A program made the translations under genes and the position numbers. Below are positions 1 to 64,000 of a stretch of 64,000 nucleotides of DNA, one piece after another. Each line of letters opens with the position of its first letter. The first letter of the stretch is position 1. The stretch covers positions 1-64,000 of the forward strand of contig NZ_MRCD01000043.1 in assembly GCF_001904745.1 (NCBI RefSeq). The letters run 5' to 3'. The notes below the pieces were generated by a model. The model had not been told where the DNA came from and made no database searches. It was given only the letters and a program-made list of their open reading frames with translations. This DNA comes from Calothrix sp. HK-06 (GTDB lineage Bacteria > Cyanobacteriota > Cyanobacteriia > Cyanobacteriales > Nostocaceae).

Positions 1-35
1 AAAACTTGATTTTTATTTTGATGTTTACTTAGAAG

Positions 36-143
36 ATGAATATTGAGGAATGGCGCCAATTTCTTAAAAGTTACAGTATTGAACTGCTTCAGGCTGAAGA
101 TTTATGGCTTGAAGTTCCAGATAAAGCTATACACGTAATATAA
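36..143 (+). pseudogene. Possible SMI1/KNR4-like N-terminal remnant
   Basis: A 35-codon reading frame begins at ATG 36 and stops at TAA 141-143. Its start, with MNIEEWRQFLKSYS followed by an acidic LEVPDK stretch, resembles from memory the first 30 residues of SMI1/KNR4 (immunity-type) proteins, which are normally 150 aa or longer. An in-frame stop lies directly upstream at 30-32, so it is not the tail of a longer gene. It is either a truncated remnant or a chance frame, and the assignment is weak. Confidence 0.25.
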
Positions 144-144
144 T

Positions 145-452
145 TTGATCTCACTTACTGTGAACAATTTTGTGGCACAACGCGCGTACGATAAAAGTTT
201 ATTGCACGCTCCCAAGTATATGTTATCACTTAGTATAAGAGTAAGTAATAATTTGATTCTTATTATCAAAGTCAGTCAAAGACTAATATATCCAGAAGCA
301 ACGTTGTATACATCTAGGATAAACAATAATATTACCTCTGTATCACGCCACTTGCTACAACGGGGGGAACCCCTGCAACGCAGTGGCTCCTCTGCGCTTC
401 TATGGTAAAAAATAATTACTACTCTTACATAGAGAAATTTTGAAGCATATCC
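145..452. other. Intergenic stretch with a short dispersed-repeat-like segment
   Basis: No convincing gene lies here. An 87-codon frame exists at 145-408, but its end is made of a G/C-rich segment at about 350-395 (CAACGGGGGGAACCCC then GCAACGCAGTGG). That segment resembles short multicopy intergenic elements of filamentous cyanobacteria which often create spurious frames. The only GATC in the first 4.9 kb is at 147-150. Confidence 0.5.
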
Positions 453-1289
453 ATGTCAAAACTAGAACAAATAAAAGAATACAAACAGCAACTACTCGTT
501 GACTTCAATTCTCGTACTAATTATGACAAAGGTAGATTTTACATACCAATTGCCAAGCGATTAATAGAAGTGGCAAACCTGCAAAACGCGCGCAAAATAT
601 TAGACATTGCCACGGGTAGGGGAATAGTAGCATTAGCAGCAGCAGAAAAAGCAGGTGCCCAATCTAAAGTAATTGGTATAGATATTTCTGCGGGAATGTT
701 AAGTAACGCTAAACAAAAACTAGCTGCTTCTGGTTTACAAAATGTAGAATTTATTAAAGCTGACGCAGAATTAATAGACTTTGAGCAAAACAGTTTTTAT
801 GTAATATTATGTTCTCTAGCAATTTGTTATCTAACTGATATCCCTACAGCTTTACATAAATGGCACGGTTTTCTCAAACCAGGTGGAAAACTTGTATTTA
901 ACGCTTGGACAAAAAATGCATTTACAACCTCTGCTCTATTTCGAGAAGTCACAGCTAGATATGGTATTAATGTACCCAACCCAAATGCACCATTAGGTAC
1001 ACCTCAAAAATGCCTGCAATTATTGTCAGCAGCAGGTTTTGAGAATAAAAATATTATAATCCAACAAGAGCAGTTTGGCTGGTACTTTACGCCTGACGCA
1101 AACAGCGCGCAACAAATATGGGAAGTTAATGTTAAAAACGTGTTTGGTTATCAAGTGCAGCAACTGGCGCCCGAAAAACTCCAAGAATGTTTTGCAGAAT
1201 ATATAAAAGAAGTCCAAGCATTACCAGTTACTGAACAAGGCACCTGGTGTAATGCATCAATATTTTTTGTAACAGCCGCAAAAATATAA
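453..1289 (+). CDS. SAM-dependent class I methyltransferase (copy 1)
   Basis: This 278-aa protein has the class I Rossmann methyltransferase signature. Motif I is LDIATGRGIVALAAA at about residues 46-60. The acidic residue of motif II is in VIGIDIS (about 74-80), motif III is around IKADAE, and the post-core motif is LKPGGKLVFNAW (about 140-151). It fits the UbiE/Methyltransf_11 group, which methylates small molecules; the substrate cannot be read from sequence. A clear paralogue follows 64 bp downstream on the same strand, so the pair probably arose by tandem duplication and may be co-transcribed. Motif I reads ATGRG, where copy 2 has AVGTG. Confidence 0.88.
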   Translation: MSKLEQIKEYKQQLLVDFNSRTNYDKGRFYIPIAKRLIEVANLQNARKILDIATGRGIVALAAAEKAGAQSKVIGIDISAGMLSNAKQKLAASGLQNVEFIKADAELIDFEQNSFYVILCSLAICYLTDIPTALHKWHGFLKPGGKLVFNAWTKNAFTTSALFREVTARYGINVPNPNAPLGTPQKCLQLLSAAGFENKNIIIQQEQFGWYFTPDANSAQQIWEVNVKNVFGYQVQQLAPEKLQECFAEYIKEVQALPVTEQGTWCNASIFFVTAAKI

Positions 1290-1353
1290 TAATACCAGGT
1301 TATGGAAAAAAATTTAACTTACTTTATTAATGCTATAAAAGTGTGATTTAAAT

Positions 1354-2184
1354 ATGTCAGACAATTTATATAATAAACCTATACTCGACCAATACAAGCA
1401 GCAAGTTGCTGATTACTTCAACTCTCGAACTAATTATGACGATAGCCACTTAGCACACAAACGTGCGCGTCATTTTGTCGAAGCTGTTCCAGTCCAAAAA
1501 GGACAGACAATATTAGATGTTGCTGTTGGTACTGGTTTAGTTGCAATTCCTGTAGCAGAGTTAGTTGGTAACGATGGTAAAGTTATTGGTATTGATATTG
1601 CCGACGATTTACTTGATATAGCGCGCGATAAGATAGAAGAATTAGGAATCAAGAATATTGAATTTATCGAAGCAGATGCAGATTATATAGATTTCTGTGA
1701 AAACAGCTTTGATGCAATTCTATGCTGCTCTGCCATCATGTGTTTTCGGGATATCCCTAATGTACTACACAATTGGTATCGCTTTTTAAAACTAGGTGGA
1801 CTAGTCGCTTTTAATTCATACCACGAACAATCTTTAATGGCGCCCACAATTTTTACCGCTTGTGCAAAATATGGTATTTCACTACCCAATATTCATGCAC
1901 CGCTTGGGACTGTACAAAAATGCGAAAGTATGCTTGAAGAAGCAGGATTTAAAAATATTGAAGTCAAAACTAAGCAATTTGGAAAATATCTTACCCTTAG
2001 CGACGCGCACAACACTTGGAACGGAAAAACTTGGCTTTATCCAGATAACCCGTTGTTAAAGTTACCTACATCCACAATTGAGCAAATAAAAGCTGAATAT
2101 GATACACAAATTGAAGCATTAGCTACTGAAAAAGGTGTTTGGTGGGATATCACTACTTTTTTAGTAATTGGTTATAAAGCTTAG
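1354..2184 (+). CDS. SAM-dependent class I methyltransferase (copy 2)
   Basis: This 276-aa paralogue of the preceding gene is colinear with it from the N-terminal YKQQ...FNSRTNYD segment to the C-terminal KGVWWDI segment. Motif I is LDVAVGTGLVAIPVAEL (about residues 51-67), followed by VIGIDIAD and a post-core FLKLGGLVAFNS. The substrate is unknown. Divergence is moderate (roughly half the residues shared by eye), so both copies appear intact and under selection. A DUF427 gene follows 44 bp downstream, which suggests a three-gene unit. Confidence 0.88.
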   Translation: MSDNLYNKPILDQYKQQVADYFNSRTNYDDSHLAHKRARHFVEAVPVQKGQTILDVAVGTGLVAIPVAELVGNDGKVIGIDIADDLLDIARDKIEELGIKNIEFIEADADYIDFCENSFDAILCCSAIMCFRDIPNVLHNWYRFLKLGGLVAFNSYHEQSLMAPTIFTACAKYGISLPNIHAPLGTVQKCESMLEEAGFKNIEVKTKQFGKYLTLSDAHNTWNGKTWLYPDNPLLKLPTSTIEQIKAEYDTQIEALATEKGVWWDITTFLVIGYKA

Positions 2185-2228
2185 TTGTTACTATAAAATC
2201 AGAGTAATTATACTTATGCTATAGCTTT

Positions 2229-2723
2229 ATGAGACCGCAACGCATTGAACCTCAACCTGGGCAAGAGTCAGTATGGGACTATCCCCGTCCACCACGTTTG
2301 GAAGATGTCAGCAAACACATTCAGATTATTTTTAATGGTGAAACAATTGCTGATACTCACAATGCAAAGCGAGTTTTAGAAACAAGTCATCCGCCAGTTT
2401 ACTATATTCCACCTGCGGACATTAAAATGGAATATCTTATTAAAATGCCTCAATCTAGTTTTTGCGAGTGGAAAGGGGCAGCAGGATATTACACACTGCG
2501 CGTAGGTGATAAAGAATTACAAAACGTTGCTTGGTTCTATCCTAATCCCACACCTAAATTTGAATCTATGAAAGATTATGTCGCGTTTTATGCACACCCA
2601 ATGGATGCATGTTATGTAGATGGCGAAAAAGTGGTGCCGCAACCAGGAAATTTTTATGGTGGTTGGATAACTAAAGATATCGTTGGGCCATTTAAAGGAA
2701 TTCCTGGTAGTTGGGGATGGTAA
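2229..2723 (+). CDS. DUF427 domain protein
   Basis: This 164-aa protein matches the DUF427 family of small beta-rich proteins of unknown function. Recognisable parts are IQIIFNGETIADTHNAKRVLET near residue 30, the PPVYYIPPADIKMEYL strand region, and the conserved CEWKGAAGYYTLRVGD and VAWFYPNPTPKF segments that follow. The C-terminal YVAFYAHPMDACYVDGEKV is also typical. It lies 44 bp after the second methyltransferase on the same strand. It ends just before a hairpin that separates it from the convergent protease gene. Confidence 0.85.
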   Translation: MRPQRIEPQPGQESVWDYPRPPRLEDVSKHIQIIFNGETIADTHNAKRVLETSHPPVYYIPPADIKMEYLIKMPQSSFCEWKGAAGYYTLRVGDKELQNVAWFYPNPTPKFESMKDYVAFYAHPMDACYVDGEKVVPQPGNFYGGWITKDIVGPFKGIPGSWGW

Positions 2724-2730
2724 TACTATA

Positions 2731-2756
2731 GGGGCGGGCAATTTTAAGCCCGCTCC
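2731..2756. terminator. Hairpin between convergent genes (bidirectional terminator candidate)
   Basis: GGGGCGGGC and GCCCGCTCC pair around an AATTTTAA loop, with one mismatch. It is followed by CCACAAGA, the tail seen on other dispersed hairpins in this window. It sits between the stop codons of convergent genes. There is no strong U-tract on either strand, so it may be a repeat element doing terminator duty. Confidence 0.5.
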
Positions 2757-2781
2757 ACAAGAGTTTATCCACAAGAATAAA

Positions 2782-3510
2782 TTATTTTTGCCAACCCAGT
2801 TTAGTTGGTTGTTCATATACCTTTTTTAGGGTGTTTACATCTCTTGTTGAGATTAATGGTGGTTTACGGACTTGAGAAAAGTATAAAGCGTCGCTTTGTA
2901 GTGGGCTATGTCCCCAAATACCTAATGCGTGCCCAAGTTCGTGTCGTGCAGCAGCAAAAAGGTATTCACCCGTTTGACTAGGACTCAACAAAATATTAAA
3001 CCTATGGTATAAAATATTATTTTTTGTGTAAAAATTATATGTCGTTTGTGCAGAACGTGCGCGCGGTGGGTTTCCTTGAAGTGGCGGCGCCTTTCTTAAA
3101 ATTGTAATATCGGCTGACTCTGACTGCTCAACTATCTGTAACGGTAAATAAGTATTCCATTCTTGAACTGTTGATGATACAGTTTTTACCCATGCATCTG
3201 CTTGATTGTTATTAAGATTTTCTGGCGTTTCGATATAAACTTTAACAGGAAAATTTGACCAGACTAAGTATCCTACTTCTGTTGGTTTCACTGCATCAAA
3301 ATAATTACCACTGTTTCTCACGTCTTGCCAACGCATGAGTGTTAACGGTAGAGGATGTGTAAGTGTTGAAGGTGTTTGCCCAACGACAATAAAGTGCGAG
3401 TTAATTAGAACTAGCAGCCAAGTGGTTAATAATATTCCTAAAAATATAAATATGCGGGTTGGGATATTGGGTCTAGGGTGACGGGTATAGTATTTTTGTT
3501 CCGTTCCCAT
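2782..3510 (-). CDS. Matrixin-like zinc metalloprotease, membrane-anchored
   Basis: This 242-aa protein has a hydrophobic segment near the N terminus (about residues 17-41, IFIFLGILLTTWLLVLINS), suggesting a membrane anchor or uncleaved signal. The C-terminal half carries ARHELGHALGIWGHS (about 187-201), the HExxHxxGxxH zinc-binding consensus of M10-type metallopeptidases. The domain is therefore probably extracytoplasmic. The middle region with VKVYIETPENL and VQEWNTYLPL fits a matrixin fold. The substrate is unknown. It is convergent with DUF427 and lies 30 bp downstream of secG on the same strand. Confidence 0.82.
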   Translation of the reverse strand: MGTEQKYYTRHPRPNIPTRIFIFLGILLTTWLLVLINSHFIVVGQTPSTLTHPLPLTLMRWQDVRNSGNYFDAVKPTEVGYLVWSNFPVKVYIETPENLNNNQADAWVKTVSSTVQEWNTYLPLQIVEQSESADITILRKAPPLQGNPPRARSAQTTYNFYTKNNILYHRFNILLSPSQTGEYLFAAARHELGHALGIWGHSPLQSDALYFSQVRKPPLISTRDVNTLKKVYEQPTKLGWQK

Positions 3511-3540
3511 TCCCGTATCCTCCCTATAATGTCGTACTAA

Positions 3541-3774
3541 TTATTTAGGCAACCAACCAGCGCTTAACACTACAGTCAACCCCATAAATATAGCAGTTAA
3601 TGCCCAAGTAACTCGGTTAAGAGTACTTTCAGCGCTTTTGGCACTGCTAAATAATTGAGCTTGTCCACCAATGGCGCCAATACCATCACCTTTAGGACTG
3701 TGAAGTAGTACCAAAATAATTAAGCCAACAGCAGCGAATGTCCAGATTCCTTGAACAATATTAGTGACGGTCAT
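3541..3774 (-). CDS. secG: Protein-export membrane protein SecG
   Basis: This 77-aa two-helix membrane protein is an accessory subunit of the SecYEG translocon. The first membrane segment is about residues 4-22 and the second is near the C terminus. Between them is the family hallmark GIGAIGGQAQLFSSAKSAES. The ATG at 3774 was chosen; an in-frame TTG two codons upstream is possible. In cyanobacteria secG is often found next to gpmI, as here. Confidence 0.93.
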   Translation of the reverse strand: MTVTNIVQGIWTFAAVGLIILVLLHSPKGDGIGAIGGQAQLFSSAKSAESTLNRVTWALTAIFMGLTVVLSAGWLPK

Positions 3775-3794
3775 AACCAAGATTACTTAAAAGA

Positions 3795-3896
3795 GGTTAA
3801 TAGTTAATAGTTAGTAGTTAGTAGTTACTAGTTAGATTTCAAGATAATACTCTTAGCTCCTAACTCATAACTCCTAACTTATAACTCTCTATTATT
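3795..3896. repeat. A/T-rich short tandem repeats (TAGTTA type)
   Basis: The gap between gpmI and secG holds degenerate 7-bp steps of the form TAGTTAG or TAGTTAA. These are followed by imperfect inverted copies (TAACTCATAACTCC, TAACTTATAACTC). Such short tandem repeats are common in filamentous cyanobacteria. The two halves could fold on each other in a transcript. Confidence 0.6.
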
Positions 3897-5495
3897 CTAC
3901 ATTCCCACTTGTGCAGGTGTGCGGTTGTTTCGCACTTCGTAGCCAGCAGATACTACTAGGGATTTCCCGGTCATTTCTGCTGGTTGGGGAATTTGCAAAA
4001 TCTCTAAAATTGTTGGCGCAATGTCCGCTAGCTTACCATCCGAGCGTAAGTTAACATCTGTACCGTGCCCAGGAATTTTAGCTCCTTCGCCTTCGACTAG
4101 TATGAGGGGTACTGGGTTTGTAGTGTGGGCAGTCCAAGGATTACCCGAATTATCTAACATATATTCTGCGTTGCCGTGGTCGGCTGTAATAATTGCCGTG
4201 CCACCTGCTTTTATTACACCCTCTAGCAGGCGCCCCACACAACGGTCTACTGTTTCAATAGCTTGCACTGTGGCTGGAATTTGACCCGTATGACCTACCA
4301 TATCCGGATTGGCATAATTTATTACCACTAAGGAGTAGATTTGCTTACTTATCGCAAAAGTCGCTACATCGGTGACGGCTTCGGCGGACATTTTAGGCGC
4401 CTGGTCATAAGTTGCCACCATTGGACTCGATACGAGTTCGCGGTCTTCACCTGGGTAGGGGTCTTCCAAACCACCGTTGAAGAAATAAGTTACATGAGCG
4501 TATTTTTCAGTTTCCGAAGTGCGGAACTGTTTTAAACCCCGGTTTGAGATTACTTCCCCCAAAATGTTACTAAGATTTTGTGGCTCAAATGCAACACTGA
4601 CTGGTAGTTCAGGGTCGTATTGAGTAAAAGTAACAAAGGACAGTGGCGCAATTAACTGTCTCTCAAAACTATTAAAATTAGGACTCACTAAAGCTTGAGT
4701 CAACTGCCGCGCGCGGTCAGGGCGGAAGTTAAAAAATATAACACCATCGCCAGCTTCAATTGCTCCTGGTGCTAACCGCACGGGAACAATAAACTCGTCG
4801 GTTATGTCGTCAGCATAAGAAGCTTTGACAGTTTCCATTGCCGAGAGTCCATTACCTTCACCATCAATAGTCATGACATCGTAGGCAAGTTTGACTCTAT
4901 CCCAACGACGATCCCTATCCATTGCGTAGTAACGACCGCTAATTGTCGCTATTTTACCAACGCCGATACGGTCTATGTAATTTTGAATTAGTCCTACTGC
5001 TTCTACACTCTCTTTAGGTGCAGTATCACGACCATCAGTGATAGCGTGAATACAAACTTGAGAAATACCTTGTGCTTTAGCTAAGTCAAGTAGTCCAAAC
5101 AGGTGGCTAATGTGGGAGTGTACACCTCCCTCAGAACAAAGCCCGACCATATGCAGTTTGCCGTTTCGACTCAGGACTTCCTGACAAATCTTTATTAACG
5201 CTGGATTTTTATTAATGGAACCGTCTTCTACTGCATCTGAAATGCGTACTAACTCTTGCGGTACCACTCGACCAGCGCCAATATTCAAATGGCCAACTTC
5301 TGAGTTACCCATTTGACCTTCTGGCAAACCGACGGCTTTTCCTGACGTGCGAATGAGCGTGTGCGGATATGCCGACCATAGGCTATTCATGACTGGAGTC
5401 TTAGCCTGTGCAATTGCATTTCCTTTCGTCTCTTCGCAGTAGCCCCATCCGTCTAAAATGACTAGCACCACGGGAGCAACAGGTGCCTTGGTCAT
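3897..5495 (-). CDS. gpmI: 2,3-bisphosphoglycerate-independent phosphoglycerate mutase
   Basis: This 532-aa enzyme interconverts 3- and 2-phosphoglycerate in glycolysis/gluconeogenesis, using two metal ions and a catalytic serine. Visible features are VVLVILDGWGY at the N terminus (metal ligand Asp), MGNSEVGHLNIGAGR (about residues 61-75, containing the phosphorylated Ser), AITDGRDTAPKES, and the C-terminal metal ligands in NYANPDMVGHTG and TADHGNAE. The length is normal for the family. The ATG is preceded by AAAGGG at a fitting distance. secG lies downstream on the same strand. Confidence 0.97.
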   Translation of the reverse strand: MTKAPVAPVVLVILDGWGYCEETKGNAIAQAKTPVMNSLWSAYPHTLIRTSGKAVGLPEGQMGNSEVGHLNIGAGRVVPQELVRISDAVEDGSINKNPALIKICQEVLSRNGKLHMVGLCSEGGVHSHISHLFGLLDLAKAQGISQVCIHAITDGRDTAPKESVEAVGLIQNYIDRIGVGKIATISGRYYAMDRDRRWDRVKLAYDVMTIDGEGNGLSAMETVKASYADDITDEFIVPVRLAPGAIEAGDGVIFFNFRPDRARQLTQALVSPNFNSFERQLIAPLSFVTFTQYDPELPVSVAFEPQNLSNILGEVISNRGLKQFRTSETEKYAHVTYFFNGGLEDPYPGEDRELVSSPMVATYDQAPKMSAEAVTDVATFAISKQIYSLVVINYANPDMVGHTGQIPATVQAIETVDRCVGRLLEGVIKAGGTAIITADHGNAEYMLDNSGNPWTAHTTNPVPLILVEGEGAKIPGHGTDVNLRSDGKLADIAPTILEILQIPQPAEMTGKSLVVSAGYEVRNNRTPAQVGM

Positions 5496-5925
5496 AATAA
5501 AACTGCCCTTTACTTTTTGTAATATCCGAATAATACCACTGCTACCCCTGTTAGCAAGTGAATTTCTGCTTATTAGCTTCTCTTATTATAAATATCCGTT
5601 TTTTTAGATATTTCTTAATTATTGAACACCTATAGACATATTTACTATCTTTCAATACTGTCACTAGATAGATGCAATTTATTCATATCTTGCTTGACTG
5701 TATCGGCGCCAACTGTTAAGTAACAATTCTCGACACTTTTCAATTATATTTTCTAATGCAATTCCTTGTAACCAATTAGTAATTTCAAATTAGTGTTTCA
5801 TTTATTTCAACCAATTGCAATAAATTCTCATTTAGCAATAATGATTATAATTCTAATGCAAGCTGTGTTTAATAAGGGCGGGCTAACAGCCCACCCGCAC
5901 AAGATTGTGATTCCACAAACAATTG
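5496..5925. other. Intergenic region between gpmI and the ABC-F gene
   Basis: This 430-bp A/T-rich stretch has no supported gene. It must hold the gpmI promoter, near 5500-5600. The end nearest the ABC-F gene has a G/C-rich hairpin. One GGCGCC occurs near 5705. Nothing else was recognised. Confidence 0.5.
5876..5896. terminator. Hairpin downstream of the ABC-F gene
   Basis: GGGCGGGCT pairs with AGCCCACCC around AAC with one mismatch, 30 bp past the ABC-F stop codon. The following GCACAAGA matches the tail of other dispersed hairpins in this window, so it may be both repeat element and terminator. Confidence 0.45.
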
Positions 5926-7620
5926 CTACTTTTTCTTTGCGGTAGATTTAGCGCTTTTAGCAGCTTTCTTCGCAGCTTTTTCTTTCTCAATATCAGCCAG
6001 ACGTGCGGCTTCTTTTTCTTCTTCAAGCTTGCTAAGATAGTAATGGTAATCACCCAAATAAACACGAAACTCACCATCGCGAATTTCGACGATTTTATTT
6101 GCTATCTGCGAAACAAAATAACGGTCGTGTGATACAACAATTACGCTACCATCATAATTTTGCAGCGCATCTTCAAGCATTTCCTTGGCAGGAATGTCTA
6201 AGTGGTTTGTTGGCTCATCTAGAATTAATAAATTCGCTGGACGTAGGAGCATCTTAGCTAATGCCAAGCGTGCCTTTTCACCACCGCTTAATGCTGATAC
6301 ATTTTTAAATACAGTGTCACCACTAAATAAAAATCGTCCTAAAATAGTACGAACTTCTTCATTTGTCCAGGTAGGCACTTCGTCATGGATAGTTTCCATA
6401 ACGCTTTTACTTAAATCAAGTGCTTCTGCTTGGTTCTGTTCAAAGTAACCAGGAAGAACATTATGGTCGCCAAGTTTTACAATACCTTCACTCGGCGCCT
6501 CCATTCCCATAATCAAACGTAGCAATGTAGACTTACCTGCACCATTGGGGGCAACAAAGGCAATTCTATCACCGCGCTCAACTATTAAACTGGCGCCTAA
6601 GAACAGAATTTTGTCGTCATACGTATGTGTCAACTCATCAATAATTACAACTTCGCGTCCGCTGCGAGGTGCAGGAGGAAACTGGAAGTGTAAAGTGCGT
6701 ACTGAACTTGTAGGCGCCTCAATACGTTCAATTTTATCAAGCAATTTTTCTCGGCTCTTCGCTTGAGTACTACGAGTTGCACTAGCGCGGAACTTTTCTA
6801 CAAACGCTTGTTGCTTTTCAAGTTCTTTTTGCTGACGTTCAAAAGCACTAAGCTGCGCTGACTGATTTTCAGCTTTTTGTTGCAGGTACGAAGAGTAATT
6901 ACCTAAATACGTAGAAGAAACACCACGTTCAGTTTCGACTATTTGAGTACACAAACGGTCAAGAAACTCCCGGTCATGCGATACAATCACCATCGGGGTA
7001 GTAAGTTTCTTGAGATAACCTTCTAACCATTCGATAGTTTCCAAATCTAAGTGGTTCGTAGGTTCGTCCAGCAGTAACAAATCAGGTTCTTGCAGCAAAA
7101 TCTTACCTAAACCCATTCGCATTTGCCACCCACCACTGAAAGCACTTACTAAACGCTCCCCATCTTCAATTTGAAAACCCATTTCTGGTAAAATCTTACC
7201 GATGCGCGCATCCAACCCGTAACCATCAAGTGCTTCAAACTGACGCTGTAACTTGTCTAATTTATTAATTAATTTATCCAGTTCTTCGGGTGTGGCACTT
7301 TCCATCTCGCGCGTCACTTGTGCCAACGCCAACTGTACTTCGTTTGCTTCTTTAAATACCGTCCAAAATTCTTCGTTAACAGTGTGTGATGGGTCTACCT
7401 CAAACTCTTGGTTGAGGTAAGCTATATGTAAACTCGAAGGACGAACAATTTCACCCGAAGTCGGCTCGACTTCACCTGTAATAATCTTAAGCTGGGTGGA
7501 CTTGCCGGCGCCGTTTACACCAACTAAACCAATTCTGTCGCCAGCTTTGACCTCCCAATTAACATCCTTGAGGACTTCACCAGTCGGGTAAATTTTACTG
7601 ATATGTTCGAGTCGTAGCAT
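5926..7620 (-). CDS. ABC-F family ATPase (ribosome-associated type)
   Basis: This 564-aa soluble protein has two ABC domains in tandem and no membrane segments, as in ABC-F translation factors and antibiotic-resistance proteins. Domain 1 has Walker A GVNGAGKST, signature FSGGWQMRMGL and Walker B LLLLDEPTNHLD. Domain 2 has APNGAGKST, LSGGEKARLAL and LLILDEPTNHLD. A charged linker near residues 250-300 matches the P-site tRNA-interaction motif region. The C terminus is a lysine-rich coiled coil. The ATG at 7620 begins the family sequence MLRLEHISKIY and has GGAG upstream, so the longer frame to 7689 was not used. The exact subfamily is uncertain. Confidence 0.92.
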   Translation of the reverse strand: MLRLEHISKIYPTGEVLKDVNWEVKAGDRIGLVGVNGAGKSTQLKIITGEVEPTSGEIVRPSSLHIAYLNQEFEVDPSHTVNEEFWTVFKEANEVQLALAQVTREMESATPEELDKLINKLDKLQRQFEALDGYGLDARIGKILPEMGFQIEDGERLVSAFSGGWQMRMGLGKILLQEPDLLLLDEPTNHLDLETIEWLEGYLKKLTTPMVIVSHDREFLDRLCTQIVETERGVSSTYLGNYSSYLQQKAENQSAQLSAFERQQKELEKQQAFVEKFRASATRSTQAKSREKLLDKIERIEAPTSSVRTLHFQFPPAPRSGREVVIIDELTHTYDDKILFLGASLIVERGDRIAFVAPNGAGKSTLLRLIMGMEAPSEGIVKLGDHNVLPGYFEQNQAEALDLSKSVMETIHDEVPTWTNEEVRTILGRFLFSGDTVFKNVSALSGGEKARLALAKMLLRPANLLILDEPTNHLDIPAKEMLEDALQNYDGSVIVVSHDRYFVSQIANKIVEIRDGEFRVYLGDYHYYLSKLEEEKEAARLADIEKEKAAKKAAKSAKSTAKKK

Positions 7621-7793
7621 CCAGTGTCTCCAAGGTAGGGAATGAGTAGGTACATGCGCGCGTAGCCGCATTGTGTCTAATCTTAACAAAAATTAATGCA
7701 AATGTAGAGACGTTACATGTAAGTCTCCACAAGATTTTGATATTTATTTCTACCACACAGACACAGGGTACACAGAAAAGAGGGTGACTTAAT

Positions 7794-7903
7794 ATCTTGC
7801 ACCATTCTCAACAAGCCAAAAGAAACCGGGCTTCTATACGATTAATTAATGTTTTTTAGCCAAAGTTTCCCAAGAAGCCCGGTTTCTAAACCAGGTGCAA
7901 GAT
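7794..7903. repeat. Nested inverted repeat with AGAAACCGGG arms
   Basis: Outer arms ATCTTGCACC (7794-7803) and GGTGCAAGAT (7894-7903) enclose inner arms AGAAACCGGGCTTCT (7821-7835) and AGAAGCCCGGTTTCT (7873-7887). All arms are perfect. It is the largest copy of a palindrome family found at least three more times in the window. It lies downstream of the 162-aa gene at 7976-8464 and upstream of the ABC-F gene. Confidence 0.85.
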
Positions 7904-7975
7904 GTGAGGTGAGAGGCTGTAGAGATAGGACGCCTGTTAAGAGTCTGAACCGTCTTTTTGTACTACCTGCTTTTT

Positions 7976-8464
7976 TTAAATATTTTCTTGACCGTCTCTG
8001 ACTTTTAGTAATTCGTCTTTAGATTTTCCTAAAATACGGGCGAGCGGCGCCATCAATGCGTCTTCTATTTTGTCACCTGCGTAGATATTGTTTAATTCGA
8101 CAGGTGAAACTTTAAAAGTGTCGCAAAATTTAGCAAATTCTTTATCACCTAAATCTAATTCTTGCTGTCTTTCACGTAGAAATCTTGCAATTGCAAATGT
8201 GCCTGACTTTGGAAGCTCACTGGTTTTTAGATATTTTTTGATTAGTTCTTTAACTTGACTAGCATCACCACCTGATTGCCTAATTAAATCGGTACAAGCT
8301 GTAGTCAATGCTTTTTTCAATAACTCGTCTTCATTTAACTGTTTGATTATCGTTTCCGAATATTCTTTTTTAAAAAATCCAGCTACGGCGCCTTTAAAAT
8401 AAACAGGCATGTAACTTTCATGTATACCTAATTGCCAATCGGTAGGTTCATTGCGTAAGGACAT
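7976..8464 (-). CDS. Conserved-looking protein of unknown function with HTH-like C terminus
   Basis: I do not recognise this 162-aa protein. It has no signal peptide or membrane segment. The last 50 residues (FAKFCDTFKVSPVELNNIYAG, then LMAPLARILGKSKDELL) have the spacing of a lambda-repressor-like helix-turn-helix with a trailing 'LGxSxDELL' helix, so DNA binding is possible. The N-terminal half is predicted alpha-helical and charged. The gene stands alone between long intergenic regions. Confidence 0.7.
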   Translation of the reverse strand: MSLRNEPTDWQLGIHESYMPVYFKGAVAGFFKKEYSETIIKQLNEDELLKKALTTACTDLIRQSGGDASQVKELIKKYLKTSELPKSGTFAIARFLRERQQELDLGDKEFAKFCDTFKVSPVELNNIYAGDKIEDALMAPLARILGKSKDELLKVRDGQENI

Positions 8465-8993
8465 GGCTGCACCTGTAAAATACGTATAAGACTTTACCTG
8501 TTATAGCCTCTCTTACAAAAAATGCCCCCTTGGCTCATAAGTAACTATTTATACTAAAAAATCTTCTGGACTCTAAGAAGTAAATTAACTCTTGCATGAA
8601 AACATAACTATATAGTCTACTCTGTTCTCCAGTATTTTGTCTTCTGCCCTTGTGGCTATACTTTATATAAAATGCGTCGATTCAAGTAGTTTGAAGAATC
8701 TACAAAAAGTATTAGTCTTTTTAGACGCGAAAAATCGTACTATATAACTAATTGCATCGTTTGAAGTTCGTAAATCGCTTAATATAAAGCCATAAGTATT
8801 TTTACTTGGCTAGTACCGCACTATACTACTACCTCTAGTACATGTAATATATAAACCTTGTACAGCGCCTAGATTCCGTAGCGCTTCTGAAACGTGAGTT
8901 TGTATAAGTATGCAAAGGTAATGGTATTAAAAGTGTGGAAGCTTGAATATATCTCCACAGTTACACGCAATATAAATCAATAGGATAAGACAA
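8465..8993. other. Long intergenic region upstream of the MFS transporter
   Basis: No coding frame is supported in this 529-bp stretch. It must contain two divergent promoters. A hairpin (AGCC/GGCT plus AAGTA/TACTT) is visible at about 8788-8811. No GGCGCC is present, although one occurs about every 650 bp on average elsewhere. A non-coding RNA cannot be excluded. Confidence 0.45.
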
Positions 8994-10292
8994 TTGGAAG
9001 TACTTCTACGCTTGGATACCAAGATACGTAATTACATGCTGATTTTGTTCGCAGCAGGTTTACTATTTTGGTCGAGTATTGGAGCGTTGTTATCAACGTT
9101 ACCGCTTTATATTGAGGATTTAGGCGGTTCTAAACAGCAAGTTGGCATTGTCATGGGCAGCTTTGCTATTGGGTTGTTAATTTTTCGTCCTCAGTTAGGA
9201 GAACTAGCAGACCGACGTAACCGTAAAATTGTTTTAATTATTGGTGCCTTGGTTGCAGGTATTGCACCATTGGGTTATCAAGTATTTACATCAATACCTG
9301 GACTTATTGCACTACGCGCGTTTCATGGAATTAGTATTGCAGCTTTTACTACAGCATACGCAGCACTAGTTTCCGATATAGCTCCGGCAGAAAATCGCGG
9401 TGAAGTTTTGGGCTACATGACTTTGACTGGGGCAACTGGTTTAGCACTTGGCCCAGCAATTGGTACCTATATTCAAGAAAATGCGAGTTACACATTATTA
9501 TTTAATACTACTGCTATTTTAGGTTTACTCTCGCTTTTATTTGTACTGCCAATTGAAAGCTTTCCTGTATCCCAAGATGTGAGTGAAGATAATCGCGCCG
9601 ACAGTATTTGGCAAATTTACAAAAGTCCGAGGGTGCGGGTTCCAGCACTAACTATGTTATTAATTGGGTTAGCAGTAGGTACGTTAAATACTTTTATTCC
9701 ATTATTTATTAAATCTATACATGTTGACTTCGATTGCGGTTTGTTTTATACAATCGCTGCGGTGTCAAGTTTAGTTTCGCGATTTTTTACTGGCAGTGGT
9801 AGTGACCGAATTGGTAGGGGTGTATTTGTAACTCTTGGTTTAATTGCTTATACGCTTTCGATGTTACTACTATGGCAAGCAAACAACGATTTGTCATTTC
9901 TTATGTCGGCAATACTTGAAGGCGCCGGGGGTGGCACATTCCTTTCGACAATGGATGTAGTTATAGCCGACCGCTCATTACCCCAAGAGCGCGGACGAAT
10001 TTTTGCTCTATGTGTAGTGGGGTTTGACTTGGGTATTGCAATTGCTGGCCCGCTTGGAGGTTCGATTGCCGAACAAGTCGGTTATCATAATATGTTTGGT
10101 ATTGCAGGCGCCTTAACTTTCTCAGGAGTTATAATTTTCTTGGCTTTATCAAACAAAACTCTTATCAACTCATTGCAGTTTGCTATTGGACGTGGTGTTG
10201 ATGACTTTGCGTATAGTACAGTTGTAATTCCGGTGCCGGATTTTGACGATAGCGAAAATTATCCCGCACTATCTGGTATTACTGCTGAGTAG
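8994..10292 (+). CDS. Major facilitator superfamily transporter
   Basis: This 432-aa protein has about 12 hydrophobic helices over nearly its whole length. The MFS loop 2-3 motif is seen as GELADRRNRKI (about residues 69-79). A second copy of the type GSGSDRIGRG follows in the second half. It resembles drug/sugar efflux permeases; the substrate is unknown. The TTG start at 8994 is preceded by TAGGA at 8-9 nt, while the first internal ATG (9036) lacks a ribosome-binding site. The gene is convergent with the restriction endonuclease gene and separated from it by a large inverted repeat. Confidence 0.9.
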   Translation: MEVLLRLDTKIRNYMLILFAAGLLFWSSIGALLSTLPLYIEDLGGSKQQVGIVMGSFAIGLLIFRPQLGELADRRNRKIVLIIGALVAGIAPLGYQVFTSIPGLIALRAFHGISIAAFTTAYAALVSDIAPAENRGEVLGYMTLTGATGLALGPAIGTYIQENASYTLLFNTTAILGLLSLLFVLPIESFPVSQDVSEDNRADSIWQIYKSPRVRVPALTMLLIGLAVGTLNTFIPLFIKSIHVDFDCGLFYTIAAVSSLVSRFFTGSGSDRIGRGVFVTLGLIAYTLSMLLLWQANNDLSFLMSAILEGAGGGTFLSTMDVVIADRSLPQERGRIFALCVVGFDLGIAIAGPLGGSIAEQVGYHNMFGIAGALTFSGVIIFLALSNKTLINSLQFAIGRGVDDFAYSTVVIPVPDFDDSENYPALSGITAE

Positions 10293-10305
10293 TTGTTAAA
10301 GAAAA

Positions 10306-10410
10306 TTAGCAACGGATGATAAACGTATGAAACGGATAGTTGATTTTAAAGAATTAGACTTGTTTTGTAACGAGTAACTCATCCGTTACATCCGTTCAAT
10401 CCGTTGCTAA
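10306..10410. terminator. Long inverted repeat between convergent genes
   Basis: TTAGCAACGGAT (10306-10317) and ATCCGTTGCTAA (10399-10410) are perfect 12-bp arms. Extra copies of ACGGAT/ATCCGT lie between them. The right arm overlaps the stop codon of the endonuclease gene. It could stop transcription from both sides, or it may be a repeat element. Confidence 0.5.
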
Positions 10411-11333
10411 AGCTGCTGTTTAATAATTTCAGCGAGTAGCCCACTAGAAGCCATATTCAAATTTAATGTATAGTCAATATAATTAAAAGTTTCTTCCAAA
10501 GGTTTTAAAGTACTCTTCCAACCCAAACCATCAGTAATCCAAATAAATTTGTGATTTTGCGCCGTTAAAAAATCATACAAACCCTTATACTCACCTGCGG
10601 TGGCTTTCAACTTAGAACCACCTCCACCATAAAAATTGACTTCAATTAAATAAATTAACTCTTGATTATTAATTGCAAAATCAAATCTTCTGCTTGATTT
10701 ATCTACTTCAACGATAATATCCCATTCAATCAAAATCTTCTCAGCAGTAGCTTGTTTAATATATGTAAAATTACTCGCGTTACAAATAGACTTTACTAAC
10801 TCTTCAACGATAATTTCCATCGTATCTCCAGCACGATTTTTTCTCCCGTTACTATCTAGTCCCACCTCTATTCCTAATACATAATCTGGAATACTCTTAA
10901 TAGTACGGTTTTCAAATAGTTCCAGCACACCAGTTTGTCTGACAAATTCTACTGCTGCATCAATATTTTCTGGAAATAAAAGACTTTGACTGCTAAAATT
11001 AAACCCTTTATATTGAAAATGTCCTTCTGTAAAGCTAGTTATAATTCTAAAATTTTTTGCTCGACAAGCTATTAAAATTGGAATTGCGCTGTAAATGCCT
11101 GGATAAGTTTGTAATAATTCTCTAAATTCTTGCTCTATATTACTTTTTCCAATTAAATAATTTAAAGTATTCAAATGTATTTCGACGCTTTTAAAATTTG
11201 ATAGGACTTTTTGCCAATTGACAAAATAGTCCCATATTGTGATAGAGTCAGTCAAAGTATTTTTCAAATGCTTAAATACATCTTTGGTAGCAGCACTTCC
11301 CAAAAAATCATGAAATACCTGACTATTTTTCAT
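10407..11333 (-). CDS. DpnII-family type II restriction endonuclease
   Basis: This 308-aa protein matches the DpnII/MboI-type endonuclease family, which cleaves unmethylated GATC. The C-terminal part has the family core. WDIIVEVDKSSRRFDFAI is followed by LIYLIEVNFYGGGGSKLKAT, which supplies the D...ExN/K catalytic region, and then AGEYKGLYDFL and FIWITDGLGWKST. The N-terminal half is helical. It lies 102 bp downstream of a Dam-type methylase on the same strand, making a complete restriction-modification pair. GATC specificity is inferred from family and from the strong GATC depletion in this window. Neither gene contains a GATC. Confidence 0.9.
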   Translation of the reverse strand: MKNSQVFHDFLGSAATKDVFKHLKNTLTDSITIWDYFVNWQKVLSNFKSVEIHLNTLNYLIGKSNIEQEFRELLQTYPGIYSAIPILIACRAKNFRIITSFTEGHFQYKGFNFSSQSLLFPENIDAAVEFVRQTGVLELFENRTIKSIPDYVLGIEVGLDSNGRKNRAGDTMEIIVEELVKSICNASNFTYIKQATAEKILIEWDIIVEVDKSSRRFDFAINNQELIYLIEVNFYGGGGSKLKATAGEYKGLYDFLTAQNHKFIWITDGLGWKSTLKPLEETFNYIDYTLNLNMASSGLLAEIIKQQL

Positions 11334-11355
11334 ACTTTGCTTGTTTATTATAGAT

Positions 11356-11435
11356 AAGGTGCGTGACGCTAAATAAGGTGCGTGACGCTATTAGACTATA
11401 ATTTGATTACGTTACTTGTCGTAGCGTCACGCACC
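11356..11435. repeat. Direct and inverted GGTGCGTGACGC repeats
   Basis: AAGGTGCGTGACGCTA occurs twice in direct orientation (11356-11371 and 11375-11390). It occurs once inverted as TAGCGTCACGCACC (11422-11435), ending next to the methylase stop codon. The arrangement can form alternative hairpins in the methylase-endonuclease mRNA. It resembles dispersed GTGCGT-type intergenic repeats of cyanobacteria. Confidence 0.75.
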
Positions 11436-12479
11436 CTACTCATAATTCATAATTAAGAGTTCGTTAATTTGACCGCGTTTGGATGCGTTACAGTTAATTT
11501 TACGCGCAGCTTTTACTCGCTCAATTCTATAGGCATTATAAGCATCTTCAAAGAAGTTATCGTTAATATTTTCGTTTTTAGGGTCTGAATTACTTAATAA
11601 GAGCTTGGCGCCGAAACCATCCAACTCAGCGAAAAAATCCCTCAACCTTAACTGCTCACTATCATGCCATATATTTTGAGAATAACCAGTAAAATTAGCA
11701 GTACTGCTTATAGGTCGGTAAGGAGGGTCAAAATAGACAAAAGTCTTATCATCAACATAATCTTTGCACTTTGTAAAATCTCCTAACTCAATACAAGTTT
11801 TTTGCAGCACTAAAGAAATTGCCTTCAAATTATCTACATTACAAATTAAAGGCTTCTTATATTTGCCACAAGGAACATTGAACTCACCTCTAGAATTAAC
11901 TCTAAACAAGCCATTAAAACAAGTACGGTTCAAAAAAATAATCTGAGCCGCACGCTCTACCCAATTACTACTAAATACATTAAAATCAATACTTCTTCGC
12001 TTTGAATTAAATAATTGCCGCACATAATAAAAATACTGGCTTTTTTCAATATCTGACATAGACCAATACTTAGATTGAATCTTTAATAAAGCATCAATCA
12101 ATGCATACACATCAAGTTTAATAGTTTTATAAGCAAGTATCAATTCAGGATTAACATCATAAATAAAAAACTCATCAATGCTCGACTGATAACCAGAAGA
12201 AGCAAGATAGAAAAACATTGCCCCTCCTCCCACAAACGGCTCAACATACCTTTTGATTGAACCATTTAATAAGCTTGGCGGCAAATATCTACTTATTTGT
12301 TCTAGAAGCTGACCCTTCCCTCCTGCCCATTTCAAAAATGGTTTTGCTGGAGCCTGGTTTGCTGTATAAACATTGTAATTAGAAGGCGCCTCAAATACAC
12401 CTCGCTTCGCCACACCTTTTTGCAAAGCTAAATGAGTTCCTACTTTCACATCATAGTTGCTACGTACTATATAAGCCAT
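11436..12479 (-). CDS. Dam-type DNA adenine-N6 methyltransferase (DpnM-like)
   Basis: This 347-aa enzyme transfers methyl from SAM to adenine N6 and should protect GATC from the adjacent DpnII-like nuclease. Alpha-group order is visible: KPFLKWAGGKGQLLEQI (about residues 47-63), the SAM-binding VEPFVGGGAMFFYL (about 87-100), the catalytic DPPY (in VYFDPPYRP), and SNSDP near the end. The first 45 residues before the methylase core are longer than in typical Dam proteins and may be a lineage-specific extension. The promoter contains a GATC and a LexA-box-like palindrome. Confidence 0.92.
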   Translation of the reverse strand: MAYIVRSNYDVKVGTHLALQKGVAKRGVFEAPSNYNVYTANQAPAKPFLKWAGGKGQLLEQISRYLPPSLLNGSIKRYVEPFVGGGAMFFYLASSGYQSSIDEFFIYDVNPELILAYKTIKLDVYALIDALLKIQSKYWSMSDIEKSQYFYYVRQLFNSKRRSIDFNVFSSNWVERAAQIIFLNRTCFNGLFRVNSRGEFNVPCGKYKKPLICNVDNLKAISLVLQKTCIELGDFTKCKDYVDDKTFVYFDPPYRPISSTANFTGYSQNIWHDSEQLRLRDFFAELDGFGAKLLLSNSDPKNENINDNFFEDAYNAYRIERVKAARKINCNASKRGQINELLIMNYE

Positions 12480-12487
12480 TAATTTAT

Positions 12488-12515
12488 GATCAATCTAGTT
12501 TAGTACTATAGTACT
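12488..12515 (-). promoter_or_regulatory. Methylase promoter region: GATC site plus LexA-box-like palindrome
   Basis: A GATC at 12488-12491 lies 9-12 nt before the methylase ATG, one of only 13 in the window. At 12502-12515 is AGTACTATAGTACT, a perfect 14-bp palindrome. As I recall it, the published cyanobacterial LexA consensus is RGTACNNNDGTWCB, which this matches at every position. Methylation and SOS control are inferences. Confidence 0.5.
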
Positions 12516-12675
12516 TTAAAAAATCGAAAAAAGAATACTTGTTCTACTTTACTCCAAAGAATAAAATTGCAAAACAAAACAGTGTAATATCTTACCCGTT
12601 TTTACCACTAGCCAGCGCAAATTCAGGCAATACAGATATCTTATTGTCAAAAAAATAACTGACTGTAATTAGTAG

Positions 12676-12703
12676 GTTGGGTGGAGCGTAAGCGTAACCC
12701 AAC
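12676..12703. repeat. GTTGGGT hairpin repeat
   Basis: GTTGGGT and ACCCAAC enclose GGAGCGTAAGCGTA. Related units occur at 45179-45251 (as a large inverted repeat) and as a single arm near 61573-61603. It is a dispersed cyanobacterial intergenic element, here located downstream of the first XRE gene. Confidence 0.7.
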
Positions 12704-12751
12704 ATAAAGCCCCAAATTACAACAAACAAATATTATCCGTAAGGCGCCGAC

Positions 12752-13114
12752 TCAACTAGCTTTAATCTCCGAACCCGACAACTCAATCGAAGAAGCAAAT
12801 CTATCCATAACAACACGACCAATAACCGCCACATCAGACAATGGCATCACCTTAATTTGCTTAACAATCTGATTCAAATCTGAGGAATTAGATTGCGGCT
12901 TAATCCCCAAATAATTTAAAAGCTCCTCGATTGTATAACCTGCTCTATCAGCAATATTCGCCAAGTTAAGAACATCGGGAATTGACTCGCCTTTTTCCCA
13001 CAACTGCACCGTTGTATAAGATACATCAAGTAATTTTGCAAACGCTCTTTGGCTCATGGAATCACGAGCCGTTTTTACTACTTCACCCAACTTCTTCCGC
13101 GCTTCTAAATCCAC
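12752..13114 (-). CDS. XRE-family transcriptional regulator (paralogue a)
   Basis: This 120-aa protein has a lambda-repressor-type helix-turn-helix at about residues 8-65 (SMSQRAFAKLLDVSYTTVQL, WEKGESIPD, AGYTIEELLNYL). A conserved tail follows (LNQIVKQIKVMPLSDVAVIG) and it ends in KAS. The start is GTG at 13114 within ACAGCAGTG, the same context as the two paralogues. It is nearest to paralogue c. It stands directly downstream of paralogue b on the same strand and has no divergent partner of its own, so it may be an orphaned copy of the cassette. Confidence 0.85.
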   Translation of the reverse strand: MDLEARKKLGEVVKTARDSMSQRAFAKLLDVSYTTVQLWEKGESIPDVLNLANIADRAGYTIEELLNYLGIKPQSNSSDLNQIVKQIKVMPLSDVAVIGRVVMDRFASSIELSGSEIKAS

Positions 13115-13232
13115 TGCTGTAATATTCTTCTAACCGTACTGACCACGATATTTTAGCCTGGAAAACCTAAGCATTAAACTTGTATGTCAATAATTCCGGT
13201 AATTGTAGAGTACACAGCGATTATTTATACCG

Positions 13233-13592
13233 CTAACTAGCTTTTGGCTCCTCCAAAGATTCAACAGCCGCAGCCAACCGACTGGCGCCTGCTTGAACAA
13301 TCTGAGCCACTTGAGACAGAGGCATATGATTGATTTGCCTCAAAATCAAACTCAAATCAGAAGCTTCTTGTACAGGTTTGCCTTCCAAACAGCCAAGCAA
13401 CTCTTCGAGTGTATAACCTGCTCTAGGTGCAATTTTTGCTAGATACTCTGTATCAGGCACATTCACGCCCTTTTCCCACAACTGTACAGCAGTCGCAGAA
13501 ACACCCAAAAGTTTGCCAAAGGCTCTTTGACTCATAGAACCACGAGCTTGCTTAATGATTTCAATCAGTTTTTCCTTGCTTTCGATATTCAC
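13233..13592 (-). CDS. XRE-family transcriptional regulator (paralogue b)
   Basis: This 119-aa paralogue has the helix-turn-helix GSMSQRAFGKLLGVSATAVQ followed by LWEKGVNVPDTEYLAKIAPR (about residues 17-56). The shared tail is LILRQINHMPLSQVAQIV and the C terminus is KAS. It starts at GTG 13592 in the context ACAGCAGTG. It is divergent from the unknown gene at 13772 across a 179-bp promoter region with strong two-fold symmetry. This fits a regulator controlling itself and its neighbour. It is the most diverged of the three copies. Confidence 0.85.
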   Translation of the reverse strand: MNIESKEKLIEIIKQARGSMSQRAFGKLLGVSATAVQLWEKGVNVPDTEYLAKIAPRAGYTLEELLGCLEGKPVQEASDLSLILRQINHMPLSQVAQIVQAGASRLAAAVESLEEPKAS

Positions 13593-13660
13593 TGCTGTGG
13601 TTACTAGGAGAGCATTTACAAATTTAGTTTAGTAATCAATTACAAAAAGTTTCGTTGTAT

Positions 13661-13708
13661 ATTGACAACTTTCCTTGGAAGATGTATCTTACAATTTAGG
13701 TTGTCAAT
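13661..13708. promoter_or_regulatory. Symmetric divergent promoter/operator of cassette 1
   Basis: ATTGACAAC (13661-13669) and GTTGTCAAT (13700-13708) form perfect outer arms, and AAGAT/ATCTT (13679-13690) form inner arms. Both share one centre at 13684.5. On the plus strand this gives TTGACA-17 nt-TATCTT. On the minus strand it gives TTGACA-17 nt-CATCTT. So two face-to-face promoters overlap. The dyad is also a candidate operator for the adjacent XRE protein. Confidence 0.6.
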
Positions 13709-13771
13709 GTATAACTACTAATGTAGTTTTCTGCTGGATATTATCTGGATATTATATAGATGGGGTGCATC

Positions 13772-14239
13772 ATGCGTAAGCGAGTAAGGCAAAGTTACTA
13801 TAAGGCTCCAAACAAAAAGGTTCACAGCTTAATCGCCGCTAACAAAATTACACCACATGTTTGGCGGCTGAGCGAAGCCAATTTAATCGAATCGCTCAAA
13901 GCTCAAGGTTATAACGTAAAGAAAATCAAGAAAATCTCTTACCTAAAGCACCAAGTAAGCATTTCGTACTGGGACACAAAAGGTGGAGTTTGCAGTGGGT
14001 TTTTCAGCTATCGAATTTTTGCACGCTGGCAACAGGCCGTTGAAAGATTAGTTTACAACTGTGGAAGTGTAAGGCAGTTACAACAATTGAGTGAATTGAT
14101 TGAGTATGAATATACTCATTACCCTTATCCCTTTGAAATACAAGAAGCAATCAATAACACAATAGAGACTTGCAACTCTGAGCTAACTGCGCTTGAAAGT
14201 TACAGAAAAACTGTCCAACGTGAAGTTGCTTGTGTTTGA
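13772..14239 (+). CDS. Unknown 155-aa protein, cassette partner 1
   Basis: I do not recognise this family. The paralogue at 15114 is colinear: a basic N terminus, then LIAANKITPHVWRL (about residues 22-35), then KKIKKISYLKHQVSISYW, the core GVCSGFFSYRIFARWQQAVE, and YEYTHYPYPFEIQEAINNTI near the end. There is no signal peptide or membrane helix. The ATG at 13772 was chosen over the one four codons upstream because both copies share GGTGCATCATG there. Divergence from an XRE gene in both copies suggests that the pair is a functional unit. Function is unknown. Confidence 0.8.
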   Translation: MRKRVRQSYYKAPNKKVHSLIAANKITPHVWRLSEANLIESLKAQGYNVKKIKKISYLKHQVSISYWDTKGGVCSGFFSYRIFARWQQAVERLVYNCGSVRQLQQLSELIEYEYTHYPYPFEIQEAINNTIETCNSELTALESYRKTVQREVACV

Positions 14240-14282
14240 TGAAAACGCAATGTATATGTTTATGTTTTAATACAAAATAAAA

Positions 14283-14485
14283 ATGCTAAAAACATTCTGG
14301 GCTACTGTTCGACAAGGAAAAATAGAATTATTGGAATCAGCAGAACTTCCCGAAGGGGCAAAAGTGTTAGTAACAGTTTACCTAATGATGAAACTGATTT
14401 CTGGCGCCAAACTAGCCAAGTCTCACTTGATACAGTATGGGATAGCATTGAGGATGATGTGTATGCCCAGCTACTCGATAAATAG
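14283..14485 (+). pseudogene. Frameshifted small antitoxin-like gene
   Basis: The first frame gives MLKTFWATVRQGKIELLESA then LPEGAKVLVTVY, which resembles the N terminus of short cyanobacterial AbrB/AF2212-like (DUF104-type) antitoxins. At about 14377-14381 the likeness continues in the next frame as PNDETDFWRQTSQVSLDTVW and ends DDVYAQLLDK before TAG at 14483-14485. A single missing T in the TTT run (14377-14379) explains the shift. The unshifted frame runs on to 14615 into the antisense of the next gene and is not plausible. No toxin gene follows. Confidence 0.6.
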
Positions 14486-14528
14486 CATTATCTGGTTTAT
14501 CACTCCAAAATTTGAGAAACCTTATACG

Positions 14529-14891
14529 CTAACTAGCCTTTACTTCTTGACCCAAAGTTTGAGCCGCATCTGCAAATCTTTCAGCAGTAGCTTTGGCAAT
14601 TACCGCTACCTCTGATAAAGGCATTACTTTTATTTGTTTAATTATTTGGTTGACATCAGAAGTCTCAGATTGCGGTTTAACACCAAGATAGTTCAAAAGT
14701 TCTTCAATTGTGTAACCTGCTCTATCAGCAATGTTGGCTAAATTCTCAATATCTGGTACTGATTCCCCTTTTTCCCACGCCTGCACCGTAGTATACGAAA
14801 CACCCAAAAGCGTTGCAAAAGCCCGTTGGCTCATAGTATCACGAGCCTTTTTTGCTATTTCACCAAGTTTCTTTCTAGCTTCTGGATTCAC
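14529..14891 (-). CDS. XRE-family transcriptional regulator (paralogue c)
   Basis: This 120-aa protein is very close to paralogue a: TMSQRAFATLLGVSYTTVQA, WEKGESVPD, AGYTIEELLNYLGVKPQ and a tail ending EVKAS. The start is placed at GTG 14891 (context AAAGCAGTG), aligning exactly with the paralogues. A longer frame to the ATG at 14981 would add 30 unrelated residues and run through the TTGACA/TGTCAA promoter region. It is divergent from the unknown gene at 15114, repeating the arrangement of cassette 1. Confidence 0.85.
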   Translation of the reverse strand: MNPEARKKLGEIAKKARDTMSQRAFATLLGVSYTTVQAWEKGESVPDIENLANIADRAGYTIEELLNYLGVKPQSETSDVNQIIKQIKVMPLSEVAVIAKATAERFADAAQTLGQEVKAS

Positions 14892-14958
14892 TGCTTTAGG
14901 TTTGTTGCAAGCGCAATAATTAAGTTCTAGCGTTTTTTTACAGATTGTAAATTTTTTC

Positions 14959-15004
14959 TTGACAAAGGTAGCTAAAATCAATATTGTTAGTTTAAACCTG
15001 TCAA
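14959..15004. promoter_or_regulatory. Divergent promoter/operator of cassette 2
   Basis: TTGACA at 14959-14964 and TGTCAA at 14999-15004 span 46 bp, exactly as in cassette 1 (13662-13707). TATTGT follows the plus-strand TTGACA after 17 nt. The central CAATATTG (14979-14986) is palindromic but 1 bp off the arm centre. Conservation of geometry without much conservation of the intervening bases points to a functional constraint. Confidence 0.55.
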
Positions 15005-15113
15005 TGACTGCCTGTAGCCTGCTAAAGATGAAAATTTAATAGACAAACTTATTCTAGCCTGGAAAATCTTCTTTATTGAAGCCCTGCGGTCAATTTAAAT
15101 TGGATGGTGCATC

Positions 15114-15572
15114 ATGACTCGCAATCTACGCAACCGAAAGTGCCGCTCACGTCGAAGCCTAATCTCGGCAAACAAAATTACGCCTCGTCTATGGCGCCTG
15201 CGTGAAGCTGAAATAATAGAAGCGCTCAACGCGCAAGGCTACGATGCTCTTAAAATCAAGAAAATTTCTTACCTCAACCACCAAATATCTATTTCGTATT
15301 GGGATAACAATGGCGGAGTGTGTAGTGGGTTTTTTAGCTATCGAATATTCGCACGCTGGCAATATGCCGTGCAAAAGCTAGTTTACAACTGTGGAAGTAC
15401 AACAGAGTTAAAGCGTTTGAGTTTGCTAATTAAGTACGAATATAATCACTATCCCTATCCTCTGGAAATACAAGAAGCTATCGATAATACAATCGATACT
15501 TGTACTTTTGAGTTAACCGCCATTGAAAGTGACAAACAAACCGTTCAGTATGAGGTTGTTGGTGTTGCTTAA
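15114..15572 (+). CDS. Unknown 152-aa protein, cassette partner 2
   Basis: This is a paralogue of the protein at 13772. Shared blocks are RSLISANKITPRLWRL near the N terminus, IKKISYLNHQISISYW, GVCSGFFSYRIFARWQYAVQ and YNHYPYPLEIQEAIDNTI. The N-terminal 20 residues are very basic (MTRNLRNRKCRSRRS), which would suit nucleic-acid or acidic-surface contact. The start ATG lies in the shared context GGTGCATCATG. It is divergent from XRE paralogue c. No named domain is recognised and the function is unknown. Confidence 0.8.
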   Translation: MTRNLRNRKCRSRRSLISANKITPRLWRLREAEIIEALNAQGYDALKIKKISYLNHQISISYWDNNGGVCSGFFSYRIFARWQYAVQKLVYNCGSTTELKRLSLLIKYEYNHYPYPLEIQEAIDNTIDTCTFELTAIESDKQTVQYEVVGVA

Positions 15573-15733
15573 ACTTTTAGTAATCAAATGAGATGAAGGC
15601 GCCTGTGTGTTTTCGTTGCAGCGCACGTATCCTTACACCAAACAAGTCATAATCTCCATTGACTCTTGAAAGGCAGTACGTAAAATAATACGTATAAGCA
15701 AGATTGTGGCTCAAACTATGGTAAGAGGGAGCG

Positions 15734-16189
15734 ATGAACAGTATTTACTCAGATGAATTAATAACAGCTACGGAGCTAAATCGTCAACCCGGACGTGTTT
15801 TAGATAAAGCATTAGAGCATCCTGTAACAATTACCCGTAATGACCAGTCTTTCGCTTTACTACGGCGTGAAAATGTAACTTTATTTGTGAAAGCTGCCCA
15901 ACGTAGTAAAGAAATTGTTGAGCTTCTTAGTACTGCTTTCCGTTTATTGCTGAAGCAAAAAATAGGAACCGAGCATCCTTATGGTTGGCTGAGAGTATTT
16001 GATTCAGATGAACTCACTGAATTTATCGATGAGGTGACAGAGGCGTATCGTTTGGTTGATTTATACGAAAAAGCTTGGGATGAGTTAGATGCAATTATCC
16101 ATGAATGGCATGAAAGCGCTTTAGCAATATTTAATCCAGAACTTGAAACTGCTTTTAGTCAAACAAGTGATGAAGCTGCTCTGAAATAA
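15734..16189 (+). CDS. Phd/YefM antitoxin-like protein with long C-terminal extension
   Basis: This is a 151-aa protein. The first 50 residues (SDELITATELNRQPGRVLDK, ITRNDQSFALLRRE) match the Phd/YefM DNA-binding fold of type II antitoxins, including the 'A-extL...G.vl..a....v.ItR.....all' pattern. The remaining 100 residues are acidic and helical, and longer than in usual antitoxins. A strong AGAGGGAG ribosome site precedes the ATG. No RelE- or Doc-like toxin follows; the next gene is a 109-aa unknown 101 bp downstream. Confidence 0.75.
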   Translation: MNSIYSDELITATELNRQPGRVLDKALEHPVTITRNDQSFALLRRENVTLFVKAAQRSKEIVELLSTAFRLLLKQKIGTEHPYGWLRVFDSDELTEFIDEVTEAYRLVDLYEKAWDELDAIIHEWHESALAIFNPELETAFSQTSDEAALK

Positions 16190-16290
16190 TATTGTCTCAA
16201 CCTCAAAGTCAAAACGTCGCTTCAGTATTTGATATGTCATAGTCCAATTTTGCTATACTAAGAAAATTAACTTAAATTAATTACAATAAT

Positions 16291-16620
16291 ATGATGATTA
16301 TACTTGAAAATGGTGTTGGAAAGAGCGCTACTGGTAGTCATGCTGAATGCGTAAGTAAATTTTTTCAAGCTGGCTCAGTCGAAATTGAAGACGTTGACTA
16401 CCCAGGTAAGCCTTATTCCGGAGGTATTAATAATTCCTGGCTTTTCTATACAAGCGCTAATAAGAATAATACCTTCAGGTTTACTGTTGAGGAAGGTGTA
16501 TCAAAATTAATCCTTTCGGAATCTGAATACCAAAAATTAGTAGATGCACCTCTAAATGATGCACCATTTGAAGTTATTGTTTGTGATGGACAAGGATTTA
16601 ACCATAGGAGAGTCGTTTAA
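16291..16620 (+). CDS. Unknown 109-aa protein
   Basis: I do not recognise this protein. It has a polar, glycine-containing N terminus (MMIILENGVGKSATGSHAEC) and a C-terminal part with FRFTVEEGVSKLILSESEYQ that looks mixed alpha/beta. There is no signal or membrane segment. It follows the Phd-like gene on the same strand with a 101-bp gap. A short GCGC/GCGC hairpin with a T-rich tail lies after it near 16657-16676. It does not look like a known toxin family. Confidence 0.6.
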   Translation: MMIILENGVGKSATGSHAECVSKFFQAGSVEIEDVDYPGKPYSGGINNSWLFYTSANKNNTFRFTVEEGVSKLILSESEYQKLVDAPLNDAPFEVIVCDGQGFNHRRVV

Positions 16621-16699
16621 CTGAGGTAAGTTAGAGTGTAACATATATGTTATTATGCGCGAAAATGCGCTTTTGCTTCCAATATAAATAGTTATATGG

Positions 16700-18151
16700 C
16701 TACCACAAGTTCGTTTCTGACTCAATGTCTCTAAGTTTGTCTAACATTTCTTGGTAGGAGACTGTACGTCCTTCGTTAAGGTAAAGATTTGCAGCTTTCT
16801 GTAAGTCCTCAACTGCTTGTTTATAGTCCCCTATTTCAAAGTAGCAATCACCCCGTAAACTATAGTAATAAGCTGGTTCAGAATCTAGTTTAATTGCTTG
16901 AGTATAGTCCTTGATTGCTTCTTTATAATCCTTCATTTGACAGTAGCAATCACCTCGCAAACTATAGTAATAAGCTGGTTCAGAATCTAGTTCAATTGCT
17001 TGAGTATAATCCTTGATTGCTTTTTTATATTGCCCCATCTCAAAGTAACAACTGCCACGCCTTTCATGTAAGATAGCTTTGTCGGGATAAAAATGGAAAA
17101 TACATTTTATTATATCTATTTTTAGTGCTTTACTATAATACCTGATGGCATTTTTATATTTTTCTCGTTTAAAGTAATCTTCTCCAATATTGAAATAAGC
17201 TTTTATAATAGACGATAAATAAATATTCGTCAATGCATTTCCCAAAGTGACTGCTTTATTATAATCTTTTAAAGCTTTATTTGTGTTTCCTATTCTATTA
17301 TAAACATCTCCTCTTCTATAGTAATAATGAGCGTCACTAGGCTCAATTAAAATAGCTTTATTATAATCTTTAATTGCTTGTTCATATCTTTCCATATCTG
17401 CATAAAAATCTCCCCTTACATAATATAATTCCGCTTTAGCAGGGTATAATTTAATTAATTCATTAACATCATTAATAGCTTCCAAATACTCTTTCATCTT
17501 AAAACGACATCTTACTTTCCATGCATATAAACTAATATTTTCAGGGTTGAATTTAATCGCTTGATTATAATCTTCTATTGCTTCTTTGCAAGCTGCTGTC
17601 ATATATTTAAGAAAAGCTCTTTTATTATATAATCTAGCTTCTTCTGAATTTAGTATAATTGCTTGATCATAATTTTTTATTGCTTCTCTACTCTCATCCA
17701 TTTGGTCATAGGAATCTCCTAATTTTTCGTAAAAATCAGCATTTTCAGGATTTAGCTTGATAGCTTGTGTATAATCCTCTATCGCTTTTCGCGTATAGTC
17801 CTCTATCGCTTTTTCGTAGTCTTCTTCCCATTCATAACCAGCAGAATAAGCATTACCTCTCCAAAAATAGGCATCAGCATAGTTAGAATTTATATCCAAA
17901 GCTTGGCTAAATTTTTCTATTGCTCCCTTGTAGTCTTCCTTCTCATACTTTTCCCGACCCTGATTATAAAATTCCTCAGCAGTTATCTGCTCTATGAAGG
18001 TTTGTAAGGATTGTATAGTTCTGCTATCAATGGCTTCGATTTGATTAGCTAAGTCTAACCCTCTTCGGACTATTACAGAAGAATGACCTGTCAGTCGTTG
18101 TTTTTGGACAGGAACAATGCTCTTGTTCCTTTGCTCTTTGCCGCTACTCAT
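16700..18151 (-). CDS. Tetratricopeptide-repeat protein
   Basis: This 483-aa protein is made mostly of TPR units from about residue 57 to 470, with the A/G/Y/A/P pattern seen as AIKDYTQAIELDSEPAYYY. There are about 10-11 repeats. Two adjacent repeats near the C terminus are almost identical in DNA (16835-16990, period about 102 bp), indicating recent duplication. A 24-bp duplication near 17765-17815 (KAIEDYT twice) breaks repeat register. The ATG at 18151 has GGTGAGG upstream; the preceding J-domain gene ends at 18154. It probably acts as a scaffold for protein contacts with the J-domain protein. Confidence 0.88.
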   Translation of the reverse strand: MSSGKEQRNKSIVPVQKQRLTGHSSVIVRRGLDLANQIEAIDSRTIQSLQTFIEQITAEEFYNQGREKYEKEDYKGAIEKFSQALDINSNYADAYFWRGNAYSAGYEWEEDYEKAIEDYTRKAIEDYTQAIKLNPENADFYEKLGDSYDQMDESREAIKNYDQAIILNSEEARLYNKRAFLKYMTAACKEAIEDYNQAIKFNPENISLYAWKVRCRFKMKEYLEAINDVNELIKLYPAKAELYYVRGDFYADMERYEQAIKDYNKAILIEPSDAHYYYRRGDVYNRIGNTNKALKDYNKAVTLGNALTNIYLSSIIKAYFNIGEDYFKREKYKNAIRYYSKALKIDIIKCIFHFYPDKAILHERRGSCYFEMGQYKKAIKDYTQAIELDSEPAYYYSLRGDCYCQMKDYKEAIKDYTQAIKLDSEPAYYYSLRGDCYFEIGDYKQAVEDLQKAANLYLNEGRTVSYQEMLDKLRDIESETNLW

Positions 18152-18153
18152 GC

Positions 18154-18939
18154 TCAAAACCTCACCTTAGCTTTTAATTCCTTAAGCCGTAATTTAGCAG
18201 TAGCAATTTGCTCATCAATATGGGATGCCATATCTATTAACAAGTCGCGTCCTTCTTCTTGTGCGGTAAGGATTTTCTCTCTTAGTTGGTTCAGTTCAGA
18301 TTTTTTTAAATCCTCAATTTCACCCTCGATTACTTTCAACCGCTCCTTTACTTGGGCAATTTTGCGAATGATGCGAGTTAGTTCAGCAGCAACAACTTTA
18401 CATTGAACAAACTCAGGACTATTTTTCCACCCCTGCAAAATTGTCTTTAACTGCTCTTCATCTCCATTCTCATAAGCTAGATTCACCTCAGTCATGAGTT
18501 GTTGCCTACGCTGACGTTCAACCTCATCCGTTGCCAAATCTGGGTGAATGCATTTAGCAACCTCGCGATAAAGTTTCTTCAGGCTCTCCCACGGTTTGAA
18601 ATCTCTAGAAAATTCCTGATTTACAAAATTTTCGCTAGCAGCACGTTTGGAATTTTGCGCTCTAGTCCACGCTTTCTCAACCTGTCTTCGAGCATTACTG
18701 TCCTTTGGTTTTAGATACGTTAGATATTTAGCAATCTCATATTCTATCTCATCGAGTTCCGCATATCGAACACCAACTACTCGCAAATATTCCCGCTCAA
18801 AAGTATGTAAATTACTTTGAAACGTTGCTAACTCCAATTCACGCTCAGTAAGTTCTGCTTCTAGTGCAGCAAGTTCAATCAGTTTTTTGTTTAATTCCTC
18901 ATCTTCTGATGTCAACTTGCGTGTAATAGTGTTTTTCAT
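18154..18939 (-). CDS. Coiled-coil protein with central J-domain-like segment
   Basis: This 261-aa protein starts and ends with long charged coiled coils (about residues 8-50 and 180-255). In the centre, ESLKKLYREVAKCIHPDLAT (about 117-136) followed by RQQLMTEVNLAYENGD is a J-domain helix II-HPD-helix III pattern, so Hsp70 interaction is likely. Flanking coiled coils in place of a G/F region are unusual for DnaJ. It is the first gene of a tight operon with the TPR gene, whose start is 3 bp after this stop. Confidence 0.8.
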   Translation of the reverse strand: MKNTITRKLTSEDEELNKKLIELAALEAELTERELELATFQSNLHTFEREYLRVVGVRYAELDEIEYEIAKYLTYLKPKDSNARRQVEKAWTRAQNSKRAASENFVNQEFSRDFKPWESLKKLYREVAKCIHPDLATDEVERQRRQQLMTEVNLAYENGDEEQLKTILQGWKNSPEFVQCKVVAAELTRIIRKIAQVKERLKVIEGEIEDLKKSELNQLREKILTAQEEGRDLLIDMASHIDEQIATAKLRLKELKAKVRF

Positions 18940-19418
18940 ACTGTTCCGGAGATATAACTGACAGCAGTAGTATTTATGACTTCATTTTCCATTTTTTGCC
19001 CTTTAGTTTTTTGCTCATTACACAAAATGGTCTAAAACAATCGATTTATTTTAATAAATCAAACATAAGCAATAAAACAACACAAAAAGAATGTAGAATA
19101 TACTGAAAGTTTTTCATACATTTAAAAAGATTGTGTTTAGGCAATATTGTACATTTCCGTACAATGAAAGAAATTGGTGTTTTGGATAGAGACAAGGGTT
19201 AATGGCGTTCTTACCTGTTGGAGTTGGCAGAAATCAACAGTGAGACAAAGTTTAAATCTCCGTCTAATTGCCCAAGTACCTAGGTGTATTCTGCATTCTA
19301 TTTTGAATATTCATTAATGACCTATAACTAATTTATTGCTAAGTTGTACTCTTAAGCATATCTATAAAACGATTTAGATAAAAAGTCCCGACCATTCAAA
19401 TATTTTGACAAAAACTAT
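18940..19418. other. Intergenic region upstream of the J-domain/TPR operon
   Basis: This 479-bp A/T-rich stretch has no supported gene. It contains a GTAN8TAC palindrome (separate entry) and no GGCGCC. The right-hand end may include decayed sequence of the truncated ATPase at 19419-20024, since an intact homologue would extend into this region. Confidence 0.45.
19149..19162. promoter_or_regulatory. NtcA-box-like palindrome
   Basis: GTACATTTCCGTAC fits GTAN8TAC, the consensus of the cyanobacterial nitrogen regulator NtcA, with perfect 7-bp arms when flanks are included (ATTGTAC/GTACAAT). It lies about 210 nt upstream of the J-domain gene. No convincing -10 box sits at the usual 22-nt distance, and such 6-base matches occur by chance. 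Confidence 0.3.
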
Positions 19419-20024
19419 TTAAGTAATTATAAAGTTCACGAAATAAAGGACATCTTTGGAGGAAAGACCTAAAGAATTTGTATGTATATTATCTAAGGGT
19501 TCAAAATGGGTTCCTGTGTTTTGTCCCGGAGGGTTATAAACTGATACGGCGCCTTTCCCTGGTTCCTTATCATGAAATTTGTAATAATAGAAAGGGCTGG
19601 ATGAAGCTGATTCATGTAAATCTTCTCCGCTATATAGAAATTCCTCGGAAATGCTAACTCTAGGTTTATTTTTATCAACGTAAATTTTTAAATCAAGAAT
19701 TCCGCTATTTCCAGAAATGCCGTTCTGTGAAATGTCTGAAAAACAATATGCAAATCTGACTACAGAAGGACTTGCTGCATTACTATCTAAAATTCTATTA
19801 CTGCCAATTTGGGCAACTGCATTCTCAAAACTGCTAACACCTCGACTCTCATCGGGAATAGTAATTATGCTATCTTTTAAAAATCTTAGACAGTTGGTAA
19901 AGTTGCTTTTGCCTGAACCGTTTGAACCGATAAATATATTGAGTTTTTTTAGGTTTACTTGTGTATCTAAAGATAAGTTTTTATAATTTTTGGTAGCTAG
20001 GAAGCGAAGAAGAGGTTGATTCAT
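19419..20024 (-). pseudogene. Truncated AAA-family ATPase (OLD/AAA_15-like N terminus)
   Basis: The 201-aa reading frame has the start of an SMC/OLD-like ATPase: YKNLSLDTQVNLKKLNIFIG then Walker A GSNGSGKSNF (about residues 33-42) and LRFLKDSI. It stops after SLGLSSKDVLYFVNFIIT. The region that should hold the signature motif, Walker B and D-loop is missing, and family members are normally 350-450 aa. It is therefore probably a 3'-truncated remnant, although a short functional form cannot be excluded. Confidence 0.7.
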
Positions 20025-20210
20025 AGCATTTTAAAAAATTGCATATCATAAGTTTTCCACAATTTATTACCATTATACTTATAGCGTGTATCTTCACAAA
20101 ACTTTATAGAATAGATTGCGTTTGGTATGCTTGTTAAATTGAGGAATCGCGCCTAAATTTTTATTTTATAGCAGTGTATGAAATGTTGGGTTACTACATA
20201 AAACAATAGA

Positions 20211-20238
20211 ACAGGCAGGGATGCCTGTTCCACAAGAT
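20211..20238. repeat. Hairpin repeat ACAGGCA/TGCCTGT with CCACAAGA tail
   Basis: ACAGGCAGGGATGCCTGT followed by TCCACAAGA lies just downstream of prfA. Related units occur at 38921-38939 and 58405-58470, and hairpins with the same tail at 2731 and 5876. It may serve as the prfA terminator. Confidence 0.65.
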
Positions 20239-20259
20239 AAAATGCTCATTCTATGAGGA

Positions 20260-21360
20260 TTAGTTGTTGCCAGCATTGGCGGCTAGTTCGGCTAGTTGGT
20301 CTTGTTGGTCTTGGGAGATACAAGATTGTATTACTGTTTCTAGGTCGCCTTCGAGAACTGGGGTTAAAGAGAAGTTTTGGTTGAGACGATGGTCGGTGAC
20401 GCGGTTGTCTTTGTAGTTGTATGTGCGAATTTTTTCGGAACGTGCGCCTGTTCCTACTTGCAGGCGCCTTGCTGAAGTGATGGCTGCTTGTTGTTCTTGC
20501 AGTTTCATTTCATACAATTTTGCGCGCAAGATTTGCATTGCTCGTTCTTTATTTTGCAACTGGCTTCGTTCTTCTGTACAGAAGATGCGGATACCTGTTG
20601 GTTTGTGCAATAAGTCAGCGGCTGTTTCTACTTTGTTGACGTTTTGTCCACCTGCACCACCCGAACGCGCGGTTTTCATTTCGATGTCTTTGGGGTCAAT
20701 GTGTACTTCTACATCATCGACTTCTGGCATTATTGCTACTGTCGCTGTTGATGTATGTACTCTTCCACCTGCTTCGGTGAGGGGGACACGCTGGACTCTG
20801 TGTACTCCTGCCTCAAATTTTAATTGGCTATATACGTCGTCGCCTTTGATTTCTAGAATTACTTCTTTCCATCCACCCATGTCTCCTAATGATTCACTCA
20901 TTAACGAAACTTTCCAACCTTGGGTTTGAGCATAACGAGTGTACATCCGCATTAAGTCACCAGCCCAAATACTGGCTTCGTCACCTCCAGTACCCGCACG
21001 AATTTCTAACATGATGTTTTTATCATCGTTAGGGTCGCGTGGTAGTAGTAGTAATTTTAAGCGGTTCTCTAAATACTCAATTTTCTCTTCGAGTTCTTTT
21101 ACTTCCAGTCCTGCCATTTCTTGCATTTCTGGGTCACTCGCTGACTCTTTATATATTTGACGCGCTCCAACTAAGTCGTCGGTAGCTTGTTTCCAAGTTT
21201 CGTAGGTGTTTACTACTTCTTCTAAACCTGACCGTGCCTTGGCTATCTTTTGATACTCGTCTTGGTCTCTTGCAGTATCTGGGTCTGCTAGGCGCCGAGT
21301 CAACTCGTTAAAAGTTTGTTCGACAGATTTTAATTTCTCCAGCAAATATTGTTCAGCCAT
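20260..21360 (-). CDS. prfA: Peptide chain release factor 1
   Basis: This 366-aa class I release factor recognises UAA and UAG and triggers hydrolysis of peptidyl-tRNA. The catalytic GGQ is in [17 protein letters not shown]. The conserved [20 protein letters not shown] precedes it, and the region before it holds [20 protein letters not shown]. The ATG at 21360 begins the family start [17 protein letters not shown]; a longer frame to 21417 adds 19 residues without family support. It is the last gene of the minus-strand ribosomal run. Confidence 0.97.
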
Positions 21361-21470
21361 AATGCGTGCCTCACGCTCCTTCAAAAATAAGTTGATTAGC
21401 TCAATTGCAAAGAACAAAAAATCGACCCGGCACTTCTCTGTGCGGGGTCGTTCAAAGCAAAGCTAACCAG

Positions 21471-21713
21471 CTACTTCTGGTCTTCTTCTTTCGCGGCAGC
21501 TGATTGGTCGAACATACCGTACTTACGAAGGAAGCGTTCTACGCGACCTTCGGTGTCAATAATCTTTTGAGTTCCTGTGTAAAAGGGGTGGTTTCCAGAC
21601 CAAACGTCTACGTGTAATTCGGGTTTGGTGGAGCCTACTGTCATTACAACTTTTCCGTTGCAATAAACTTTCGCTTCTGGATACCACTCAGGGTGAATTC
21701 CGTCTTTTGCCAT
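21471..21713 (-). CDS. rpmE: 50S ribosomal protein L31
   Basis: This 80-aa protein begins MAKDGIHPEWYPEAKVYCNG and contains the conserved DVWSGNHPFYTGTQK. It lacks the four-cysteine zinc motif of the zinc-type L31; only one Cys is seen. It lies between prfA and rpsI on the same strand. A GGCAGTGCCCACCCTAC repeat unit is in the gap upstream (about 21761-21778). Confidence 0.95.
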   Translation of the reverse strand: MAKDGIHPEWYPEAKVYCNGKVVMTVGSTKPELHVDVWSGNHPFYTGTQKIIDTEGRVERFLRKYGMFDQSAAAKEEDQK

Positions 21714-21794
21714 TTTCCTGTTGTGGTGAATCTAAGTTAATTATAACATCTTCGTAAGGTAGGCAGTGCCCACCCTACTGCTACGGCTAAATTT

Positions 21795-22208
21795 TTATCG
21801 TTTCGAGTATTGAGGAGCTTTGCGAGCTTTGTGTAAACCGTATTTTTTACGCTCTTTTGCACGAGGGTCACGGGTTAAGTAACCTTCGGTTTTGAGTGGA
21901 GGACGGTTGCCTGGGTCTAGTTGGCACAATGCACGCGCTACGCCTAAACGTACTGCGTCTGATTGACCTGTAAGACCACCACCTTCGGCTTTTACTAAGA
22001 TGTCATAGTCATTTTCCATACCTAGTGTTTCTAGGGGGGCTTTGATGATACCTAGGTAGTTGGCGTTGAATTGGAAGTACAAATCTCCCTCTTTCCCGTT
22101 AACAACTAGTTTTCCTGTGCCTGGAACGAGACGTACTCGCGCTACTGCTGATTTACGGCGCCCTGTACCAAAGTACATCGCGCGACCGCTGGTTTCGGTG
22201 GCTTGCAT
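21795..22208 (-). CDS. rpsI: 30S ribosomal protein S9
   Basis: This 137-aa protein has the S9 core [20 protein letters not shown] near the start, then LGVARALCQ, and the basic C-terminal tail [13 protein letters not shown] whose last residues reach the P-site tRNA. The ATG overlaps the rplM stop by one base (TAATG), so translation of the two is probably coupled. Confidence 0.97.
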
Positions 22209-22669
22209 TAACCTTCTGCTCCTGGAATTGTATTGATTATTAATTCTTTAGGTTTTTGAGCGGTATGAGGGTGGGTTGGACCTGCGTAAACTTTAAGCTT
22301 TGTAAATAGACTTTTTCCAAGGCTATTTTTGGGAAGCATACCCTTAACTGCTTGTTCGATAATCCGTTCGGGTATACGTTCTTGCAGTTTAGCAAAGGTT
22401 TCTGTTTTCATCCCACCTGGGCGCCCAGAGTGGCGACGGTAAAGCTTTTGTGAGCGCTTTTTACCTGTTACAGCAACTTGTTCAGCGTTAACTACAATTA
22501 CAAAGTCACCTGTATCTAAGTGAGGGGTAAAAGTAGGCTTATTTTTGCCTCTTAGAATCATTGCAATTTCGCTAGCTAAACGACCAAGACGTTGGTCTTT
22601 GGCATCTACTACATACCAGTCACCCTCAAGGGTATCAACTGGTGGAAGATATGTTTTTTGGGCTGTCAT
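22208..22669 (-). CDS. rplM: 50S ribosomal protein L13
   Basis: This 153-aa protein contains the L13 hallmarks [20 protein letters not shown] (about residues 18-37), [20 protein letters not shown], and [11 protein letters not shown]. It nucleates assembly of the large subunit. It is translationally coupled to rpsI and follows truA with a 42-bp gap. Confidence 0.97.
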
Positions 22670-22711
22670 CTTTTTTATTTCCTTTGTTTATGAGAATTGG
22701 TTTATTATCCC

Positions 22712-23536
22712 CTATTCCCCAAATACAAATTTCGGCTGCGCGTCGTACCAAATTTCTTTTGGAACTGGAAAGTCTGGATACCCTACTCGCAATAAGCATA
22801 AGCCTTGTGCGGGTGCCGAATGTTTCACTTGTTCTCGGAGTTGGTTTTTCCAAAGATTTGTGAAGTTTGAAACTGTTCTTTCTTTTGTTCCTACCTGTAC
22901 TAACATCCCTACAATCAACCGCACCATACCGTACAAAAAGCCGTCTGCTTGTATTTCTATATTTAGAAACGCCCCTGAGCGATTACATTGTGCTGCTTGC
23001 ACTTCTACTATTGAGTGCGCTCGCTTTGAGTTGGCACGTCGAAAAGCACTTAAATCATGCTTTCCTACCAGAGGTTCTAACGCTGTTTGGATTAATGATT
23101 CATCGAGTGGCGCCTGATAATAATGCCAGCAAAAGGGTTGGATAAACAAATTTGGGCGTGCTTCAGTATAAAGCGTATAACGATAACGTCGGTACAATGC
23201 GCTAAAACGTGAATGCCATGTGCTATCAACTTCGATTGAGGCTCTTATCAATATATCTTTCGGTAAGTAAGTGTTGAGAACAGGCGCCCATTTATGTGGT
23301 GGCAGCGGACTTGCAACATCAAAATGTGCTACTTGGGCTGCTGCATGTACACCACTGTCGGTACGTCCAGCACCATGCAAGTTAATATGTGAACCCACAA
23401 TACTCGCAATCGCTTTCTCAATTTCTTCTTGTACGGTACGGTGTTGTGCTTGCCTTTGCCACCCATGAAAATTAGTGCCAAGGTATTGAATTACTATGGC
23501 TATGCGCTGTAAATCTATGGGTTGAGACGTTAACAT
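22712..23536 (-). CDS. truA: tRNA pseudouridine(38-40) synthase
   Basis: This 274-aa enzyme isomerises uridines 38-40 in tRNA anticodon arms. The catalytic aspartate is in GAGRTDSGVHA (about residues 55-65), preceded by QYLGTNFHGWQRQ and followed by SFLYGMVR-type residues (ADGFLYGMVRLIVG). It stands between rplQ (13 bp) and rplM, the order common in cyanobacteria. Confidence 0.96.
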   Translation of the reverse strand: MLTSQPIDLQRIAIVIQYLGTNFHGWQRQAQHRTVQEEIEKAIASIVGSHINLHGAGRTDSGVHAAAQVAHFDVASPLPPHKWAPVLNTYLPKDILIRASIEVDSTWHSRFSALYRRYRYTLYTEARPNLFIQPFCWHYYQAPLDESLIQTALEPLVGKHDLSAFRRANSKRAHSIVEVQAAQCNRSGAFLNIEIQADGFLYGMVRLIVGMLVQVGTKERTVSNFTNLWKNQLREQVKHSAPAQGLCLLRVGYPDFPVPKEIWYDAQPKFVFGE

Positions 23537-23549
23537 TGAATTAGGAATT

Positions 23550-23900
23550 TTATACTAATTCAATAATTGCCATGTCACAATTGTCGCCACGGCGTGGTAC
23601 GGTACGCAAAATACGGGTGTAACCACCATTACGATTTTCATATCGTTTTGGCGCCTGCTCGAATAAGGCTTGTACTAGGTCTTTATCATAGATATAACCT
23701 AGTGCTTGGCGCCTGCTAGATAATGAACCGTCTTTTGCTAAGGTAATCATTTTGTCAACTTCAGCTCGTACAACTTTGGCACGAACTAAAGTAGTAGTAA
23801 TTCGACCGTGACGAATTACTTCGGTTGTGAGCGCGCGCAAAAGGGCACGACGCTGGTCTGCTGGTTTGCTTAGTTGTTTAACTCGACAACGGTGACGCAT
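23550..23900 (-). CDS. rplQ: 50S ribosomal protein L17
   Basis: This 116-aa protein starts [20 protein letters not shown] and carries the family core [19 protein letters not shown]. It ends in a basic beta region ([20 protein letters not shown]). It follows rpoA with a 187-bp gap that holds an inverted repeat. Confidence 0.97.
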
Positions 23901-23975
23901 AATAATTGACGCATGAAAAATAGAATGGAATTGATATCCGAATCAGCGGCTGATAGCTAGTGGGTACCGAGTAAT

Positions 23976-24016
23976 GGGTAATAGTTAAGCTATTTGAAAG
24001 GCTCCCACTATTACCC
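23976..24016. repeat. Inverted repeat between rpoA and rplQ
   Basis: GGGTAATAGT (23976-23985) and ACTATTACCC (24007-24016) are perfect 10-bp arms with a 21-nt loop. It sits in the rpoA-rplQ gap, where most other genes of this operon are closely spaced. It may be an attenuator, a processing site or an inserted repeat. Confidence 0.6.
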
Positions 24017-24087
24017 TTTGCACCTAATAACTACCAATCATATGCAAATAACTATTAACTATTAATTCTTCAGATTTACCTTAGTTA

Positions 24088-25035
24088 CTAGCTATGCTTT
24101 GAACCCCGCTCTTGAGGTAGAGTAATACCCAAACGTCGCTGCAAAGCTTCTACGACTTCTTCCGCTGACTTTTGACCGAAATTCTTTATTTCTAAGAGGT
24201 CTTCTTGAGTATAATCCAATAAGTCAGCTACAGAGTTGACTTGGGCACGCTTCAAACAGTTGTAAGCGCGTACAGAAAGTTGTAACTCTTCGATAGGAAT
24301 TTGTGCGGTTGGGTCTAAGTCTTCAGCTATACCTGTATCTTGCTCAGTGTAAGTGAAGTCTTTTAATGGATTAAATAAATCCACTAATATACTTGCTGCT
24401 GAAGATAGCGCTTCTTGTGGGCTAAGACTACCGTTTGTCCAAACTTCTAACAAAAGTCTGTCTTTGGGTATGTTGCTTTCACCGCGTGTTTCTTCAACAC
24501 TATAGTTAACTTTACGTACTGGCATAAATACAGAGTCTATCTGTAAAAAATCTAACGATGTCGCTTCTTCACGACCACGTTCGACTGTACGATAACCTTT
24601 GCCCTTTTCAATCCGAAACTCCATTTCCAGTTTGGCGCCTTCTGCAAGAGTAGCGACATACTGAGTTTGATCAATCACTTCAACTTCACTAGGTAAATCA
24701 AAATGCGCTGAAGTGACGTTCGCTGGGCCAGTAACAAGTAAGCGACCGATTTGAGGCTGAGAGGAATAGCTTTTGAGGATAACTTCTTTCATCCGCATTA
24801 GGATTTCAAGAACGTCTTCCCGCACACCTGGAACGGTGGCAAACTCATGTGTAACGCCCGCAATTCGTACCGCAGTAACCGCCGTACCCTCTAAGTTAGA
24901 GAGTAATACTCGTCTAAGGGCGTTACCAACTGTTGTTCCTTGACCTCTTTCTAAAGGTTCTAAGACAAACTTGCTGTAATGGCTCCGAGTTTCTTCTGTA
25001 TTGGACTCTACACATTCAATTTGAAATTGCGCCAC
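24088..25035 (-). CDS. rpoA: DNA-directed RNA polymerase subunit alpha
   Basis: This 315-aa protein has the N-terminal assembly domain (FVLEPLERGQGTTVGNALRR VLLSNLEG) and the C-terminal DNA/activator-binding domain (LQLSVRAYNCLKRAQVNSVA, IKNFGQKSAEEVVEAL). The start is GTG at 25035, which begins the family sequence AQFQIECVES and has GGGAGG about 8 nt upstream. A longer frame to 25128 adds 31 unrelated residues and would run into the upstream spacer. Confidence 0.97.
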   Translation of the reverse strand: MAQFQIECVESNTEETRSHYSKFVLEPLERGQGTTVGNALRRVLLSNLEGTAVTAVRIAGVTHEFATVPGVREDVLEILMRMKEVILKSYSSQPQIGRLLVTGPANVTSAHFDLPSEVEVIDQTQYVATLAEGAKLEMEFRIEKGKGYRTVERGREEATSLDFLQIDSVFMPVRKVNYSVEETRGESNIPKDRLLLEVWTNGSLSPQEALSSAASILVDLFNPLKDFTYTEQDTGIAEDLDPTAQIPIEELQLSVRAYNCLKRAQVNSVADLLDYTQEDLLEIKNFGQKSAEEVVEALQRRLGITLPQERGSKHS

Positions 25036-25111
25036 GGAGCAGCCTCCCTTGTATAACAGTCCTGAATTCGCAACTGCGTAAAAATTGCTAGTTCTTTCTT
25101 TGACATACGTT

Positions 25112-25158
25112 GCCCAGTTAAAGCTCAATTATCAGAGTTCTTATTATTGAGACTGGGC
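25112..25158 (-). promoter_or_regulatory. Structured spacer upstream of rpoA
   Basis: GCCCAGT (25112-25118) pairs with ACTGGGC (25152-25158), and CTCAAT (25124-25129) pairs with ATTGAG (25146-25151), with a 5-nt bulge on one side. It lies in a 214-bp spacer between rpsK and rpoA, about 80-120 nt before the rpoA start. It could be a ribosomal-protein or processing target; there is no direct evidence. Confidence 0.4.
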
Positions 25159-25249
25159 GATACGAATTAATTTGCGGCCACTATCGCGAGTGAGGAGAAC
25201 TTCAAAAACGCTCTTCTTGGGTTAGTATCCCAATTTACTACTACTATCT

Positions 25250-25645
25250 CTATACGCGGCGCCGCTTAGGAGGACGGCAACCATTGTGGGGTATAGGAGT
25301 GATATCGCGAATCAATGTAATTTCTAGCCCTGCTCCTTGTAATGCTCGAATCGCTGTTTCACGACCCGCTCCAGGACCAGAAACCATTACTTCCACTTGA
25401 CGCATACCAGAGTCAATTGCTCGGCGTGCTGCGCTTTCTGCTGCGGTTTGAGCGGCAAAGGGAGTACCTTTTTTCGCTCCTTTAAAGCCGCTTGACCCTG
25501 CACTTGCCCACGATATGACATCGCCGTTTTGGTCGGCAATAGTCACAATACTATTATTGAAAGTCGATTGAATGTAAGCAACTCCGTTGGGAACGTTACG
25601 TTTTGCTTTCTTGCTCCCGGCTTTTTTAGGTGTTTGACGCGCCAT
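25250..25645 (-). CDS. rpsK: 30S ribosomal protein S11
   Basis: This 131-aa protein contains [40 protein letters not shown] and the C-terminal [17 protein letters not shown], all typical of S11. It forms part of the platform of the small subunit next to the mRNA exit. It follows rpsM by 51 bp. Confidence 0.98.
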
Positions 25646-25696
25646 ATTAATTCGTTTGAGTTAGCGTATAACTTGCTATGGAGCAAGCGATGAAAT

Positions 25697-26077
25697 TTAT
25701 TTCCCTGGTGCTTTCTTCTTACCAGCTACTGTCTGACGTCTACCGCGTCGAGTCCGAGCGTTCGTCCGAGTTCTTTGTCCCCTTACTGGTAGCCCCATCC
25801 GGTGACGACGCCCTCTGTAGGTGCCTATATCGACTAAGCGCTTGATGTTCATTGCTTCGAGGCGCCGCAAATCACCTTCTACTTGGTAATTGCTTTCAAC
25901 TTCACCCCGTAATGCGGTGACATCAGCATCACTTAAGTCTTTAACTCGTGTGTCAGGATTAACACCAGTTGCTGACAATATCGCTTGTGCCCGCGATAGA
26001 CCAATTCCAAAAATATAAGTCAGACCAATTTCAATCCGCTTGTCACGCGGAAGGTCTACTCCGGCAATACGTGCCAC
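25697..26077 (-). CDS. rpsM: 30S ribosomal protein S13
   Basis: This 126-aa protein begins [20 protein letters not shown] with the helix-two-turn-helix [14 protein letters not shown]. It ends with the rRNA- and tRNA-contacting basic segment [20 protein letters not shown]. It sits in the S13-S11-alpha order usual for the alpha operon. Confidence 0.98.
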
Positions 26078-26182
26078 TATGAATATCTCCCATTGATTGC
26101 GTTGTTTTTTGCGCTGTACTTTACACAGCTGATACTATGTACTTAGTGAAGAACTTGCGACTCGCACTTGCTTTCAAGGATT

Positions 26183-26296
26183 TTAACCTTGACGTTGCTT
26201 GTGCTTGGGGTTTACACAAATTACCATGACGCGACCGCGACGCTTAATGACGTTGCACTTTTCGCAAATCCGCTTGACTGAAGCTCTAACTTTCAT
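26183..26296 (-). CDS. rpmJ: 50S ribosomal protein L36
   Basis: This 37-aa gene starts at ATG 26296 and ends at TAA 26183-26185. The product begins [20 protein letters not shown] and ends [10 protein letters not shown]. The zinc ligands C11, C14 and C27 with H32 are all present (C-x2-C-x12-C-x4-H). It lies between infA and rpsM, the usual position. Confidence 0.97.
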
Positions 26297-26410
26297 GTTT
26301 CGCTCTTTAACTCCAAATGTTAAATTATACCATTTTTAAGAAAAAAATTCTGTTTTCAGAGTAGATATTACCCCAAAAATTTTTTGTTGTGGTAAAATCC
26401 TCTACATAAT

Positions 26411-26635
26411 CTACTTTTTCCTTAATCGATAGGTGATTCGACCCTTCGTTAAGTCATAGGGAGTAAGCTCCACTTTGACTCGGTCACCAGGTAGAATTTT
26501 GATGTAATTACGGCGAATTTTGCCGGAAATATGAGCAAGGACGTTAAAGCCATTGTCCAGGTCAACACGAAACATCGCGTTGGGCAATGACTCTGTTACC
26601 GTCCCTTCCATTTCTATTAGGTCTTGTTTAGACAA
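26411..26635 (-). CDS. infA: Translation initiation factor IF-1
   Basis: This 74-aa OB-fold protein starts [20 protein letters not shown] and continues [20 protein letters not shown] and [20 protein letters not shown]. It binds the A site of the 30S subunit during initiation. It is separated from adk by a 240-bp gap that includes short tandem repeats. Confidence 0.98.
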
Positions 26636-26847
26636 GTTGCTTCCCTCTTGTTTCCAATCAATTAATTTTTGCGCTTTTTCGAGCGTAAGTTGGATTTTTT
26701 AAAATGGCTTGCTGTATCGTCTATACTACAAGCACATAGATTTTGTCAAATACACTAACAGTTTATTAATATATCTTATTTAATTAAGAACTGGCAGTTT
26801 CGTTTTGGAGAGTAAGGGTGAGAGGGTTAGATGTGAGATAAGATATT

Positions 26848-26877
26848 CCCACACTTCCACACTCCCACACTCCCACT
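26848..26877. repeat. 8-bp tandem repeat CCACACT(C/T) next to adk end
   Basis: Between adk and infA, CCCACACTTCCACACTCCCA continues into another CACTCCCA copy, giving three to four 8-bp units. The array reaches the adk stop codon. Short tandem repeats of this size are common in heterocystous cyanobacteria. Confidence 0.6.
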
Positions 26878-27430
26878 AGCTATTAATAGCTTGACCAATT
26901 TCAACAGTGACTTCTTCTAGGGACTGGTTACCATTGACTATTACTAGTTGCTGTTTGCCTGTGTAGTAGTCAATTAAAGGAGCTGTTTCTGAACGATACA
27001 CTTCAAGACGGCGCCGTATTACTTCTTCGGTATCATCTTTACGTCCTCGCTCAAGCAGGCGCCCAATCACAATTTCGTCAGGAACGTCAAGATTAACAAC
27101 TTTTTCTCCATGATGGTCTAACCTATCAAGCAAAGCTTCTAAAAAACCAGCTTGCTGAACAGTTCGAGGAAAACCATCAAGAATCCAGCCATGTTTGGTA
27201 TCAGCTTGAGTGAAGCGTTCCTCAACCATGTCTTGCACTAACTGGTCGGGCACTAACTCACCCCTGTCCATATAACCTTGAGCTTTGATTCCTAAAGGAG
27301 TTTGGTCTTTTAATGCTTGACGTAAAATGTCACCCGTTGAAATGTGGGGAATTTGCCAGTGGTCGGCTAGCGCTTTCGCTTGCGTCCCTTTACCAGCTCC
27401 GGGCGGTCCCAAGAAGATAAGTCGCGTCAC
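26876..27430 (-). CDS. adk: Adenylate kinase, short form
   Basis: This 184-aa enzyme catalyses ATP + AMP to 2 ADP. Walker A is FLGPPGAGKGTQAK at residue 6, the AMP-binding ISTGDILR follows, and GWILDGFPRT is in the middle. The LID is the short form (GRKDDTEEVIRRRL) without the zinc-binding insert, typical of cyanobacterial Adk. The start is GTG at 27430 and shares its first base with the last base of the secY stop (TAGTG), so the two genes are coupled. Confidence 0.97.
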   Translation of the reverse strand: MTRLIFLGPPGAGKGTQAKALADHWQIPHISTGDILRQALKDQTPLGIKAQGYMDRGELVPDQLVQDMVEERFTQADTKHGWILDGFPRTVQQAGFLEALLDRLDHHGEKVVNLDVPDEIVIGRLLERGRKDDTEEVIRRRLEVYRSETAPLIDYYTGKQQLVIVNGNQSLEEVTVEIGQAINS

Positions 27431-28743
27431 TATTGTTTCACCATTCCTTCATAGCGCTGAGAGATGACATAGGTTTGTACTTGTTTAGCAGTATCAATTG
27501 CTACGCCAACCAAAATTAATAACGAAGTAGCACCCAATCCCTTAAAGGTTGGAACTCCTAGCGCGCGCTCAATTGCAGTCGGAATAATCGCAATCAAGCC
27601 TAAAAAGATAGCACCCAAAAAGGTTAGTCGATTTAATACACGCTCAATGTACTCGCTTGTAGCTTTACCTGGACGAATACCAGGAATTGAGGAACCCATT
27701 TTCTTTAAGTTCTGTGACACATCAACTGGGTTAACAATTAATGAGGAATAGAAATAGCTAAAGAAAACAATCGATACAAGGTAAACGAGCGCATAAACCC
27801 AAGAACCACTGCCACCAGGACTCAAATAAGTATTGACGATATTTGCTAACTCAGCATTTTTAGTAAAGTTAGCTATTAATAAAGGCAAACTGAGAATTGC
27901 CGCAGCGAAAATGATGGGCATTACACCACCTTGGTTAAGGCGTAAAGGTAAGTAGCTGCGTTGTTCTGCTAGAACCCTACGACCAACTTGGCGCCGTGCT
28001 GAGATAATGGGAATACGTCGAACACCTTCTTGTACGAAGACGATACCAACGATTGTTACTAAGAACAGCAATAATAAGACGATGACGCGACCGACAATTT
28101 CACGACCACCAGATTCAACAAATTGAATTGTGTCGCCTAATGATTTTGGCAGCGTTGACACAATGTTGACAAAAATCAACAAAGAGGCGCCATTTCCAAC
28201 TCCACGTTCAGTAATTACCTCAGAAGCCCACATTACGAACATTGAACCAGCCACTAACGCAATTGCAGTTTGAGCGACAAATAAAGGTCCAAAGTTGTAA
28301 GCATACGGTTTCAACCAGAATGACGCGAGGAAAACACTTTGTACAATCCCCCATCCCAATGACACGTAACGTGTATATTGAGACAGTTTGCGTCTACCTG
28401 CTTCACCTTCGTTTTTCTGTAAATTTTCTAAAGATGGAATGGCGGCAGTCAAAAGTTGGATAATAATCGAAGCATTAATATAGGGCAGAATCCCTAAAGC
28501 AAAGATTCCCAACGCCGACAGTCCGCCACCCGAAAAGATATCCAAAAAGCTTAATATCTGATTATTACTGGCAACGGCACGGGCAAATTCTACACGATTG
28601 ATTCCTGGAATTGGTAAATGAATACCAAGGCGTATCAGCATGAGAATACCGACCGTGACAAGCAGCCGACCTCTTAGTCCAGCTGCTTGCGCCATTTGCA
28701 TAAAAGTTTCTTGAGCGGTTGGGGGTTTATCTCGACTAATCAT
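27430..28743 (-). CDS. secY: Preprotein translocase subunit SecY
   Basis: This 437-aa channel subunit of the Sec translocon has ten hydrophobic segments. Recognisable motifs are GIHLPIPGINR near the N terminus, FSGGGLSALGIFALGILPYI (plug and TM2 region), and the cytoplasmic EGVRRIPIISARRQVGRR. The partner subunit SecG is encoded at 3541-3774. In the operon it follows rplO and is coupled to adk. Confidence 0.98.
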   Translation of the reverse strand: MISRDKPPTAQETFMQMAQAAGLRGRLLVTVGILMLIRLGIHLPIPGINRVEFARAVASNNQILSFLDIFSGGGLSALGIFALGILPYINASIIIQLLTAAIPSLENLQKNEGEAGRRKLSQYTRYVSLGWGIVQSVFLASFWLKPYAYNFGPLFVAQTAIALVAGSMFVMWASEVITERGVGNGASLLIFVNIVSTLPKSLGDTIQFVESGGREIVGRVIVLLLLFLVTIVGIVFVQEGVRRIPIISARRQVGRRVLAEQRSYLPLRLNQGGVMPIIFAAAILSLPLLIANFTKNAELANIVNTYLSPGGSGSWVYALVYLVSIVFFSYFYSSLIVNPVDVSQNLKKMGSSIPGIRPGKATSEYIERVLNRLTFLGAIFLGLIAIIPTAIERALGVPTFKGLGATSLLILVGVAIDTAKQVQTYVISQRYEGMVKQ

Positions 28744-28823
28744 AGCGGGTGTTACCTAGAGAACGAACGGAGGCGCCAACATGCTGAGAGCTTGCTTTTA
28801 AGCAAAGAAGTGGGCGCCGAGGC

Positions 28824-29270
28824 TCACCCTATAACTTCGCAGCTCCCACCAGCAGCCTCAATTTTGCTGCGTGCCGAACCTGTAAAGGCTGCGGCTTTCA
28901 CTTGAAGCGCAACACCTAACTCTCCGTTACCCAAAATTTTCAAAGGTGCTTTACCACTTGTGAGAATCCCAGTTTCTTTGAGCGATTCCAAAGTTACCTC
29001 TGTATTTGCGGGGAGCGATGCTAGCTTTTCTACATTAATCGTAGTGTATTCTTTGCGCGGAGCGAGGGGAAAACCCTTCAATTTCGGTAAACGACGGTAT
29101 AAAGGTTGTTGACCACCTTCAAAACCTGGACGAGTACCACCACCAGAACGCGCATTTTGACCACGCATCCCCTTACCGGAACTGGCGCCTTGTCCGGCGG
29201 AAATACCGCGACCTAGACGGCGCGGACGCTGTTTCGAGCCGACTTGCGGCTTTAAATCATTAAGTCTCAT
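28824..29270 (-). CDS. rplO: 50S ribosomal protein L15
   Basis: This 148-aa protein has the glycine- and arginine-rich start [40 protein letters not shown] and a compact C-terminal domain ending [13 protein letters not shown]. It follows rpsE by 40 bp; rpmD (L30) is absent, as in other cyanobacteria. Confidence 0.98.
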
Positions 29271-29310
29271 GACTCTATATTTAGTCCTTAATTACACTAA
29301 AACCTATCTA

Positions 29311-29841
29311 CTACTGAGCGTAGAGATTTTCGATTGGCACACCTCTATCTTCTGCTACTTCCGAGAAAGTACGTAGAGTTGAGAGTGCATTAACTGCGGC
29401 GCGTGCATTATTTAAAGGATTGTTCGAGCCGAGTTGTTTTGCCAATATATTACGAATTCCGGCTAGTTCTAATACAGTACGCACGGCACCACCTGCAATT
29501 ACACCTGTACCAGGAGATGCTGGACGCATTAGAACTTTTGCACTACCACCGACTCCGTTGATGGGGTGAGGTATAGAATTAGCTTTGTTCATTGGCACTT
29601 CAACGAGGTGTTTTTTGCCATCAGCAACGCCTTTTTTCACGGCGCCAATAACATCAGAAGCTTTACCAACACCAACACCAACTTGACCGCGTTCGTTGCC
29701 GACAACAACGATGGCACGGAAGCTGAGTTTTTTACCACCTTTTACTACTTTGCTAACGCGGCGAATTTGAATAACCCGTTCTTGCCAGTTGGTTTCTTCT
29801 TTTTTCGTTTTGTTAGTTTTACGACGACCACCTGTAGCCAT
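29311..29841 (-). CDS. rpsE: 30S ribosomal protein S5
   Basis: This 176-aa protein contains [20 protein letters not shown] and [20 protein letters not shown], the double-stranded-RNA-binding-like domain of S5. [20 protein letters not shown] lies in the C-terminal domain. It contributes to decoding accuracy. It lies between rplR and rplO. Confidence 0.98.
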
Positions 29842-29877
29842 ATGTATTGTTCTCTCGTTTTGTTGTTTGCGACTGCC

Positions 29878-30240
29878 TTAAAAACTTAAACCAGCTTCGC
29901 GCGCAGCGTCGGCGAGAGCTTTAATGCGACCGTGATAAAGGTTTCCACCTCTGTCAAACACAACTTGGGTAATACCTTTTTCTCGCGCGCGCAGCGCAAT
30001 TAGCCTACCGACTTCGGTTGAAGCAGAGCAATTTCCACCTGAAGTTATTTTTGATTTAATTTCAGGTTCCACTGTTGAAGCTGCGACTAAAGTATGTTGA
30101 GCAGCATCATCAATAACCTGAGCGTATATATGGTCGTTCGAGCGGAAGACTGATAATCTTGGACGTTCGGGTGAACCATTTACTTTGCCACGAACACGAC
30201 GATGGCGCCGTTGTTTCGATTCTTTGCGAGTCAGTTTCAT
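29878..30240 (-). CDS. rplR: 50S ribosomal protein L18
   Basis: This 120-aa 5S rRNA-binding protein has a basic N terminus ([18 protein letters not shown]) and the core [20 protein letters not shown]. It ends [20 protein letters not shown]. It starts 3 bp after the rplF stop. Confidence 0.98.
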
Positions 30241-30243
30241 ATT

Positions 30244-30789
30244 TTACTTCTTACCCTTACCAGTCTTACCAGCCTTACGAAGAATTACCTCACCGGCGTA
30301 ACGAATACCTTTACCTTTGTAAGGTTCAGGTGGTCGAACCGCACGAATACGCGCAGCAGTGTTACCAACAATCTCTTTGTCGTAACCGCTAACTATAACG
30401 TTTGTAGGATTTTCTACTGCAAATTGGATACCATCTGGTGGTGGTATTTGTACTTGGTGACTGTAACCCATACTTAATACTAAGTTACGTCCGGAAAGAG
30501 CAGCACGATAACCAACCCCTTGAATTTCCAACTTCCGTTGAAAACCAGTTGAGACACCTTCAACCATGTTGGCGACAAGTGTTCGGCACAAACCGTGTAG
30601 TTGGCGAGATACGCGCGAATCATCTATACGGTTAACATTAAGAGTTTCTCCTTCTTGAGCAACCGTAATGTTAACTGGCAATTCGCGAGACAGTTCGCCT
30701 TTTGGACCTTTGACAACTATTTTGGCGCCATCCAAAGTTATTTCAACTTTGGCAGGAACCGTAATTGGACGTTTACCAATTCGAGACAT
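30244..30789 (-). CDS. rplF: 50S ribosomal protein L6
   Basis: This 181-aa protein begins [20 protein letters not shown]. It carries the second-domain signature [20 protein letters not shown] near the C terminus, followed by a lysine-rich tail. It binds near the factor-binding centre of the 50S subunit. Confidence 0.98.
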
Positions 30790-30804
30790 AATGTTTACCT
30801 TTCT

Positions 30805-31206
30805 TTACCAAACGTAGCAAAGTACTTCACCACCAACATTTTGACGACGTGCTTCACGGTCGGTCATAATGCCACTGGATGTGGAAATAATTGCAATACC
30901 GATACCACCTAAAACTCGTGGCAGGTCTTTTCGGTTTGAATAAACGCGAAGTCCGGGTCTGCTAACTCTTTTTAAAGCGGTGATTAAAGGTTGACGACTT
31001 TTGCCTTTATACTTCAGGGCAATTACTAAGTTCGTTTTGATACCTTCACCTTTCTCTTCAAACTCACCAATAAAGCCTTCTTCACGAAGAACTTTTGCAA
31101 TACTGCGAGTCATTCTGGTTGCGGGCACTTCTGTAGTCTGATGCCGCGCCATGTTAGCATTGCGGATGCGCGTGAGCATATCTGCAACTGTATCGTTTGC
31201 CGCCAT
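30805..31206 (-). CDS. rpsH: 30S ribosomal protein S8
   Basis: This 133-aa protein begins [20 protein letters not shown] and ends with the signature [20 protein letters not shown] followed by VLCYVW. S8 is a primary 16S rRNA-binding protein and in enterobacteria is the repressor of the spc operon; whether it has that role here is not known. Confidence 0.98.
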
Positions 31207-31227
31207 CTTTACCCTCTAATGGTTAAA

Positions 31228-31773
31228 TTACTGGTCGCGAAAGGGCATACCCATTTCTTTTAACAACGCGCGACCTTCTTCGTCGCTACTCGCGGTTGTA
31301 ATGATGGAAATATCCATCCCGCGAATTTGGTCAACTTTGTCGTATTCGACTTCAGGGAATATCAATTGTTCACGAACACCGAGTGTATAATTACCGCGTC
31401 CGTCAAAACTTTTTGGACTAACACCACGGAAGTCACGGATACGTGGCAATGTCAAATTGATGAATCGTTCTAAAAACGAGTACATCCGGTCACCACGTAA
31501 TGTCACCATAATACCGACGGGCATTCCCTGACGAATTTTGAAGCCCGCAATCGCTTTTTTAGCGCGCGTGACAACTGGCTTTTGTCCTGTAATCAAAGCA
31601 ATTTCAGCCAATGAAGCTTCGAGAGATTTGGCGTTTTGCGCTGCCTCTCCCATTCCTCGGTTAACAGTAACTTTAATCACCTTGGGAACTTGGTGAACGT
31701 TCGTATATTCAAACTGTTTAATCAGTTTAGGAACAATTGTTTCCTGATATGTAGTTTTGAGTGTATTTGCCAT
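31228..31773 (-). CDS. rplE: 50S ribosomal protein L5
   Basis: This 181-aa 5S rRNA-binding protein contains [40 protein letters not shown] and the C-terminal [17 protein letters not shown]. Between it and rplX there is a perfect palindrome. rpsN (S14) does not follow, as in other cyanobacteria where rpsN lies elsewhere. Confidence 0.98.
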
Positions 31774-31836
31774 AAATCTTAGAAGGGTCGTATTAGTCCC
31801 TGGTCTTGGTCAGGAAAAAAGTAATGAATTTGTTGT

Positions 31837-31864
31837 GTAGAGACGTGATTAATCACGTCTCTAC
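31837..31864. repeat. Perfect 28-bp palindrome overlapping the rplX stop codon
   Basis: The sequence is two perfect 14-bp arms, GTAGAGACGTGATT and AATCACGTCTCTAC, with no loop. The rplX stop codon (31861-31863) lies inside the right arm. Related elements are at 35181-35208 (rpsS-rplB gap) and, degenerate, near 7704-7730. It can form a hairpin in the mRNA between L24 and L5 coding regions. Confidence 0.85.
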
Positions 31865-32214
31865 TTGTCAAGAATTTCCCCGGTTTTCTTGAGCATCCGC
31901 ACTTTCTTTCCTTCGGCTGTTACTGTGTAGCAAACGCGACTAGCGACGTTTTGCTTCGTGGAGTACAGCATGACGTTGGAACTGTGAATGGGGTACTCTT
32001 GGGTAACAATACGTCCAGATTCCCCTTCTGCTTGGGGTTTGACGTGTTTTGTTTTAATGTTCACGCCAGTTACAATGACCTTGCTTTCTTGGGGAAGCGC
32101 TTTGGTAATTTCCCCGACTTTGCCTTTGTCTTTGCCAGAGATTACCTGAACGGTATCACCTGCTTTGACGTGCATCTTGTGAAATTTGGGTTTTTCTTTT
32201 GTTTTATTACCCAT
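31861..32214 (-). CDS. rplX: 50S ribosomal protein L24
   Basis: This 117-aa protein carries the KOW motif [20 protein letters not shown] near residues 16-35 and [15 protein letters not shown]. It is an assembly initiator protein for the 50S subunit. Its ATG overlaps the rplN stop by one base. Its stop codon lies inside the palindromic repeat at 31837-31864, which therefore supplies the stop and perhaps the last residue. Confidence 0.98.
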
Positions 32215-32582
32215 TACAGAACCTCCGGCGCCAGCGATACAATTTTGGTAAAGCTTTTATCACGCAGTTCGCGAGCTACTGGTCCAAAAACGCGAGTACC
32301 TCTAGGATTTCCATCTTTGTTAATGATGACTGCAGCGTTGTCGTCAAAACGAATACTCATGCCGCTATCTCTACGGATAGTATGACGAGTACGAACGATA
32401 ACTGCTTCAACAACATCAGACTTTTTAACTGCCATGTTGGGTGAAGCATCTTTAACGACGGCGATAATGCGGTCGCCAATGAAACCGTAACGACTGTTAC
32501 CTGCACCCAATACGCGGATACACATTAATTTACGGGCGCCGCTGTTATCTGCGACATTTAAATAGCTTTGCTGCTGAATCAC
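32214..32582 (-). CDS. rplN: 50S ribosomal protein L14
   Basis: This 122-aa protein begins [20 protein letters not shown] and contains [20 protein letters not shown] and [20 protein letters not shown], all standard. It forms the bridge B8 region with L19. It is coupled to rplX by a one-base overlap. Confidence 0.98.
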
Positions 32583-32636
32583 GATTTGTTCTCCTTAGCT
32601 AGTGAAACCGTGGAACCACGATTTACATTTTTAGTC

Positions 32637-32873
32637 TTATTTCAGGATTTCTGTGACTTTCCAGCGTTTAGTTTTGCTCAAAGGACGAGTTTCAGAAATG
32701 CGAACACGGTCGCCAATTTTACACTGATTCTCTTCGTCGTGAGCTTTGTAACGCTTGGTCTTCACAACAATTTTTTTGTACTTAGGATGTGGAGCGCGGT
32801 TTTCAACGGCAACAACTACCGTCTTTTGCATTTTGTCGCTAACCACTAAACCAACTCGTTCTTTAAGTGCCAT
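32637..32873 (-). CDS. rpsQ: 30S ribosomal protein S17
   Basis: This 78-aa OB-fold protein contains [20 protein letters not shown] and [20 protein letters not shown], the S17 signature. It is a primary 16S rRNA-binding protein. It starts 8 bp after the rpmC stop. Confidence 0.98.
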
Positions 32874-32881
32874 AATGTCTC

Positions 32882-33097
32882 CTAACTTTGTTTCGCTGCT
32901 TCACGTTTACGCTCATTTTCTACAGTTAACAACTGCGAGAGACGGTGACGAGCATGGCGAAACTGGTGAGGCTTTTCTAACTGACGTGTGGCTTTTTGTA
33001 AACGCAACTGAAATAACTGCTTTTTAACTGCGGTTATTTGTTCTGACAGTTGCTCGTCGCTCAATTCTCTTGCTTCTGAAACTTTGGAAAGTGCCAT
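32882..33097 (-). CDS. rpmC: 50S ribosomal protein L29
   Basis: This 71-aa helical hairpin protein contains [34 protein letters not shown] and [18 protein letters not shown]. It lies at the polypeptide exit of the 50S subunit. It is 3 bp from rplP. Confidence 0.97.
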
Positions 33098-33100
33098 TAC

Positions 33101-33610
33101 CTACTCCTGTTCACTCAAAACTGGCTCGCTGGCAACTGCTTCATTTGCAACTGCTTCTGAGGTAACTGCTTCGCTATCATCTATATCAACAGATGGTTCG
33201 ATTTGAGTACGCGAAATAAACTTTGTTTTGATTGGCAGTTTATATGATGCCAAACGCATTGCTTCGCGTGCAATTTCTTCACTAACACCAGCAATTTCAA
33301 ACAAAATTCGACCGGGTTTCACAACAGCTACCCAAAATTCGGGGTTTCCCTTACCAGAACCCATCCGGGTTTCAGCAGGACGCATTGTTACAGGTTTGTC
33401 AGGGAAAATACGAATCCAGATTTTACCACCCCGACGAATATAACGAGTCATCGCACGACGTGAGGCTTCGATTTGTCGGGAAGTAATCCAGCATGGCTCT
33501 TGTGCTTGAAGTGCAAAATCTCCAAACGACAAAGAGCTACCGCGCGACGCCAACCCTTTCATTCGTCCGCGTTGCTGTTTGCGGAATTTAGTTCTTCTTG
33601 GACTTAACAT
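33101..33610 (-). CDS. rplP: 50S ribosomal protein L16 with acidic C-terminal extension
   Basis: This 169-aa protein has the complete L16 core: [40 protein letters not shown] and [20 protein letters not shown]. Cyanobacterial L16 is usually about 140 aa. Here the last 28 residues are a repetitive acidic tail ([28 protein letters not shown]) coded by an imperfect short DNA repeat. The tail would face solvent or act as a disordered extension; its role is unknown. There is no sign of a frameshift. Confidence 0.95.
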
Positions 33611-33654
33611 AATTGGGTACCAAACATTTTAGATTTTAGAAATCCAAAATCTAT

Positions 33655-34446
33655 TTATCCTTCATTTGAACGGTCTTCAAACTGTTGACGGCGGCGCCCA
33701 GCACCACCACCACCACGACGACGCTGGTCGCGATCTCCACGCTGGTCGCGGTCTCCACGGTCACGTGCTACTGGCGGTAATTCGCGGTCTTCTTGACCAG
33801 GAATAATTTCTCCCTTGAATACCCAAACTTTGATACCAAGGATTCCGTAAATAGTTTTCGCAGTGCAATAAGAGTAATCAATATCAGCACGTAAAGTATG
33901 TAAAGGTACACTACCTTCACGCGAAGCCTCTGTACGTGCAATTTCAGCACCGTTGAGACGACCGCTAACTTGAATTTTGATACCTTGTACACCAGCACGT
34001 TGCGCGCGCTGAATCGCTTGGCGAACTACACGACGGAACGAAACCCGACGTTCGAGTTGTTGTGCTACATACTCAGCAATTAAGTAAGCGTTAGCATCAA
34101 CTCGCTGTACTTCAACAACGTTGATACGAATTTGACGATTGCTGCCTAAAAGTTGTTGTAACCCGGTTCTAAGTGAGTCAATACCTTGACCACCACGACC
34201 AACAACAACACCAGGTCTAGCTGTACGAACTTCAAGGTCAATTTGATCAGCTTTACGCTCAATCCGTACTTCTGAAATTCCGGCGTTGTTTTGTGCGTAT
34301 CTACCCAGTTTTTCTTCTATATATTTACGAAGCTTATAATCTTCTTGCAGAAGCTCTGGGTAACGACTGGGGTCAGCAAACCAACGAGATTGATGTTCTT
34401 GTGTAATCCCTAGGCGAAAACCTACTGGATGAATCTTCTGTCCCAC
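33655..34446 (-). CDS. rpsC: 30S ribosomal protein S3
   Basis: This 263-aa protein has the KH-type domain ([20 protein letters not shown]) and the C-terminal S3 domain ([35 protein letters not shown]). The tail is a long arginine/glycine/aspartate-rich stretch ([20 protein letters not shown]), low-complexity and commonly extended in cyanobacteria. Confidence 0.98.
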
Positions 34447-34490
34447 AAATACTCCCTCTAAAATTTCTTACTGTAGAAGTTTTTCATTTC

Positions 34491-34859
34491 TTATTCCGCA
34501 ACTGCACCAGCAGCTACAGCAAGAGTTATATGACACGTTGGTTTGCGAATTTGGTATGCTCGACCTTGCGCTCTAGGTTGAAAACGCTTTAAAACTGGGC
34601 CTTGGTCAGCAAAAGCTTGTGTAATTACTAGTTCTGCACGGTTAAGTCCATTGTTATGTTCAGCGTTAGCTGCTGCACTTCGCAATAACTTTAAAACTGG
34701 GTCGCACGAGCGATAAGGCATAAACTCTAGAATTACCAAAGCTTCGCGGTAAGAACGTCCGCGTATTTGGTCGAGAACACGTCGCACTTTTAAAGGAGAC
34801 ATGCGTACAAAGCGCGCGATAGCTTTGACTTCTGGACTAGTAACTTCAGTTTTTGGCAT
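34491..34859 (-). CDS. rplV: 50S ribosomal protein L22
   Basis: This 122-aa protein contains [20 protein letters not shown] and [20 protein letters not shown]. The hairpin that lines the exit tunnel is [20 protein letters not shown]. It lies 8 bp after rpsS. Confidence 0.98.
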
Positions 34860-34867
34860 AGTTTCTT

Positions 34868-35146
34868 CTATCTCCCACCTTTCTTATCGCTCTTAGCATG
34901 ACCACGATAGGTACGTGTAGGAGCAAATTCGCCTAATTTATGACCTACCATTTGGTCACTTACAAACACAGGCACATGCTGTCTACCGTTGTGTACAGCA
35001 ATTGTATGTCCAACCATTTGCGGCAGAATTGTCGAAGCACGCGACCAAGTTTTAATAACTTCTTTTCTATTAGAAGCGTTAAGCCTATCTACTTTTTTCA
35101 ACAAATGGTCTGCAACAAAGGGACCTTTTTTTAGAGAACGACCCAT
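34868..35146 (-). CDS. rpsS: 30S ribosomal protein S19
   Basis: This 92-aa protein begins [20 protein letters not shown] at ATG 35146 and contains [33 protein letters not shown]. An upstream in-frame extension to 35242 would overlap the rplB end and the spacer hairpin and has no family support. Confidence 0.97.
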
Positions 35147-35180
35147 AACAAAAATTTTTAGTTGGATAGGGTTGGGGTGT

Positions 35181-35208
35181 GTAGAGACCGAATTAATACG
35201 ATCTCTAC
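35181..35208. repeat. GTAGAGAC hairpin in the rpsS-rplB spacer
   Basis: GTAGAGA and TCTCTAC (with CG/CG inner pairs) flank AATTAATA. It has the same arms and size (28 bp) as the perfect palindrome at 31837-31864 but is slightly degenerate. The right arm contains one of the 13 GATC sites (35200). It is probably another copy of the same dispersed element. Confidence 0.75.
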
Positions 35209-35216
35209 AAACAAAT

Positions 35217-36080
35217 TTATGATTCGCGTCCGCCGCGTCCACGTTTCGATGTCTTACGACGACGACGTACTATATATTTAGAACTTGGGTTCTTACGCTT
35301 ACGGGTTTTCATACCCAACGCTGGTTTACCCCAAGGTGTAACAGGCCCCGAACGACCGATAGGCGCCCGACCTTCACCACCACCATGTGGGTGATCTACT
35401 GGGTTCATTACGCTACCACGAACGGTAGGACGGCGCCCTTTCCAACGATTACGTCCTGCCTTACCTGCACTGAGGTTACGCGCTTCTACGTTACCTACTT
35501 GTCCAATTGTGGCGTAGCATTCGCGACGCACCATACGGACTTCAGTTGAAGGTAATTTCAAAGTTACATAATCGCCTTCTTTAGCTACTACTTGAGCAGC
35601 AGCGCCTGCCGAACGCACGATTTGACCGCCTTTACCAGCTTTGAGTTCTACGTTGTGAACTGTAGTACCCAAAGGAATATTAGCTAAAGGTAATGCGTTA
35701 CCAATTTCAATTGGAGAAGTTGGACCCGCGATTATAATTGTTCCAACTGCTAAACCAGCAGGTTGGATAATATAACGCTTTTCACCGTCTTCGTATTGCA
35801 CAAGCGCAATGCGAGCATTACGGTTTGGGTCGTACTCAATAGCTATGACGTTTGCCGGAATATTCCGCTTGTCGCGTTTAAAATCGATAATCCGATAAAG
35901 TCTTTTGTGTCCACCACCGCGATGACGACATGTAATGCGTCCTTGGTTGTTACGACCTTTAGCCCGGTGTTTATAGACGGTTAAAGACTTTTCTGGGTCT
36001 TTTTTAGTAATTTCTGCGAAGTCCGAAATTGTGACTTGTCGCGTACTTGGAGTATAGGGACGGAAAGAACGAGTACCCAT
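35217..36080 (-). CDS. rplB: 50S ribosomal protein L2
   Basis: This 287-aa protein contains [20 protein letters not shown], the SH3-like domain region and the highly conserved [20 protein letters not shown] with the histidine near the peptidyl transferase centre. It is nearly the largest protein of the operon and is 9 bp from rplW. Confidence 0.98.
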
Positions 36081-36089
36081 TTTGCTTTT

Positions 36090-36404
36090 TTACACTTCTG
36101 GGAATAGGACTTTTCTGATTTTCTCTTCATCCCCAGGAGCGACAGTGACTATCGCACGCTTGTAATGGGGTTTGTAGCCAACAAACTTACCAACACGACG
36201 TTTTTTACGTGGTGGGTTTGCAGTGTTGACTTTTACAACTTTGACATCAAATAAGCTTTCAATTGCTTCTCTAATTTGCAACTTGTCAGCTTTTGGAGCA
36301 ACTTCAAAAGTATATTTATTTTGCTCCATATTAATAGTCGCTTTTTCAGTCACAATTGGGCGACGTACTAAATCAGGTAAGTCACGGGTCTCAATTCTAG
36401 GCAC
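36090..36404 (-). CDS. rplW: 50S ribosomal protein L23
   Basis: This 104-aa protein contains [33 protein letters not shown] and [20 protein letters not shown]. It docks trigger factor and SRP at the tunnel exit. It overlaps the end of rplD by 8 bp. Confidence 0.98.
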
Positions 36405-37029
36405 TGTAGACCTCCTGAATTTTTTCTAAAGCATTGGCGGTAACAATAATTTTGTCAGCGTTTAACAAGTCGTAAACGTTGAGTTGGTTTGCTGGTAACA
36501 ACTTTAAATTTTCAACGTTACGAGCTGAGTAATAAACGTTATCGTCACGTTCCGAAGTTATTAATAAAGTTTTGTTCTCAGGTTCTGAACCCCAGCGAGT
36601 TACTGCCTGCACTAATTCTTTGGTTTTAGGACGAGACATTTGGGCGCCGAATTCTTCTACAACGATTAAATCGTCAATTCGACTAGCAAATGCTGTACGC
36701 AGTGCTAACTTCCGCTCTTTGCGGTTCATATCCAGGTTAAAATCACGCGGTTTGGGTCCGAAAATGACACCACCACCACGCCACAACGGTGAACGTATCG
36801 AACCAGCACGTGCGCGACCAGTTCCTTTTTGGCGCCAAGGTTTGCGACCACCACCTCGTACTTCCGAACGGGTTTTAGTATTTGCCGTTCCGCTACGCGA
36901 ATTGTGCAATTGGCGAATCAAAGCGCGATGCACGATGTGAGAAGCTGATGATTCCTTGGCAACCTTCATCTCAAACGTCTTTTGCTCGACTTGCTCACCT
37001 TGCCAGTTTTTGACTGTATACTCAAACAT
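36397..37029 (-). CDS. rplD: 50S ribosomal protein L4
   Basis: This 210-aa protein contains the tunnel-lining loop sequence [40 protein letters not shown], and the C-terminal domain with [19 protein letters not shown]. In other bacteria L4 represses the S10 operon; no such leader was identified here. Confidence 0.98.
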
Positions 37030-37051
37030 TTCTGTTTCCTTCGTAAGAAAG

Positions 37052-37693
37052 CTACTTTTGTCTACCGACTAAATTGGCAGGGACGACATTTACTAAAGCT
37101 CCAGGTTTGCCAGGAATAGCTCCCTTGATTAGCAACAAATTACGTTCAGTATCAACTCTAATGACAGTTAACTTTTTAATAGTTACCTGCTTACCACCGA
37201 GACGACCAGCCATCCGCATACCAGGAAAAACGCGACCAGGGGTTGTACCCGCACCAATCGAACCTGGTTCACGGTGGTTTTTAGAACCGTGTGACATGGG
37301 TCCTCGACCGAAGTTATTGCGTTTTTGGTTACCCGCAAAACCTCGACCAATACTAGTACCGCATACGTCAACTATTTGACCTGCGCTAAAAATATCTGCC
37401 AGAATCTGTTGACCTAAAGAATACTCGCTAGAATTTTCAATGCGATATTCCCGTAAGTGACGCAAAGAAGTTGCTTCCGACTTTGCTAAATGTCCCAACT
37501 TTGGTTTATTTAAAGATTTGGGTCTCACTTCACGATAGCCAACCTGAATGGCAGAGTAACCGTCGGTCTGTTTTGTCTTTACTTGTGTAACAGTGCATGG
37601 CCCCGCTTGAATGACCGTAACAGGAATTGCAGCTCCTGCTTCGTCAAAAATTTGAGTCATGCCCAGTTTGGTGCCGAGAATACCTACAGACAC
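37052..37693 (-). CDS. rplC: 50S ribosomal protein L3
   Basis: This 213-aa protein begins [20 protein letters not shown] after a GTG start at 37693 and contains the extended-loop region [31 protein letters not shown]. It is the first gene of the ribosomal run. rpsJ and fus/tuf do not precede it, the usual cyanobacterial arrangement. GGAG lies about 11 nt before the start. Confidence 0.97.
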
Positions 37694-38400
37694 AGTTACT
37701 GGTTCTCCTTTTTTTTATACGTACTTATGTACTTATCTTTTGTTTACTCGCGCCCAATATAAATTGAGGGGTTTACTTTTTATAAAAGCAAAACCTTTAT
37801 CAATGCCGAAAGCAATGCATTAATTTACTTTGCTTCTGCTCTGACACTGTGGCGCCTTTAAATGGACTTAGACAGCTATTCGCTTCCAGTATCCTTTTGT
37901 TCTTCGCCTTAACATCAACCTTAAATATAATATTCAAGGTTCAACTTACTTGTCGGGACTAGTCAATAAAACTAATATACTAGTCAATTGGGTCTTAGAA
38001 TGCATTTACAAACGAATCTACAAACTTTTCCCAAGCTCTCTAAGTCTATCAGCCACTGGCGCCAGTTTCAACTAGCGGTTCGTCGCGATTCATAATCTAG
38101 ACATTATAATATATCTAAATTCAAATTGCGGCACATCTAGCTGTCACTTTCAGACAATGAGACGAGGCAACCAAATTTTACTTTGGTCACAATCTAACAA
38201 TATAAACCGTTTATAAAGATTTGTCTAGAGGTCATTTAAAGAAACCGGGTTTCTGATGAAAGATTATAGTTAAACATGTAGGTTATCGTAAGAAACCCGG
38301 TTTCTAGGGTTCTATGGTGACTATAAGTTTATCGCGTAACTTAAATTAACAGTTCGGAGTTGATAATAGATATATTGAAGTGGAATATGACTCAAAATCT
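37694..38400. other. Divergent intergenic region, rplC operon and ndhN
   Basis: This 707-bp region has no supported gene. It must contain the promoter of the long ribosomal operon (left end) and that of ndhN (right end). It includes two GGCGCC sites (about 37850 and 38058) and the AGAAACC palindrome pair (separate entry). It is long enough to contain a leader that senses ribosomal-protein excess, but no classical structure was recognised. Confidence 0.5.
38240..38305. repeat. AGAAACCGGGTTTCT palindrome pair
   Basis: AGAAACCGGGTTTCT (38240-38254) and AGAAACCCGGTTTCT (38291-38305) form an inverted repeat with a 36-nt loop; each arm is also a near-palindrome. Same family as 7821-7887 and 55470-55502. 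Confidence 0.85.
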
Positions 38401-38880
38401 ATGGCACTAATAACCACTGGTAAAGGATTAATCCGCGATTTGGAGAAATACGGCGCCCTTGGCGTTTACGTACCACTCGAAGGCGGTTTTGAGGGTCGGT
38501 ATCGGCGCCGTCTACGTGCAAACGGATACACAACTCTCAATTTTACTGCGCGCGGTTTGGGTGACGTGGCTGCTTATTTAACTCGCATTCACGGTGTAAG
38601 ACCTCCACACCTTGGTAAAAAGAGTACTGGTAGTGGTGCGGCTGTTGGTGCTGTATATTATGTACCACCAATTTTGTCGTATCAAATCGAACAGTTACCA
38701 CCAAAGTCAAAGGGACTTGTATTGTGGATTATTGAGGGACATATTCTCTCTGACCAAGAGATAGAATATTTAGCCGCGTTACCTAGTATGGAACCTAAAG
38801 TTAAGGTAATTATCGAACGGGGAGGTGACCGCAGTTTCCGTTGGACACCTTTAGAGAAAACCTTGGCTGTTGCTAGCTAG
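38401..38880 (+). CDS. ndhN: NAD(P)H-quinone oxidoreductase subunit N
   Basis: This 159-aa protein is the NdhN subunit of cyanobacterial/plastid NDH-1, a peripheral-arm protein with no bacterial Nuo counterpart. It takes part in cyclic electron flow and respiration. The start MALITTGKGLIRDLEKYGAL and VYVPLEGGFEGRYRRRLRA are characteristic, as are GVRPPHLGKK and LVLWIIEGHILSDQEIEYL. The ATG at 38401 was preferred over an in-frame GTG seven codons upstream because family members start at MALITTG. Confidence 0.96.
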   Translation: MALITTGKGLIRDLEKYGALGVYVPLEGGFEGRYRRRLRANGYTTLNFTARGLGDVAAYLTRIHGVRPPHLGKKSTGSGAAVGAVYYVPPILSYQIEQLPPKSKGLVLWIIEGHILSDQEIEYLAALPSMEPKVKVIIERGGDRSFRWTPLEKTLAVAS

Positions 38881-38900
38881 TAATATATTATGTGGCATTC

Positions 38901-38939
38901 GGCATCCTGCTTGACTATTACACAGGCAGGATGCCTGTG
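38901..38939. repeat. CACAGGCAGGATGCCTGTG hairpin repeat
   Basis: CACAGGCAGGATGCCTGTG (38921-38939) follows an inverted copy of its core, GGCATCCTGC (38901-38910). It lies just past ndhN and belongs to the same family as 20211-20238 and 58405-58470. Confidence 0.7.
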
Positions 38940-39052
38940 CTACGGGTGACACAATTATTCAAAATATTAGTCATACTTATATAGAGGGGAAAGCAGTTTA
39001 GATTTAGACTACTTGCTCCCGATACTTCAATTAAACTGACTCTTCTTCAAAA

Positions 39053-39592
39053 ATGAGACGCAGACCTCCCGGTAGACAAGCTACTACTTCTAAACCATCT
39101 GCTTTACAATCCCCACTTTTCAACTTCACGACTATTGCGATTTTGGGAGGGGTGTTTGTATTGGGTATTGGGATTGGTATAGCTTTTAGTTCGACTACTA
39201 CATTGACTCCCTCGAATGTGGCGTCACGTGAATTTATTGATACAAAGGCGCCAAACCCTGAAATTTGTGTTCAGTATGGAGCTAGCGCAATGGTTATGGA
39301 CGCACGCTTGTTCGTGACGCTCAACCCGTTTAATGTTTACGTTGCTCAACCGAGTATGCGTCCCGGATGTGTTATTCGGCAAAACAACTGGGCAATTTTA
39401 GAATCAAGAAAGCTTGTAACTGCTCAACAGGTTAATGAGTGCAAAAACCGTTTGAACACTTTTGGTTTTACGGGTGATTTAGGTAGTGATAAACCTGATA
39501 TTCGCTGTATTTATCAAAACGAAGCAGCCCAAAACTTGTTCCTTAGTCAACCTGGGGCAGTTGGCACACCCCAAGAAACAGACAGATTTTAA
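39053..39592 (+). CDS. DUF3172 family membrane-anchored protein
   Basis: This 179-aa protein has one transmembrane segment (about residues 24-46, FTTIAILGGVFVLGIGIGIA). The C-terminal domain has conserved NPEICVQYGASAMVMDARLF, FNVYVAQPSMRPGCVIRQNN and VNECKNRLNTFGFTGDLGS. This matches DUF3172, a cyanobacterial and plastid-lineage family of unknown function. Four cysteines (CVQ, GCV, ECK, RCI) might form disulfides if the domain is in the lumen or periplasm. The neighbour ndhN is upstream on the same strand. Confidence 0.88.
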   Translation: MRRRPPGRQATTSKPSALQSPLFNFTTIAILGGVFVLGIGIGIAFSSTTTLTPSNVASREFIDTKAPNPEICVQYGASAMVMDARLFVTLNPFNVYVAQPSMRPGCVIRQNNWAILESRKLVTAQQVNECKNRLNTFGFTGDLGSDKPDIRCIYQNEAAQNLFLSQPGAVGTPQETDRF

Positions 39593-39628
39593 TCAAAAGT
39601 ATGGTGGGGGCAGTGCCCACCCTACTAT

Positions 39629-40720
39629 CTATCTTTGAGTTGGTAAATTTTGCCCCCAAGGAACGACTTCATTAAGATTAGTATTGGTTATTGGAATGTT
39701 TGGGGATGTTGGGACTGTAGTTGTGGGAACTATAGTAGTAGGAAAGTTATTGTTAGGCGTAATTAATGGTGGAGTATTAATAATTCCTCCAGATGGGTTT
39801 GGAAAAGTTGCTGGTGGAAGTATTGAGCCAGGTATTGGTGAAGTGTTATTAGTGGTGAGTGGAGGTACGCTCACAAATGGTTGTTGCTGCTGAGTATTTG
39901 TGTTTGTTGAGGGCAAGTTGGCACCTTTCTGTGGTCTAATTATTCCTAATTGTTGTGGTGCGTAAATGGAATGTTGGATGTTATTGTTTGGTGGTTGTGG
40001 TGCGTAAATAGATTGTTGGATGTTATTGTTCGGTGGTTGTGGTGCGTAAATGGATTGTTGGATGTTATTGTTTGGTGGTTGTGGTGCGTAAATGGATTGT
40101 TGGATGTTATTGTTCGGTGGTTGTGGTGCGTAAATGGATTGTTGGATGTTATTGTTTGGTGGTTGTGGTGCGTAAATGGATTGTTGGATGTTATTGTTCG
40201 GTGGTTGTGGTGCGTAAATGGATTGTTGGATGTTGTTTGCAAAGTTAGCAAATGGTCGTAATACCCAACTAGTAGGAGAGGTTGGTTGTACGAGTACTTG
40301 GCTCGGATTTATTGGTGTTCCTGGCGCCAAATCTAAGACAATACGTGTAACGCTCTCGTTGAGTTGAGATAGGCGAATACGTTGAATGGCGCCAGAATAA
40401 TTTTGTTGAGTTGGTACAAAGCCTAATTTTGTTCCTGGTAAGTCTATAACCAAGCGCTCTGGTTGAGAAAGAAAGAAAACTTTTGGTTGAGAAGCAGCAG
40501 ATAGAGTAAATTCAAGTTGTCCCAATTCTTGAGAAAACCGCCAATCCTGAAGTTGAGCGTTTGGTGCAGCGGCGATAGTTATGCTAGAAAGTGTTAACAC
40601 TCCACACAGACTTCCTATGCTAGTTGATAATAATCGCTTATACCAACTCTTAGCGTTAAGACGGCGCCACAACAGTAAACCAAAAAATCGTTTACTCATA
40701 CTTTTACTTCGTTTCAGCAT
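39629..40720 (-). CDS. AMIN-domain protein with repetitive proline-rich linker
   Basis: This 363-aa secreted-looking protein has a basic N terminus and hydrophobic segment (about residues 35-52, LLSTSIGSLCGVLTLSSITI). The AMIN domain (about 60-150: LQDWRFSQELGQLEFTLSAA, PERLVIDLPGTKLG, GAIQRIRLSQLNESVTRIVL) binds peptidoglycan or targets envelope complexes. Next are seven tandem 14-residue units (NNIQQSIYAPQPPN) from an exact 42-bp DNA repeat, then a Thr/Pro/Asn-rich tail. The usual C-terminal amidase catalytic domain is absent. ATG 40720 has AAAGGA upstream. Confidence 0.85.
   Translation of the reverse strand: MLKRSKSMSKRFFGLLLWRRLNAKSWYKRLLSTSIGSLCGVLTLSSITIAAAPNAQLQDWRFSQELGQLEFTLSAASQPKVFFLSQPERLVIDLPGTKLGFVPTQQNYSGAIQRIRLSQLNESVTRIVLDLAPGTPINPSQVLVQPTSPTSWVLRPFANFANNIQQSIYAPQPPNNNIQQSIYAPQPPNNNIQQSIYAPQPPNNNIQQSIYAPQPPNNNIQQSIYAPQPPNNNIQQSIYAPQPPNNNIQHSIYAPQQLGIIRPQKGANLPSTNTNTQQQQPFVSVPPLTTNNTSPIPGSILPPATFPNPSGGIINTPPLITPNNNFPTTIVPTTTVPTSPNIPITNTNLNEVVPWGQNLPTQR
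39954..40237. repeat. 42-bp tandem repeat array (about 6.8 units)
   Basis: A 42-bp unit (for example GGTTGTGGTGCGTAAATGGA at its start on the plus strand) repeats almost perfectly, with a T/C change alternating between units (TTTGG vs TTCGG). Because 42 is a multiple of three, other frames on both strands are open too. The alternation suggests duplication of an 84-bp pair. Copy number is likely to vary between strains. Confidence 0.95.
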
Positions 40721-40754
40721 ATTATCATCCTTTGCTATTTCAAACATTCAAGAT

Positions 40755-41243
40755 TTATTTGAATGACTGTGTTGATTGCTCTTGAGGTTTCTGGAGAATA
40801 GCATTAAATTTAATCGATTTTGGGACATCTTTGAAAGTGATTTGTCCAGAAAGTCGTCCTTCTGGTACTAAGCTAGCTTGTAACGTTTCAGGTATGGCAT
40901 TACACAAACTAGTGTTATCAACCCTTCCAGATAAGCTGAAAGATTTATTATTAAATTTGCCATTTAGCGAATAATTTTTTTCTCTGTGAGTAGATATTTC
41001 TTGGTTGGTTGGAGTCGATAAAGACGCATTCAGAAAAATTCCTGATTGTTGAATATCTAACACCAAAGTATTTTTTTTGCAGTTCGATAAATTTTCGGCA
41101 AGTGTAATATCATATTTGCCGAAAACAGATTTTGGAGCTTTGAGTTGGCTTTCTCCGTATGCTGTGACGACTTTGAACACTAGCAAGACTGAAGTTATGG
41201 CAATAGTGTAGAAGGTTAGAGATTTGAGGTTAAATTGGTGCAT
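40755..41243 (-). CDS. Unknown secreted or lipoprotein-like protein
   Basis: This 162-aa protein has an N-terminal hydrophobic segment (about residues 9-29, LTFYTIAITSVLLVFKVVTA) and a polar beta-rich remainder. FGKYDITLAENLSNCKKNTL and SLSGRVDNTSLCN carry two cysteines. I do not recognise a domain. It lies 25 bp downstream of the larger antiporter on the same strand and so may be co-expressed with it, perhaps as an envelope accessory protein. That link is inference. Confidence 0.7.
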   Translation of the reverse strand: MHQFNLKSLTFYTIAITSVLLVFKVVTAYGESQLKAPKSVFGKYDITLAENLSNCKKNTLVLDIQQSGIFLNASLSTPTNQEISTHREKNYSLNGKFNNKSFSLSGRVDNTSLCNAIPETLQASLVPEGRLSGQITFKDVPKSIKFNAILQKPQEQSTQSFK

Positions 41244-41268
41244 AAGAATCCCTTTTTTTATTCAATCT

Positions 41269-43458
41269 CTAACTGGCAACTTGTGAGTGCATATCTGCAA
41301 GTACAGATGTTAGATGTGCGGTCACTGGACTGTAGCGACGGGTGATTAAAAGCGAGGAACGACAGTAAATTGCCAGTTGGTCAGTATATCTACCGAGGGT
41401 TTGCCGTTCAATACCCCAAGCACGACTAGTTCCGGCAATGGTTAAATCAATTCCTTCAGATGCTGCAACTACTGCTTGAATTGGTTCGACTGCTTCAACG
41501 GTTTCTACATGGATACGTTCACGTACATTACACGGTAGCTGTTCCATAAGTGCTTGCACTTCGTAACTTAATTCTTTTTTGATGTGTTTATCTGTGACGA
41601 CTTGGAGTATTTTGACTGTACAAGTATCTTTATTTAGTAGTAATCTCAGTGCCAAAATAATGGCTAAATCGTCATGAATATTAGCAGAAAAGGGTACTAG
41701 AATACTTTCTATTTTTTGTTGACCTCTATCTATATAGACTGCGACATCAACATCCGCAGTAGAAAGAATTTGACCGACTCTGCCACCTAGACGATTTTTA
41801 CTGAAAGCTGGACGGTGCCAACCAAGTAATATTAGGTTCGCTTGCTCAATACTGGCAATTTGGGTTGTTTCGCGCGCGACGTTATTAGTAATTCTAACAA
41901 TTGGCTGAATGTGTAAACGTACTTCTGGTCGAAAACGATAAATTAATTCCTCCAACTCATGGTGACGTTGGCTAATCATTTTCTCTGCTTCCGCAGGGGT
42001 GCTTTCAAAAGCATAATCTTCGGGAAGTTCGATTAAACTCAAGGGGTTAACTATTGCATTTTGGCGCCAATTAAAAGCAATAGCGGTTGCGAGTTCTAAC
42101 AATCCTTTTTGAGTACTAGGGTTAGCGACTGGTACCAAAATTCGGTAGGGAGGGTTAGATGATTCGACGTTAACCACCGTGGGATTAGTTTCTTCACTAT
42201 CACTATCGCTGTGACTATCAATAACATCTTTACGAATTAAACGTTTGGGATATGTCAGTTCAAGTAATGGCGAAGTCATGAATGTTGTTACTAACGCCAT
42301 AATTACTAGCATTGTAAATAATAGTGGTGATATCACTTTTAACTCCAAACCAATATTAAGAACAATCAACTCGGTTAGACCACGAGTATTCATTAACCAA
42401 CCGAGAGCAGATGCTTCACGGTGTGGTATGTTACTAAATCGCGCAGCAACATAAGTTCCGAAATACTTGCCTACAATTGCAACAGCAAGTATAAGCAAGC
42501 ACAATCCCCATAACTCTGGTCGGTTGAGCAAACCTATTTGTGTTCGTAACCCGCTATAAGCAAAGAATACTGGTAGCAAAAAAATCAATACAAAATCTTC
42601 CGTTTTAACGGCGAGTTCGCGTACTAAACCCTCGTTTTTGGGCATAACAGCCCCAAGTAAAAAGGCTCCAAAAATTAAGTGAATACCGATATATTCTGTA
42701 ATTAAAGCTGACGCAACAACACCACCATAAATTAGAGCCATCATTAACTGGCTTAATCGTCTAGCACGTTGGTAATGATGAGAAAGACGTTTTAGAAACC
42801 AACGTCCGACAGTAAACATGAAACCTATGTAAACTAAGCTTTCTACAATTGTCAAAATTGCTTGTTGGTCGATGCTGCCATTCCGTGCCACAGCTATCGC
42901 AACTGCCAAAATACACCATGCCGTCACATCATCCACTGCTGCACAAGTTAGAGCTAGCGTTCCTAAACGTGTTCGGTGTAAATTATTTTCTGTGATAATG
43001 CGCGCTAACACCGGAAATGCTGTGATTGACATTGCGGCGCCGAGAAATAATGCAAATGCTGTAAATGGAACATCAGAAGTTGACACCAAGGGATATATGA
43101 ACAGAGACAAAATTGTAGCTAGTGAAAACGGGACAATAATACTGACATTTGATGTCAAAATTGCAACTTCCAGATTTCCGCTCAAATATTTTGGATCTAA
43201 TTCCAATCCAATCAAGAACATGAAAAATATTAACCCTACCTGCGACAGCACATTTAAAAAAGGAACTGCTTCAGGAGGAAATAAACTAGCTGCTACATCA
43301 GGAGCAATCATACCAAGCAGCGAAGGTCCCAGCATTATGCCAGCAACAATTTCACCGATTACTAATGGTTGATTAATCCATCTAAATGCTACCCCTACAA
43401 GCCTTGATAACCCTATTACTACTAGGATTTCAAATAAAACTACAACGACTATATGCAT
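41269..43458 (-). CDS. CPA2-type cation:proton antiporter with C-terminal USP-like domains
   Basis: This 729-aa protein has an N-terminal 12-13 helix Na+/H+ exchanger domain (about residues 1-395). The motif VGEIVAGIMLGPSLLG sits in the first helices and LTCAAVDDVTAWCILA contains the double aspartate of electrogenic CPA2 proteins. The C-terminal 300 residues contain two universal-stress-like segments (RILVPVANPSTQKGLLELAT and ESILVPFSANIHDDLAIILA). This layout is seen in KefB/NhaS3-like cyanobacterial transporters. Substrate ion not determinable. A second, shorter antiporter lies upstream in the same direction. Confidence 0.9.
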   Translation of the reverse strand: MHIVVVVLFEILVVIGLSRLVGVAFRWINQPLVIGEIVAGIMLGPSLLGMIAPDVAASLFPPEAVPFLNVLSQVGLIFFMFLIGLELDPKYLSGNLEVAILTSNVSIIVPFSLATILSLFIYPLVSTSDVPFTAFALFLGAAMSITAFPVLARIITENNLHRTRLGTLALTCAAVDDVTAWCILAVAIAVARNGSIDQQAILTIVESLVYIGFMFTVGRWFLKRLSHHYQRARRLSQLMMALIYGGVVASALITEYIGIHLIFGAFLLGAVMPKNEGLVRELAVKTEDFVLIFLLPVFFAYSGLRTQIGLLNRPELWGLCLLILAVAIVGKYFGTYVAARFSNIPHREASALGWLMNTRGLTELIVLNIGLELKVISPLLFTMLVIMALVTTFMTSPLLELTYPKRLIRKDVIDSHSDSDSEETNPTVVNVESSNPPYRILVPVANPSTQKGLLELATAIAFNWRQNAIVNPLSLIELPEDYAFESTPAEAEKMISQRHHELEELIYRFRPEVRLHIQPIVRITNNVARETTQIASIEQANLILLGWHRPAFSKNRLGGRVGQILSTADVDVAVYIDRGQQKIESILVPFSANIHDDLAIILALRLLLNKDTCTVKILQVVTDKHIKKELSYEVQALMEQLPCNVRERIHVETVEAVEPIQAVVAASEGIDLTIAGTSRAWGIERQTLGRYTDQLAIYCRSSLLITRRYSPVTAHLTSVLADMHSQVAS

Positions 43459-43839
43459 CTTTCCCTCACTAGCTAATGTCCAGTGTCTTTAAGATAATCA
43501 ATGGAATCAGTCACGAAAGTCAACTCTTTTTAGTTGCTTTTATCGCCTATTTATTGTTTTCTAAAGGTTTTATTCTTTTTTCGTTATTTATAATCTTGCT
43601 AACACATATAATTTTAAATGTCGAGTTAATTCTTATCATTTATGTAAAAACTATTTGAAATTTTAATTAGGCTCACTTAGGAATTTATGTCAACACACCT
43701 CTGTATACATTGCTGTATAGTAATTTTTAGATAGATATATTTTATTAAAGATTAATTGTGAAGTTTTATGTAGATTATGTTACAAATGTTTTTAATCCCC
43801 CAACAGAGCGCGTGGTGCTGGGGGGATCAATTTCATTAA
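43459..43839. other. Intergenic region between the two antiporter genes
   Basis: This 381-bp A/T-rich region has no supported gene; a 60-codon hydrophobic frame at 43476-43658 is compositional. At about 43796-43825 CCCCCA and TGGGGG pair around a GC-rich loop, a possible terminator hairpin for the upstream antiporter, but without a U-tract. GATC occurs at 43825. Confidence 0.45.
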
Positions 43840-45126
43840 TCAAGCTAACGATTTTTCATGGCTGGTTCCTTGCAATAATATGGCAACTAGTGGAGATGTC
43901 ATTAAGGTTGTCATTATTGCCATAATTACCATGATTGTAAATAATGTTGGAGTTATGATTCCTTGTTCTAATCCAATATTCAGAATAATTAGTTCCATTA
44001 AACCGCGCGCGTTCATTAAGGCGCCTATTGTAGCTGCTTCTCTCCAATTTTCACCAGCGATTTTTGCCGCGAACATACAAGCAATTCCTTTACCCACAAC
44101 TGCAAGTAGGATAATTATCGCCGTTACTCCCCACAATGCTGGGGTGTTGACTAAGCCAATTTGTGTATTTAAACCTGAGTAAACAAAGAATATTGGCAAT
44201 AAAAATCCTGTCGTTAATGATTCGACGGAGGATGTTAATTTATGAGCAAATTCCCCACGCGGCATTGCTGTTCCTAAAATAAATGCACCAAATACTGCAT
44301 ATATGCCAACTGCATCAGTTAACCAAGAACAAAGCATCAAAACAGATAGGATGAGCGCTAAAAGTGAAGTCGTCATTCCACCGCGTGCGTACATTTTAGA
44401 AAATATAGTTAGTGCCGGACGACCTACAAATACAGTCAAAAGTACATAACCAATCCCACCACCTATTGCAAATGCAGCAATATTCGCACTCGATTTAATA
44501 CTTGCTAGTACAATAGCTAGCAAGCACCAAGCTGTGGCATCATCAATTGAACCAGCTGCCAGTGCTAAGGTTCCAAAGCTAGTTTTTGCTATACCCCTTT
44601 CGTACAACATTCTTGCCAGCATTGGAAAAGCCGTTATTGACATCGAGGCGCCTAGATACAGTGCTGCTTCACCGACTCCAACACCCGATTTAAACAAGTC
44701 ACCTCGTGCGTGCAAGAACAAAGTCGCAGCAGCACCCAAGCAAAATGGTGCCGCGATTCCTGCAAAAGAGACTAAAAAAGCGCTTTTGAGGCGCTGTCGT
44801 ATTAAATCGGTGTTAAACTCCAAACCAATGAGAAACATGTAGATGACAAGCCCTACCTGACTTAGGGCAAATAATATTGACATCGATGGATTTGGAATTT
44901 TTGCACCTGTTGACAAAATTAACGGCACATTGGGAAATAGCCATTGCTGTAGTTGTGGCGCCACTAAACCAAATAGCGACGGTCCAAGCATTACACCTGC
45001 TATCATTTCACAAACAACATCGGTCTGTCCTAGGTAGCGTCGTCCTACTATCGTTACTACTCTACAAGTGACTATAATTATGCTCAGTTGTAGCAGAAGT
45101 CTGAGAACTAAATCAAAGTTTGACAT
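43840..45126 (-). CDS. CPA2-type cation:proton antiporter (membrane domain only)
   Basis: This 428-aa integral membrane protein has the exchanger motifs CEMIAGVMLGPSLFGLVAPQ and LALAAGSIDDATAWCLLAIV (with the acidic pair of the ion site: IDD). About 12-13 hydrophobic helices fill the sequence. It is a paralogue of the transporter at 41269-43458 but lacks the cytoplasmic USP-like domains. It also has a soluble insert (LIRQRLKSAF) in the same place. Ion specificity is unknown. Confidence 0.9.
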   Translation of the reverse strand: MSNFDLVLRLLLQLSIIIVTCRVVTIVGRRYLGQTDVVCEMIAGVMLGPSLFGLVAPQLQQWLFPNVPLILSTGAKIPNPSMSILFALSQVGLVIYMFLIGLEFNTDLIRQRLKSAFLVSFAGIAAPFCLGAAATLFLHARGDLFKSGVGVGEAALYLGASMSITAFPMLARMLYERGIAKTSFGTLALAAGSIDDATAWCLLAIVLASIKSSANIAAFAIGGGIGYVLLTVFVGRPALTIFSKMYARGGMTTSLLALILSVLMLCSWLTDAVGIYAVFGAFILGTAMPRGEFAHKLTSSVESLTTGFLLPIFFVYSGLNTQIGLVNTPALWGVTAIIILLAVVGKGIACMFAAKIAGENWREAATIGALMNARGLMELIILNIGLEQGIITPTLFTIMVIMAIMTTLMTSPLVAILLQGTSHEKSLA

Positions 45127-45490
45127 ACGCTTTATTCAAAGAATATAGAAAAGAATCTTAATAAACTGTCTAATCGTGGGTTGGGTGGAGGAACGGAACC
45201 CAACAATTTTAGAAGCTAGGAAGTTGGGTTACACAAAGCCTCCACCCAACCTAGAACTACAAATAATGTAAAATCTATAGTGTATGTACTATGGTAAGCA
45301 GAATTACAAATCTCAATGCTAAATGTTATCAAGATTTAAGAAACCCAGTTTGTATGCAATATCTTTATATGTATTACACAATATAAAAAAGAAACCCAGA
45401 AACCGAGTTTCTATGCGATATCTTCGTTTTTATTACAAGATATAAAAAAGAAACCCGGTTCTATATCCTATTAAGTTAAACGGGCGCGCG
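45127..45490. repeat. Repeat-filled region upstream of the kinase gene
   Basis: This 364-bp region holds an inverted repeat with perfect 13-bp arms GGTTGGGTGGAGG (45179-45191) and CCTCCACCCAACC (45239-45251). Then come AGAAACC-type elements and a direct repeat of about 50 bp (starts near 45353 and 45412; both copies contain TATAAAAAAGAAACCC). No gene is supported. It separates the antiporter from the divergent kinase. Confidence 0.8.
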
Positions 45491-47911
45491 ATGCTAAAGA
45501 GCCTACAAGACGGACGTTATCGAATTATCGCAGCTATTGGAGGCGGGGGATTTGGGCGTATTTATGTTGCTGAGGATACTCGGCGCCCTGGTAATCCTAG
45601 ATGTGTTGTCAAGCATCTCCAGCCTGCCAGCAGGGAATTAAATTTTTTGGAACTTGCACGGCGCTTATTTAATACAGAGGCAGAAATTCTTGAGCAGCTT
45701 GGTCGCCACGAGCAAATACCCCAATTACTCGCATATTTTGAGGAAAACGAGGAATTTTACTTAATTCAGGAATTTATTGATGGTATTTCACTGTCTGATG
45801 AGTTAGTTACTAATGCTAAGTTTGATGAAGCTCAGGTAATTTTGCTTTTGCAAGATATTCTTAGTATTTTAGTATTTGTCCACTCGCACAACTGTATTCA
45901 TCGGGATATTAAACCGAGTAATTTAATTCGGCGTGCAAGCGATGGCAAGTTGGTTTTGATCGATTTTGGTGCGGTTAAACAAATTCGTCAACTACCAAGT
46001 AACTCGGGGCAATCGGAAATGAGTGTTGCAATTGGCACTCAAGGATATATGCCAAATGAGCAATCTGGTGGTAAACCCAGACTAAATAGTGATATTTACG
46101 CATTAGGTATAGTAGCAATTCAAGCGATAACTGGCTTACGTCCCTCAAAGTTACCCGAAGACCCTAATACTGGTGAAATAGTTTGGCGCCATCAAGCGAG
46201 AGTCAGTAACAAGCTAGCGGATATTATCGATAAGATGGTGCGCTACGATTATCGTACTCGCTATCAATCTGCAACCGAAGTACTACAAGCTTTACAAGAA
46301 ATAACAAATCCGGATTTAGCAAATAAACGTTACACTTGGAAACAATTTTATCGTAGTGGTTTAAGTATTATTGGCGCCAGTTGGTTAATAACTATAGCAT
46401 TGGTTTTAGGAGTTCGTGAACTAAAATTATTTCAACCATTGGAACTTGCTGCTTACGACCGAATGATGCGGTTGCGGTTTACTACTGAGTTTTACCAAAG
46501 TTTAAGTTCAGAAGAACAAACGAACCAAAATACCGACCGAAACTTATTAGTAGTTAATGTTGATGATGAAAACATATCTAACGATACTATAAATAAGTTA
46601 TTGGTTAAGCTTCAATCTTACAAACCAAGTATAATTGGCTTAAATTTATATAAACCTCAACAAAAATTAGCTGCTTTTAATGGGCAAAAGAATAATCAAA
46701 ATAATATTATTGGTGTTTGTGGTCTTGGTAGCTCATCACAACTAGGAATTTCACCACCTTCACTTCCAATAGAAAACATCGGTTTTAACGATGTGTTGGT
46801 AGACGACGATAATATTGTGCGACGCAGTTTACTATTTGCCAATCCTGGCACAAGCAAAAAATGTACAGCCAACTATTCCTTTGCAGCTTTACTTGCAACT
46901 CAATTTCTCCAACAGAAGGGTTTACAAGCTAACTTTACTCCAAAAGGAGAGTGGAAAATAGGTCAAGTCTCAATACAACCCCTCAATTCCAATTCTGGTG
47001 GGTATCGTAGAACACCTGATGCGCGGGGTTATGAAATTATGCTTGATTATCATTCAGTCGGTAAAGTCGCGCAAGAAGTTACTGTAGATGAGGTGCTAGC
47101 AAATCGAATCAATCCCGATAATATAGAAAAACGTATTGTTATAGTTGGGACAAGTATATCAAAATCTAATCGAGGTTTTTACACTCCCTATAGTCAACGG
47201 CGCCAAATTAGCGGTGTACAACTTCAAGCGCAAGCAGTTAGTCAAATTTTGAACGCTGCAACCAATAATCGTCCTTTATTAAAAATTTGGTCAGAATATG
47301 AGCAAATAGCATGGATTAGTTTTTGGGCACTCGCTGGAGGTATTCTCTCGTGGCCACTACGTCGCTTTTGGGTGTTATTTCCCAGCAAAGTTGCTATATT
47401 GCTCGTACTGTTAGTAACTACATTCTACATTTTTACGCAGTCCGGCTGGGTACCTCTCATCGCTCCAGCTCTGGCTTTAATAATAACAGGATGGATGGTA
47501 GCTGGTTTAAGAGTTTATTTGAATAAACATCAATTGAAAATCCGTACTCCTCGCACTTCTATATCTAAGATACAGAAACAAGTTGGAGACTCACAGTTAA
47601 TAACGGTTCCACCAATTAGCATTTTACAAGGTTCTGGAAATACCGTACTCGAAGGAGAATCGAGAGCAAATCAAATTACTCGCTATACAATCACTTGCGA
47701 ACAAGGACAACAGCTTACACTCGATTTATTAGAAGGTGACATAAATATAAAAGTAATCGACCCAGATGGTATTACTATTGCTACCGCTATAACTAAACCT
47801 ATGAGCCAAAAAACCCAATGGCAAGGTTTAGTATCTACACGCGGAGATTTTATAGTGGAAGTCGCCACTATTAATAAATCACATTATTCAGTGAGCGTTA
47901 CCCTTCACTAG
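45491..47911 (+). CDS. Ser/Thr protein kinase with CHASE2 sensor domain
   Basis: This 806-aa receptor kinase has a kinase domain at about residues 9-270: glycine loop [18 protein letters not shown] lysine, catalytic [16 protein letters not shown] and [11 protein letters not shown] first transmembrane helix is near 292-308, then a CHASE2-type extracytoplasmic domain (about 310-600: [44 protein letters not shown]), then three hydrophobic helices to about 690. The C-terminal 100 residues form a beta-rich PPC-like segment ([19 protein letters not shown]). It probably senses an external ligand; target unknown. Confidence 0.9.
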
Positions 47912-47929
47912 ATTATTAATGTTTTGAAA

Positions 47930-48003
47930 CGGGGTCGACGAGGCTCGAACTCGCAACTTCCGCCGTGACAGGGCGGTGCTCTAACCGATTGAACTACGAC
48001 CCC
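47930..48003 (-). tRNA. tRNA-Asp (anticodon GUC)
   Basis: On the minus strand the acceptor GGGGTCG pairs with CGACCCC. The anticodon stem-loop is CCGCC-CTGTCAC-GGCGG with anticodon GTC, and the T arm (GCGAG TTCGAGC CTCGT) is intact. The predicted length is 74 nt including discriminator G. The CCA end is not encoded. It lies just past the kinase stop codon on the opposite strand. Confidence 0.97.
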
Positions 48004-48136
48004 AAGTAGTAGTTTCTTTTAAAGAGCGCCTGCTCTTTTCGGCAACTTATTCATTATGCTCAAATAAAATAAATTTGTCAAGTTCTTTTTTGAATTTTAT
48101 CAACTGGCGCCAATGTCCGAATACTTATGTATTATA

Positions 48137-49786
48137 TTATACGTTTTTATCTCGAAATACTGGGCGTGAGATGACGCGCGAGACTTTGGAGACAGCATAG
48201 TTAAGCCATTCTCGAACGCTGAATTTTTGATTTCGCTGGTTTTCGGCTAATTGACTGATAATTTCTGGCTTCTTTTTTTCCAAATGTAACCGCAACATAT
48301 TTTTGCTCTCATTCATTTCGATAATTGACTTTGTATTTTCAATCGACTCTAAACAATCAATAATTTGTTGACGTTGACGTGCAGACAAGGTGAGAGTGAT
48401 TACTTTTTCACACTTACCCGGATTCTCAAGCGAGAAAAACAATAAATGGTAATAACCTGTATTCACAAGAGCTTGTGCAATTTTTTGGCTTTTGCTATCC
48501 TTCATGTCGAGAAAATACGACAACCAGCGCGTTAAATCAAACTTTTTATCACATAAGGTTGTTACCCAAAGCAATAAGGGGTACAAATTTTTCTGAAAGA
48601 TAAATTCAGTATTACTGATTTGCTTAACTAGTACATCTATTTCTTTTTTAGGTAACATTGCCCATAGGGTAGGGATGCTACCTTGGGTTGATTGTAGTAG
48701 ATGCGGAAAGCAAATAAGTCCCTTTGGCTTGTTCACAGGCCATGTTTTCTGCAAACAAATTTTTTCGGATATTGAGGTAACAGGTACTAGTTGTACATTT
48801 GCAGGATTGTAAGATTGGTTTGTTGAGTTAAGAACTTCGCCATTCTCTAACTGTTGGATACGCTCCAAACTACTTAAAACTTTTCCCATATCTTGAGGAC
48901 GATTTTTGACTTCTTTTGCTAAACAAGTCATTACTAGCTCTTGTAGCTCTTTGGGAATTCTCAAATCAGGGTTAATTTCTTTAAATGTTGGTGGTGCTTG
49001 AAACTTATGTGCTTGATACCAATCTCCAAATGAATTGGTTTTGAGGGCAAAAGGGTGTTGTCCTGTAAGTATTTCGTACATTAGTACTCCCAAACTGTAA
49101 ATATCAGAACGCACATCTATCAATTTGCGTCCTTCCATATGTTCTGGAGAGCAATAAGGCAAACTACCAATAAAAGATTCTGTAAGCGTCATTCCAGCAC
49201 GCTCTGTCAAAAACTTAGCAATACCAAAATCGAGTATTTTTACTACATCCCCTTGTTTTGGGTCTTCGACAATAAAAATATTTTCAGGTTTAATATCGCG
49301 GTGTAAAACAGGATATATTTCTCCTTTGAGGCTAATACCTTGATGCGCGCATTGTAAACCTAAGCAAATTTGATAAATAATTTCTAATGATTTAGTTAGA
49401 TTTAATGAATTAGATTTAATAATAGCTTTGAGATTTCTACCTTGTAGGTATTCCATCACATAAAACGGAATTTTACCATCGGTGACACCATAGCTCAAAA
49501 CGCGAGCAATTTGTTTACTCTTACGTCCTAATTGGGCGCCGATAAAAATTTCTCTACCGAAGCGTTGTGAGGTTTGCTGGTTATCAATACTTAAAGATAG
49601 AATTTTGACAGCTACAGGCATTCCACCCTTAGCAGCATCTTCAGCCAGGTAAACCCTGCCCATTCCACCTTTGCCAATTAAATCTCTAATTAAATAACGA
49701 TTATTTAAAAATTTTCCTATGTATCCGTCTAAATCTGCCTTATGCATTACTTCATCTTGAATATCCGACAACATAGAAGTTTTCAT
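48137..49786 (-). CDS. Ser/Thr protein kinase (Pkn2/PknB-like)
   Basis: This 549-aa protein has the kinase domain at about residues 31-310: GKGGMGRVYLAEDA, VAVKIL, catalytic HRDIKPENIF, DFGIAKFL, and SPEHMEGRKLIDVRSDIYSL. There is no membrane segment. The C-terminal 230 residues (CLQKTWPVNKPKGLICFPHL, LARQRQQ-type helices) are of unknown function and helical. It is a different kinase subtype from the CHASE2 kinase and lies on the other side of tRNA-Asp. Confidence 0.9.
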   Translation of the reverse strand: MKTSMLSDIQDEVMHKADLDGYIGKFLNNRYLIRDLIGKGGMGRVYLAEDAAKGGMPVAVKILSLSIDNQQTSQRFGREIFIGAQLGRKSKQIARVLSYGVTDGKIPFYVMEYLQGRNLKAIIKSNSLNLTKSLEIIYQICLGLQCAHQGISLKGEIYPVLHRDIKPENIFIVEDPKQGDVVKILDFGIAKFLTERAGMTLTESFIGSLPYCSPEHMEGRKLIDVRSDIYSLGVLMYEILTGQHPFALKTNSFGDWYQAHKFQAPPTFKEINPDLRIPKELQELVMTCLAKEVKNRPQDMGKVLSSLERIQQLENGEVLNSTNQSYNPANVQLVPVTSISEKICLQKTWPVNKPKGLICFPHLLQSTQGSIPTLWAMLPKKEIDVLVKQISNTEFIFQKNLYPLLLWVTTLCDKKFDLTRWLSYFLDMKDSKSQKIAQALVNTGYYHLLFFSLENPGKCEKVITLTLSARQRQQIIDCLESIENTKSIIEMNESKNMLRLHLEKKKPEIISQLAENQRNQKFSVREWLNYAVSKVSRVISRPVFRDKNV

Positions 49787-50066
49787 AAATGTTAAGCTTT
49801 CATCCCATACTATTATTTGCCCTTACAGTTACTTATTAAGTATAGCGATGATAAAAGTCACTATTATGAAAGAATTGAATAGCGTCCATAAAAATTAGTT
49901 CAAGTAAAAATAAAATATATATAAAGTCAATAAATAGGCTGTGTAAAACTATCTACATTAAGGTTTAACACATACTTCAAGCTATCCATATGAGAAAATC
50001 CACTGAAACATAAAAACCGCTCAATAAGCGGTTATGATTAGTTCAGTACATATACTTATGTAGTTT

Positions 50067-51254
50067 TTACTGTCCTGAAGGAAACAAGCGACGCAATAGT
50101 CGTTGTAATCGTGATGGAGATTCGGTTTTGAGCTTGAAAGCGATGAATTGTGTACGCTGGATTTTCTGAAAATTGTTATCACTCACAACAATTAAGGTAG
50201 GTTGTCCATTAGGTAGAACACGACCCAGCGTTAAACCTTCTATATTATCGAGGGAAACGTCAAGTTTACGTAAATCTAACAGTAGTTTTTTCTGAACAGG
50301 TATGATAGCTTTTGTGTCTACCTGTAAAAGACTGTCAACGTTTTGAATATCAGTGGCACCTTCAAGAGAAACTTGAAATAGCGAAATTGCAAACCCTAAA
50401 CCAGTGAAAGCGCGCTCAATACTAATAAAATGTCCTTGATTATCAATCGCATGTAAGTCTGGTAAACCTTGAGCGTATTTACCAGTGATGTTAATCAATG
50501 GCTTTACTGCTTCAGTTCTATATAAATACTCTTTTTCCAACTGGTTAGTAGAAAGATTATATTGCAAAATGCGGCTAGATGTGCTAATACCTGGTTTAGC
50601 TTCGGAACCATCTTGAATGAGTGCATTTTCCGTAGCAGAGAATAAATACTTATTATCGGGTGTAATCGTCAGGCTTTCAAACGCTAAGTTATTACGAATA
50701 CCTTTTTTACCATCACGTGAAGGTAAAAACTTTTCTGGGATAGGCAAACTACTAACTTCTTTACCCGAAGCAAGCGAAAACTCTTTGATAAACGGGTTGA
50801 TTAACTTTGCCGCATCACCTTCGGAAGATATAAATACAGTACCTCGGTTAGTTAAAGCAATTCCCTCAGAGTCTATAGTGCTTCTAGCAAAGTTCTGATT
50901 ATTTTTATCTACTAATAAAGTAACCCCAACAGGCGCCACATTTGCATCTTTGAGTACTCCCTGACTCAAATCGATTCTAAAAGTATAAAACCGTGCAGGG
51001 GCTTTTTCGCTGCGGTCGTCTGAAATTGCATAATAAAGCTGGTTGGTATCATCGTAAGTAATGCCAGACAGTCCTCCAATAGGTGTATTTTGAAAAATCG
51101 TACCTGTCGGGATAACAGCTTGTCCAATAAACTCGATACCAGTAATTTCAACCGCAGATGAAGGTTGATTAAAAAAAAATAAACTAATAATTAGAATAGG
51201 TATACAAAAGAAAACAGTTAGTTGTAAGGCTTTGTTTTTTCTGATTAACTGCAT
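50067..51254 (-). CDS. Esterase-like activity of phytase family protein
   Basis: This 395-aa protein has an N-terminal hydrophobic signal (about residues 11-30, LTVFFCIPILIISLFFFN) and a beta-propeller-like body. The conserved segments are GGLSGITYDDTNQLYYAISD DRS, DSEGIALTNRGTVFISSEGD, and NLAFESLTITPDNKYLFSAT EN, typical of the phytase-like esterase domain (PF13449). It is probably periplasmic or extracellular and may act on organic phosphates or esters. Confidence 0.85.
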   Translation of the reverse strand: MQLIRKNKALQLTVFFCIPILIISLFFFNQPSSAVEITGIEFIGQAVIPTGTIFQNTPIGGLSGITYDDTNQLYYAISDDRSEKAPARFYTFRIDLSQGVLKDANVAPVGVTLLVDKNNQNFARSTIDSEGIALTNRGTVFISSEGDAAKLINPFIKEFSLASGKEVSSLPIPEKFLPSRDGKKGIRNNLAFESLTITPDNKYLFSATENALIQDGSEAKPGISTSSRILQYNLSTNQLEKEYLYRTEAVKPLINITGKYAQGLPDLHAIDNQGHFISIERAFTGLGFAISLFQVSLEGATDIQNVDSLLQVDTKAIIPVQKKLLLDLRKLDVSLDNIEGLTLGRVLPNGQPTLIVVSDNNFQKIQRTQFIAFKLKTESPSRLQRLLRRLFPSGQ

Positions 51255-51315
51255 AAATATAGCCGTCTCGTCAAAATCACCAACACAATATCATAATTAA
51301 TTCAAGTTGATAAAT

Positions 51316-53025
51316 TTAAGCTTCAGCAAAGAATTTCGCTAACCAGTCTTTTACACAGCGTGTTGCATGGCAATCATCTTCGTTATAGCGCTGAATGATT
51401 GAAAGCATCGCATGATTTCCTGTTTTTAACCATTGGTCATACCAGTAAATACACTTAGCACCACTCGCATCACTATCACGCCATTCAAATTTTAACCACT
51501 TAGCAATAACTTTGAGTGCGTAGCTTTCTATGGGTAGAGCCACATTTTTAATTAGTTCTTCATATACATCAACAAAGCGACTGAGTATTGGCAACACAAC
51601 ATCGTTAGGAGTGCGATATAGTTTTGCGAGTCGTTTGACGGTATCAAACTCATACACGCAAAAATGGTAAATAGGCGCCTCTGGGTACTGATTTACTAAG
51701 TCCACAAACTGCTGCCATACTAACTCTTCGTCTTCAGGTTTCTCTGCCAAGAATGAATAAAACCGTTCAGTCTGTGCGACTTTATCAACAACCAACACTC
51801 CCAGTAAGTAATTAAGATTCAAATCTGGTTGTGCTTCTATATCAAAGTAAAGTTCTACAGGATACTCTAGACGAATATCTTTAACGGCTATTTGACTTTG
51901 ACGCAACGAAGAAATACTTGTATATGTATATGCTTCGGTTAAACCGATATTTTCTTCCACTTTGCGTGTTGACGGTTGAAGTAGCAAAGCACGATTCTCG
52001 GTAATCGATTTAGCTTGTACTACCAGCTTTGGGGCAATATAACTATCAAATCCGGGTAAATTTTCGAGCATCAGGGGATTTGTATTAGCCAGAGCTTCGG
52101 GAGTATTAATATTGAGAGCTTGAAGTTGAGCATAACGAACTGGAGTAACTCCAGGCATTAGCGAAAGATGACGTGAAGCGCGCGCAACATTATAACAATC
52201 AGTATGCCAATGACAAAGAGTGCATTTTTGTCGTGAGATAAATATATCGGGTGCGATTTCCGCTTCGAGTGACTCTATGCATTGCGACAAAATTCGCTGC
52301 ATTTGCACAGACCATCTTTTTAAATCAACATGGTAACTCGTTTCTTTAGAGCGCAGTATTAAGCCAGCAGTTGTAGGTTCGACGAGTTGCGTTATTCTAA
52401 GTATTTCAGCATGGTAAGCAGCAATAACTTGATACTCTTGTTTAGGACGCTTACCAAGTTCAATAGTGGTTGGAATGTACTGAAAATCGCCAAACCGTGA
52501 TTTTCCTGGTTGTTTAATTAATAAATCAGGACAACTTACTAGTGTATACTCACGACTTGGAACATAAGGAGAAAATAATGGCGGCGCCGTGTAATTACTA
52601 AAAGAATCTTCAAGCGAGAAAGGAAGCGTAGAAACATTATCATCACTTTCGTCATTAGCAGCAACGGCACCGACAGCAGCTAACTCAGTACTCAAAATAT
52701 TTTGTTCTAAACTATTAGAGACTTGGGTACGCCATTCAATATCAGCATAATCTGCCAATAAAACCCCTTGGTAGATACAATCAACACCTTGCTGCATCAA
52801 TTCCAAAGTTTCCACCGCACCCGCACGCCAATCACGCGGTCGATAGTTCGGTCGAGTGACGAGCGTGCGTCGTAAAATACTTTTTTGGTGGTTAATTTTA
52901 TCTTGTTGAAGTTTAACCAGTAAATCGGTCGGTTCAGAGCGCAATGTATAGTCGCCGTAGATGTCTAAAAACGGTCGGCGCCTACAGCGTTGGAATTGCA
53001 GCAGAAGTTCAGCGTTAATTAACAT
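51316..53025 (-). CDS. TM0106-type RecB-like nuclease with ribonuclease H-like domain
   Basis: This 569-aa protein matches the TM0106 family of putative RecB-type nucleases. The N-terminal PD-(D/E)XK-like part begins MLINAELLLQFQRCRRRPFL. It has four-cysteine FeS-type CTLCHWHTDCYNVAR at about residues 261-275, with the first cysteine in FQRCRR. The C-terminal RNase H-like domain starts at ELYFDIEAQPDLNLNYLLGV (DxE catalytic motif) and includes RYNEDDCHATR. It starts 51 bp from the divergent lyase gene. Role in vivo unknown; DNA repair or defence are possibilities. Confidence 0.85.
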   Translation of the reverse strand: MLINAELLLQFQRCRRRPFLDIYGDYTLRSEPTDLLVKLQQDKINHQKSILRRTLVTRPNYRPRDWRAGAVETLELMQQGVDCIYQGVLLADYADIEWRTQVSNSLEQNILSTELAAVGAVAANDESDDNVSTLPFSLEDSFSNYTAPPLFSPYVPSREYTLVSCPDLLIKQPGKSRFGDFQYIPTTIELGKRPKQEYQVIAAYHAEILRITQLVEPTTAGLILRSKETSYHVDLKRWSVQMQRILSQCIESLEAEIAPDIFISRQKCTLCHWHTDCYNVARASRHLSLMPGVTPVRYAQLQALNINTPEALANTNPLMLENLPGFDSYIAPKLVVQAKSITENRALLLQPSTRKVEENIGLTEAYTYTSISSLRQSQIAVKDIRLEYPVELYFDIEAQPDLNLNYLLGVLVVDKVAQTERFYSFLAEKPEDEELVWQQFVDLVNQYPEAPIYHFCVYEFDTVKRLAKLYRTPNDVVLPILSRFVDVYEELIKNVALPIESYALKVIAKWLKFEWRDSDASGAKCIYWYDQWLKTGNHAMLSIIQRYNEDDCHATRCVKDWLAKFFAEA

Positions 53026-53076
53026 TCCTCTAGGCTAACAATAATTTGGTACGAATAGGAGTAAAACATACGTAAT

Positions 53077-54231
53077 ATGACAGATAAACTACATCAGCAT
53101 CGCGCTTTGTTTCCAGCATTGGCAAATAAGACTTACTTTAACTATGGTGGACAGGGTCCAATGCCACAAGCTGCTATTGACGCAGTTGTTACAGCACAAG
53201 TTCAAACGCAGCAGCTAGGTCCATTTAGTAATGCAGTGTATTCCTGGATGAATCAACAAATAGCGACGGCACGCAATAGCATTGCATCGCATTTACATGT
53301 TACATCTGAAACAATCACCCTTACAGAAAATGTTACCGTGGGTTGTAATATTGCGATGTGGGGTATAAATTGGCAACCAGGTGACCATTTGTTACTTACA
53401 GATTGTGAGCATCATGCTGTGATTGCAATTGCACAAGCTATCAGGCGCCGTTTTCAAGTAGAAATCACAACTTGTCCAATTCTTGCAGTAGATAATCCTG
53501 TTGATGTAATAGCCCAACACCTTCGCCCGAATACTCGTTTGTTAGCGATTAGTCATATTTTGTGGAATACGGGCGAGGTTTTGGCTATTGATAAAATATC
53601 TCAATTATGTCGAGCGAATAAAACCTTGTTATTAGTGGATGCAGCACAGTCGTTTGGTTCGATGCCTTTACATTTGAATCAGTTGTCCGTAGATTTTTAT
53701 GCGTTTACTGGACACAAATGGATGTGTGGCGCCGCTGGGTTGGGTGGGTTGTACGTGCGGAAAGAGGTTAGAGAAAATTTGCTACCAACTTTTGTGGGTT
53801 GGCGTAGTGTTATAACTGATATGCAAGGACAACCGCAAGAGTGGCAACCAGATGGACGAAGTTATGAGGTGGCAACTTCTGATGTACCATTACTTGCAGG
53901 GTTACGGGAGGCAATGGTAATTCATGAGCAGTGGGGAAATATTCAGGAACGTTATGAGCAAATATTGAAAAATAGCGAGTATTTGTGGCAAAAATTACAA
54001 TCACTACCTGAAGTCAAATGCTTGCTAACCTCTCCACCACAAAGCGGTTTAGTGTCATTTCAACTAACAAACATGCAACACCAGAAATTAGTTAATTATC
54101 TAGAGACACAACATAATATTTTAACTCGGACTATTGCAAATCCTGATTGTGTGCGTGCTTGTGTACATTATTTTACTCTGGAATCGGAAATTGATGAATT
54201 GGTTGCGGCGGTTCGGGAATTTTGTGTGTGA
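53077..54231 (+). CDS. L-cysteine/cystine C-S lyase (C-DES type), PLP-dependent
   Basis: This 384-aa class V aminotransferase-fold enzyme closely resembles the Synechocystis L-cyst(e)ine C-S lyase, which cleaves cystine to give a persulfide for FeS cluster assembly. Matching parts are FPALANKTYFNYGGQGPMP, TLTENVTVGCNIAMWGINW, LLTDCEHHAVIAIAQAI, the PLP lysine in FTGHKWMCGAAGLGGLYV, and TIANPDCVRACVHY near the end. The SufS/NifS active-site cysteine loop is not evident. Substrate identity is inferred from the family. Confidence 0.85.
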   Translation: MTDKLHQHRALFPALANKTYFNYGGQGPMPQAAIDAVVTAQVQTQQLGPFSNAVYSWMNQQIATARNSIASHLHVTSETITLTENVTVGCNIAMWGINWQPGDHLLLTDCEHHAVIAIAQAIRRRFQVEITTCPILAVDNPVDVIAQHLRPNTRLLAISHILWNTGEVLAIDKISQLCRANKTLLLVDAAQSFGSMPLHLNQLSVDFYAFTGHKWMCGAAGLGGLYVRKEVRENLLPTFVGWRSVITDMQGQPQEWQPDGRSYEVATSDVPLLAGLREAMVIHEQWGNIQERYEQILKNSEYLWQKLQSLPEVKCLLTSPPQSGLVSFQLTNMQHQKLVNYLETQHNILTRTIANPDCVRACVHYFTLESEIDELVAAVREFCV

Positions 54232-54243
54232 TTTACGTGTGGG

Positions 54244-54332
54244 GGGGCAGGTTTACGAGGTTGTTGTGATAGGTTATAAATCTTGGTTAACCTGCCCCTA
54301 CGGTATTTTATACGGTATTTCATACGGTATTA
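54244..54332. repeat. Inverted repeat and 12-bp triple repeat upstream of the glycosyltransferase
   Basis: GGGGCAGGTT (54244-54253) and AACCTGCCCC (54289-54298) are perfect arms. Then TACGGTATTT occurs three times in tandem (54299-54332) at a 12-bp period, ending just before the start codon of the next gene. The triple repeat is close enough to the start codon to affect expression. Confidence 0.75.
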
Positions 54333-54334
54333 TT

Positions 54335-55414
54335 ATGGAACGTCCTACTATATATATTGCTATCACGAATCATGGTTTTGGTCATGCAACACGTACTGCT
54401 GCTGTTGCTGCTACTATTCAAAAACTGTTTCCTGATGTTTTGCTGATTTTGGTGACTACGGCGCCGCGTTGGTTGCTGGAATCTTACATTGAGGGTGATT
54501 TTATTCATCGTCCGCGTGCATACGATTTAGGTGTGGTGCAAGCTGATAGTTTAACGATGGACAAAGAGGCAACATTGTCCAAGTTAGTAGAAATTAAGAA
54601 AAAGCAAAATTCAATAATTGCCTCGGAAGTAAACTTTATTCGCCAAAACCGCGTTAATTTAATTTTGGCAGATGTACCCTTTCTTGCGGCGCCAATTGCA
54701 AGTGCAGCCAATATACCTTGTTGGATGATGACAAATTTTGGTTGGGATTTTATATATCGTGACTGGGGTGGAGAATTTATTGCCATTGCTGACTGGATAG
54801 GTGAATGTTATAGCAAATGCCAGCGCACTTTTCGTCTTCCTTTCCACGAACCTATGTCAATGTTTTCTAACATTACTGATGTAGGTTTAACTGGTGGTTC
54901 TCCCCATTACTCTACTGAAGAAATTAGTCAAAAATGGAAAATTAATGCTCCTAAAGAGAAAACTGCGTTACTTACATTTGGTGGTTTAGGTTTACAAGAA
55001 ATTCCTTACCATAACCTCAATAAATTTCCCGACTGGCAATTTATTACCTTCGATGCTTCGGCGCCGGAATTACTAAATATAATCAAAATTACAGACCGTA
55101 AATATCGTCCAGTAGATATTATGCCAGTTTGCGGTCAAGTTATTTCTAAACCTGGTTACGGAACATTTGCCGAAGCAAGCAAACTGAATATACCCATAAT
55201 CACAATTACGCGCGACAACTTTGCTGAAGCTGCTTACTTACTTGAAGGTATTAGAAATTACAACCAGCATAAAATTCTCTCACCACAAGAATTTTTTGAA
55301 GGAAACTGGGGTTTTCTCAACCAAGAATTTCAGCAACCGAGTGAATCAAAAGCAATTACTAAAGATGGTAATGAAGTGATTGCCCAAAACGTAATTAACT
55401 TTTTAAAGCAATAA
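54335..55414 (+). CDS. Glycosyltransferase-like protein (GT-B fold)
   Basis: This 359-aa protein begins MERPTIYIAITNHGFGHATR, the nucleotide-sugar transferase-like glycine-rich N-terminal loop seen in MurG/MGT relatives. The C-terminal half has LLTFGGLGLQEIPY and the donor-binding region PVCGQVISKPGYGTFAEASK, with E and S residues where UDP-glycosyltransferases bind the donor. The ATG at 54335 has no in-frame conserved sequence upstream, so the longer frame to 54134 was not used. Substrate unknown. It is convergent with the subtilase gene. Confidence 0.85.
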   Translation: MERPTIYIAITNHGFGHATRTAAVAATIQKLFPDVLLILVTTAPRWLLESYIEGDFIHRPRAYDLGVVQADSLTMDKEATLSKLVEIKKKQNSIIASEVNFIRQNRVNLILADVPFLAAPIASAANIPCWMMTNFGWDFIYRDWGGEFIAIADWIGECYSKCQRTFRLPFHEPMSMFSNITDVGLTGGSPHYSTEEISQKWKINAPKEKTALLTFGGLGLQEIPYHNLNKFPDWQFITFDASAPELLNIIKITDRKYRPVDIMPVCGQVISKPGYGTFAEASKLNIPIITITRDNFAEAAYLLEGIRNYNQHKILSPQEFFEGNWGFLNQEFQQPSESKAITKDGNEVIAQNVINFLKQ

Positions 55415-55421
55415 AAAAAGC

Positions 55422-55445
55422 GCGACATATTAAAAATGTCGCGTC
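55422..55445. terminator. Hairpin after the glycosyltransferase gene
   Basis: CGCGACAT and ATGTCGCG pair perfectly around ATTAAAA, 8-10 nt past the stop codon, preceded by an A-run. The A-run would give a U-run in the minus-strand transcript, so it could act as a terminator for the convergent subtilase gene also. Confidence 0.6.
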
Positions 55446-55469
55446 ATCCATCACGTATAAACTTATTCT

Positions 55470-55502
55470 AGAAACCCGGTTTATTGGAGAAACCGGGTTT
55501 CT
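55470..55502. repeat. AGAAACCCGGTTT hairpin between convergent genes
   Basis: AGAAACCCGGTTT (55470-55482) and AAACCGGGTTTCT (55490-55502) are perfect 13-bp arms with a short loop. The right arm ends at the subtilase stop codon. Family member of the palindromes at 7821-7887 and 38240-38305, here at a convergent gene junction. Confidence 0.85.
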
Positions 55503-57797
55503 TTAGGAGAGTGATTTTTTGTAAACAGCGTTATTGCCACCAACAATAAACACGTCAAGTTTATTGCTGCCTTGTGAAGTTGCAGCAGGCGCCGAGATAG
55601 CTGTACCACCGATATTTTCCCAGGAACTCCAAGTTACGCCATCTGAGTATTTACGGTAGACTGCATTATCTGTACCAACTGCGAATACATCTAAACGGTT
55701 GGCGCCCGATGAAGTGACGGCTGGAGCATATAACCATAAACCACCTAAAGATACCCAATCACTCCATACTTGACCATTCCAGTATTTATGGTAAATAGCA
55801 TGGTCGCCACTGCGTACAAATAAGTCAATTCGATTTTCACCCCAAGATACTGCTGTAGGCGCCGATAGTGCAAGTCCGCCCAAGCTAGTCCAGTTACTCC
55901 AAGCGTTACCATCCCAAGTCATTTGGTAAACAGCGTTATCTGCACCTACAGTAAATACATCTTGACGTGTACCCCAACCTGAGACAGCGACACCTTGGTT
56001 ACAGAAACCACCTAAATTTTCCCATTCGCAGGCGCCCCAACTTGTATCACTGCAAGATAAACGCTGTATTTGGCGTTCTTTACCGATAGTAAATGTATCG
56101 ATGCGGTTAGGTGCTGGTGATATTGCAGCAGGCGCCGATAAGCTAAACCCACTTAGACTTTCCCACTCACTCCAAGTCGTACCATCCCATGTTTTTTCGT
56201 AGACGGCACTATCACCACCGATAGCAAAGATATTAAGACGTTTTTCACCTAAAGATACAGCACCAGGTGCAGAGAAGGCATTTCCACCTAAGCTTTCCCA
56301 CTCGCTCCAACGAGGTAATTGAGGATTTAATTTATCAAAAGCAACTTTGGGTTGAAGAATACCTGCACCAGTATTTTGGTCGAAACCAGGTTCACCAATA
56401 TTTTTTGCAGTCTGCTTAAAGAGGTCTTTCATTTCCTCTTGGGTGATGCCTGGTTTTGCTTGTGTGAATAATGCTGCCACGCCAGCAGCAATTGGACAAG
56501 CCGCTGAAGTACCGTTATCGCTACCAAAATAACCTCGGAAATGTGTAACTGAACAGAAATCTGGTTTGTTGGGGTCAAGTGTTGCTGGCCCTTGGCTACT
56601 GTAACCTACAAATTGTTCGTCTTTATTAACAGCGCCGACTGTCATTACTAAAGGATGTCCATTGGCGCCCCAAATACTTTTACCAGAACCAATATCACCA
56701 CCGCAACGGTCTGCTGGACAAGTGCCACCACAGTTCCCAGCTGCAAACAGCATAATAATGCCTTCGTTGATTGCTTCTACAACCTTACGAGTGAACGGAT
56801 GGTCTGCATTGGTCGCGTAGAATTCATCCCAGCTTTTTTGATATATACCCCAGCTATTGGAAAGAATATGTGGTGTACCATCAATACGATGTTGGTTAAT
56901 TGCCCATTGAAATACAGATAGTGCATTAGATATGGAATCACCACCAGCAATGCGACAGTCATATAACTTTGCTTCAGGCGCCATACCGAGAATATCTGTG
57001 GCACACATGTTACCGTGTTCACCCCAAGAACGCGCTTTCGTTCCCCAATCTTGTGCAGGGCCACCAATTACGTTTGGAATGCGACGAATACCTTCAAATG
57101 GGTCAACAGGGCGCCCTTCCGCAGTAATACCACCATCAACAACGCCAACTACAATACCTTGACCTCTAAATCCAGCAGCCCAAATTTGGTCTACACCAAA
57201 ATATTTTGCTACATCTGCAATTGTTCCTTTTGCTGTAGTCGGTGAACAGTCACAAGTACCAACAGGACAGTTACCTTTACCATCCATCGGTTTGACTAAA
57301 TCGTAGGTAGTCTTTTCCAAAACCGATTGATTGAATGGAGCAATAGGTGTATCTTTGTAGACTTTAACAACACTTGGTTGAGCTTCGAGTTCAGCAATTC
57401 TACGTTCTTCGACTTCACCGCGAATGATATAAGTCTCTTCGTTAGCACCCATAATACTTGCAACAATGTTGCTAGATGGAGCAACTGGAACTGGTTCGTA
57501 TGCGGTATCGAGTCGAAAACTGTCAATACTGGCGCCAACGTTTTCTGATGCACCAACAATACCTTGTGTTCTAGATACTCGTAACTCTACAAGAACCTTT
57601 TGCATAGCACTATAAGAGTCAGCATTCATCTGCACGCTACTCATTACCCCAGTTCCACGCGACTCACCCATACCCAAAGACGGCATGTTGTTAGAGTTAG
57701 ATGATGGAGGCGCCTGTTTAGACTTACCATTACCGTTACCATTGCCATTACCATTGACGCTTCCATTGCCCGAAGCGTTAAAGTCATTATTTTGCAT
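55503..57797 (-). CDS. Subtilisin-like serine protease fused to a lectin-type beta-propeller
   Basis: This 764-aa protein has no N-terminal signal; the first 50 residues are Asn/Gly/Ser-rich low complexity. The S8 domain is at about residues 195-480. The catalytic triad is Asp in VVGVVDGGI, His in SWGEHGNMCA and Ser in DNGTSAACPIAAGVAALF, with the oxyanion Asn in FAAGNCGG. A prodomain-like region precedes it. From about 497 to the end are six repeats of 44-47 aa of the form WSEWESLGG...SAP...FxVGxDxAVYxK, like the PLL/tectonin-type sugar-binding propeller. The gene contains about ten GGCGCC sites. The substrate is unknown. Confidence 0.9.
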   Translation of the reverse strand: MQNNDFNASGNGSVNGNGNGNGNGKSKQAPPSSNSNNMPSLGMGESRGTGVMSSVQMNADSYSAMQKVLVELRVSRTQGIVGASENVGASIDSFRLDTAYEPVPVAPSSNIVASIMGANEETYIIRGEVEERRIAELEAQPSVVKVYKDTPIAPFNQSVLEKTTYDLVKPMDGKGNCPVGTCDCSPTTAKGTIADVAKYFGVDQIWAAGFRGQGIVVGVVDGGITAEGRPVDPFEGIRRIPNVIGGPAQDWGTKARSWGEHGNMCATDILGMAPEAKLYDCRIAGGDSISNALSVFQWAINQHRIDGTPHILSNSWGIYQKSWDEFYATNADHPFTRKVVEAINEGIIMLFAAGNCGGTCPADRCGGDIGSGKSIWGANGHPLVMTVGAVNKDEQFVGYSSQGPATLDPNKPDFCSVTHFRGYFGSDNGTSAACPIAAGVAALFTQAKPGITQEEMKDLFKQTAKNIGEPGFDQNTGAGILQPKVAFDKLNPQLPRWSEWESLGGNAFSAPGAVSLGEKRLNIFAIGGDSAVYEKTWDGTTWSEWESLSGFSLSAPAAISPAPNRIDTFTIGKERQIQRLSCSDTSWGACEWENLGGFCNQGVAVSGWGTRQDVFTVGADNAVYQMTWDGNAWSNWTSLGGLALSAPTAVSWGENRIDLFVRSGDHAIYHKYWNGQVWSDWVSLGGLWLYAPAVTSSGANRLDVFAVGTDNAVYRKYSDGVTWSSWENIGGTAISAPAATSQGSNKLDVFIVGGNNAVYKKSLS

Positions 57798-58474
57798 ATT
57801 CTCAATCCTTTTTTAAATCTAATTTTGTGGAGAGTGCGACCACCGCACACAAGATTGCTTAAACCTTACTTTTTGGAGGGTAATGTAAGTACTGACGACT
57901 TTAAATAAAGGGCAAAAGATAAGGTCAAGAAAAACTTTACGCGAGATAGCCAAAAAAATACAGGTAAGGAAATTTACTAATTTTTTTACCTTTAATTTCC
58001 TGAGCTTTACCCACCGGATTTTTCTCTCTAACTTAACTTTTGCCCATATTCAGATAGGCTTTTCGACTTGTCAGGGAGGAATTCTAGCCTCGGTTTTCAC
58101 CGAATTGCTATGGTTGATATTATGAGCAGTAATAAGACTAAAGTGAATACGTGATAACACTGAAATTCTTACTTAACCACCGTTGAAGTTCAGTGTAAAT
58201 CACGGTATCATTTATAAATTAAGGCGCTATGCATCGCCAATTACTTATTTCGCCTGTCTTTGTGGGGCTTTACCCCTACTTGCTTATACCCCTAATGCAC
58301 TTGACCCCTACATTATGACACCCCTCATAGGTAATGGCAAGTTTCTAATACCAGTATCTGTAATATCTTGCAGAACATCTTGTAGAGCAACATCTTGTGG
58401 AGCGGGCATCCTTGCCCGTCTCTAATAATGGACTTAACAATGGACAGGCAAGGATGCCTATCCCACAAGACTAT
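57798..58474. other. Intergenic region between the subtilase and GNAT genes
   Basis: This 677-bp region has no supported gene; an 80-codon frame at 58183-58425 is compositional and ends in repeats. It contains the subtilase promoter, with AAGGA just before the start. It also contains a direct repeat ACATCTTGTRGAGC (58375-58405), and an imperfect 16-bp inverted repeat (58405-58420 and 58443-58458) of the CAGGCAAGGATGCC family with a CCACAAGA tail. Confidence 0.6.
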
Positions 58475-58900
58475 TCACAAATTCTTAGTCAAGAAATAAC
58501 ACTTATGACCCGGTGGGAAATTTGGTAACTCACCAAACACCCGATAACCATGTTTCTCGTAAAAATCAGGCGCCTGAAAGCTAAAAGTATTGAGAAAAAC
58601 TTGTTTTACACCCCTACTACGAGCCTCATCCTCAGCCATTTGCAAAATAGTACTTCCATACCCACCTTTCCGATATGGTTCGCTAATCCAAAACAATTCT
58701 ATATAAAAGCAATCCCAATAAGTCTCTCCAACCAACCCACCAACTATTTTTTGTTCAGCATCCCGAAGTGAGAGACACAGCTTTTTATAGTTGTAGTCTC
58801 CTGCTTGCTCTTGGTTAAACTGATTTATTCCTTGCTGAATAGCTTCTGTAAATACACTATCAGACTTTTCTTCATGAATAATGACGCATTTTTGGTTCAT
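58475..58900 (-). CDS. GNAT family N-acetyltransferase
   Basis: This 141-aa protein has the GNAT acetyl-CoA binding region in ELFWISEPYRKGGYGSTILQ MAEDEARSRG (about residues 70-99), followed by VFLNTFSFQAPDFYEKHGYR, the usual motif B. The substrate amine is unknown. It resembles small bacterial GNATs of the antibiotic/arylalkylamine class. Neighbour genes do not suggest a pathway. Confidence 0.88.
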   Translation of the reverse strand: MNQKCVIIHEEKSDSVFTEAIQQGINQFNQEQAGDYNYKKLCLSLRDAEQKIVGGLVGETYWDCFYIELFWISEPYRKGGYGSTILQMAEDEARSRGVKQVFLNTFSFQAPDFYEKHGYRVFGELPNFPPGHKCYFLTKNL

Positions 58901-58985
58901 ATCACTACCGAACTAGCGTTATCATCCACAAATATCTTTTTTGTGCCATCAATTGCAATAAACTTATCTAGCAACTATATATTTT

Positions 58986-59273
58986 TCAGGCTGCTGATTT
59001 TGCTATAAATTCGCTACGCATTATCGCAACTTCTTGCTTAAGCCTTTCCAAATCAGCAACTTGCCGTTTTAAGCTTTCCAAATCCTCACTGATTTTCTGC
59101 AAATCAACTTCTGCCTTTGGTTCAGAAGCGACATAAGACTTTATCCACTTTAATATGATGTCAGAGGCATTTTTTCCTTCCTCCTCCAGGCGCCGCATAA
59201 ATTCATCTTTCGTTTGCTTGTCGATTCTAATTGCAATGCGCTCGTCTAGCTTCATCATTTCTTGTTTTTTCAT
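58986..59273 (-). CDS. Ribbon-helix-helix-like protein with coiled-coil tail
   Basis: This 95-aa protein starts with an RHH/CopG-like segment (ERIAIRIDKQTKDEFMRRLE, GKNASDIILKWI) of about 45 residues, followed by a heptad coiled coil (DLQKISEDLESLKRQVADLE RLKQEVAIM). It may be a DNA-binding repressor that oligomerises by its coil. It is divergent from the unknown gene at 59492 across 218 bp. Confidence 0.75.
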   Translation of the reverse strand: MKKQEMMKLDERIAIRIDKQTKDEFMRRLEEEGKNASDIILKWIKSYVASEPKAEVDLQKISEDLESLKRQVADLERLKQEVAIMRSEFIAKSAA

Positions 59274-59491
59274 ACATTTTTATAAACAATTTTTACTCCA
59301 CTTTTTAATTTTAATCATTTGGTGCAAAATTGTTGACTTATGTACGCATCTGTTATACCATTGTTGTAACAAGCAATCAGCTTACACTTGATTAGATGGT
59401 TACGCATCGAATATCAAGTAAACAAAGAACAAAGTGTCCACCTTATTCCTTTAAAGATGAAGTAGACACCCAATAAAAAAAGTATACAGCA

Positions 59492-60682
59492 ATGATGACA
59501 CAGATTCAGGGTTTCGGCACCTCCGATTTAAACTTTCTCTCGAATATCGAGACCGAGTTCTACGAATATCTATCTTTTATTACAGACCGTGCGGTAACTC
59601 CTGGCGCCAATATATTTGGTGCTACAGCGCGTTTATTAGACTTTGCTTTTTGGCTTGCCGAACAAAAAGTATTGCTTACGAAAATAGAGTTCAAGCAGTT
59701 GTTAAGTAAATTTGGATGGAAAGGCGAAGAAAAGCGTTACCTCAAGGTAGCAGATGCTTTTCAAAATTATCAAGCCCATGAACTTGCTTTAATTGAACCC
59801 CGCACAATTTTCCAACTAGCTGGAAACGTCAAAAAATATCAGTCAGTTATCAAGCGGCTTTCGACACTACCGAAAATTACCCAAGATGCAGTGCGTGGAC
59901 TCATCGCTAATTGCCGAAAGCCAAGACAAACAAAGCAAGAAGATAAAAATAGTATTTGGCGTCGAATCCCAGAGGGTGGTAGATTTGCACAAATACCTCC
60001 TATTCATGAAACAGATGAACTTACCGGAATAACCCTTCAAGCAATGGCTGATGCTGAAGGTCTAACTTTTCAGGAAATTATTAGAGATGCTGTAGCATTA
60101 AGAAAAGCGCGTCAGGATGGGCAATTGGTTTACACTTCGGAGTTGGGTATGAGAGAAGAAGAGTTCTTAGACTTATGGGAGCAAGATGAAGAGGTTGGAG
60201 AAGCTACTATCTATTTGTCCGAGGCGCCAGTCAATGGTTTAGAGAATGAAAATAACTTAGTTCAAGATGCTTGGAATGAGCCAGAACCAGAACAAGATGA
60301 CGAAATAGAAAATTATCAGATATTAACTTCAGCTTCTTTACCTGTAGTGGAAAAAACACCCATAGACTTTTTGGTGGAGACATTGACTACAGCACATACT
60401 TGGCAGGAGATTAGCGAAGCACTCAATACTCACAGCCAATATAAATATCAAGCTTGGGAAGTACTTACTCCATTAGAACGGCGCCATGTAATAGAAATAA
60501 CGCCACCCGAAGTGCAAAAACTATCCAATGCAAAACGCGCAGGTAAAATAATAGATTTTCGAGAAGTAAGTGAAGGTGTGTATGAAGTAAAATATAATGG
60601 TTGTTTATCAGGCGAAGTTGTAATTAAATTAGAGCTAGAAGCTTTTTTAAATCAATTAGATTTGAAAGCGGCATTTAGATAG
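59492..60682 (+). CDS. Unknown 396-aa protein, divergent from the RHH gene
   Basis: I do not recognise this protein. The N-terminal 150 residues are helical with no signal (FLSNIETEFYEYLSFITDRA, FGATARLLDFAFWLAEQK). A linker with WRRIPEGGRFAQIPPIHETD follows. The middle has LQAMADAEGLTFQEIIRDAV, then an acidic low-complexity linker near 235-275. The C terminus (WEVLTPLERRHVIEITPPEV) is a second globular part. The strictly divergent neighbour encodes a putative RHH repressor, which suggests a controlled accessory unit. Plasmid or mobile-element origin is possible; function is not assignable. Confidence 0.75.
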   Translation: MMTQIQGFGTSDLNFLSNIETEFYEYLSFITDRAVTPGANIFGATARLLDFAFWLAEQKVLLTKIEFKQLLSKFGWKGEEKRYLKVADAFQNYQAHELALIEPRTIFQLAGNVKKYQSVIKRLSTLPKITQDAVRGLIANCRKPRQTKQEDKNSIWRRIPEGGRFAQIPPIHETDELTGITLQAMADAEGLTFQEIIRDAVALRKARQDGQLVYTSELGMREEEFLDLWEQDEEVGEATIYLSEAPVNGLENENNLVQDAWNEPEPEQDDEIENYQILTSASLPVVEKTPIDFLVETLTTAHTWQEISEALNTHSQYKYQAWEVLTPLERRHVIEITPPEVQKLSNAKRAGKIIDFREVSEGVYEVKYNGCLSGEVVIKLELEAFLNQLDLKAAFR

Positions 60683-60854
60683 CATTTGTACTAAGCGTTT
60701 AAGAGGCGCCGACATTAAGAGAAACTTACAAAGCGCGCGCTAGGAGCGGTAATTACTAATGATACACTTAAATTACATTGCATTAAAAGTTAGACTGTAT
60801 TTCCGTATTTACCAAGAGGACTGTTATACAAAAAGAGGAATAGCATAAATAATT

Positions 60855-61348
60855 GGCTCTTCCGTACTTAGTGGGCTAAATTTTTAGTATAATGCCAAAA
60901 TAGCAAAGCCCGCATTTGAAAATTATTAAAATTTCTAAATCCAAATCTGCAGCGTTTAAGTAACTTCAATTTGTTATTAATTCCTTCAACTACCCCGTTA
61001 GTTGTTCTTCGTTCAAAATATCCTAATATCTCTGCCAACCACCTTTTAATTGCAAAGCTCGCCGGGGGAAGCTTCCCCCGGCAGACTTTGCTGTTATTGG
61101 TAAATCTCTGACTAAATATCTTTTATTTTCATGAAGATGATGACTACTTTGACCACATCGTGGGCAAACTGCTGTTTTTTTCGATACTTTTACAGATAAG
61201 ATTAATGTTTCTTCGATTTCTTTACTATCTTCTACTATGACTCCAGGTAAATTTAATAACTTAGTCATTAAGCTGTTCATGATTGATTAGCTATTTTTGA
61301 TTTTTGGGTTATTATTTAATATTTTAGCCCACTAAGTACGGAAGAGCC
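60855..61348. mobile_element. Decayed ISL3-family insertion sequence (internally deleted)
   Basis: Perfect terminal inverted repeats of at least 23 bp (GGCTCTTCCGTACTTAGTGG at 60855; the complement ending at 61348) bound a 494-bp element. On the minus strand it encodes an ISL3 N-terminal zinc ribbon (61023-61280: CPRCGQSSHHLHENKRYLVR) and, after a break, the C-terminal transposase end (60877-61060: FERRTTNGVVEGINNKLKLL, ALLFWHYTKNLAH). The DDE core is missing. No target duplication was seen. It is non-autonomous, mobilisable only by an intact relative. Confidence 0.88.
61061..61082. repeat. 22-bp palindrome inserted within the ISL3 remnant
   Basis: GCCGGGGGAAG and CTTCCCCCGGC form a perfect palindrome, flanked by GCAAAG and CTTTGC arms (61052 and 61086), so a hairpin of about 40 nt with 3-nt mismatches is possible. 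Its G/C content contrasts with the A/T-rich surroundings. It sits at the junction of the N- and C-terminal transposase pieces, and the zinc-ribbon frame reads through it (KSAGGSFPRRA). Confidence 0.85.
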
Positions 61349-61617
61349 GAGTTAATTTAACTAGCTTCTTTATGTTATTTTTGCAACATACTAATTTAGG
61401 GATGATATTGTTATTGGTTTTTGTAGCTAAAGTGATTTTTGGTAATTCAATTAAAAGTAATTACAGGTACTTTATTTAATAATGGAATGGCTACACTGAA
61501 AACAAGCAGGCCCCTTATTTTAAGCTTCTCTGTGTACTCTGTGTCTCTGTGGTAAAAATATGTTGTTTATGTTAGGTTCCGCTTGCGCTCCACCCAACCT
61601 ACATTAAGTTTTAATTT

Positions 61618-62091
61618 ATGAATGATTTGGAAGAGTTGGTTACGGAAATTAGTCGCTTTGAGGCAATTATAGCTGATTGGGATGAACGAGAGCGTGGTGT
61701 TGCTGTTGGCTTGAAAAGGGCTATTGAAACATTACATAAAGAAGCACTCGCGCGTTTAATTAAAAGCGTCAAGCAAGAATCAATGTCGGCATTGCGTAAT
61801 GCTGTTCAAGATGAAGTAGTATATGGTGTGCTGGTTTACCATGAATTGGTTAAACCACCTAAACCTTCACTTGAAAAACGTTTACAAACAGCTATCGAAG
61901 CAGTTCGTCCTAGTTTAAAAAGTCATAATGGTGATGTTGAATTAATAGCAATTAAATTACCGGATGTGGTGGAAGTTAGATTAATTGGAACATGCAAAAA
62001 TTGTCCCTCTTCTAATTTTACTTTGTCTCAAAGCATTGAACAGACTATTCAAGCATACTGTCCTGAAATTACTAAAGTTGTTGCAGTATAG
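61618..62091 (+). CDS. NifU C-terminal-domain protein of the extended hyp operon
   Basis: This 157-aa protein has a helical N-terminal half and a NifU/Nfu C-terminal domain (VRPSLKSHNGDVELIAIKLP, GTCKNCPSSNFTLSQSIEQT I). The CxxC pair is CKNC, which in Nfu proteins holds a transient FeS cluster. In Nostoc PCC 7120 a NifU-like and an NHL-repeat gene precede hypF in the extended hyp operon, and the same order is seen here (3 bp to the next gene). A role in hydrogenase maturation is inferred from that context. Confidence 0.88.
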   Translation: MNDLEELVTEISRFEAIIADWDERERGVAVGLKRAIETLHKEALARLIKSVKQESMSALRNAVQDEVVYGVLVYHELVKPPKPSLEKRLQTAIEAVRPSLKSHNGDVELIAIKLPDVVEVRLIGTCKNCPSSNFTLSQSIEQTIQAYCPEITKVVAV

Positions 62092-62094
62092 GTA

Positions 62095-63228
62095 ATGTTC
62101 ATTCCAAAATTGCCCTTTTCAAATTTAGGCGCCGATATCATATTAGGTACACGTGAAGAATTTGCAGTACCTCTGGCGCCTAGTGCAGTATCTATGTTCG
62201 CTCCGCGCGGCGCCTGTTTAACATCAGAAAGTGGTTCTTTATGGGTTGCGGATACAGGACACCATCGGTTATTAGGATGGCGAAACTTACCAACTCAAGA
62301 TAGTCAACCTGCTGACTGGGTAATTGGACAACCTGATTTTTTTCACGAAGGACAAAATGCTAAAGGTATACCAGGAAACACAACACTAAGTGTACCGACA
62401 GGTATTTGTGTTTGTGGTGGTGGTTTAGCTGTAGCGGATGCTTGGAACCATCGCGTTTTAATTTGGAAACAAATTCCAGAAGATAGCAATGTGCCGGCAG
62501 ATATTGTACTAGGGCAAAATAATTTTACTGATAATCGACCAAATAGAGGTGAGCAAGAAGCTTACGCAAATACTCTTAATTGGTGTTACGGTGTTTTTTA
62601 TCATCAAGGAAAGCTGTTTGTTGCTGATACTGGTAATCGTCGGGTATTGGTTTGGAATGAATTGCCAAGTCAGAATGGTCAACCTGCTGATTTAGTCTTG
62701 GGACAACCAGATATGTTTTCTCGGAATGAGAATGGTGGTGGGACTGCATCCGCTTCGAGTATGCGCTGGTGCCATGATATTACATTTTGGCAAGAAAATT
62801 TAGTTGTCACTGATGCTGGTAATAACCGCATTATGATTTGGGAAGGAATGCCAACTGAAAATAATACTCCCTGTCGCGTAGTTTTAGGACAAAAAAGCTT
62901 TGATTTTGTTGAGTTAAATCAAGGTGTTTATTTTCCTAATGCTAGTAGTCTCAGTATGCCATATGGTGTTGATACTTTTGGTGATTGGTTAATTGTGGCT
63001 GATACTGCTAATTCGCGATTGTTGGGATGGAAGAATTTGACATCATGTGGGGTAGATGCAGATGGATTAATGGGACAAAAGGATTTTAAAAGTAAGTCTG
63101 AAAATGGTAACTTTGGATTACCAAAGCGAAACAGTGTTAATTGGTGTTATGGCATTAATATATGTGGTGATACTGCTGTGATTTCTGATTCTGGTAATAA
63201 TAGAATTTTATTATGGCGCCTTAATTAA
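62095..63228 (+). CDS. NHL-repeat beta-propeller protein of the extended hyp operon
   Basis: This 377-aa protein consists of NHL-type repeats, about six blades, of the form LWVADTGHHRLLGW, LAVADAWNHRVLIW, LFVADTGNRRVLVW, LVVTDAGNNRIMIW, LIVADTANSRLLGW and AVISDSGNNRILLW. The repeat spacing is 45-60 residues. No signal peptide is visible, so it is probably cytoplasmic. It starts 3 bp after the NifU-like gene and lies upstream of hypF, as in the Nostoc extended hyp operon; its function in maturation is not established. Confidence 0.9.
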   Translation: MFIPKLPFSNLGADIILGTREEFAVPLAPSAVSMFAPRGACLTSESGSLWVADTGHHRLLGWRNLPTQDSQPADWVIGQPDFFHEGQNAKGIPGNTTLSVPTGICVCGGGLAVADAWNHRVLIWKQIPEDSNVPADIVLGQNNFTDNRPNRGEQEAYANTLNWCYGVFYHQGKLFVADTGNRRVLVWNELPSQNGQPADLVLGQPDMFSRNENGGGTASASSMRWCHDITFWQENLVVTDAGNNRIMIWEGMPTENNTPCRVVLGQKSFDFVELNQGVYFPNASSLSMPYGVDTFGDWLIVADTANSRLLGWKNLTSCGVDADGLMGQKDFKSKSENGNFGLPKRNSVNWCYGINICGDTAVISDSGNNRILLWRLN

Positions 63229-63229
63229 T

Positions 63230-63302
63230 CCCCCAACCCCCCTTAATAAGGGGGGCTAAGAGGTGCTTCTTGTTCCCCCCTTAATAAGGGGGGTTAGGGG
63301 GG
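63230..63302. repeat. G/C-run palindromic repeats upstream of hypF
   Basis: Two copies of CCCCCCTTAATAAGGGGGG (63237-63255 and 63275-63293), themselves palindromes, are flanked by CCCCCAA and TTAGGGGGG. Palindromes of this type are common in cyanobacterial intergenic DNA. It lies 62 bp before the hypF start, within the putative operon. Confidence 0.85.
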
Positions 63303-63364
63303 ATTTATAACGAACCGTAAAGGACACAAAGGAAAGAAAGAAGAGAAGGAATATCTTATAAATT

Positions 63365-64000
63365 ATGTATGAAGAAATACGAGTACGGGGTACAGTTCAA
63401 GGAGTAGGATTTCGTCCTACAGTTTATCGTATTGCCGTAGCGAATGGGTTACGCGGCGAAGTTTATAACGACGGTGAAGGGGTTGTAATTCGCGCATTCG
63501 GATATGAAGAATCTTTAGAAAAATTTGTTCGCCAATTACAGCAAGAATGCCCGACCTTGGCAAAAATAAATGAAATAACACGCACACAACATATATCTGA
63601 GGGTGAATTTAACTTTGATGATTTTATAATTTCTAAAAGTATTAATAATGTAGTTAATACCGAAATTACACCCGATACTGCCACCTGTGTACAATGTCAA
63701 AGCGAAATCTTCGATCCTCAAAGTCGCTGGTTTCGTTATCCTTTTACCAATTGTACCCATTGTGGACCACGCCTAAGCATTATTCGTTCTATACCTTATG
63801 ACCGCAATAATACCAGCATGGCAAGCTTTGTGATGTGTCCAGAATGCAGGGAGTCATACAACGATATTACAAATCGTCGCTTTCATGCTCAACCAACGGC
63901 TTGTCATGTTTGTGGTCCGAAGGCATGGTTAGAACGTGCTGATGGCAAACCTTTTACAGCTTCTATGTTCTCAATGCTAGATGAAGTTGATGCCGTTTGC
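63365..64000 (+). CDS. hypF: Carbamoyltransferase HypF (partial, 3' end outside window)
   Basis: The frame from ATG 63365 is open to the window edge (212 codons of about 770). The N-terminal acylphosphatase domain is seen in VRGTVQGVGFRPTVYRIAVA, and the zinc-finger pairs in CVQCQSEIFDPQSRWFRYPF TNCTHCGPR and CPECRESYNDITNRRFHAQP TACHVCGPK. HypF makes the cyano ligand for the NiFe-hydrogenase centre from carbamoyl phosphate. Context suggests uptake or bidirectional hydrogenase maturation in this organism. Confidence 0.96.
   Translation, partial: MYEEIRVRGTVQGVGFRPTVYRIAVANGLRGEVYNDGEGVVIRAFGYEESLEKFVRQLQQECPTLAKINEITRTQHISEGEFNFDDFIISKSINNVVNTEITPDTATCVQCQSEIFDPQSRWFRYPFTNCTHCGPRLSIIRSIPYDRNNTSMASFVMCPECRESYNDITNRRFHAQPTACHVCGPKAWLERADGKPFTASMFSMLDEVDAVC

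Follow-up and report, generated by a model that had tools for sequence, protein, structure and literature searches.

The genome of Calothrix sp. HK-06 is strongly depleted of the tetranucleotide GATC, and this avoidance is very probably due to a long-resident type II restriction-modification (R-M) system of the DpnII/MboI kind, which constitutes the best explanation of the data. The genes of this system lie in the window, i.e. the whole analysed stretch of 64,000 nucleotides of contig NZ_MRCD01000043.1. Avoidance of GATC together with a GATC nuclease is already known in Calothrix, since it was published for strain PCC 7103, in which GATC reached 16% of its expected number, HIP1 was the lowest of the group and GGCGCC was highly over-represented (Elhai 2015, PMC4390886). 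PCC 7103 (G115, NZ_KB217478.1) is a congener of the window genome with a syntenic DpnII/methylase locus, and a 140,000-base sample of its genome yielded a matching 0.16 of expectation. While the earlier study comprised one such genome and 19 kb of a second strain, all seven genomes of the genus are found here to show the trait, and the loss of HIP1 is separated from DpnII through ten other genomes.

GATC scarcity in the window and in the genome

1..64000, no strand: low-GATC stretch with 13 GATC, about 10- to 11-fold below expectation; no GCGATCGC; 100 GGCGCC

A recount of the 64 kb returned 13 GATC, each exactly where the first-pass annotation had placed it. The accompanying estimate of about 15-fold depletion, with more than 200 sites expected, falls between the null models: base composition predicts 230 sites and thus an 18-fold depletion, in keeping with that expectation, whereas 100 dinucleotide-preserving shuffles predict 144 (sd 10; 11-fold) and an order-2 Markov model 137, rendering 10- to 11-fold the fairer figure. 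Among the 16 palindromic tetramers of the window the depletion of GATC is the strongest. GGCGCC is present in 100 copies against 4 expected by base composition, and GCGATCGC in none. As side observations, GGCC is also strongly depleted in the window (15 against 82-127 expected), and four of the 13 GATC lie within 2 kb (p 0.06 for clustering).

A normal GATC density elsewhere in the genome, which had been named as the observation that would contradict avoidance, was not encountered: 20 stretches outside the window, two of which (L090 and L102) consist of N throughout, contained 103 GATC in 315,849 unmasked bases, corresponding to a Markov observed/expected ratio of 0.13-0.14. The genome-wide figure for plain GATC is composed of these samples and of WWGATCWW as a proxy, which occurs 602 times in the whole window genome (G000) as opposed to 3,932 WWCTAGWW, a ratio of 0.153 in which WWCTAGWW serves as a composition-matched control only. 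Each of the ten NGATCN contexts retains just 0.01-0.20 of the expected number. This speaks against a 6-bp recognition sequence, and GGATCC, AGATCT, TGATCA and CGATCG are accordingly rejected. The depletion is genome-wide and acts at the tetranucleotide level, in every context, as is characteristic of restriction-site avoidance. Relative to synonymous shuffles that preserve every protein and the codon usage, GATC reaches a total of 0.11 and, by codon frame of mechanically called ORFs, 0.14, 0.01 and 0.10; the corresponding control totals are 1.06 for GTAC, 0.98 for CTAG, 1.00 for TCGA, 1.04 for AGCT, 0.90 for TGCA and 0.78 for CATG. In intergenic DNA GATC stands at 0.16 of expectation. The GGCC total in the same shuffles is 0.21.

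The nuclease and methylase genes

10407..11333, minus strand: intact 308-aa type II restriction endonuclease of the DpnII family (PF04556, 317 bits)
11436..12479, minus strand: Dam/M.DpnII-like N6-adenine DNA methyltransferase, 347 aa (PF02086; TIGR00571, 272 bits)
12752..13592 (12752-13114 and 13233-13592), minus strand: two small XRE-type HTH proteins, named by eye, upstream of the methylase

The reading of these genes as a DpnII-like nuclease and a Dam-type methylase is upheld by the profile scores and by their conservation in the genus. The nuclease matches PF04556 over residues 20-300 of 308 (cut-off 23 bits), and D218, E231, N233 and K241, putatively catalytic, are invariant in an alignment of 32 homologues, two more loci having been excluded because of a stop codon. 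Its dN/dS amounts to 0.06-0.15 over 21 congener pairs; the gene is intact, has an open frame and is kept by purifying selection. The predicted fold has its best PDB matches in BstEII and BsoBI (TM 0.36-0.40). The methylase, whose closest solved relative is M.DpnII (2dpm) and whose N-terminal 35-45 residues align with congeners only, is the sole strong Dam match of the genome, the next TIGR00571 score being 139 bits. With a Pfam DpnII-family nuclease, conserved acidic/catalytic-type residues in an undamaged frame and an adjacent Dam-type methylase, the locus qualifies as a putative R-M system of the DpnII/MboI type. Homology, together with the depletion itself, suggests that the nuclease would cut unmethylated GATC and that the methylase would methylate it. 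Both genes are free of GATC (none in 10407-12479), as had been noticed before, the site at 12488 being located just upstream of the methylase start.

The nuclease gene is present in all seven genomes of the genus, and the same genes flank the R-M locus in 6/6 congeners, i.e. the system occupies a common position across the genus. Homologues of the XRE-type HTH proteins precede the methylase in five of the six congeners and none were found flanking DpnII genes outside the genus; they are candidate members of the system only.

The window system resembles the DpnII operon of Streptococcus pneumoniae in that a PF04556 nuclease adjoins a DpnM-like methylase, but differs in having one methylase only: its two genes are just 102 bp apart, too close to accommodate the single-strand methylase DpnA, and the gap is at most about 350 bp in the cyanobacterial loci examined in which both genes were found. 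The system is hence not a DpnII operon in the strict sense of S. pneumoniae, the extra methylase of which is mentioned in the text of Rusinov et al. 2015 (PMC4687349).

Residual GATC sites and their turnover

The state of the 13 sites (all without strand) in the six congeners is as follows.

147..150: unaligned in all six congener stretches
4910..4913: in 5/6 congeners
12488..12491: located 9 bp ahead of the start codon of the methylase; lacking in 6/6 congeners
17665..17668: unaligned in all six congener stretches
24669..24672: private to the window genome; GGTC in 6/6 congeners
33732..33735: common to G101 alone; four congeners read GGTC and the remaining one has a gap
34245..34248: in 6/6 congeners
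35200..35203: no GATC there in 6/6 congeners
35393..35396: common to G127 and G076; GGTC in four
43194..43197: no GATC there in 6/6 congeners
43825..43828: only G030 aligned, GATC present
45958..45961: four congeners read GATT and a fifth AATA; the sixth is unaligned
63713..63716: four congeners read GACC; the other two are unaligned

GATC sites turn over fast among congeners. On the basis of 5 ancestral and 19 total sites, ancestral GATC was lost in the ingroup in 4/5 cases as opposed to 185/731 when seven control tetramers are pooled (p 0.017). A single one of the 19 positions is common to all five ingroup genomes, compared to 91/153 for GTAC and 54/117 for CTAG (Fisher 6e-6 and 6e-4). GGCC (3/14) and CCGG (18/52) are also little shared. 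A role of the GATC at 12488 as a conserved control site of the methylase is ruled out, since all six congeners lack it.

GATC depletion across the family

Among 145 genomes of the family, the median WWGATCWW/WWCTAGWW ratio is 0.22 in the 17 that bear DpnII, 0.53 in 90 with the small PD-(D/E)XK nuclease PDDEXK_11 (PF20472) and 0.76 in 38 with neither. DpnII genomes differ from the rest at p 2e-6, and at p 0.009 when averaged by genus, which is the only way in which kinship was handled. In the proposed comparison of relatives with and without the system, the DpnII class is thus more depleted, but the depletion is not specific to DpnII. Despite the significant association, six genomes that lack DpnII show a similar or stronger depletion: G022 (65/4,050) and G083 (217/3,754) are the most depleted of all 145, and G130, G104, G036 and G012, all with PDDEXK_11, show ratios of 0.11-0.17. 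In 200 kb of G022, 12 GATC were counted, of which 7 are part of HIP1. Conversely, G039 carries DpnII at a ratio of 0.73, and in genus g45 depletion is weaker in the three DpnII-bearing genomes (0.40-0.53) than in the three without it (0.06-0.15). DpnII is thus neither necessary, as G022 and G083 demonstrate, nor sufficient for GATC depletion. With regard to other nucleases, DpnI-like PF06044 was matched in 0/145 genomes, the control genomes being silent too, and a MutH/Sau3AI search of the DpnII-negative genomes yielded one convincing gene, in G012, and a weak broken match in G117.

Origin of the avoidance

According to the preferred explanation, a new GATC, or one left unmethylated after replication, would occasionally be cut by the nuclease, so that each site would impose a small cost and costly sites would be lost or not fixed; about nine in ten would have been removed over the age of the genus, with occasional self-cutting as the presumed selective force. 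The rapid turnover that continues within the genus indicates a present-day force. Such a course resembles the account of Rusinov et al. 2015 (PMC4687349), in which roughly one in two orthodox type II cases shows site avoidance, with a higher share among long-lived systems, and avoidance is also found in relatives without the system. That study, in the main text of which a term search did not return the word cyanobacteria, used Kr with a cut-off of 0.78, as opposed to the Markov observed/expected ratio applied here. In part, the depletion may be older, as family genomes without DpnII already stand at a median of 0.53 or 0.76 of the control, and may bear the mark of an earlier system of dmtA and PDDEXK_11 that was replaced by DpnII.

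The stronger version, in which the depletion is mainly inherited from this older, putatively GATC-specific system and DpnII merely maintains it, appears improbable. DmtA, which most Nostocaceae possess as their GATC methylase, belongs to the same family as the window methylase (TIGR00571) and presumably shares its target, but its gene lies near rbfA and beside PDDEXK_11 in the loci examined, as opposed to beside DpnII. In favor of inheritance, PDDEXK_11 adjoins dmtA on the opposite strand in 30/30 loci examined and occurs in none of the 17 genomes whose DpnII match exceeds the cut-off (Fisher 1e-8); its carriers are more depleted than genomes with neither nuclease (p 6e-5; by genus p 0.07); and the very depleted G083 retains two short PDDEXK_11 fragments near dmtA (20 and 21 residues, E 1.5e-7), though no convincing remnant was seen at the dmtA locus of G022. 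Moreover, among 11 genomes searched with TIGR00571, the four DpnII carriers (G000, G045, G118, G140) have the DpnII-linked methylase as their only strong match, whereas the other seven have one elsewhere. On the contrary, PDDEXK_11 genomes are only half depleted on median and DpnII genomes significantly further (genus level p 0.018), and the fast turnover within the genus also speaks against mere inheritance.

It is still less probable that a mutational or repair process tied to GATC methylation, and not restriction, removes the sites. A methyl-dependent mismatch-repair ratchet was proposed by Elhai for HIP sequences, and dmtA is present in almost all cyanobacteria outside Group C1 (PMC4390886). 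Losses and gains among congeners are mostly exchanges between GATC and GGTC/GACC, i.e. changes at the adenine or its partner, but synonymous third-codon-position transitions would produce the same exchanges. Similarly, G022 and G083 possess dmtA and no known GATC nuclease at the lowest ratios, but genomes with neither nuclease, a class defined by nucleases and not by dmtA content, reach a ratio of 1.36. Finally, base, codon or protein composition can practically be dismissed as the cause, for only the lower dinucleotide-aware expectation (144 vs 230) favors it, against 0.11 in the protein- and codon-preserving shuffles and an about equal depletion of intergenic DNA.

HIP1 loss and GGCGCC rise

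The first-pass annotation had extended restriction-driven avoidance to the absence of HIP1 as well as to the increase in GGCGCC, and Elhai raised GATC avoidance as one of several events in HIP1 loss (PMC4390886). The window genome, with 88 HIP1 and 15,449 GGCGCC, belongs to the alternative-HIP lineage with GGCGCC described in 2015; near-absence of HIP1 with GGCGCC in thousands is observed in 7/7 genomes of the genus and 0/138 others. This extension does not hold up, since ten of the 17 DpnII genomes, all outside the genus, keep 329-969 HIP1 per Mb and have at most 25 GGCGCC each, including G068 (0.079) and G019 (0.121), whose avoidance equals or exceeds that of the window genome. GATC avoidance is therefore not a sufficient cause of HIP1 loss and at best an incomplete explanation; within the genus, no regional relation between GATC and GGCGCC was detected either (rho 0.02, 25 stretches).

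Loss of a conserved m5C methylase, the candidate DmtC, was rejected as a sufficient cause. No match at E 1e-60 was obtained in 7/7 genus genomes, a search in which many genomes had only 11 candidates scored, and pairwise comparison likewise revealed no close homologue in the window genome; the same absence at E 1e-60 applies to seven HIP1 keepers (G020, G032, G069, G085, G093, G096, G097).

Implications for the family

Calothrix provides a clean example of a 10-Mb genome that appears to be reshaped by the restriction enzyme residing in it. With respect to the HIP1 puzzle, the avoidance explanation is weakened by DpnII genomes that avoid GATC equally and keep about 900 HIP1 per Mb. The pairing of dmtA with PDDEXK_11 is a new lead, from which a wider proposal follows that we regard as evenly poised between right and wrong: dmtA of heterocystous cyanobacteria, supposedly an orphan, would in most family genomes be half of an ancestral R-M system with PDDEXK_11 as putative nuclease, DpnII systems would repeatedly have replaced this pair, and GATC avoidance in the family would reflect successive owners of one specificity, with the loss of HIP1 in Calothrix as a separate event. 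If true, a methylase hitherto treated as an orphan would become part of a testable restriction system.

GATC Depletion in the Window and the Genome

Depletion of GATC is a trait already in print for the genus (Elhai 2015, PMC4390886), and avoidance of restriction sites by long-lived systems, with traces persisting after their loss, is established (Rusinov 2015, PMC4687349). A recount of the window reproduced the 13 GATC of the first-pass annotation in number and at every position, against 230 expected from base composition, 144 (sd 10) from dinucleotide shuffles and 137 from an order-2 Markov model. The depletion, initially put at about 15-fold, thus lies between 10- and 18-fold depending on the null chosen. 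GATC ranks lowest of the 16 palindromic tetramers in the window, followed by GGCC (15 seen versus 82-127 expected). GGCC is also absent from 120 kb of G009, a genome of the family comparison (stretches L136-L141), and its scarcity in both suggests a separate, GGCC-specific history.

Normal GATC density was not found elsewhere in the genome (9.99 Mb, 243 contigs): twenty stretches beyond the window, two of them wholly masked, contain 103 GATC in 315,849 bases (observed/expected 0.13-0.14), and the whole-genome proxy counts 602 WWGATCWW versus 3,932 of its reverse, WWCTAGWW. All NGATCN contexts are low (0.01-0.20 in 380 kb comprising the window and the stretches), which argues against a hexamer specificity such as GGATCC. 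In mechanically called ORFs of at least 100 aa, compared with shuffles preserving each protein and overall codon usage, GATC reaches 0.14, 0.01 and 0.10 in the three codon frames (total 0.11), and 0.16 outside those ORFs. Since every context, every frame and non-ORF DNA are depleted, the target is the tetranucleotide in DNA; a codon effect, a protein effect or a hexamer as target is ruled out. Against the same shuffles, the control tetramers GTAC and CTAG score 1.06 and 0.98 in the ORFs, while CATG (0.78) and GGCC (0.21) are likewise low.

A Long-Maintained Restriction System

The DpnII-like endonuclease and Dam-type methylase recognized at first reading are borne out by profile matches.

Restriction genes in the window
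10407-11333, minus strand: DpnII-family nuclease (PF04556, 317 bits)
11436-12479, minus strand: Dam-family methylase (closest solved relative M.DpnII)

The methylase is the sole strong TIGR00571 match in the whole genome (272 bits, next 139). A sequence search of solved structures gave no match for the nuclease; its AlphaFold model (mean pLDDT 88.5, pTM 0.63) retrieves the restriction enzymes BstEII and BsoBI as top PDB matches at low TM-scores (0.36-0.40), and residues D218, E231, N233 and K241 are invariant across 32 homologues. Near these genes, three paralogous XRE-type HTH proteins (12752-14981) have homologues in five of six congeners; elsewhere, the window holds a tandem repeat (39952-40234; 42-bp unit, 6.7 copies, matches 96%).

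Among the genomes searched, the nuclease occurs in all seven of the genus, the congeners being Calothrix PCC 7103 (G115), Dulcicalothrix desertica PCC 7102 (G127), Calothrix PCC 7716 (G138), Calothrix NIES-4105 (G101) and two MAGs (G030, G076). Both restriction genes sit between the same neighbouring genes in all six congeners, and in each of them the surrounding region aligns with 32 to 55 kb of the window. Nuclease dN/dS of 0.06-0.15 in all 21 pairs, at dS up to 0.78, indicates that the restriction system has been long maintained.

Site turnover was followed across 34,230 columns of the alignment, taking G101 as the outgroup and leaving G076 out. Of five ancestral GATC, the ingroup has lost four, and a single one of 19 GATC positions is common to all five ingroup genomes, versus 91/153 for GTAC and 54/117 for CTAG; sharing is low for GGCC (3/14) and CCGG (18/52) too. 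As expected under a present-day force, GATC sites are short-lived, albeit on small numbers (5 ancestral sites, 19 positions). The commonest changes connect GATC with GGTC/GACC, a dominance that would also result from synonymous transitions. In PCC 7103, 3.8 kb (L135:8672-12456) carry 21 GATC over genes that by eye resemble those of a sensor kinase and of an ABC substrate-binding protein; this segment may have been acquired recently and still be unpurged of GATC.

DpnII Nucleases and GATC Depletion across the Family

In 145 genomes taken from a larger group, DpnII matches numbered 18 at E 0.001 and 17 above the cut-off; the weak match of G125 (21.4 bits, partial profile), a genome with PDDEXK_11 (PF20472, a small PD-(D/E)XK nuclease), was scored negative. 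PDDEXK_11 was detected by profile search in none of the 17 DpnII genomes and in 90 of the remaining 128, some of these matches being fragments or containing stops. The WWGATCWW/WWCTAGWW ratio, a proxy that falls with depletion, has medians of 0.22 with DpnII (n=17), 0.53 with PDDEXK_11 (n=90) and 0.76 with neither (n=38); DpnII genomes differ from the rest at p 2e-6, or 0.009 by genus averages. On the medians, relatives with the system are more depleted than those without, but individual genomes and one genus run contrary. G022 (0.016) and G083 (0.058) have the lowest ratios without DpnII or PDDEXK_11, PDDEXK_11 being reduced to two short fragments in G083; G130, G104, G036 and G012 reach 0.11-0.17 without DpnII, all four with PDDEXK_11; G039 bears DpnII at 0.73; and in genus g45 the DpnII carriers are the less depleted members. 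These cases oppose a simple reading from DpnII to depletion.

Profile searches of G022 for DpnII, MutH/Sau3AI and PDDEXK_11 gave no match; 200 kb of it (L108-L117) contain 12 GATC, 7 of them within HIP1. In G012 (ratio 0.17), the gene of a MutH/Sau3AI-like nuclease comes after that of an N6/N4-type methylase (L057:6502-7967). The DpnII nuclease of G140 (L012) may be inactive, since it carries lysine at the E231 position versus glutamate in 16 of 17 aligned DpnII proteins; the same alignment displays no such change in G045 or G118.

HIP1 Loss and GGCGCC

In the window, GCGATCGC does not occur (count over 64,000 nt), and GGCGCC is found 100 times versus 4 expected from base composition. HIP1 amounts to 4-23 per Mb, calculated on rounded genome sizes, in the seven genus genomes, which contain 7,475-20,380 copies of GGCGCC, as against at most 1,053 in each of the 138 others. 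GATC avoidance, initially considered as a cause of HIP1 loss and GGCGCC rise, is alone insufficient: outside the genus, all ten genomes with DpnII retain HIP1 at 329-969 per Mb with GGCGCC at most 25, and HIP1 density there shows no difference between genomes with and without DpnII (medians 860 versus 734 per Mb, p 0.50). A GATC nuclease was proposed to have lowered HIP1 in PCC 7103, accompanied by a CGATCG nuclease, a change of methylase for CGATCG and a second one for GrCGyC (Elhai, PMC4390886). At E 1e-60, a conserved m5C methylase, candidate DmtC, was matched in none of the seven genus genomes, nor in seven others retaining HIP1.

A Candidate Partner of dmtA

The GATC methylase of most Nostocaceae, dmtA, is termed an orphan by Elhai (PMC4390886). 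In all 30 loci fetched, the top-scoring of the 90 matching genomes, PDDEXK_11 adjoins dmtA on the opposite strand. In G104 and G130 a single gene separates them.

Example PDDEXK_11 loci in relatives
L025:985-1488
L049:6120-6617
L021:2294-2770

Across 31 sequences, conservation of the motif D78...E94-x-K96 reaches 95% or more. Judging from gene neighbourhood, motif and absence from the 17 DpnII genomes, PDDEXK_11 is a candidate restriction partner of the so-called orphan. Within the collection of papers searched, none mentions PF20472 or PDDEXK_11; the predicted GATC nucleases that Elhai counted in ten of 97 genomes and tied to two branches of the methylase phylogeny (PMC4390886) may include it. 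Beyond the known depletion, interest attaches to keeping HIP1 loss and GATC avoidance apart, and to the lead offered by dmtA and PDDEXK_11.
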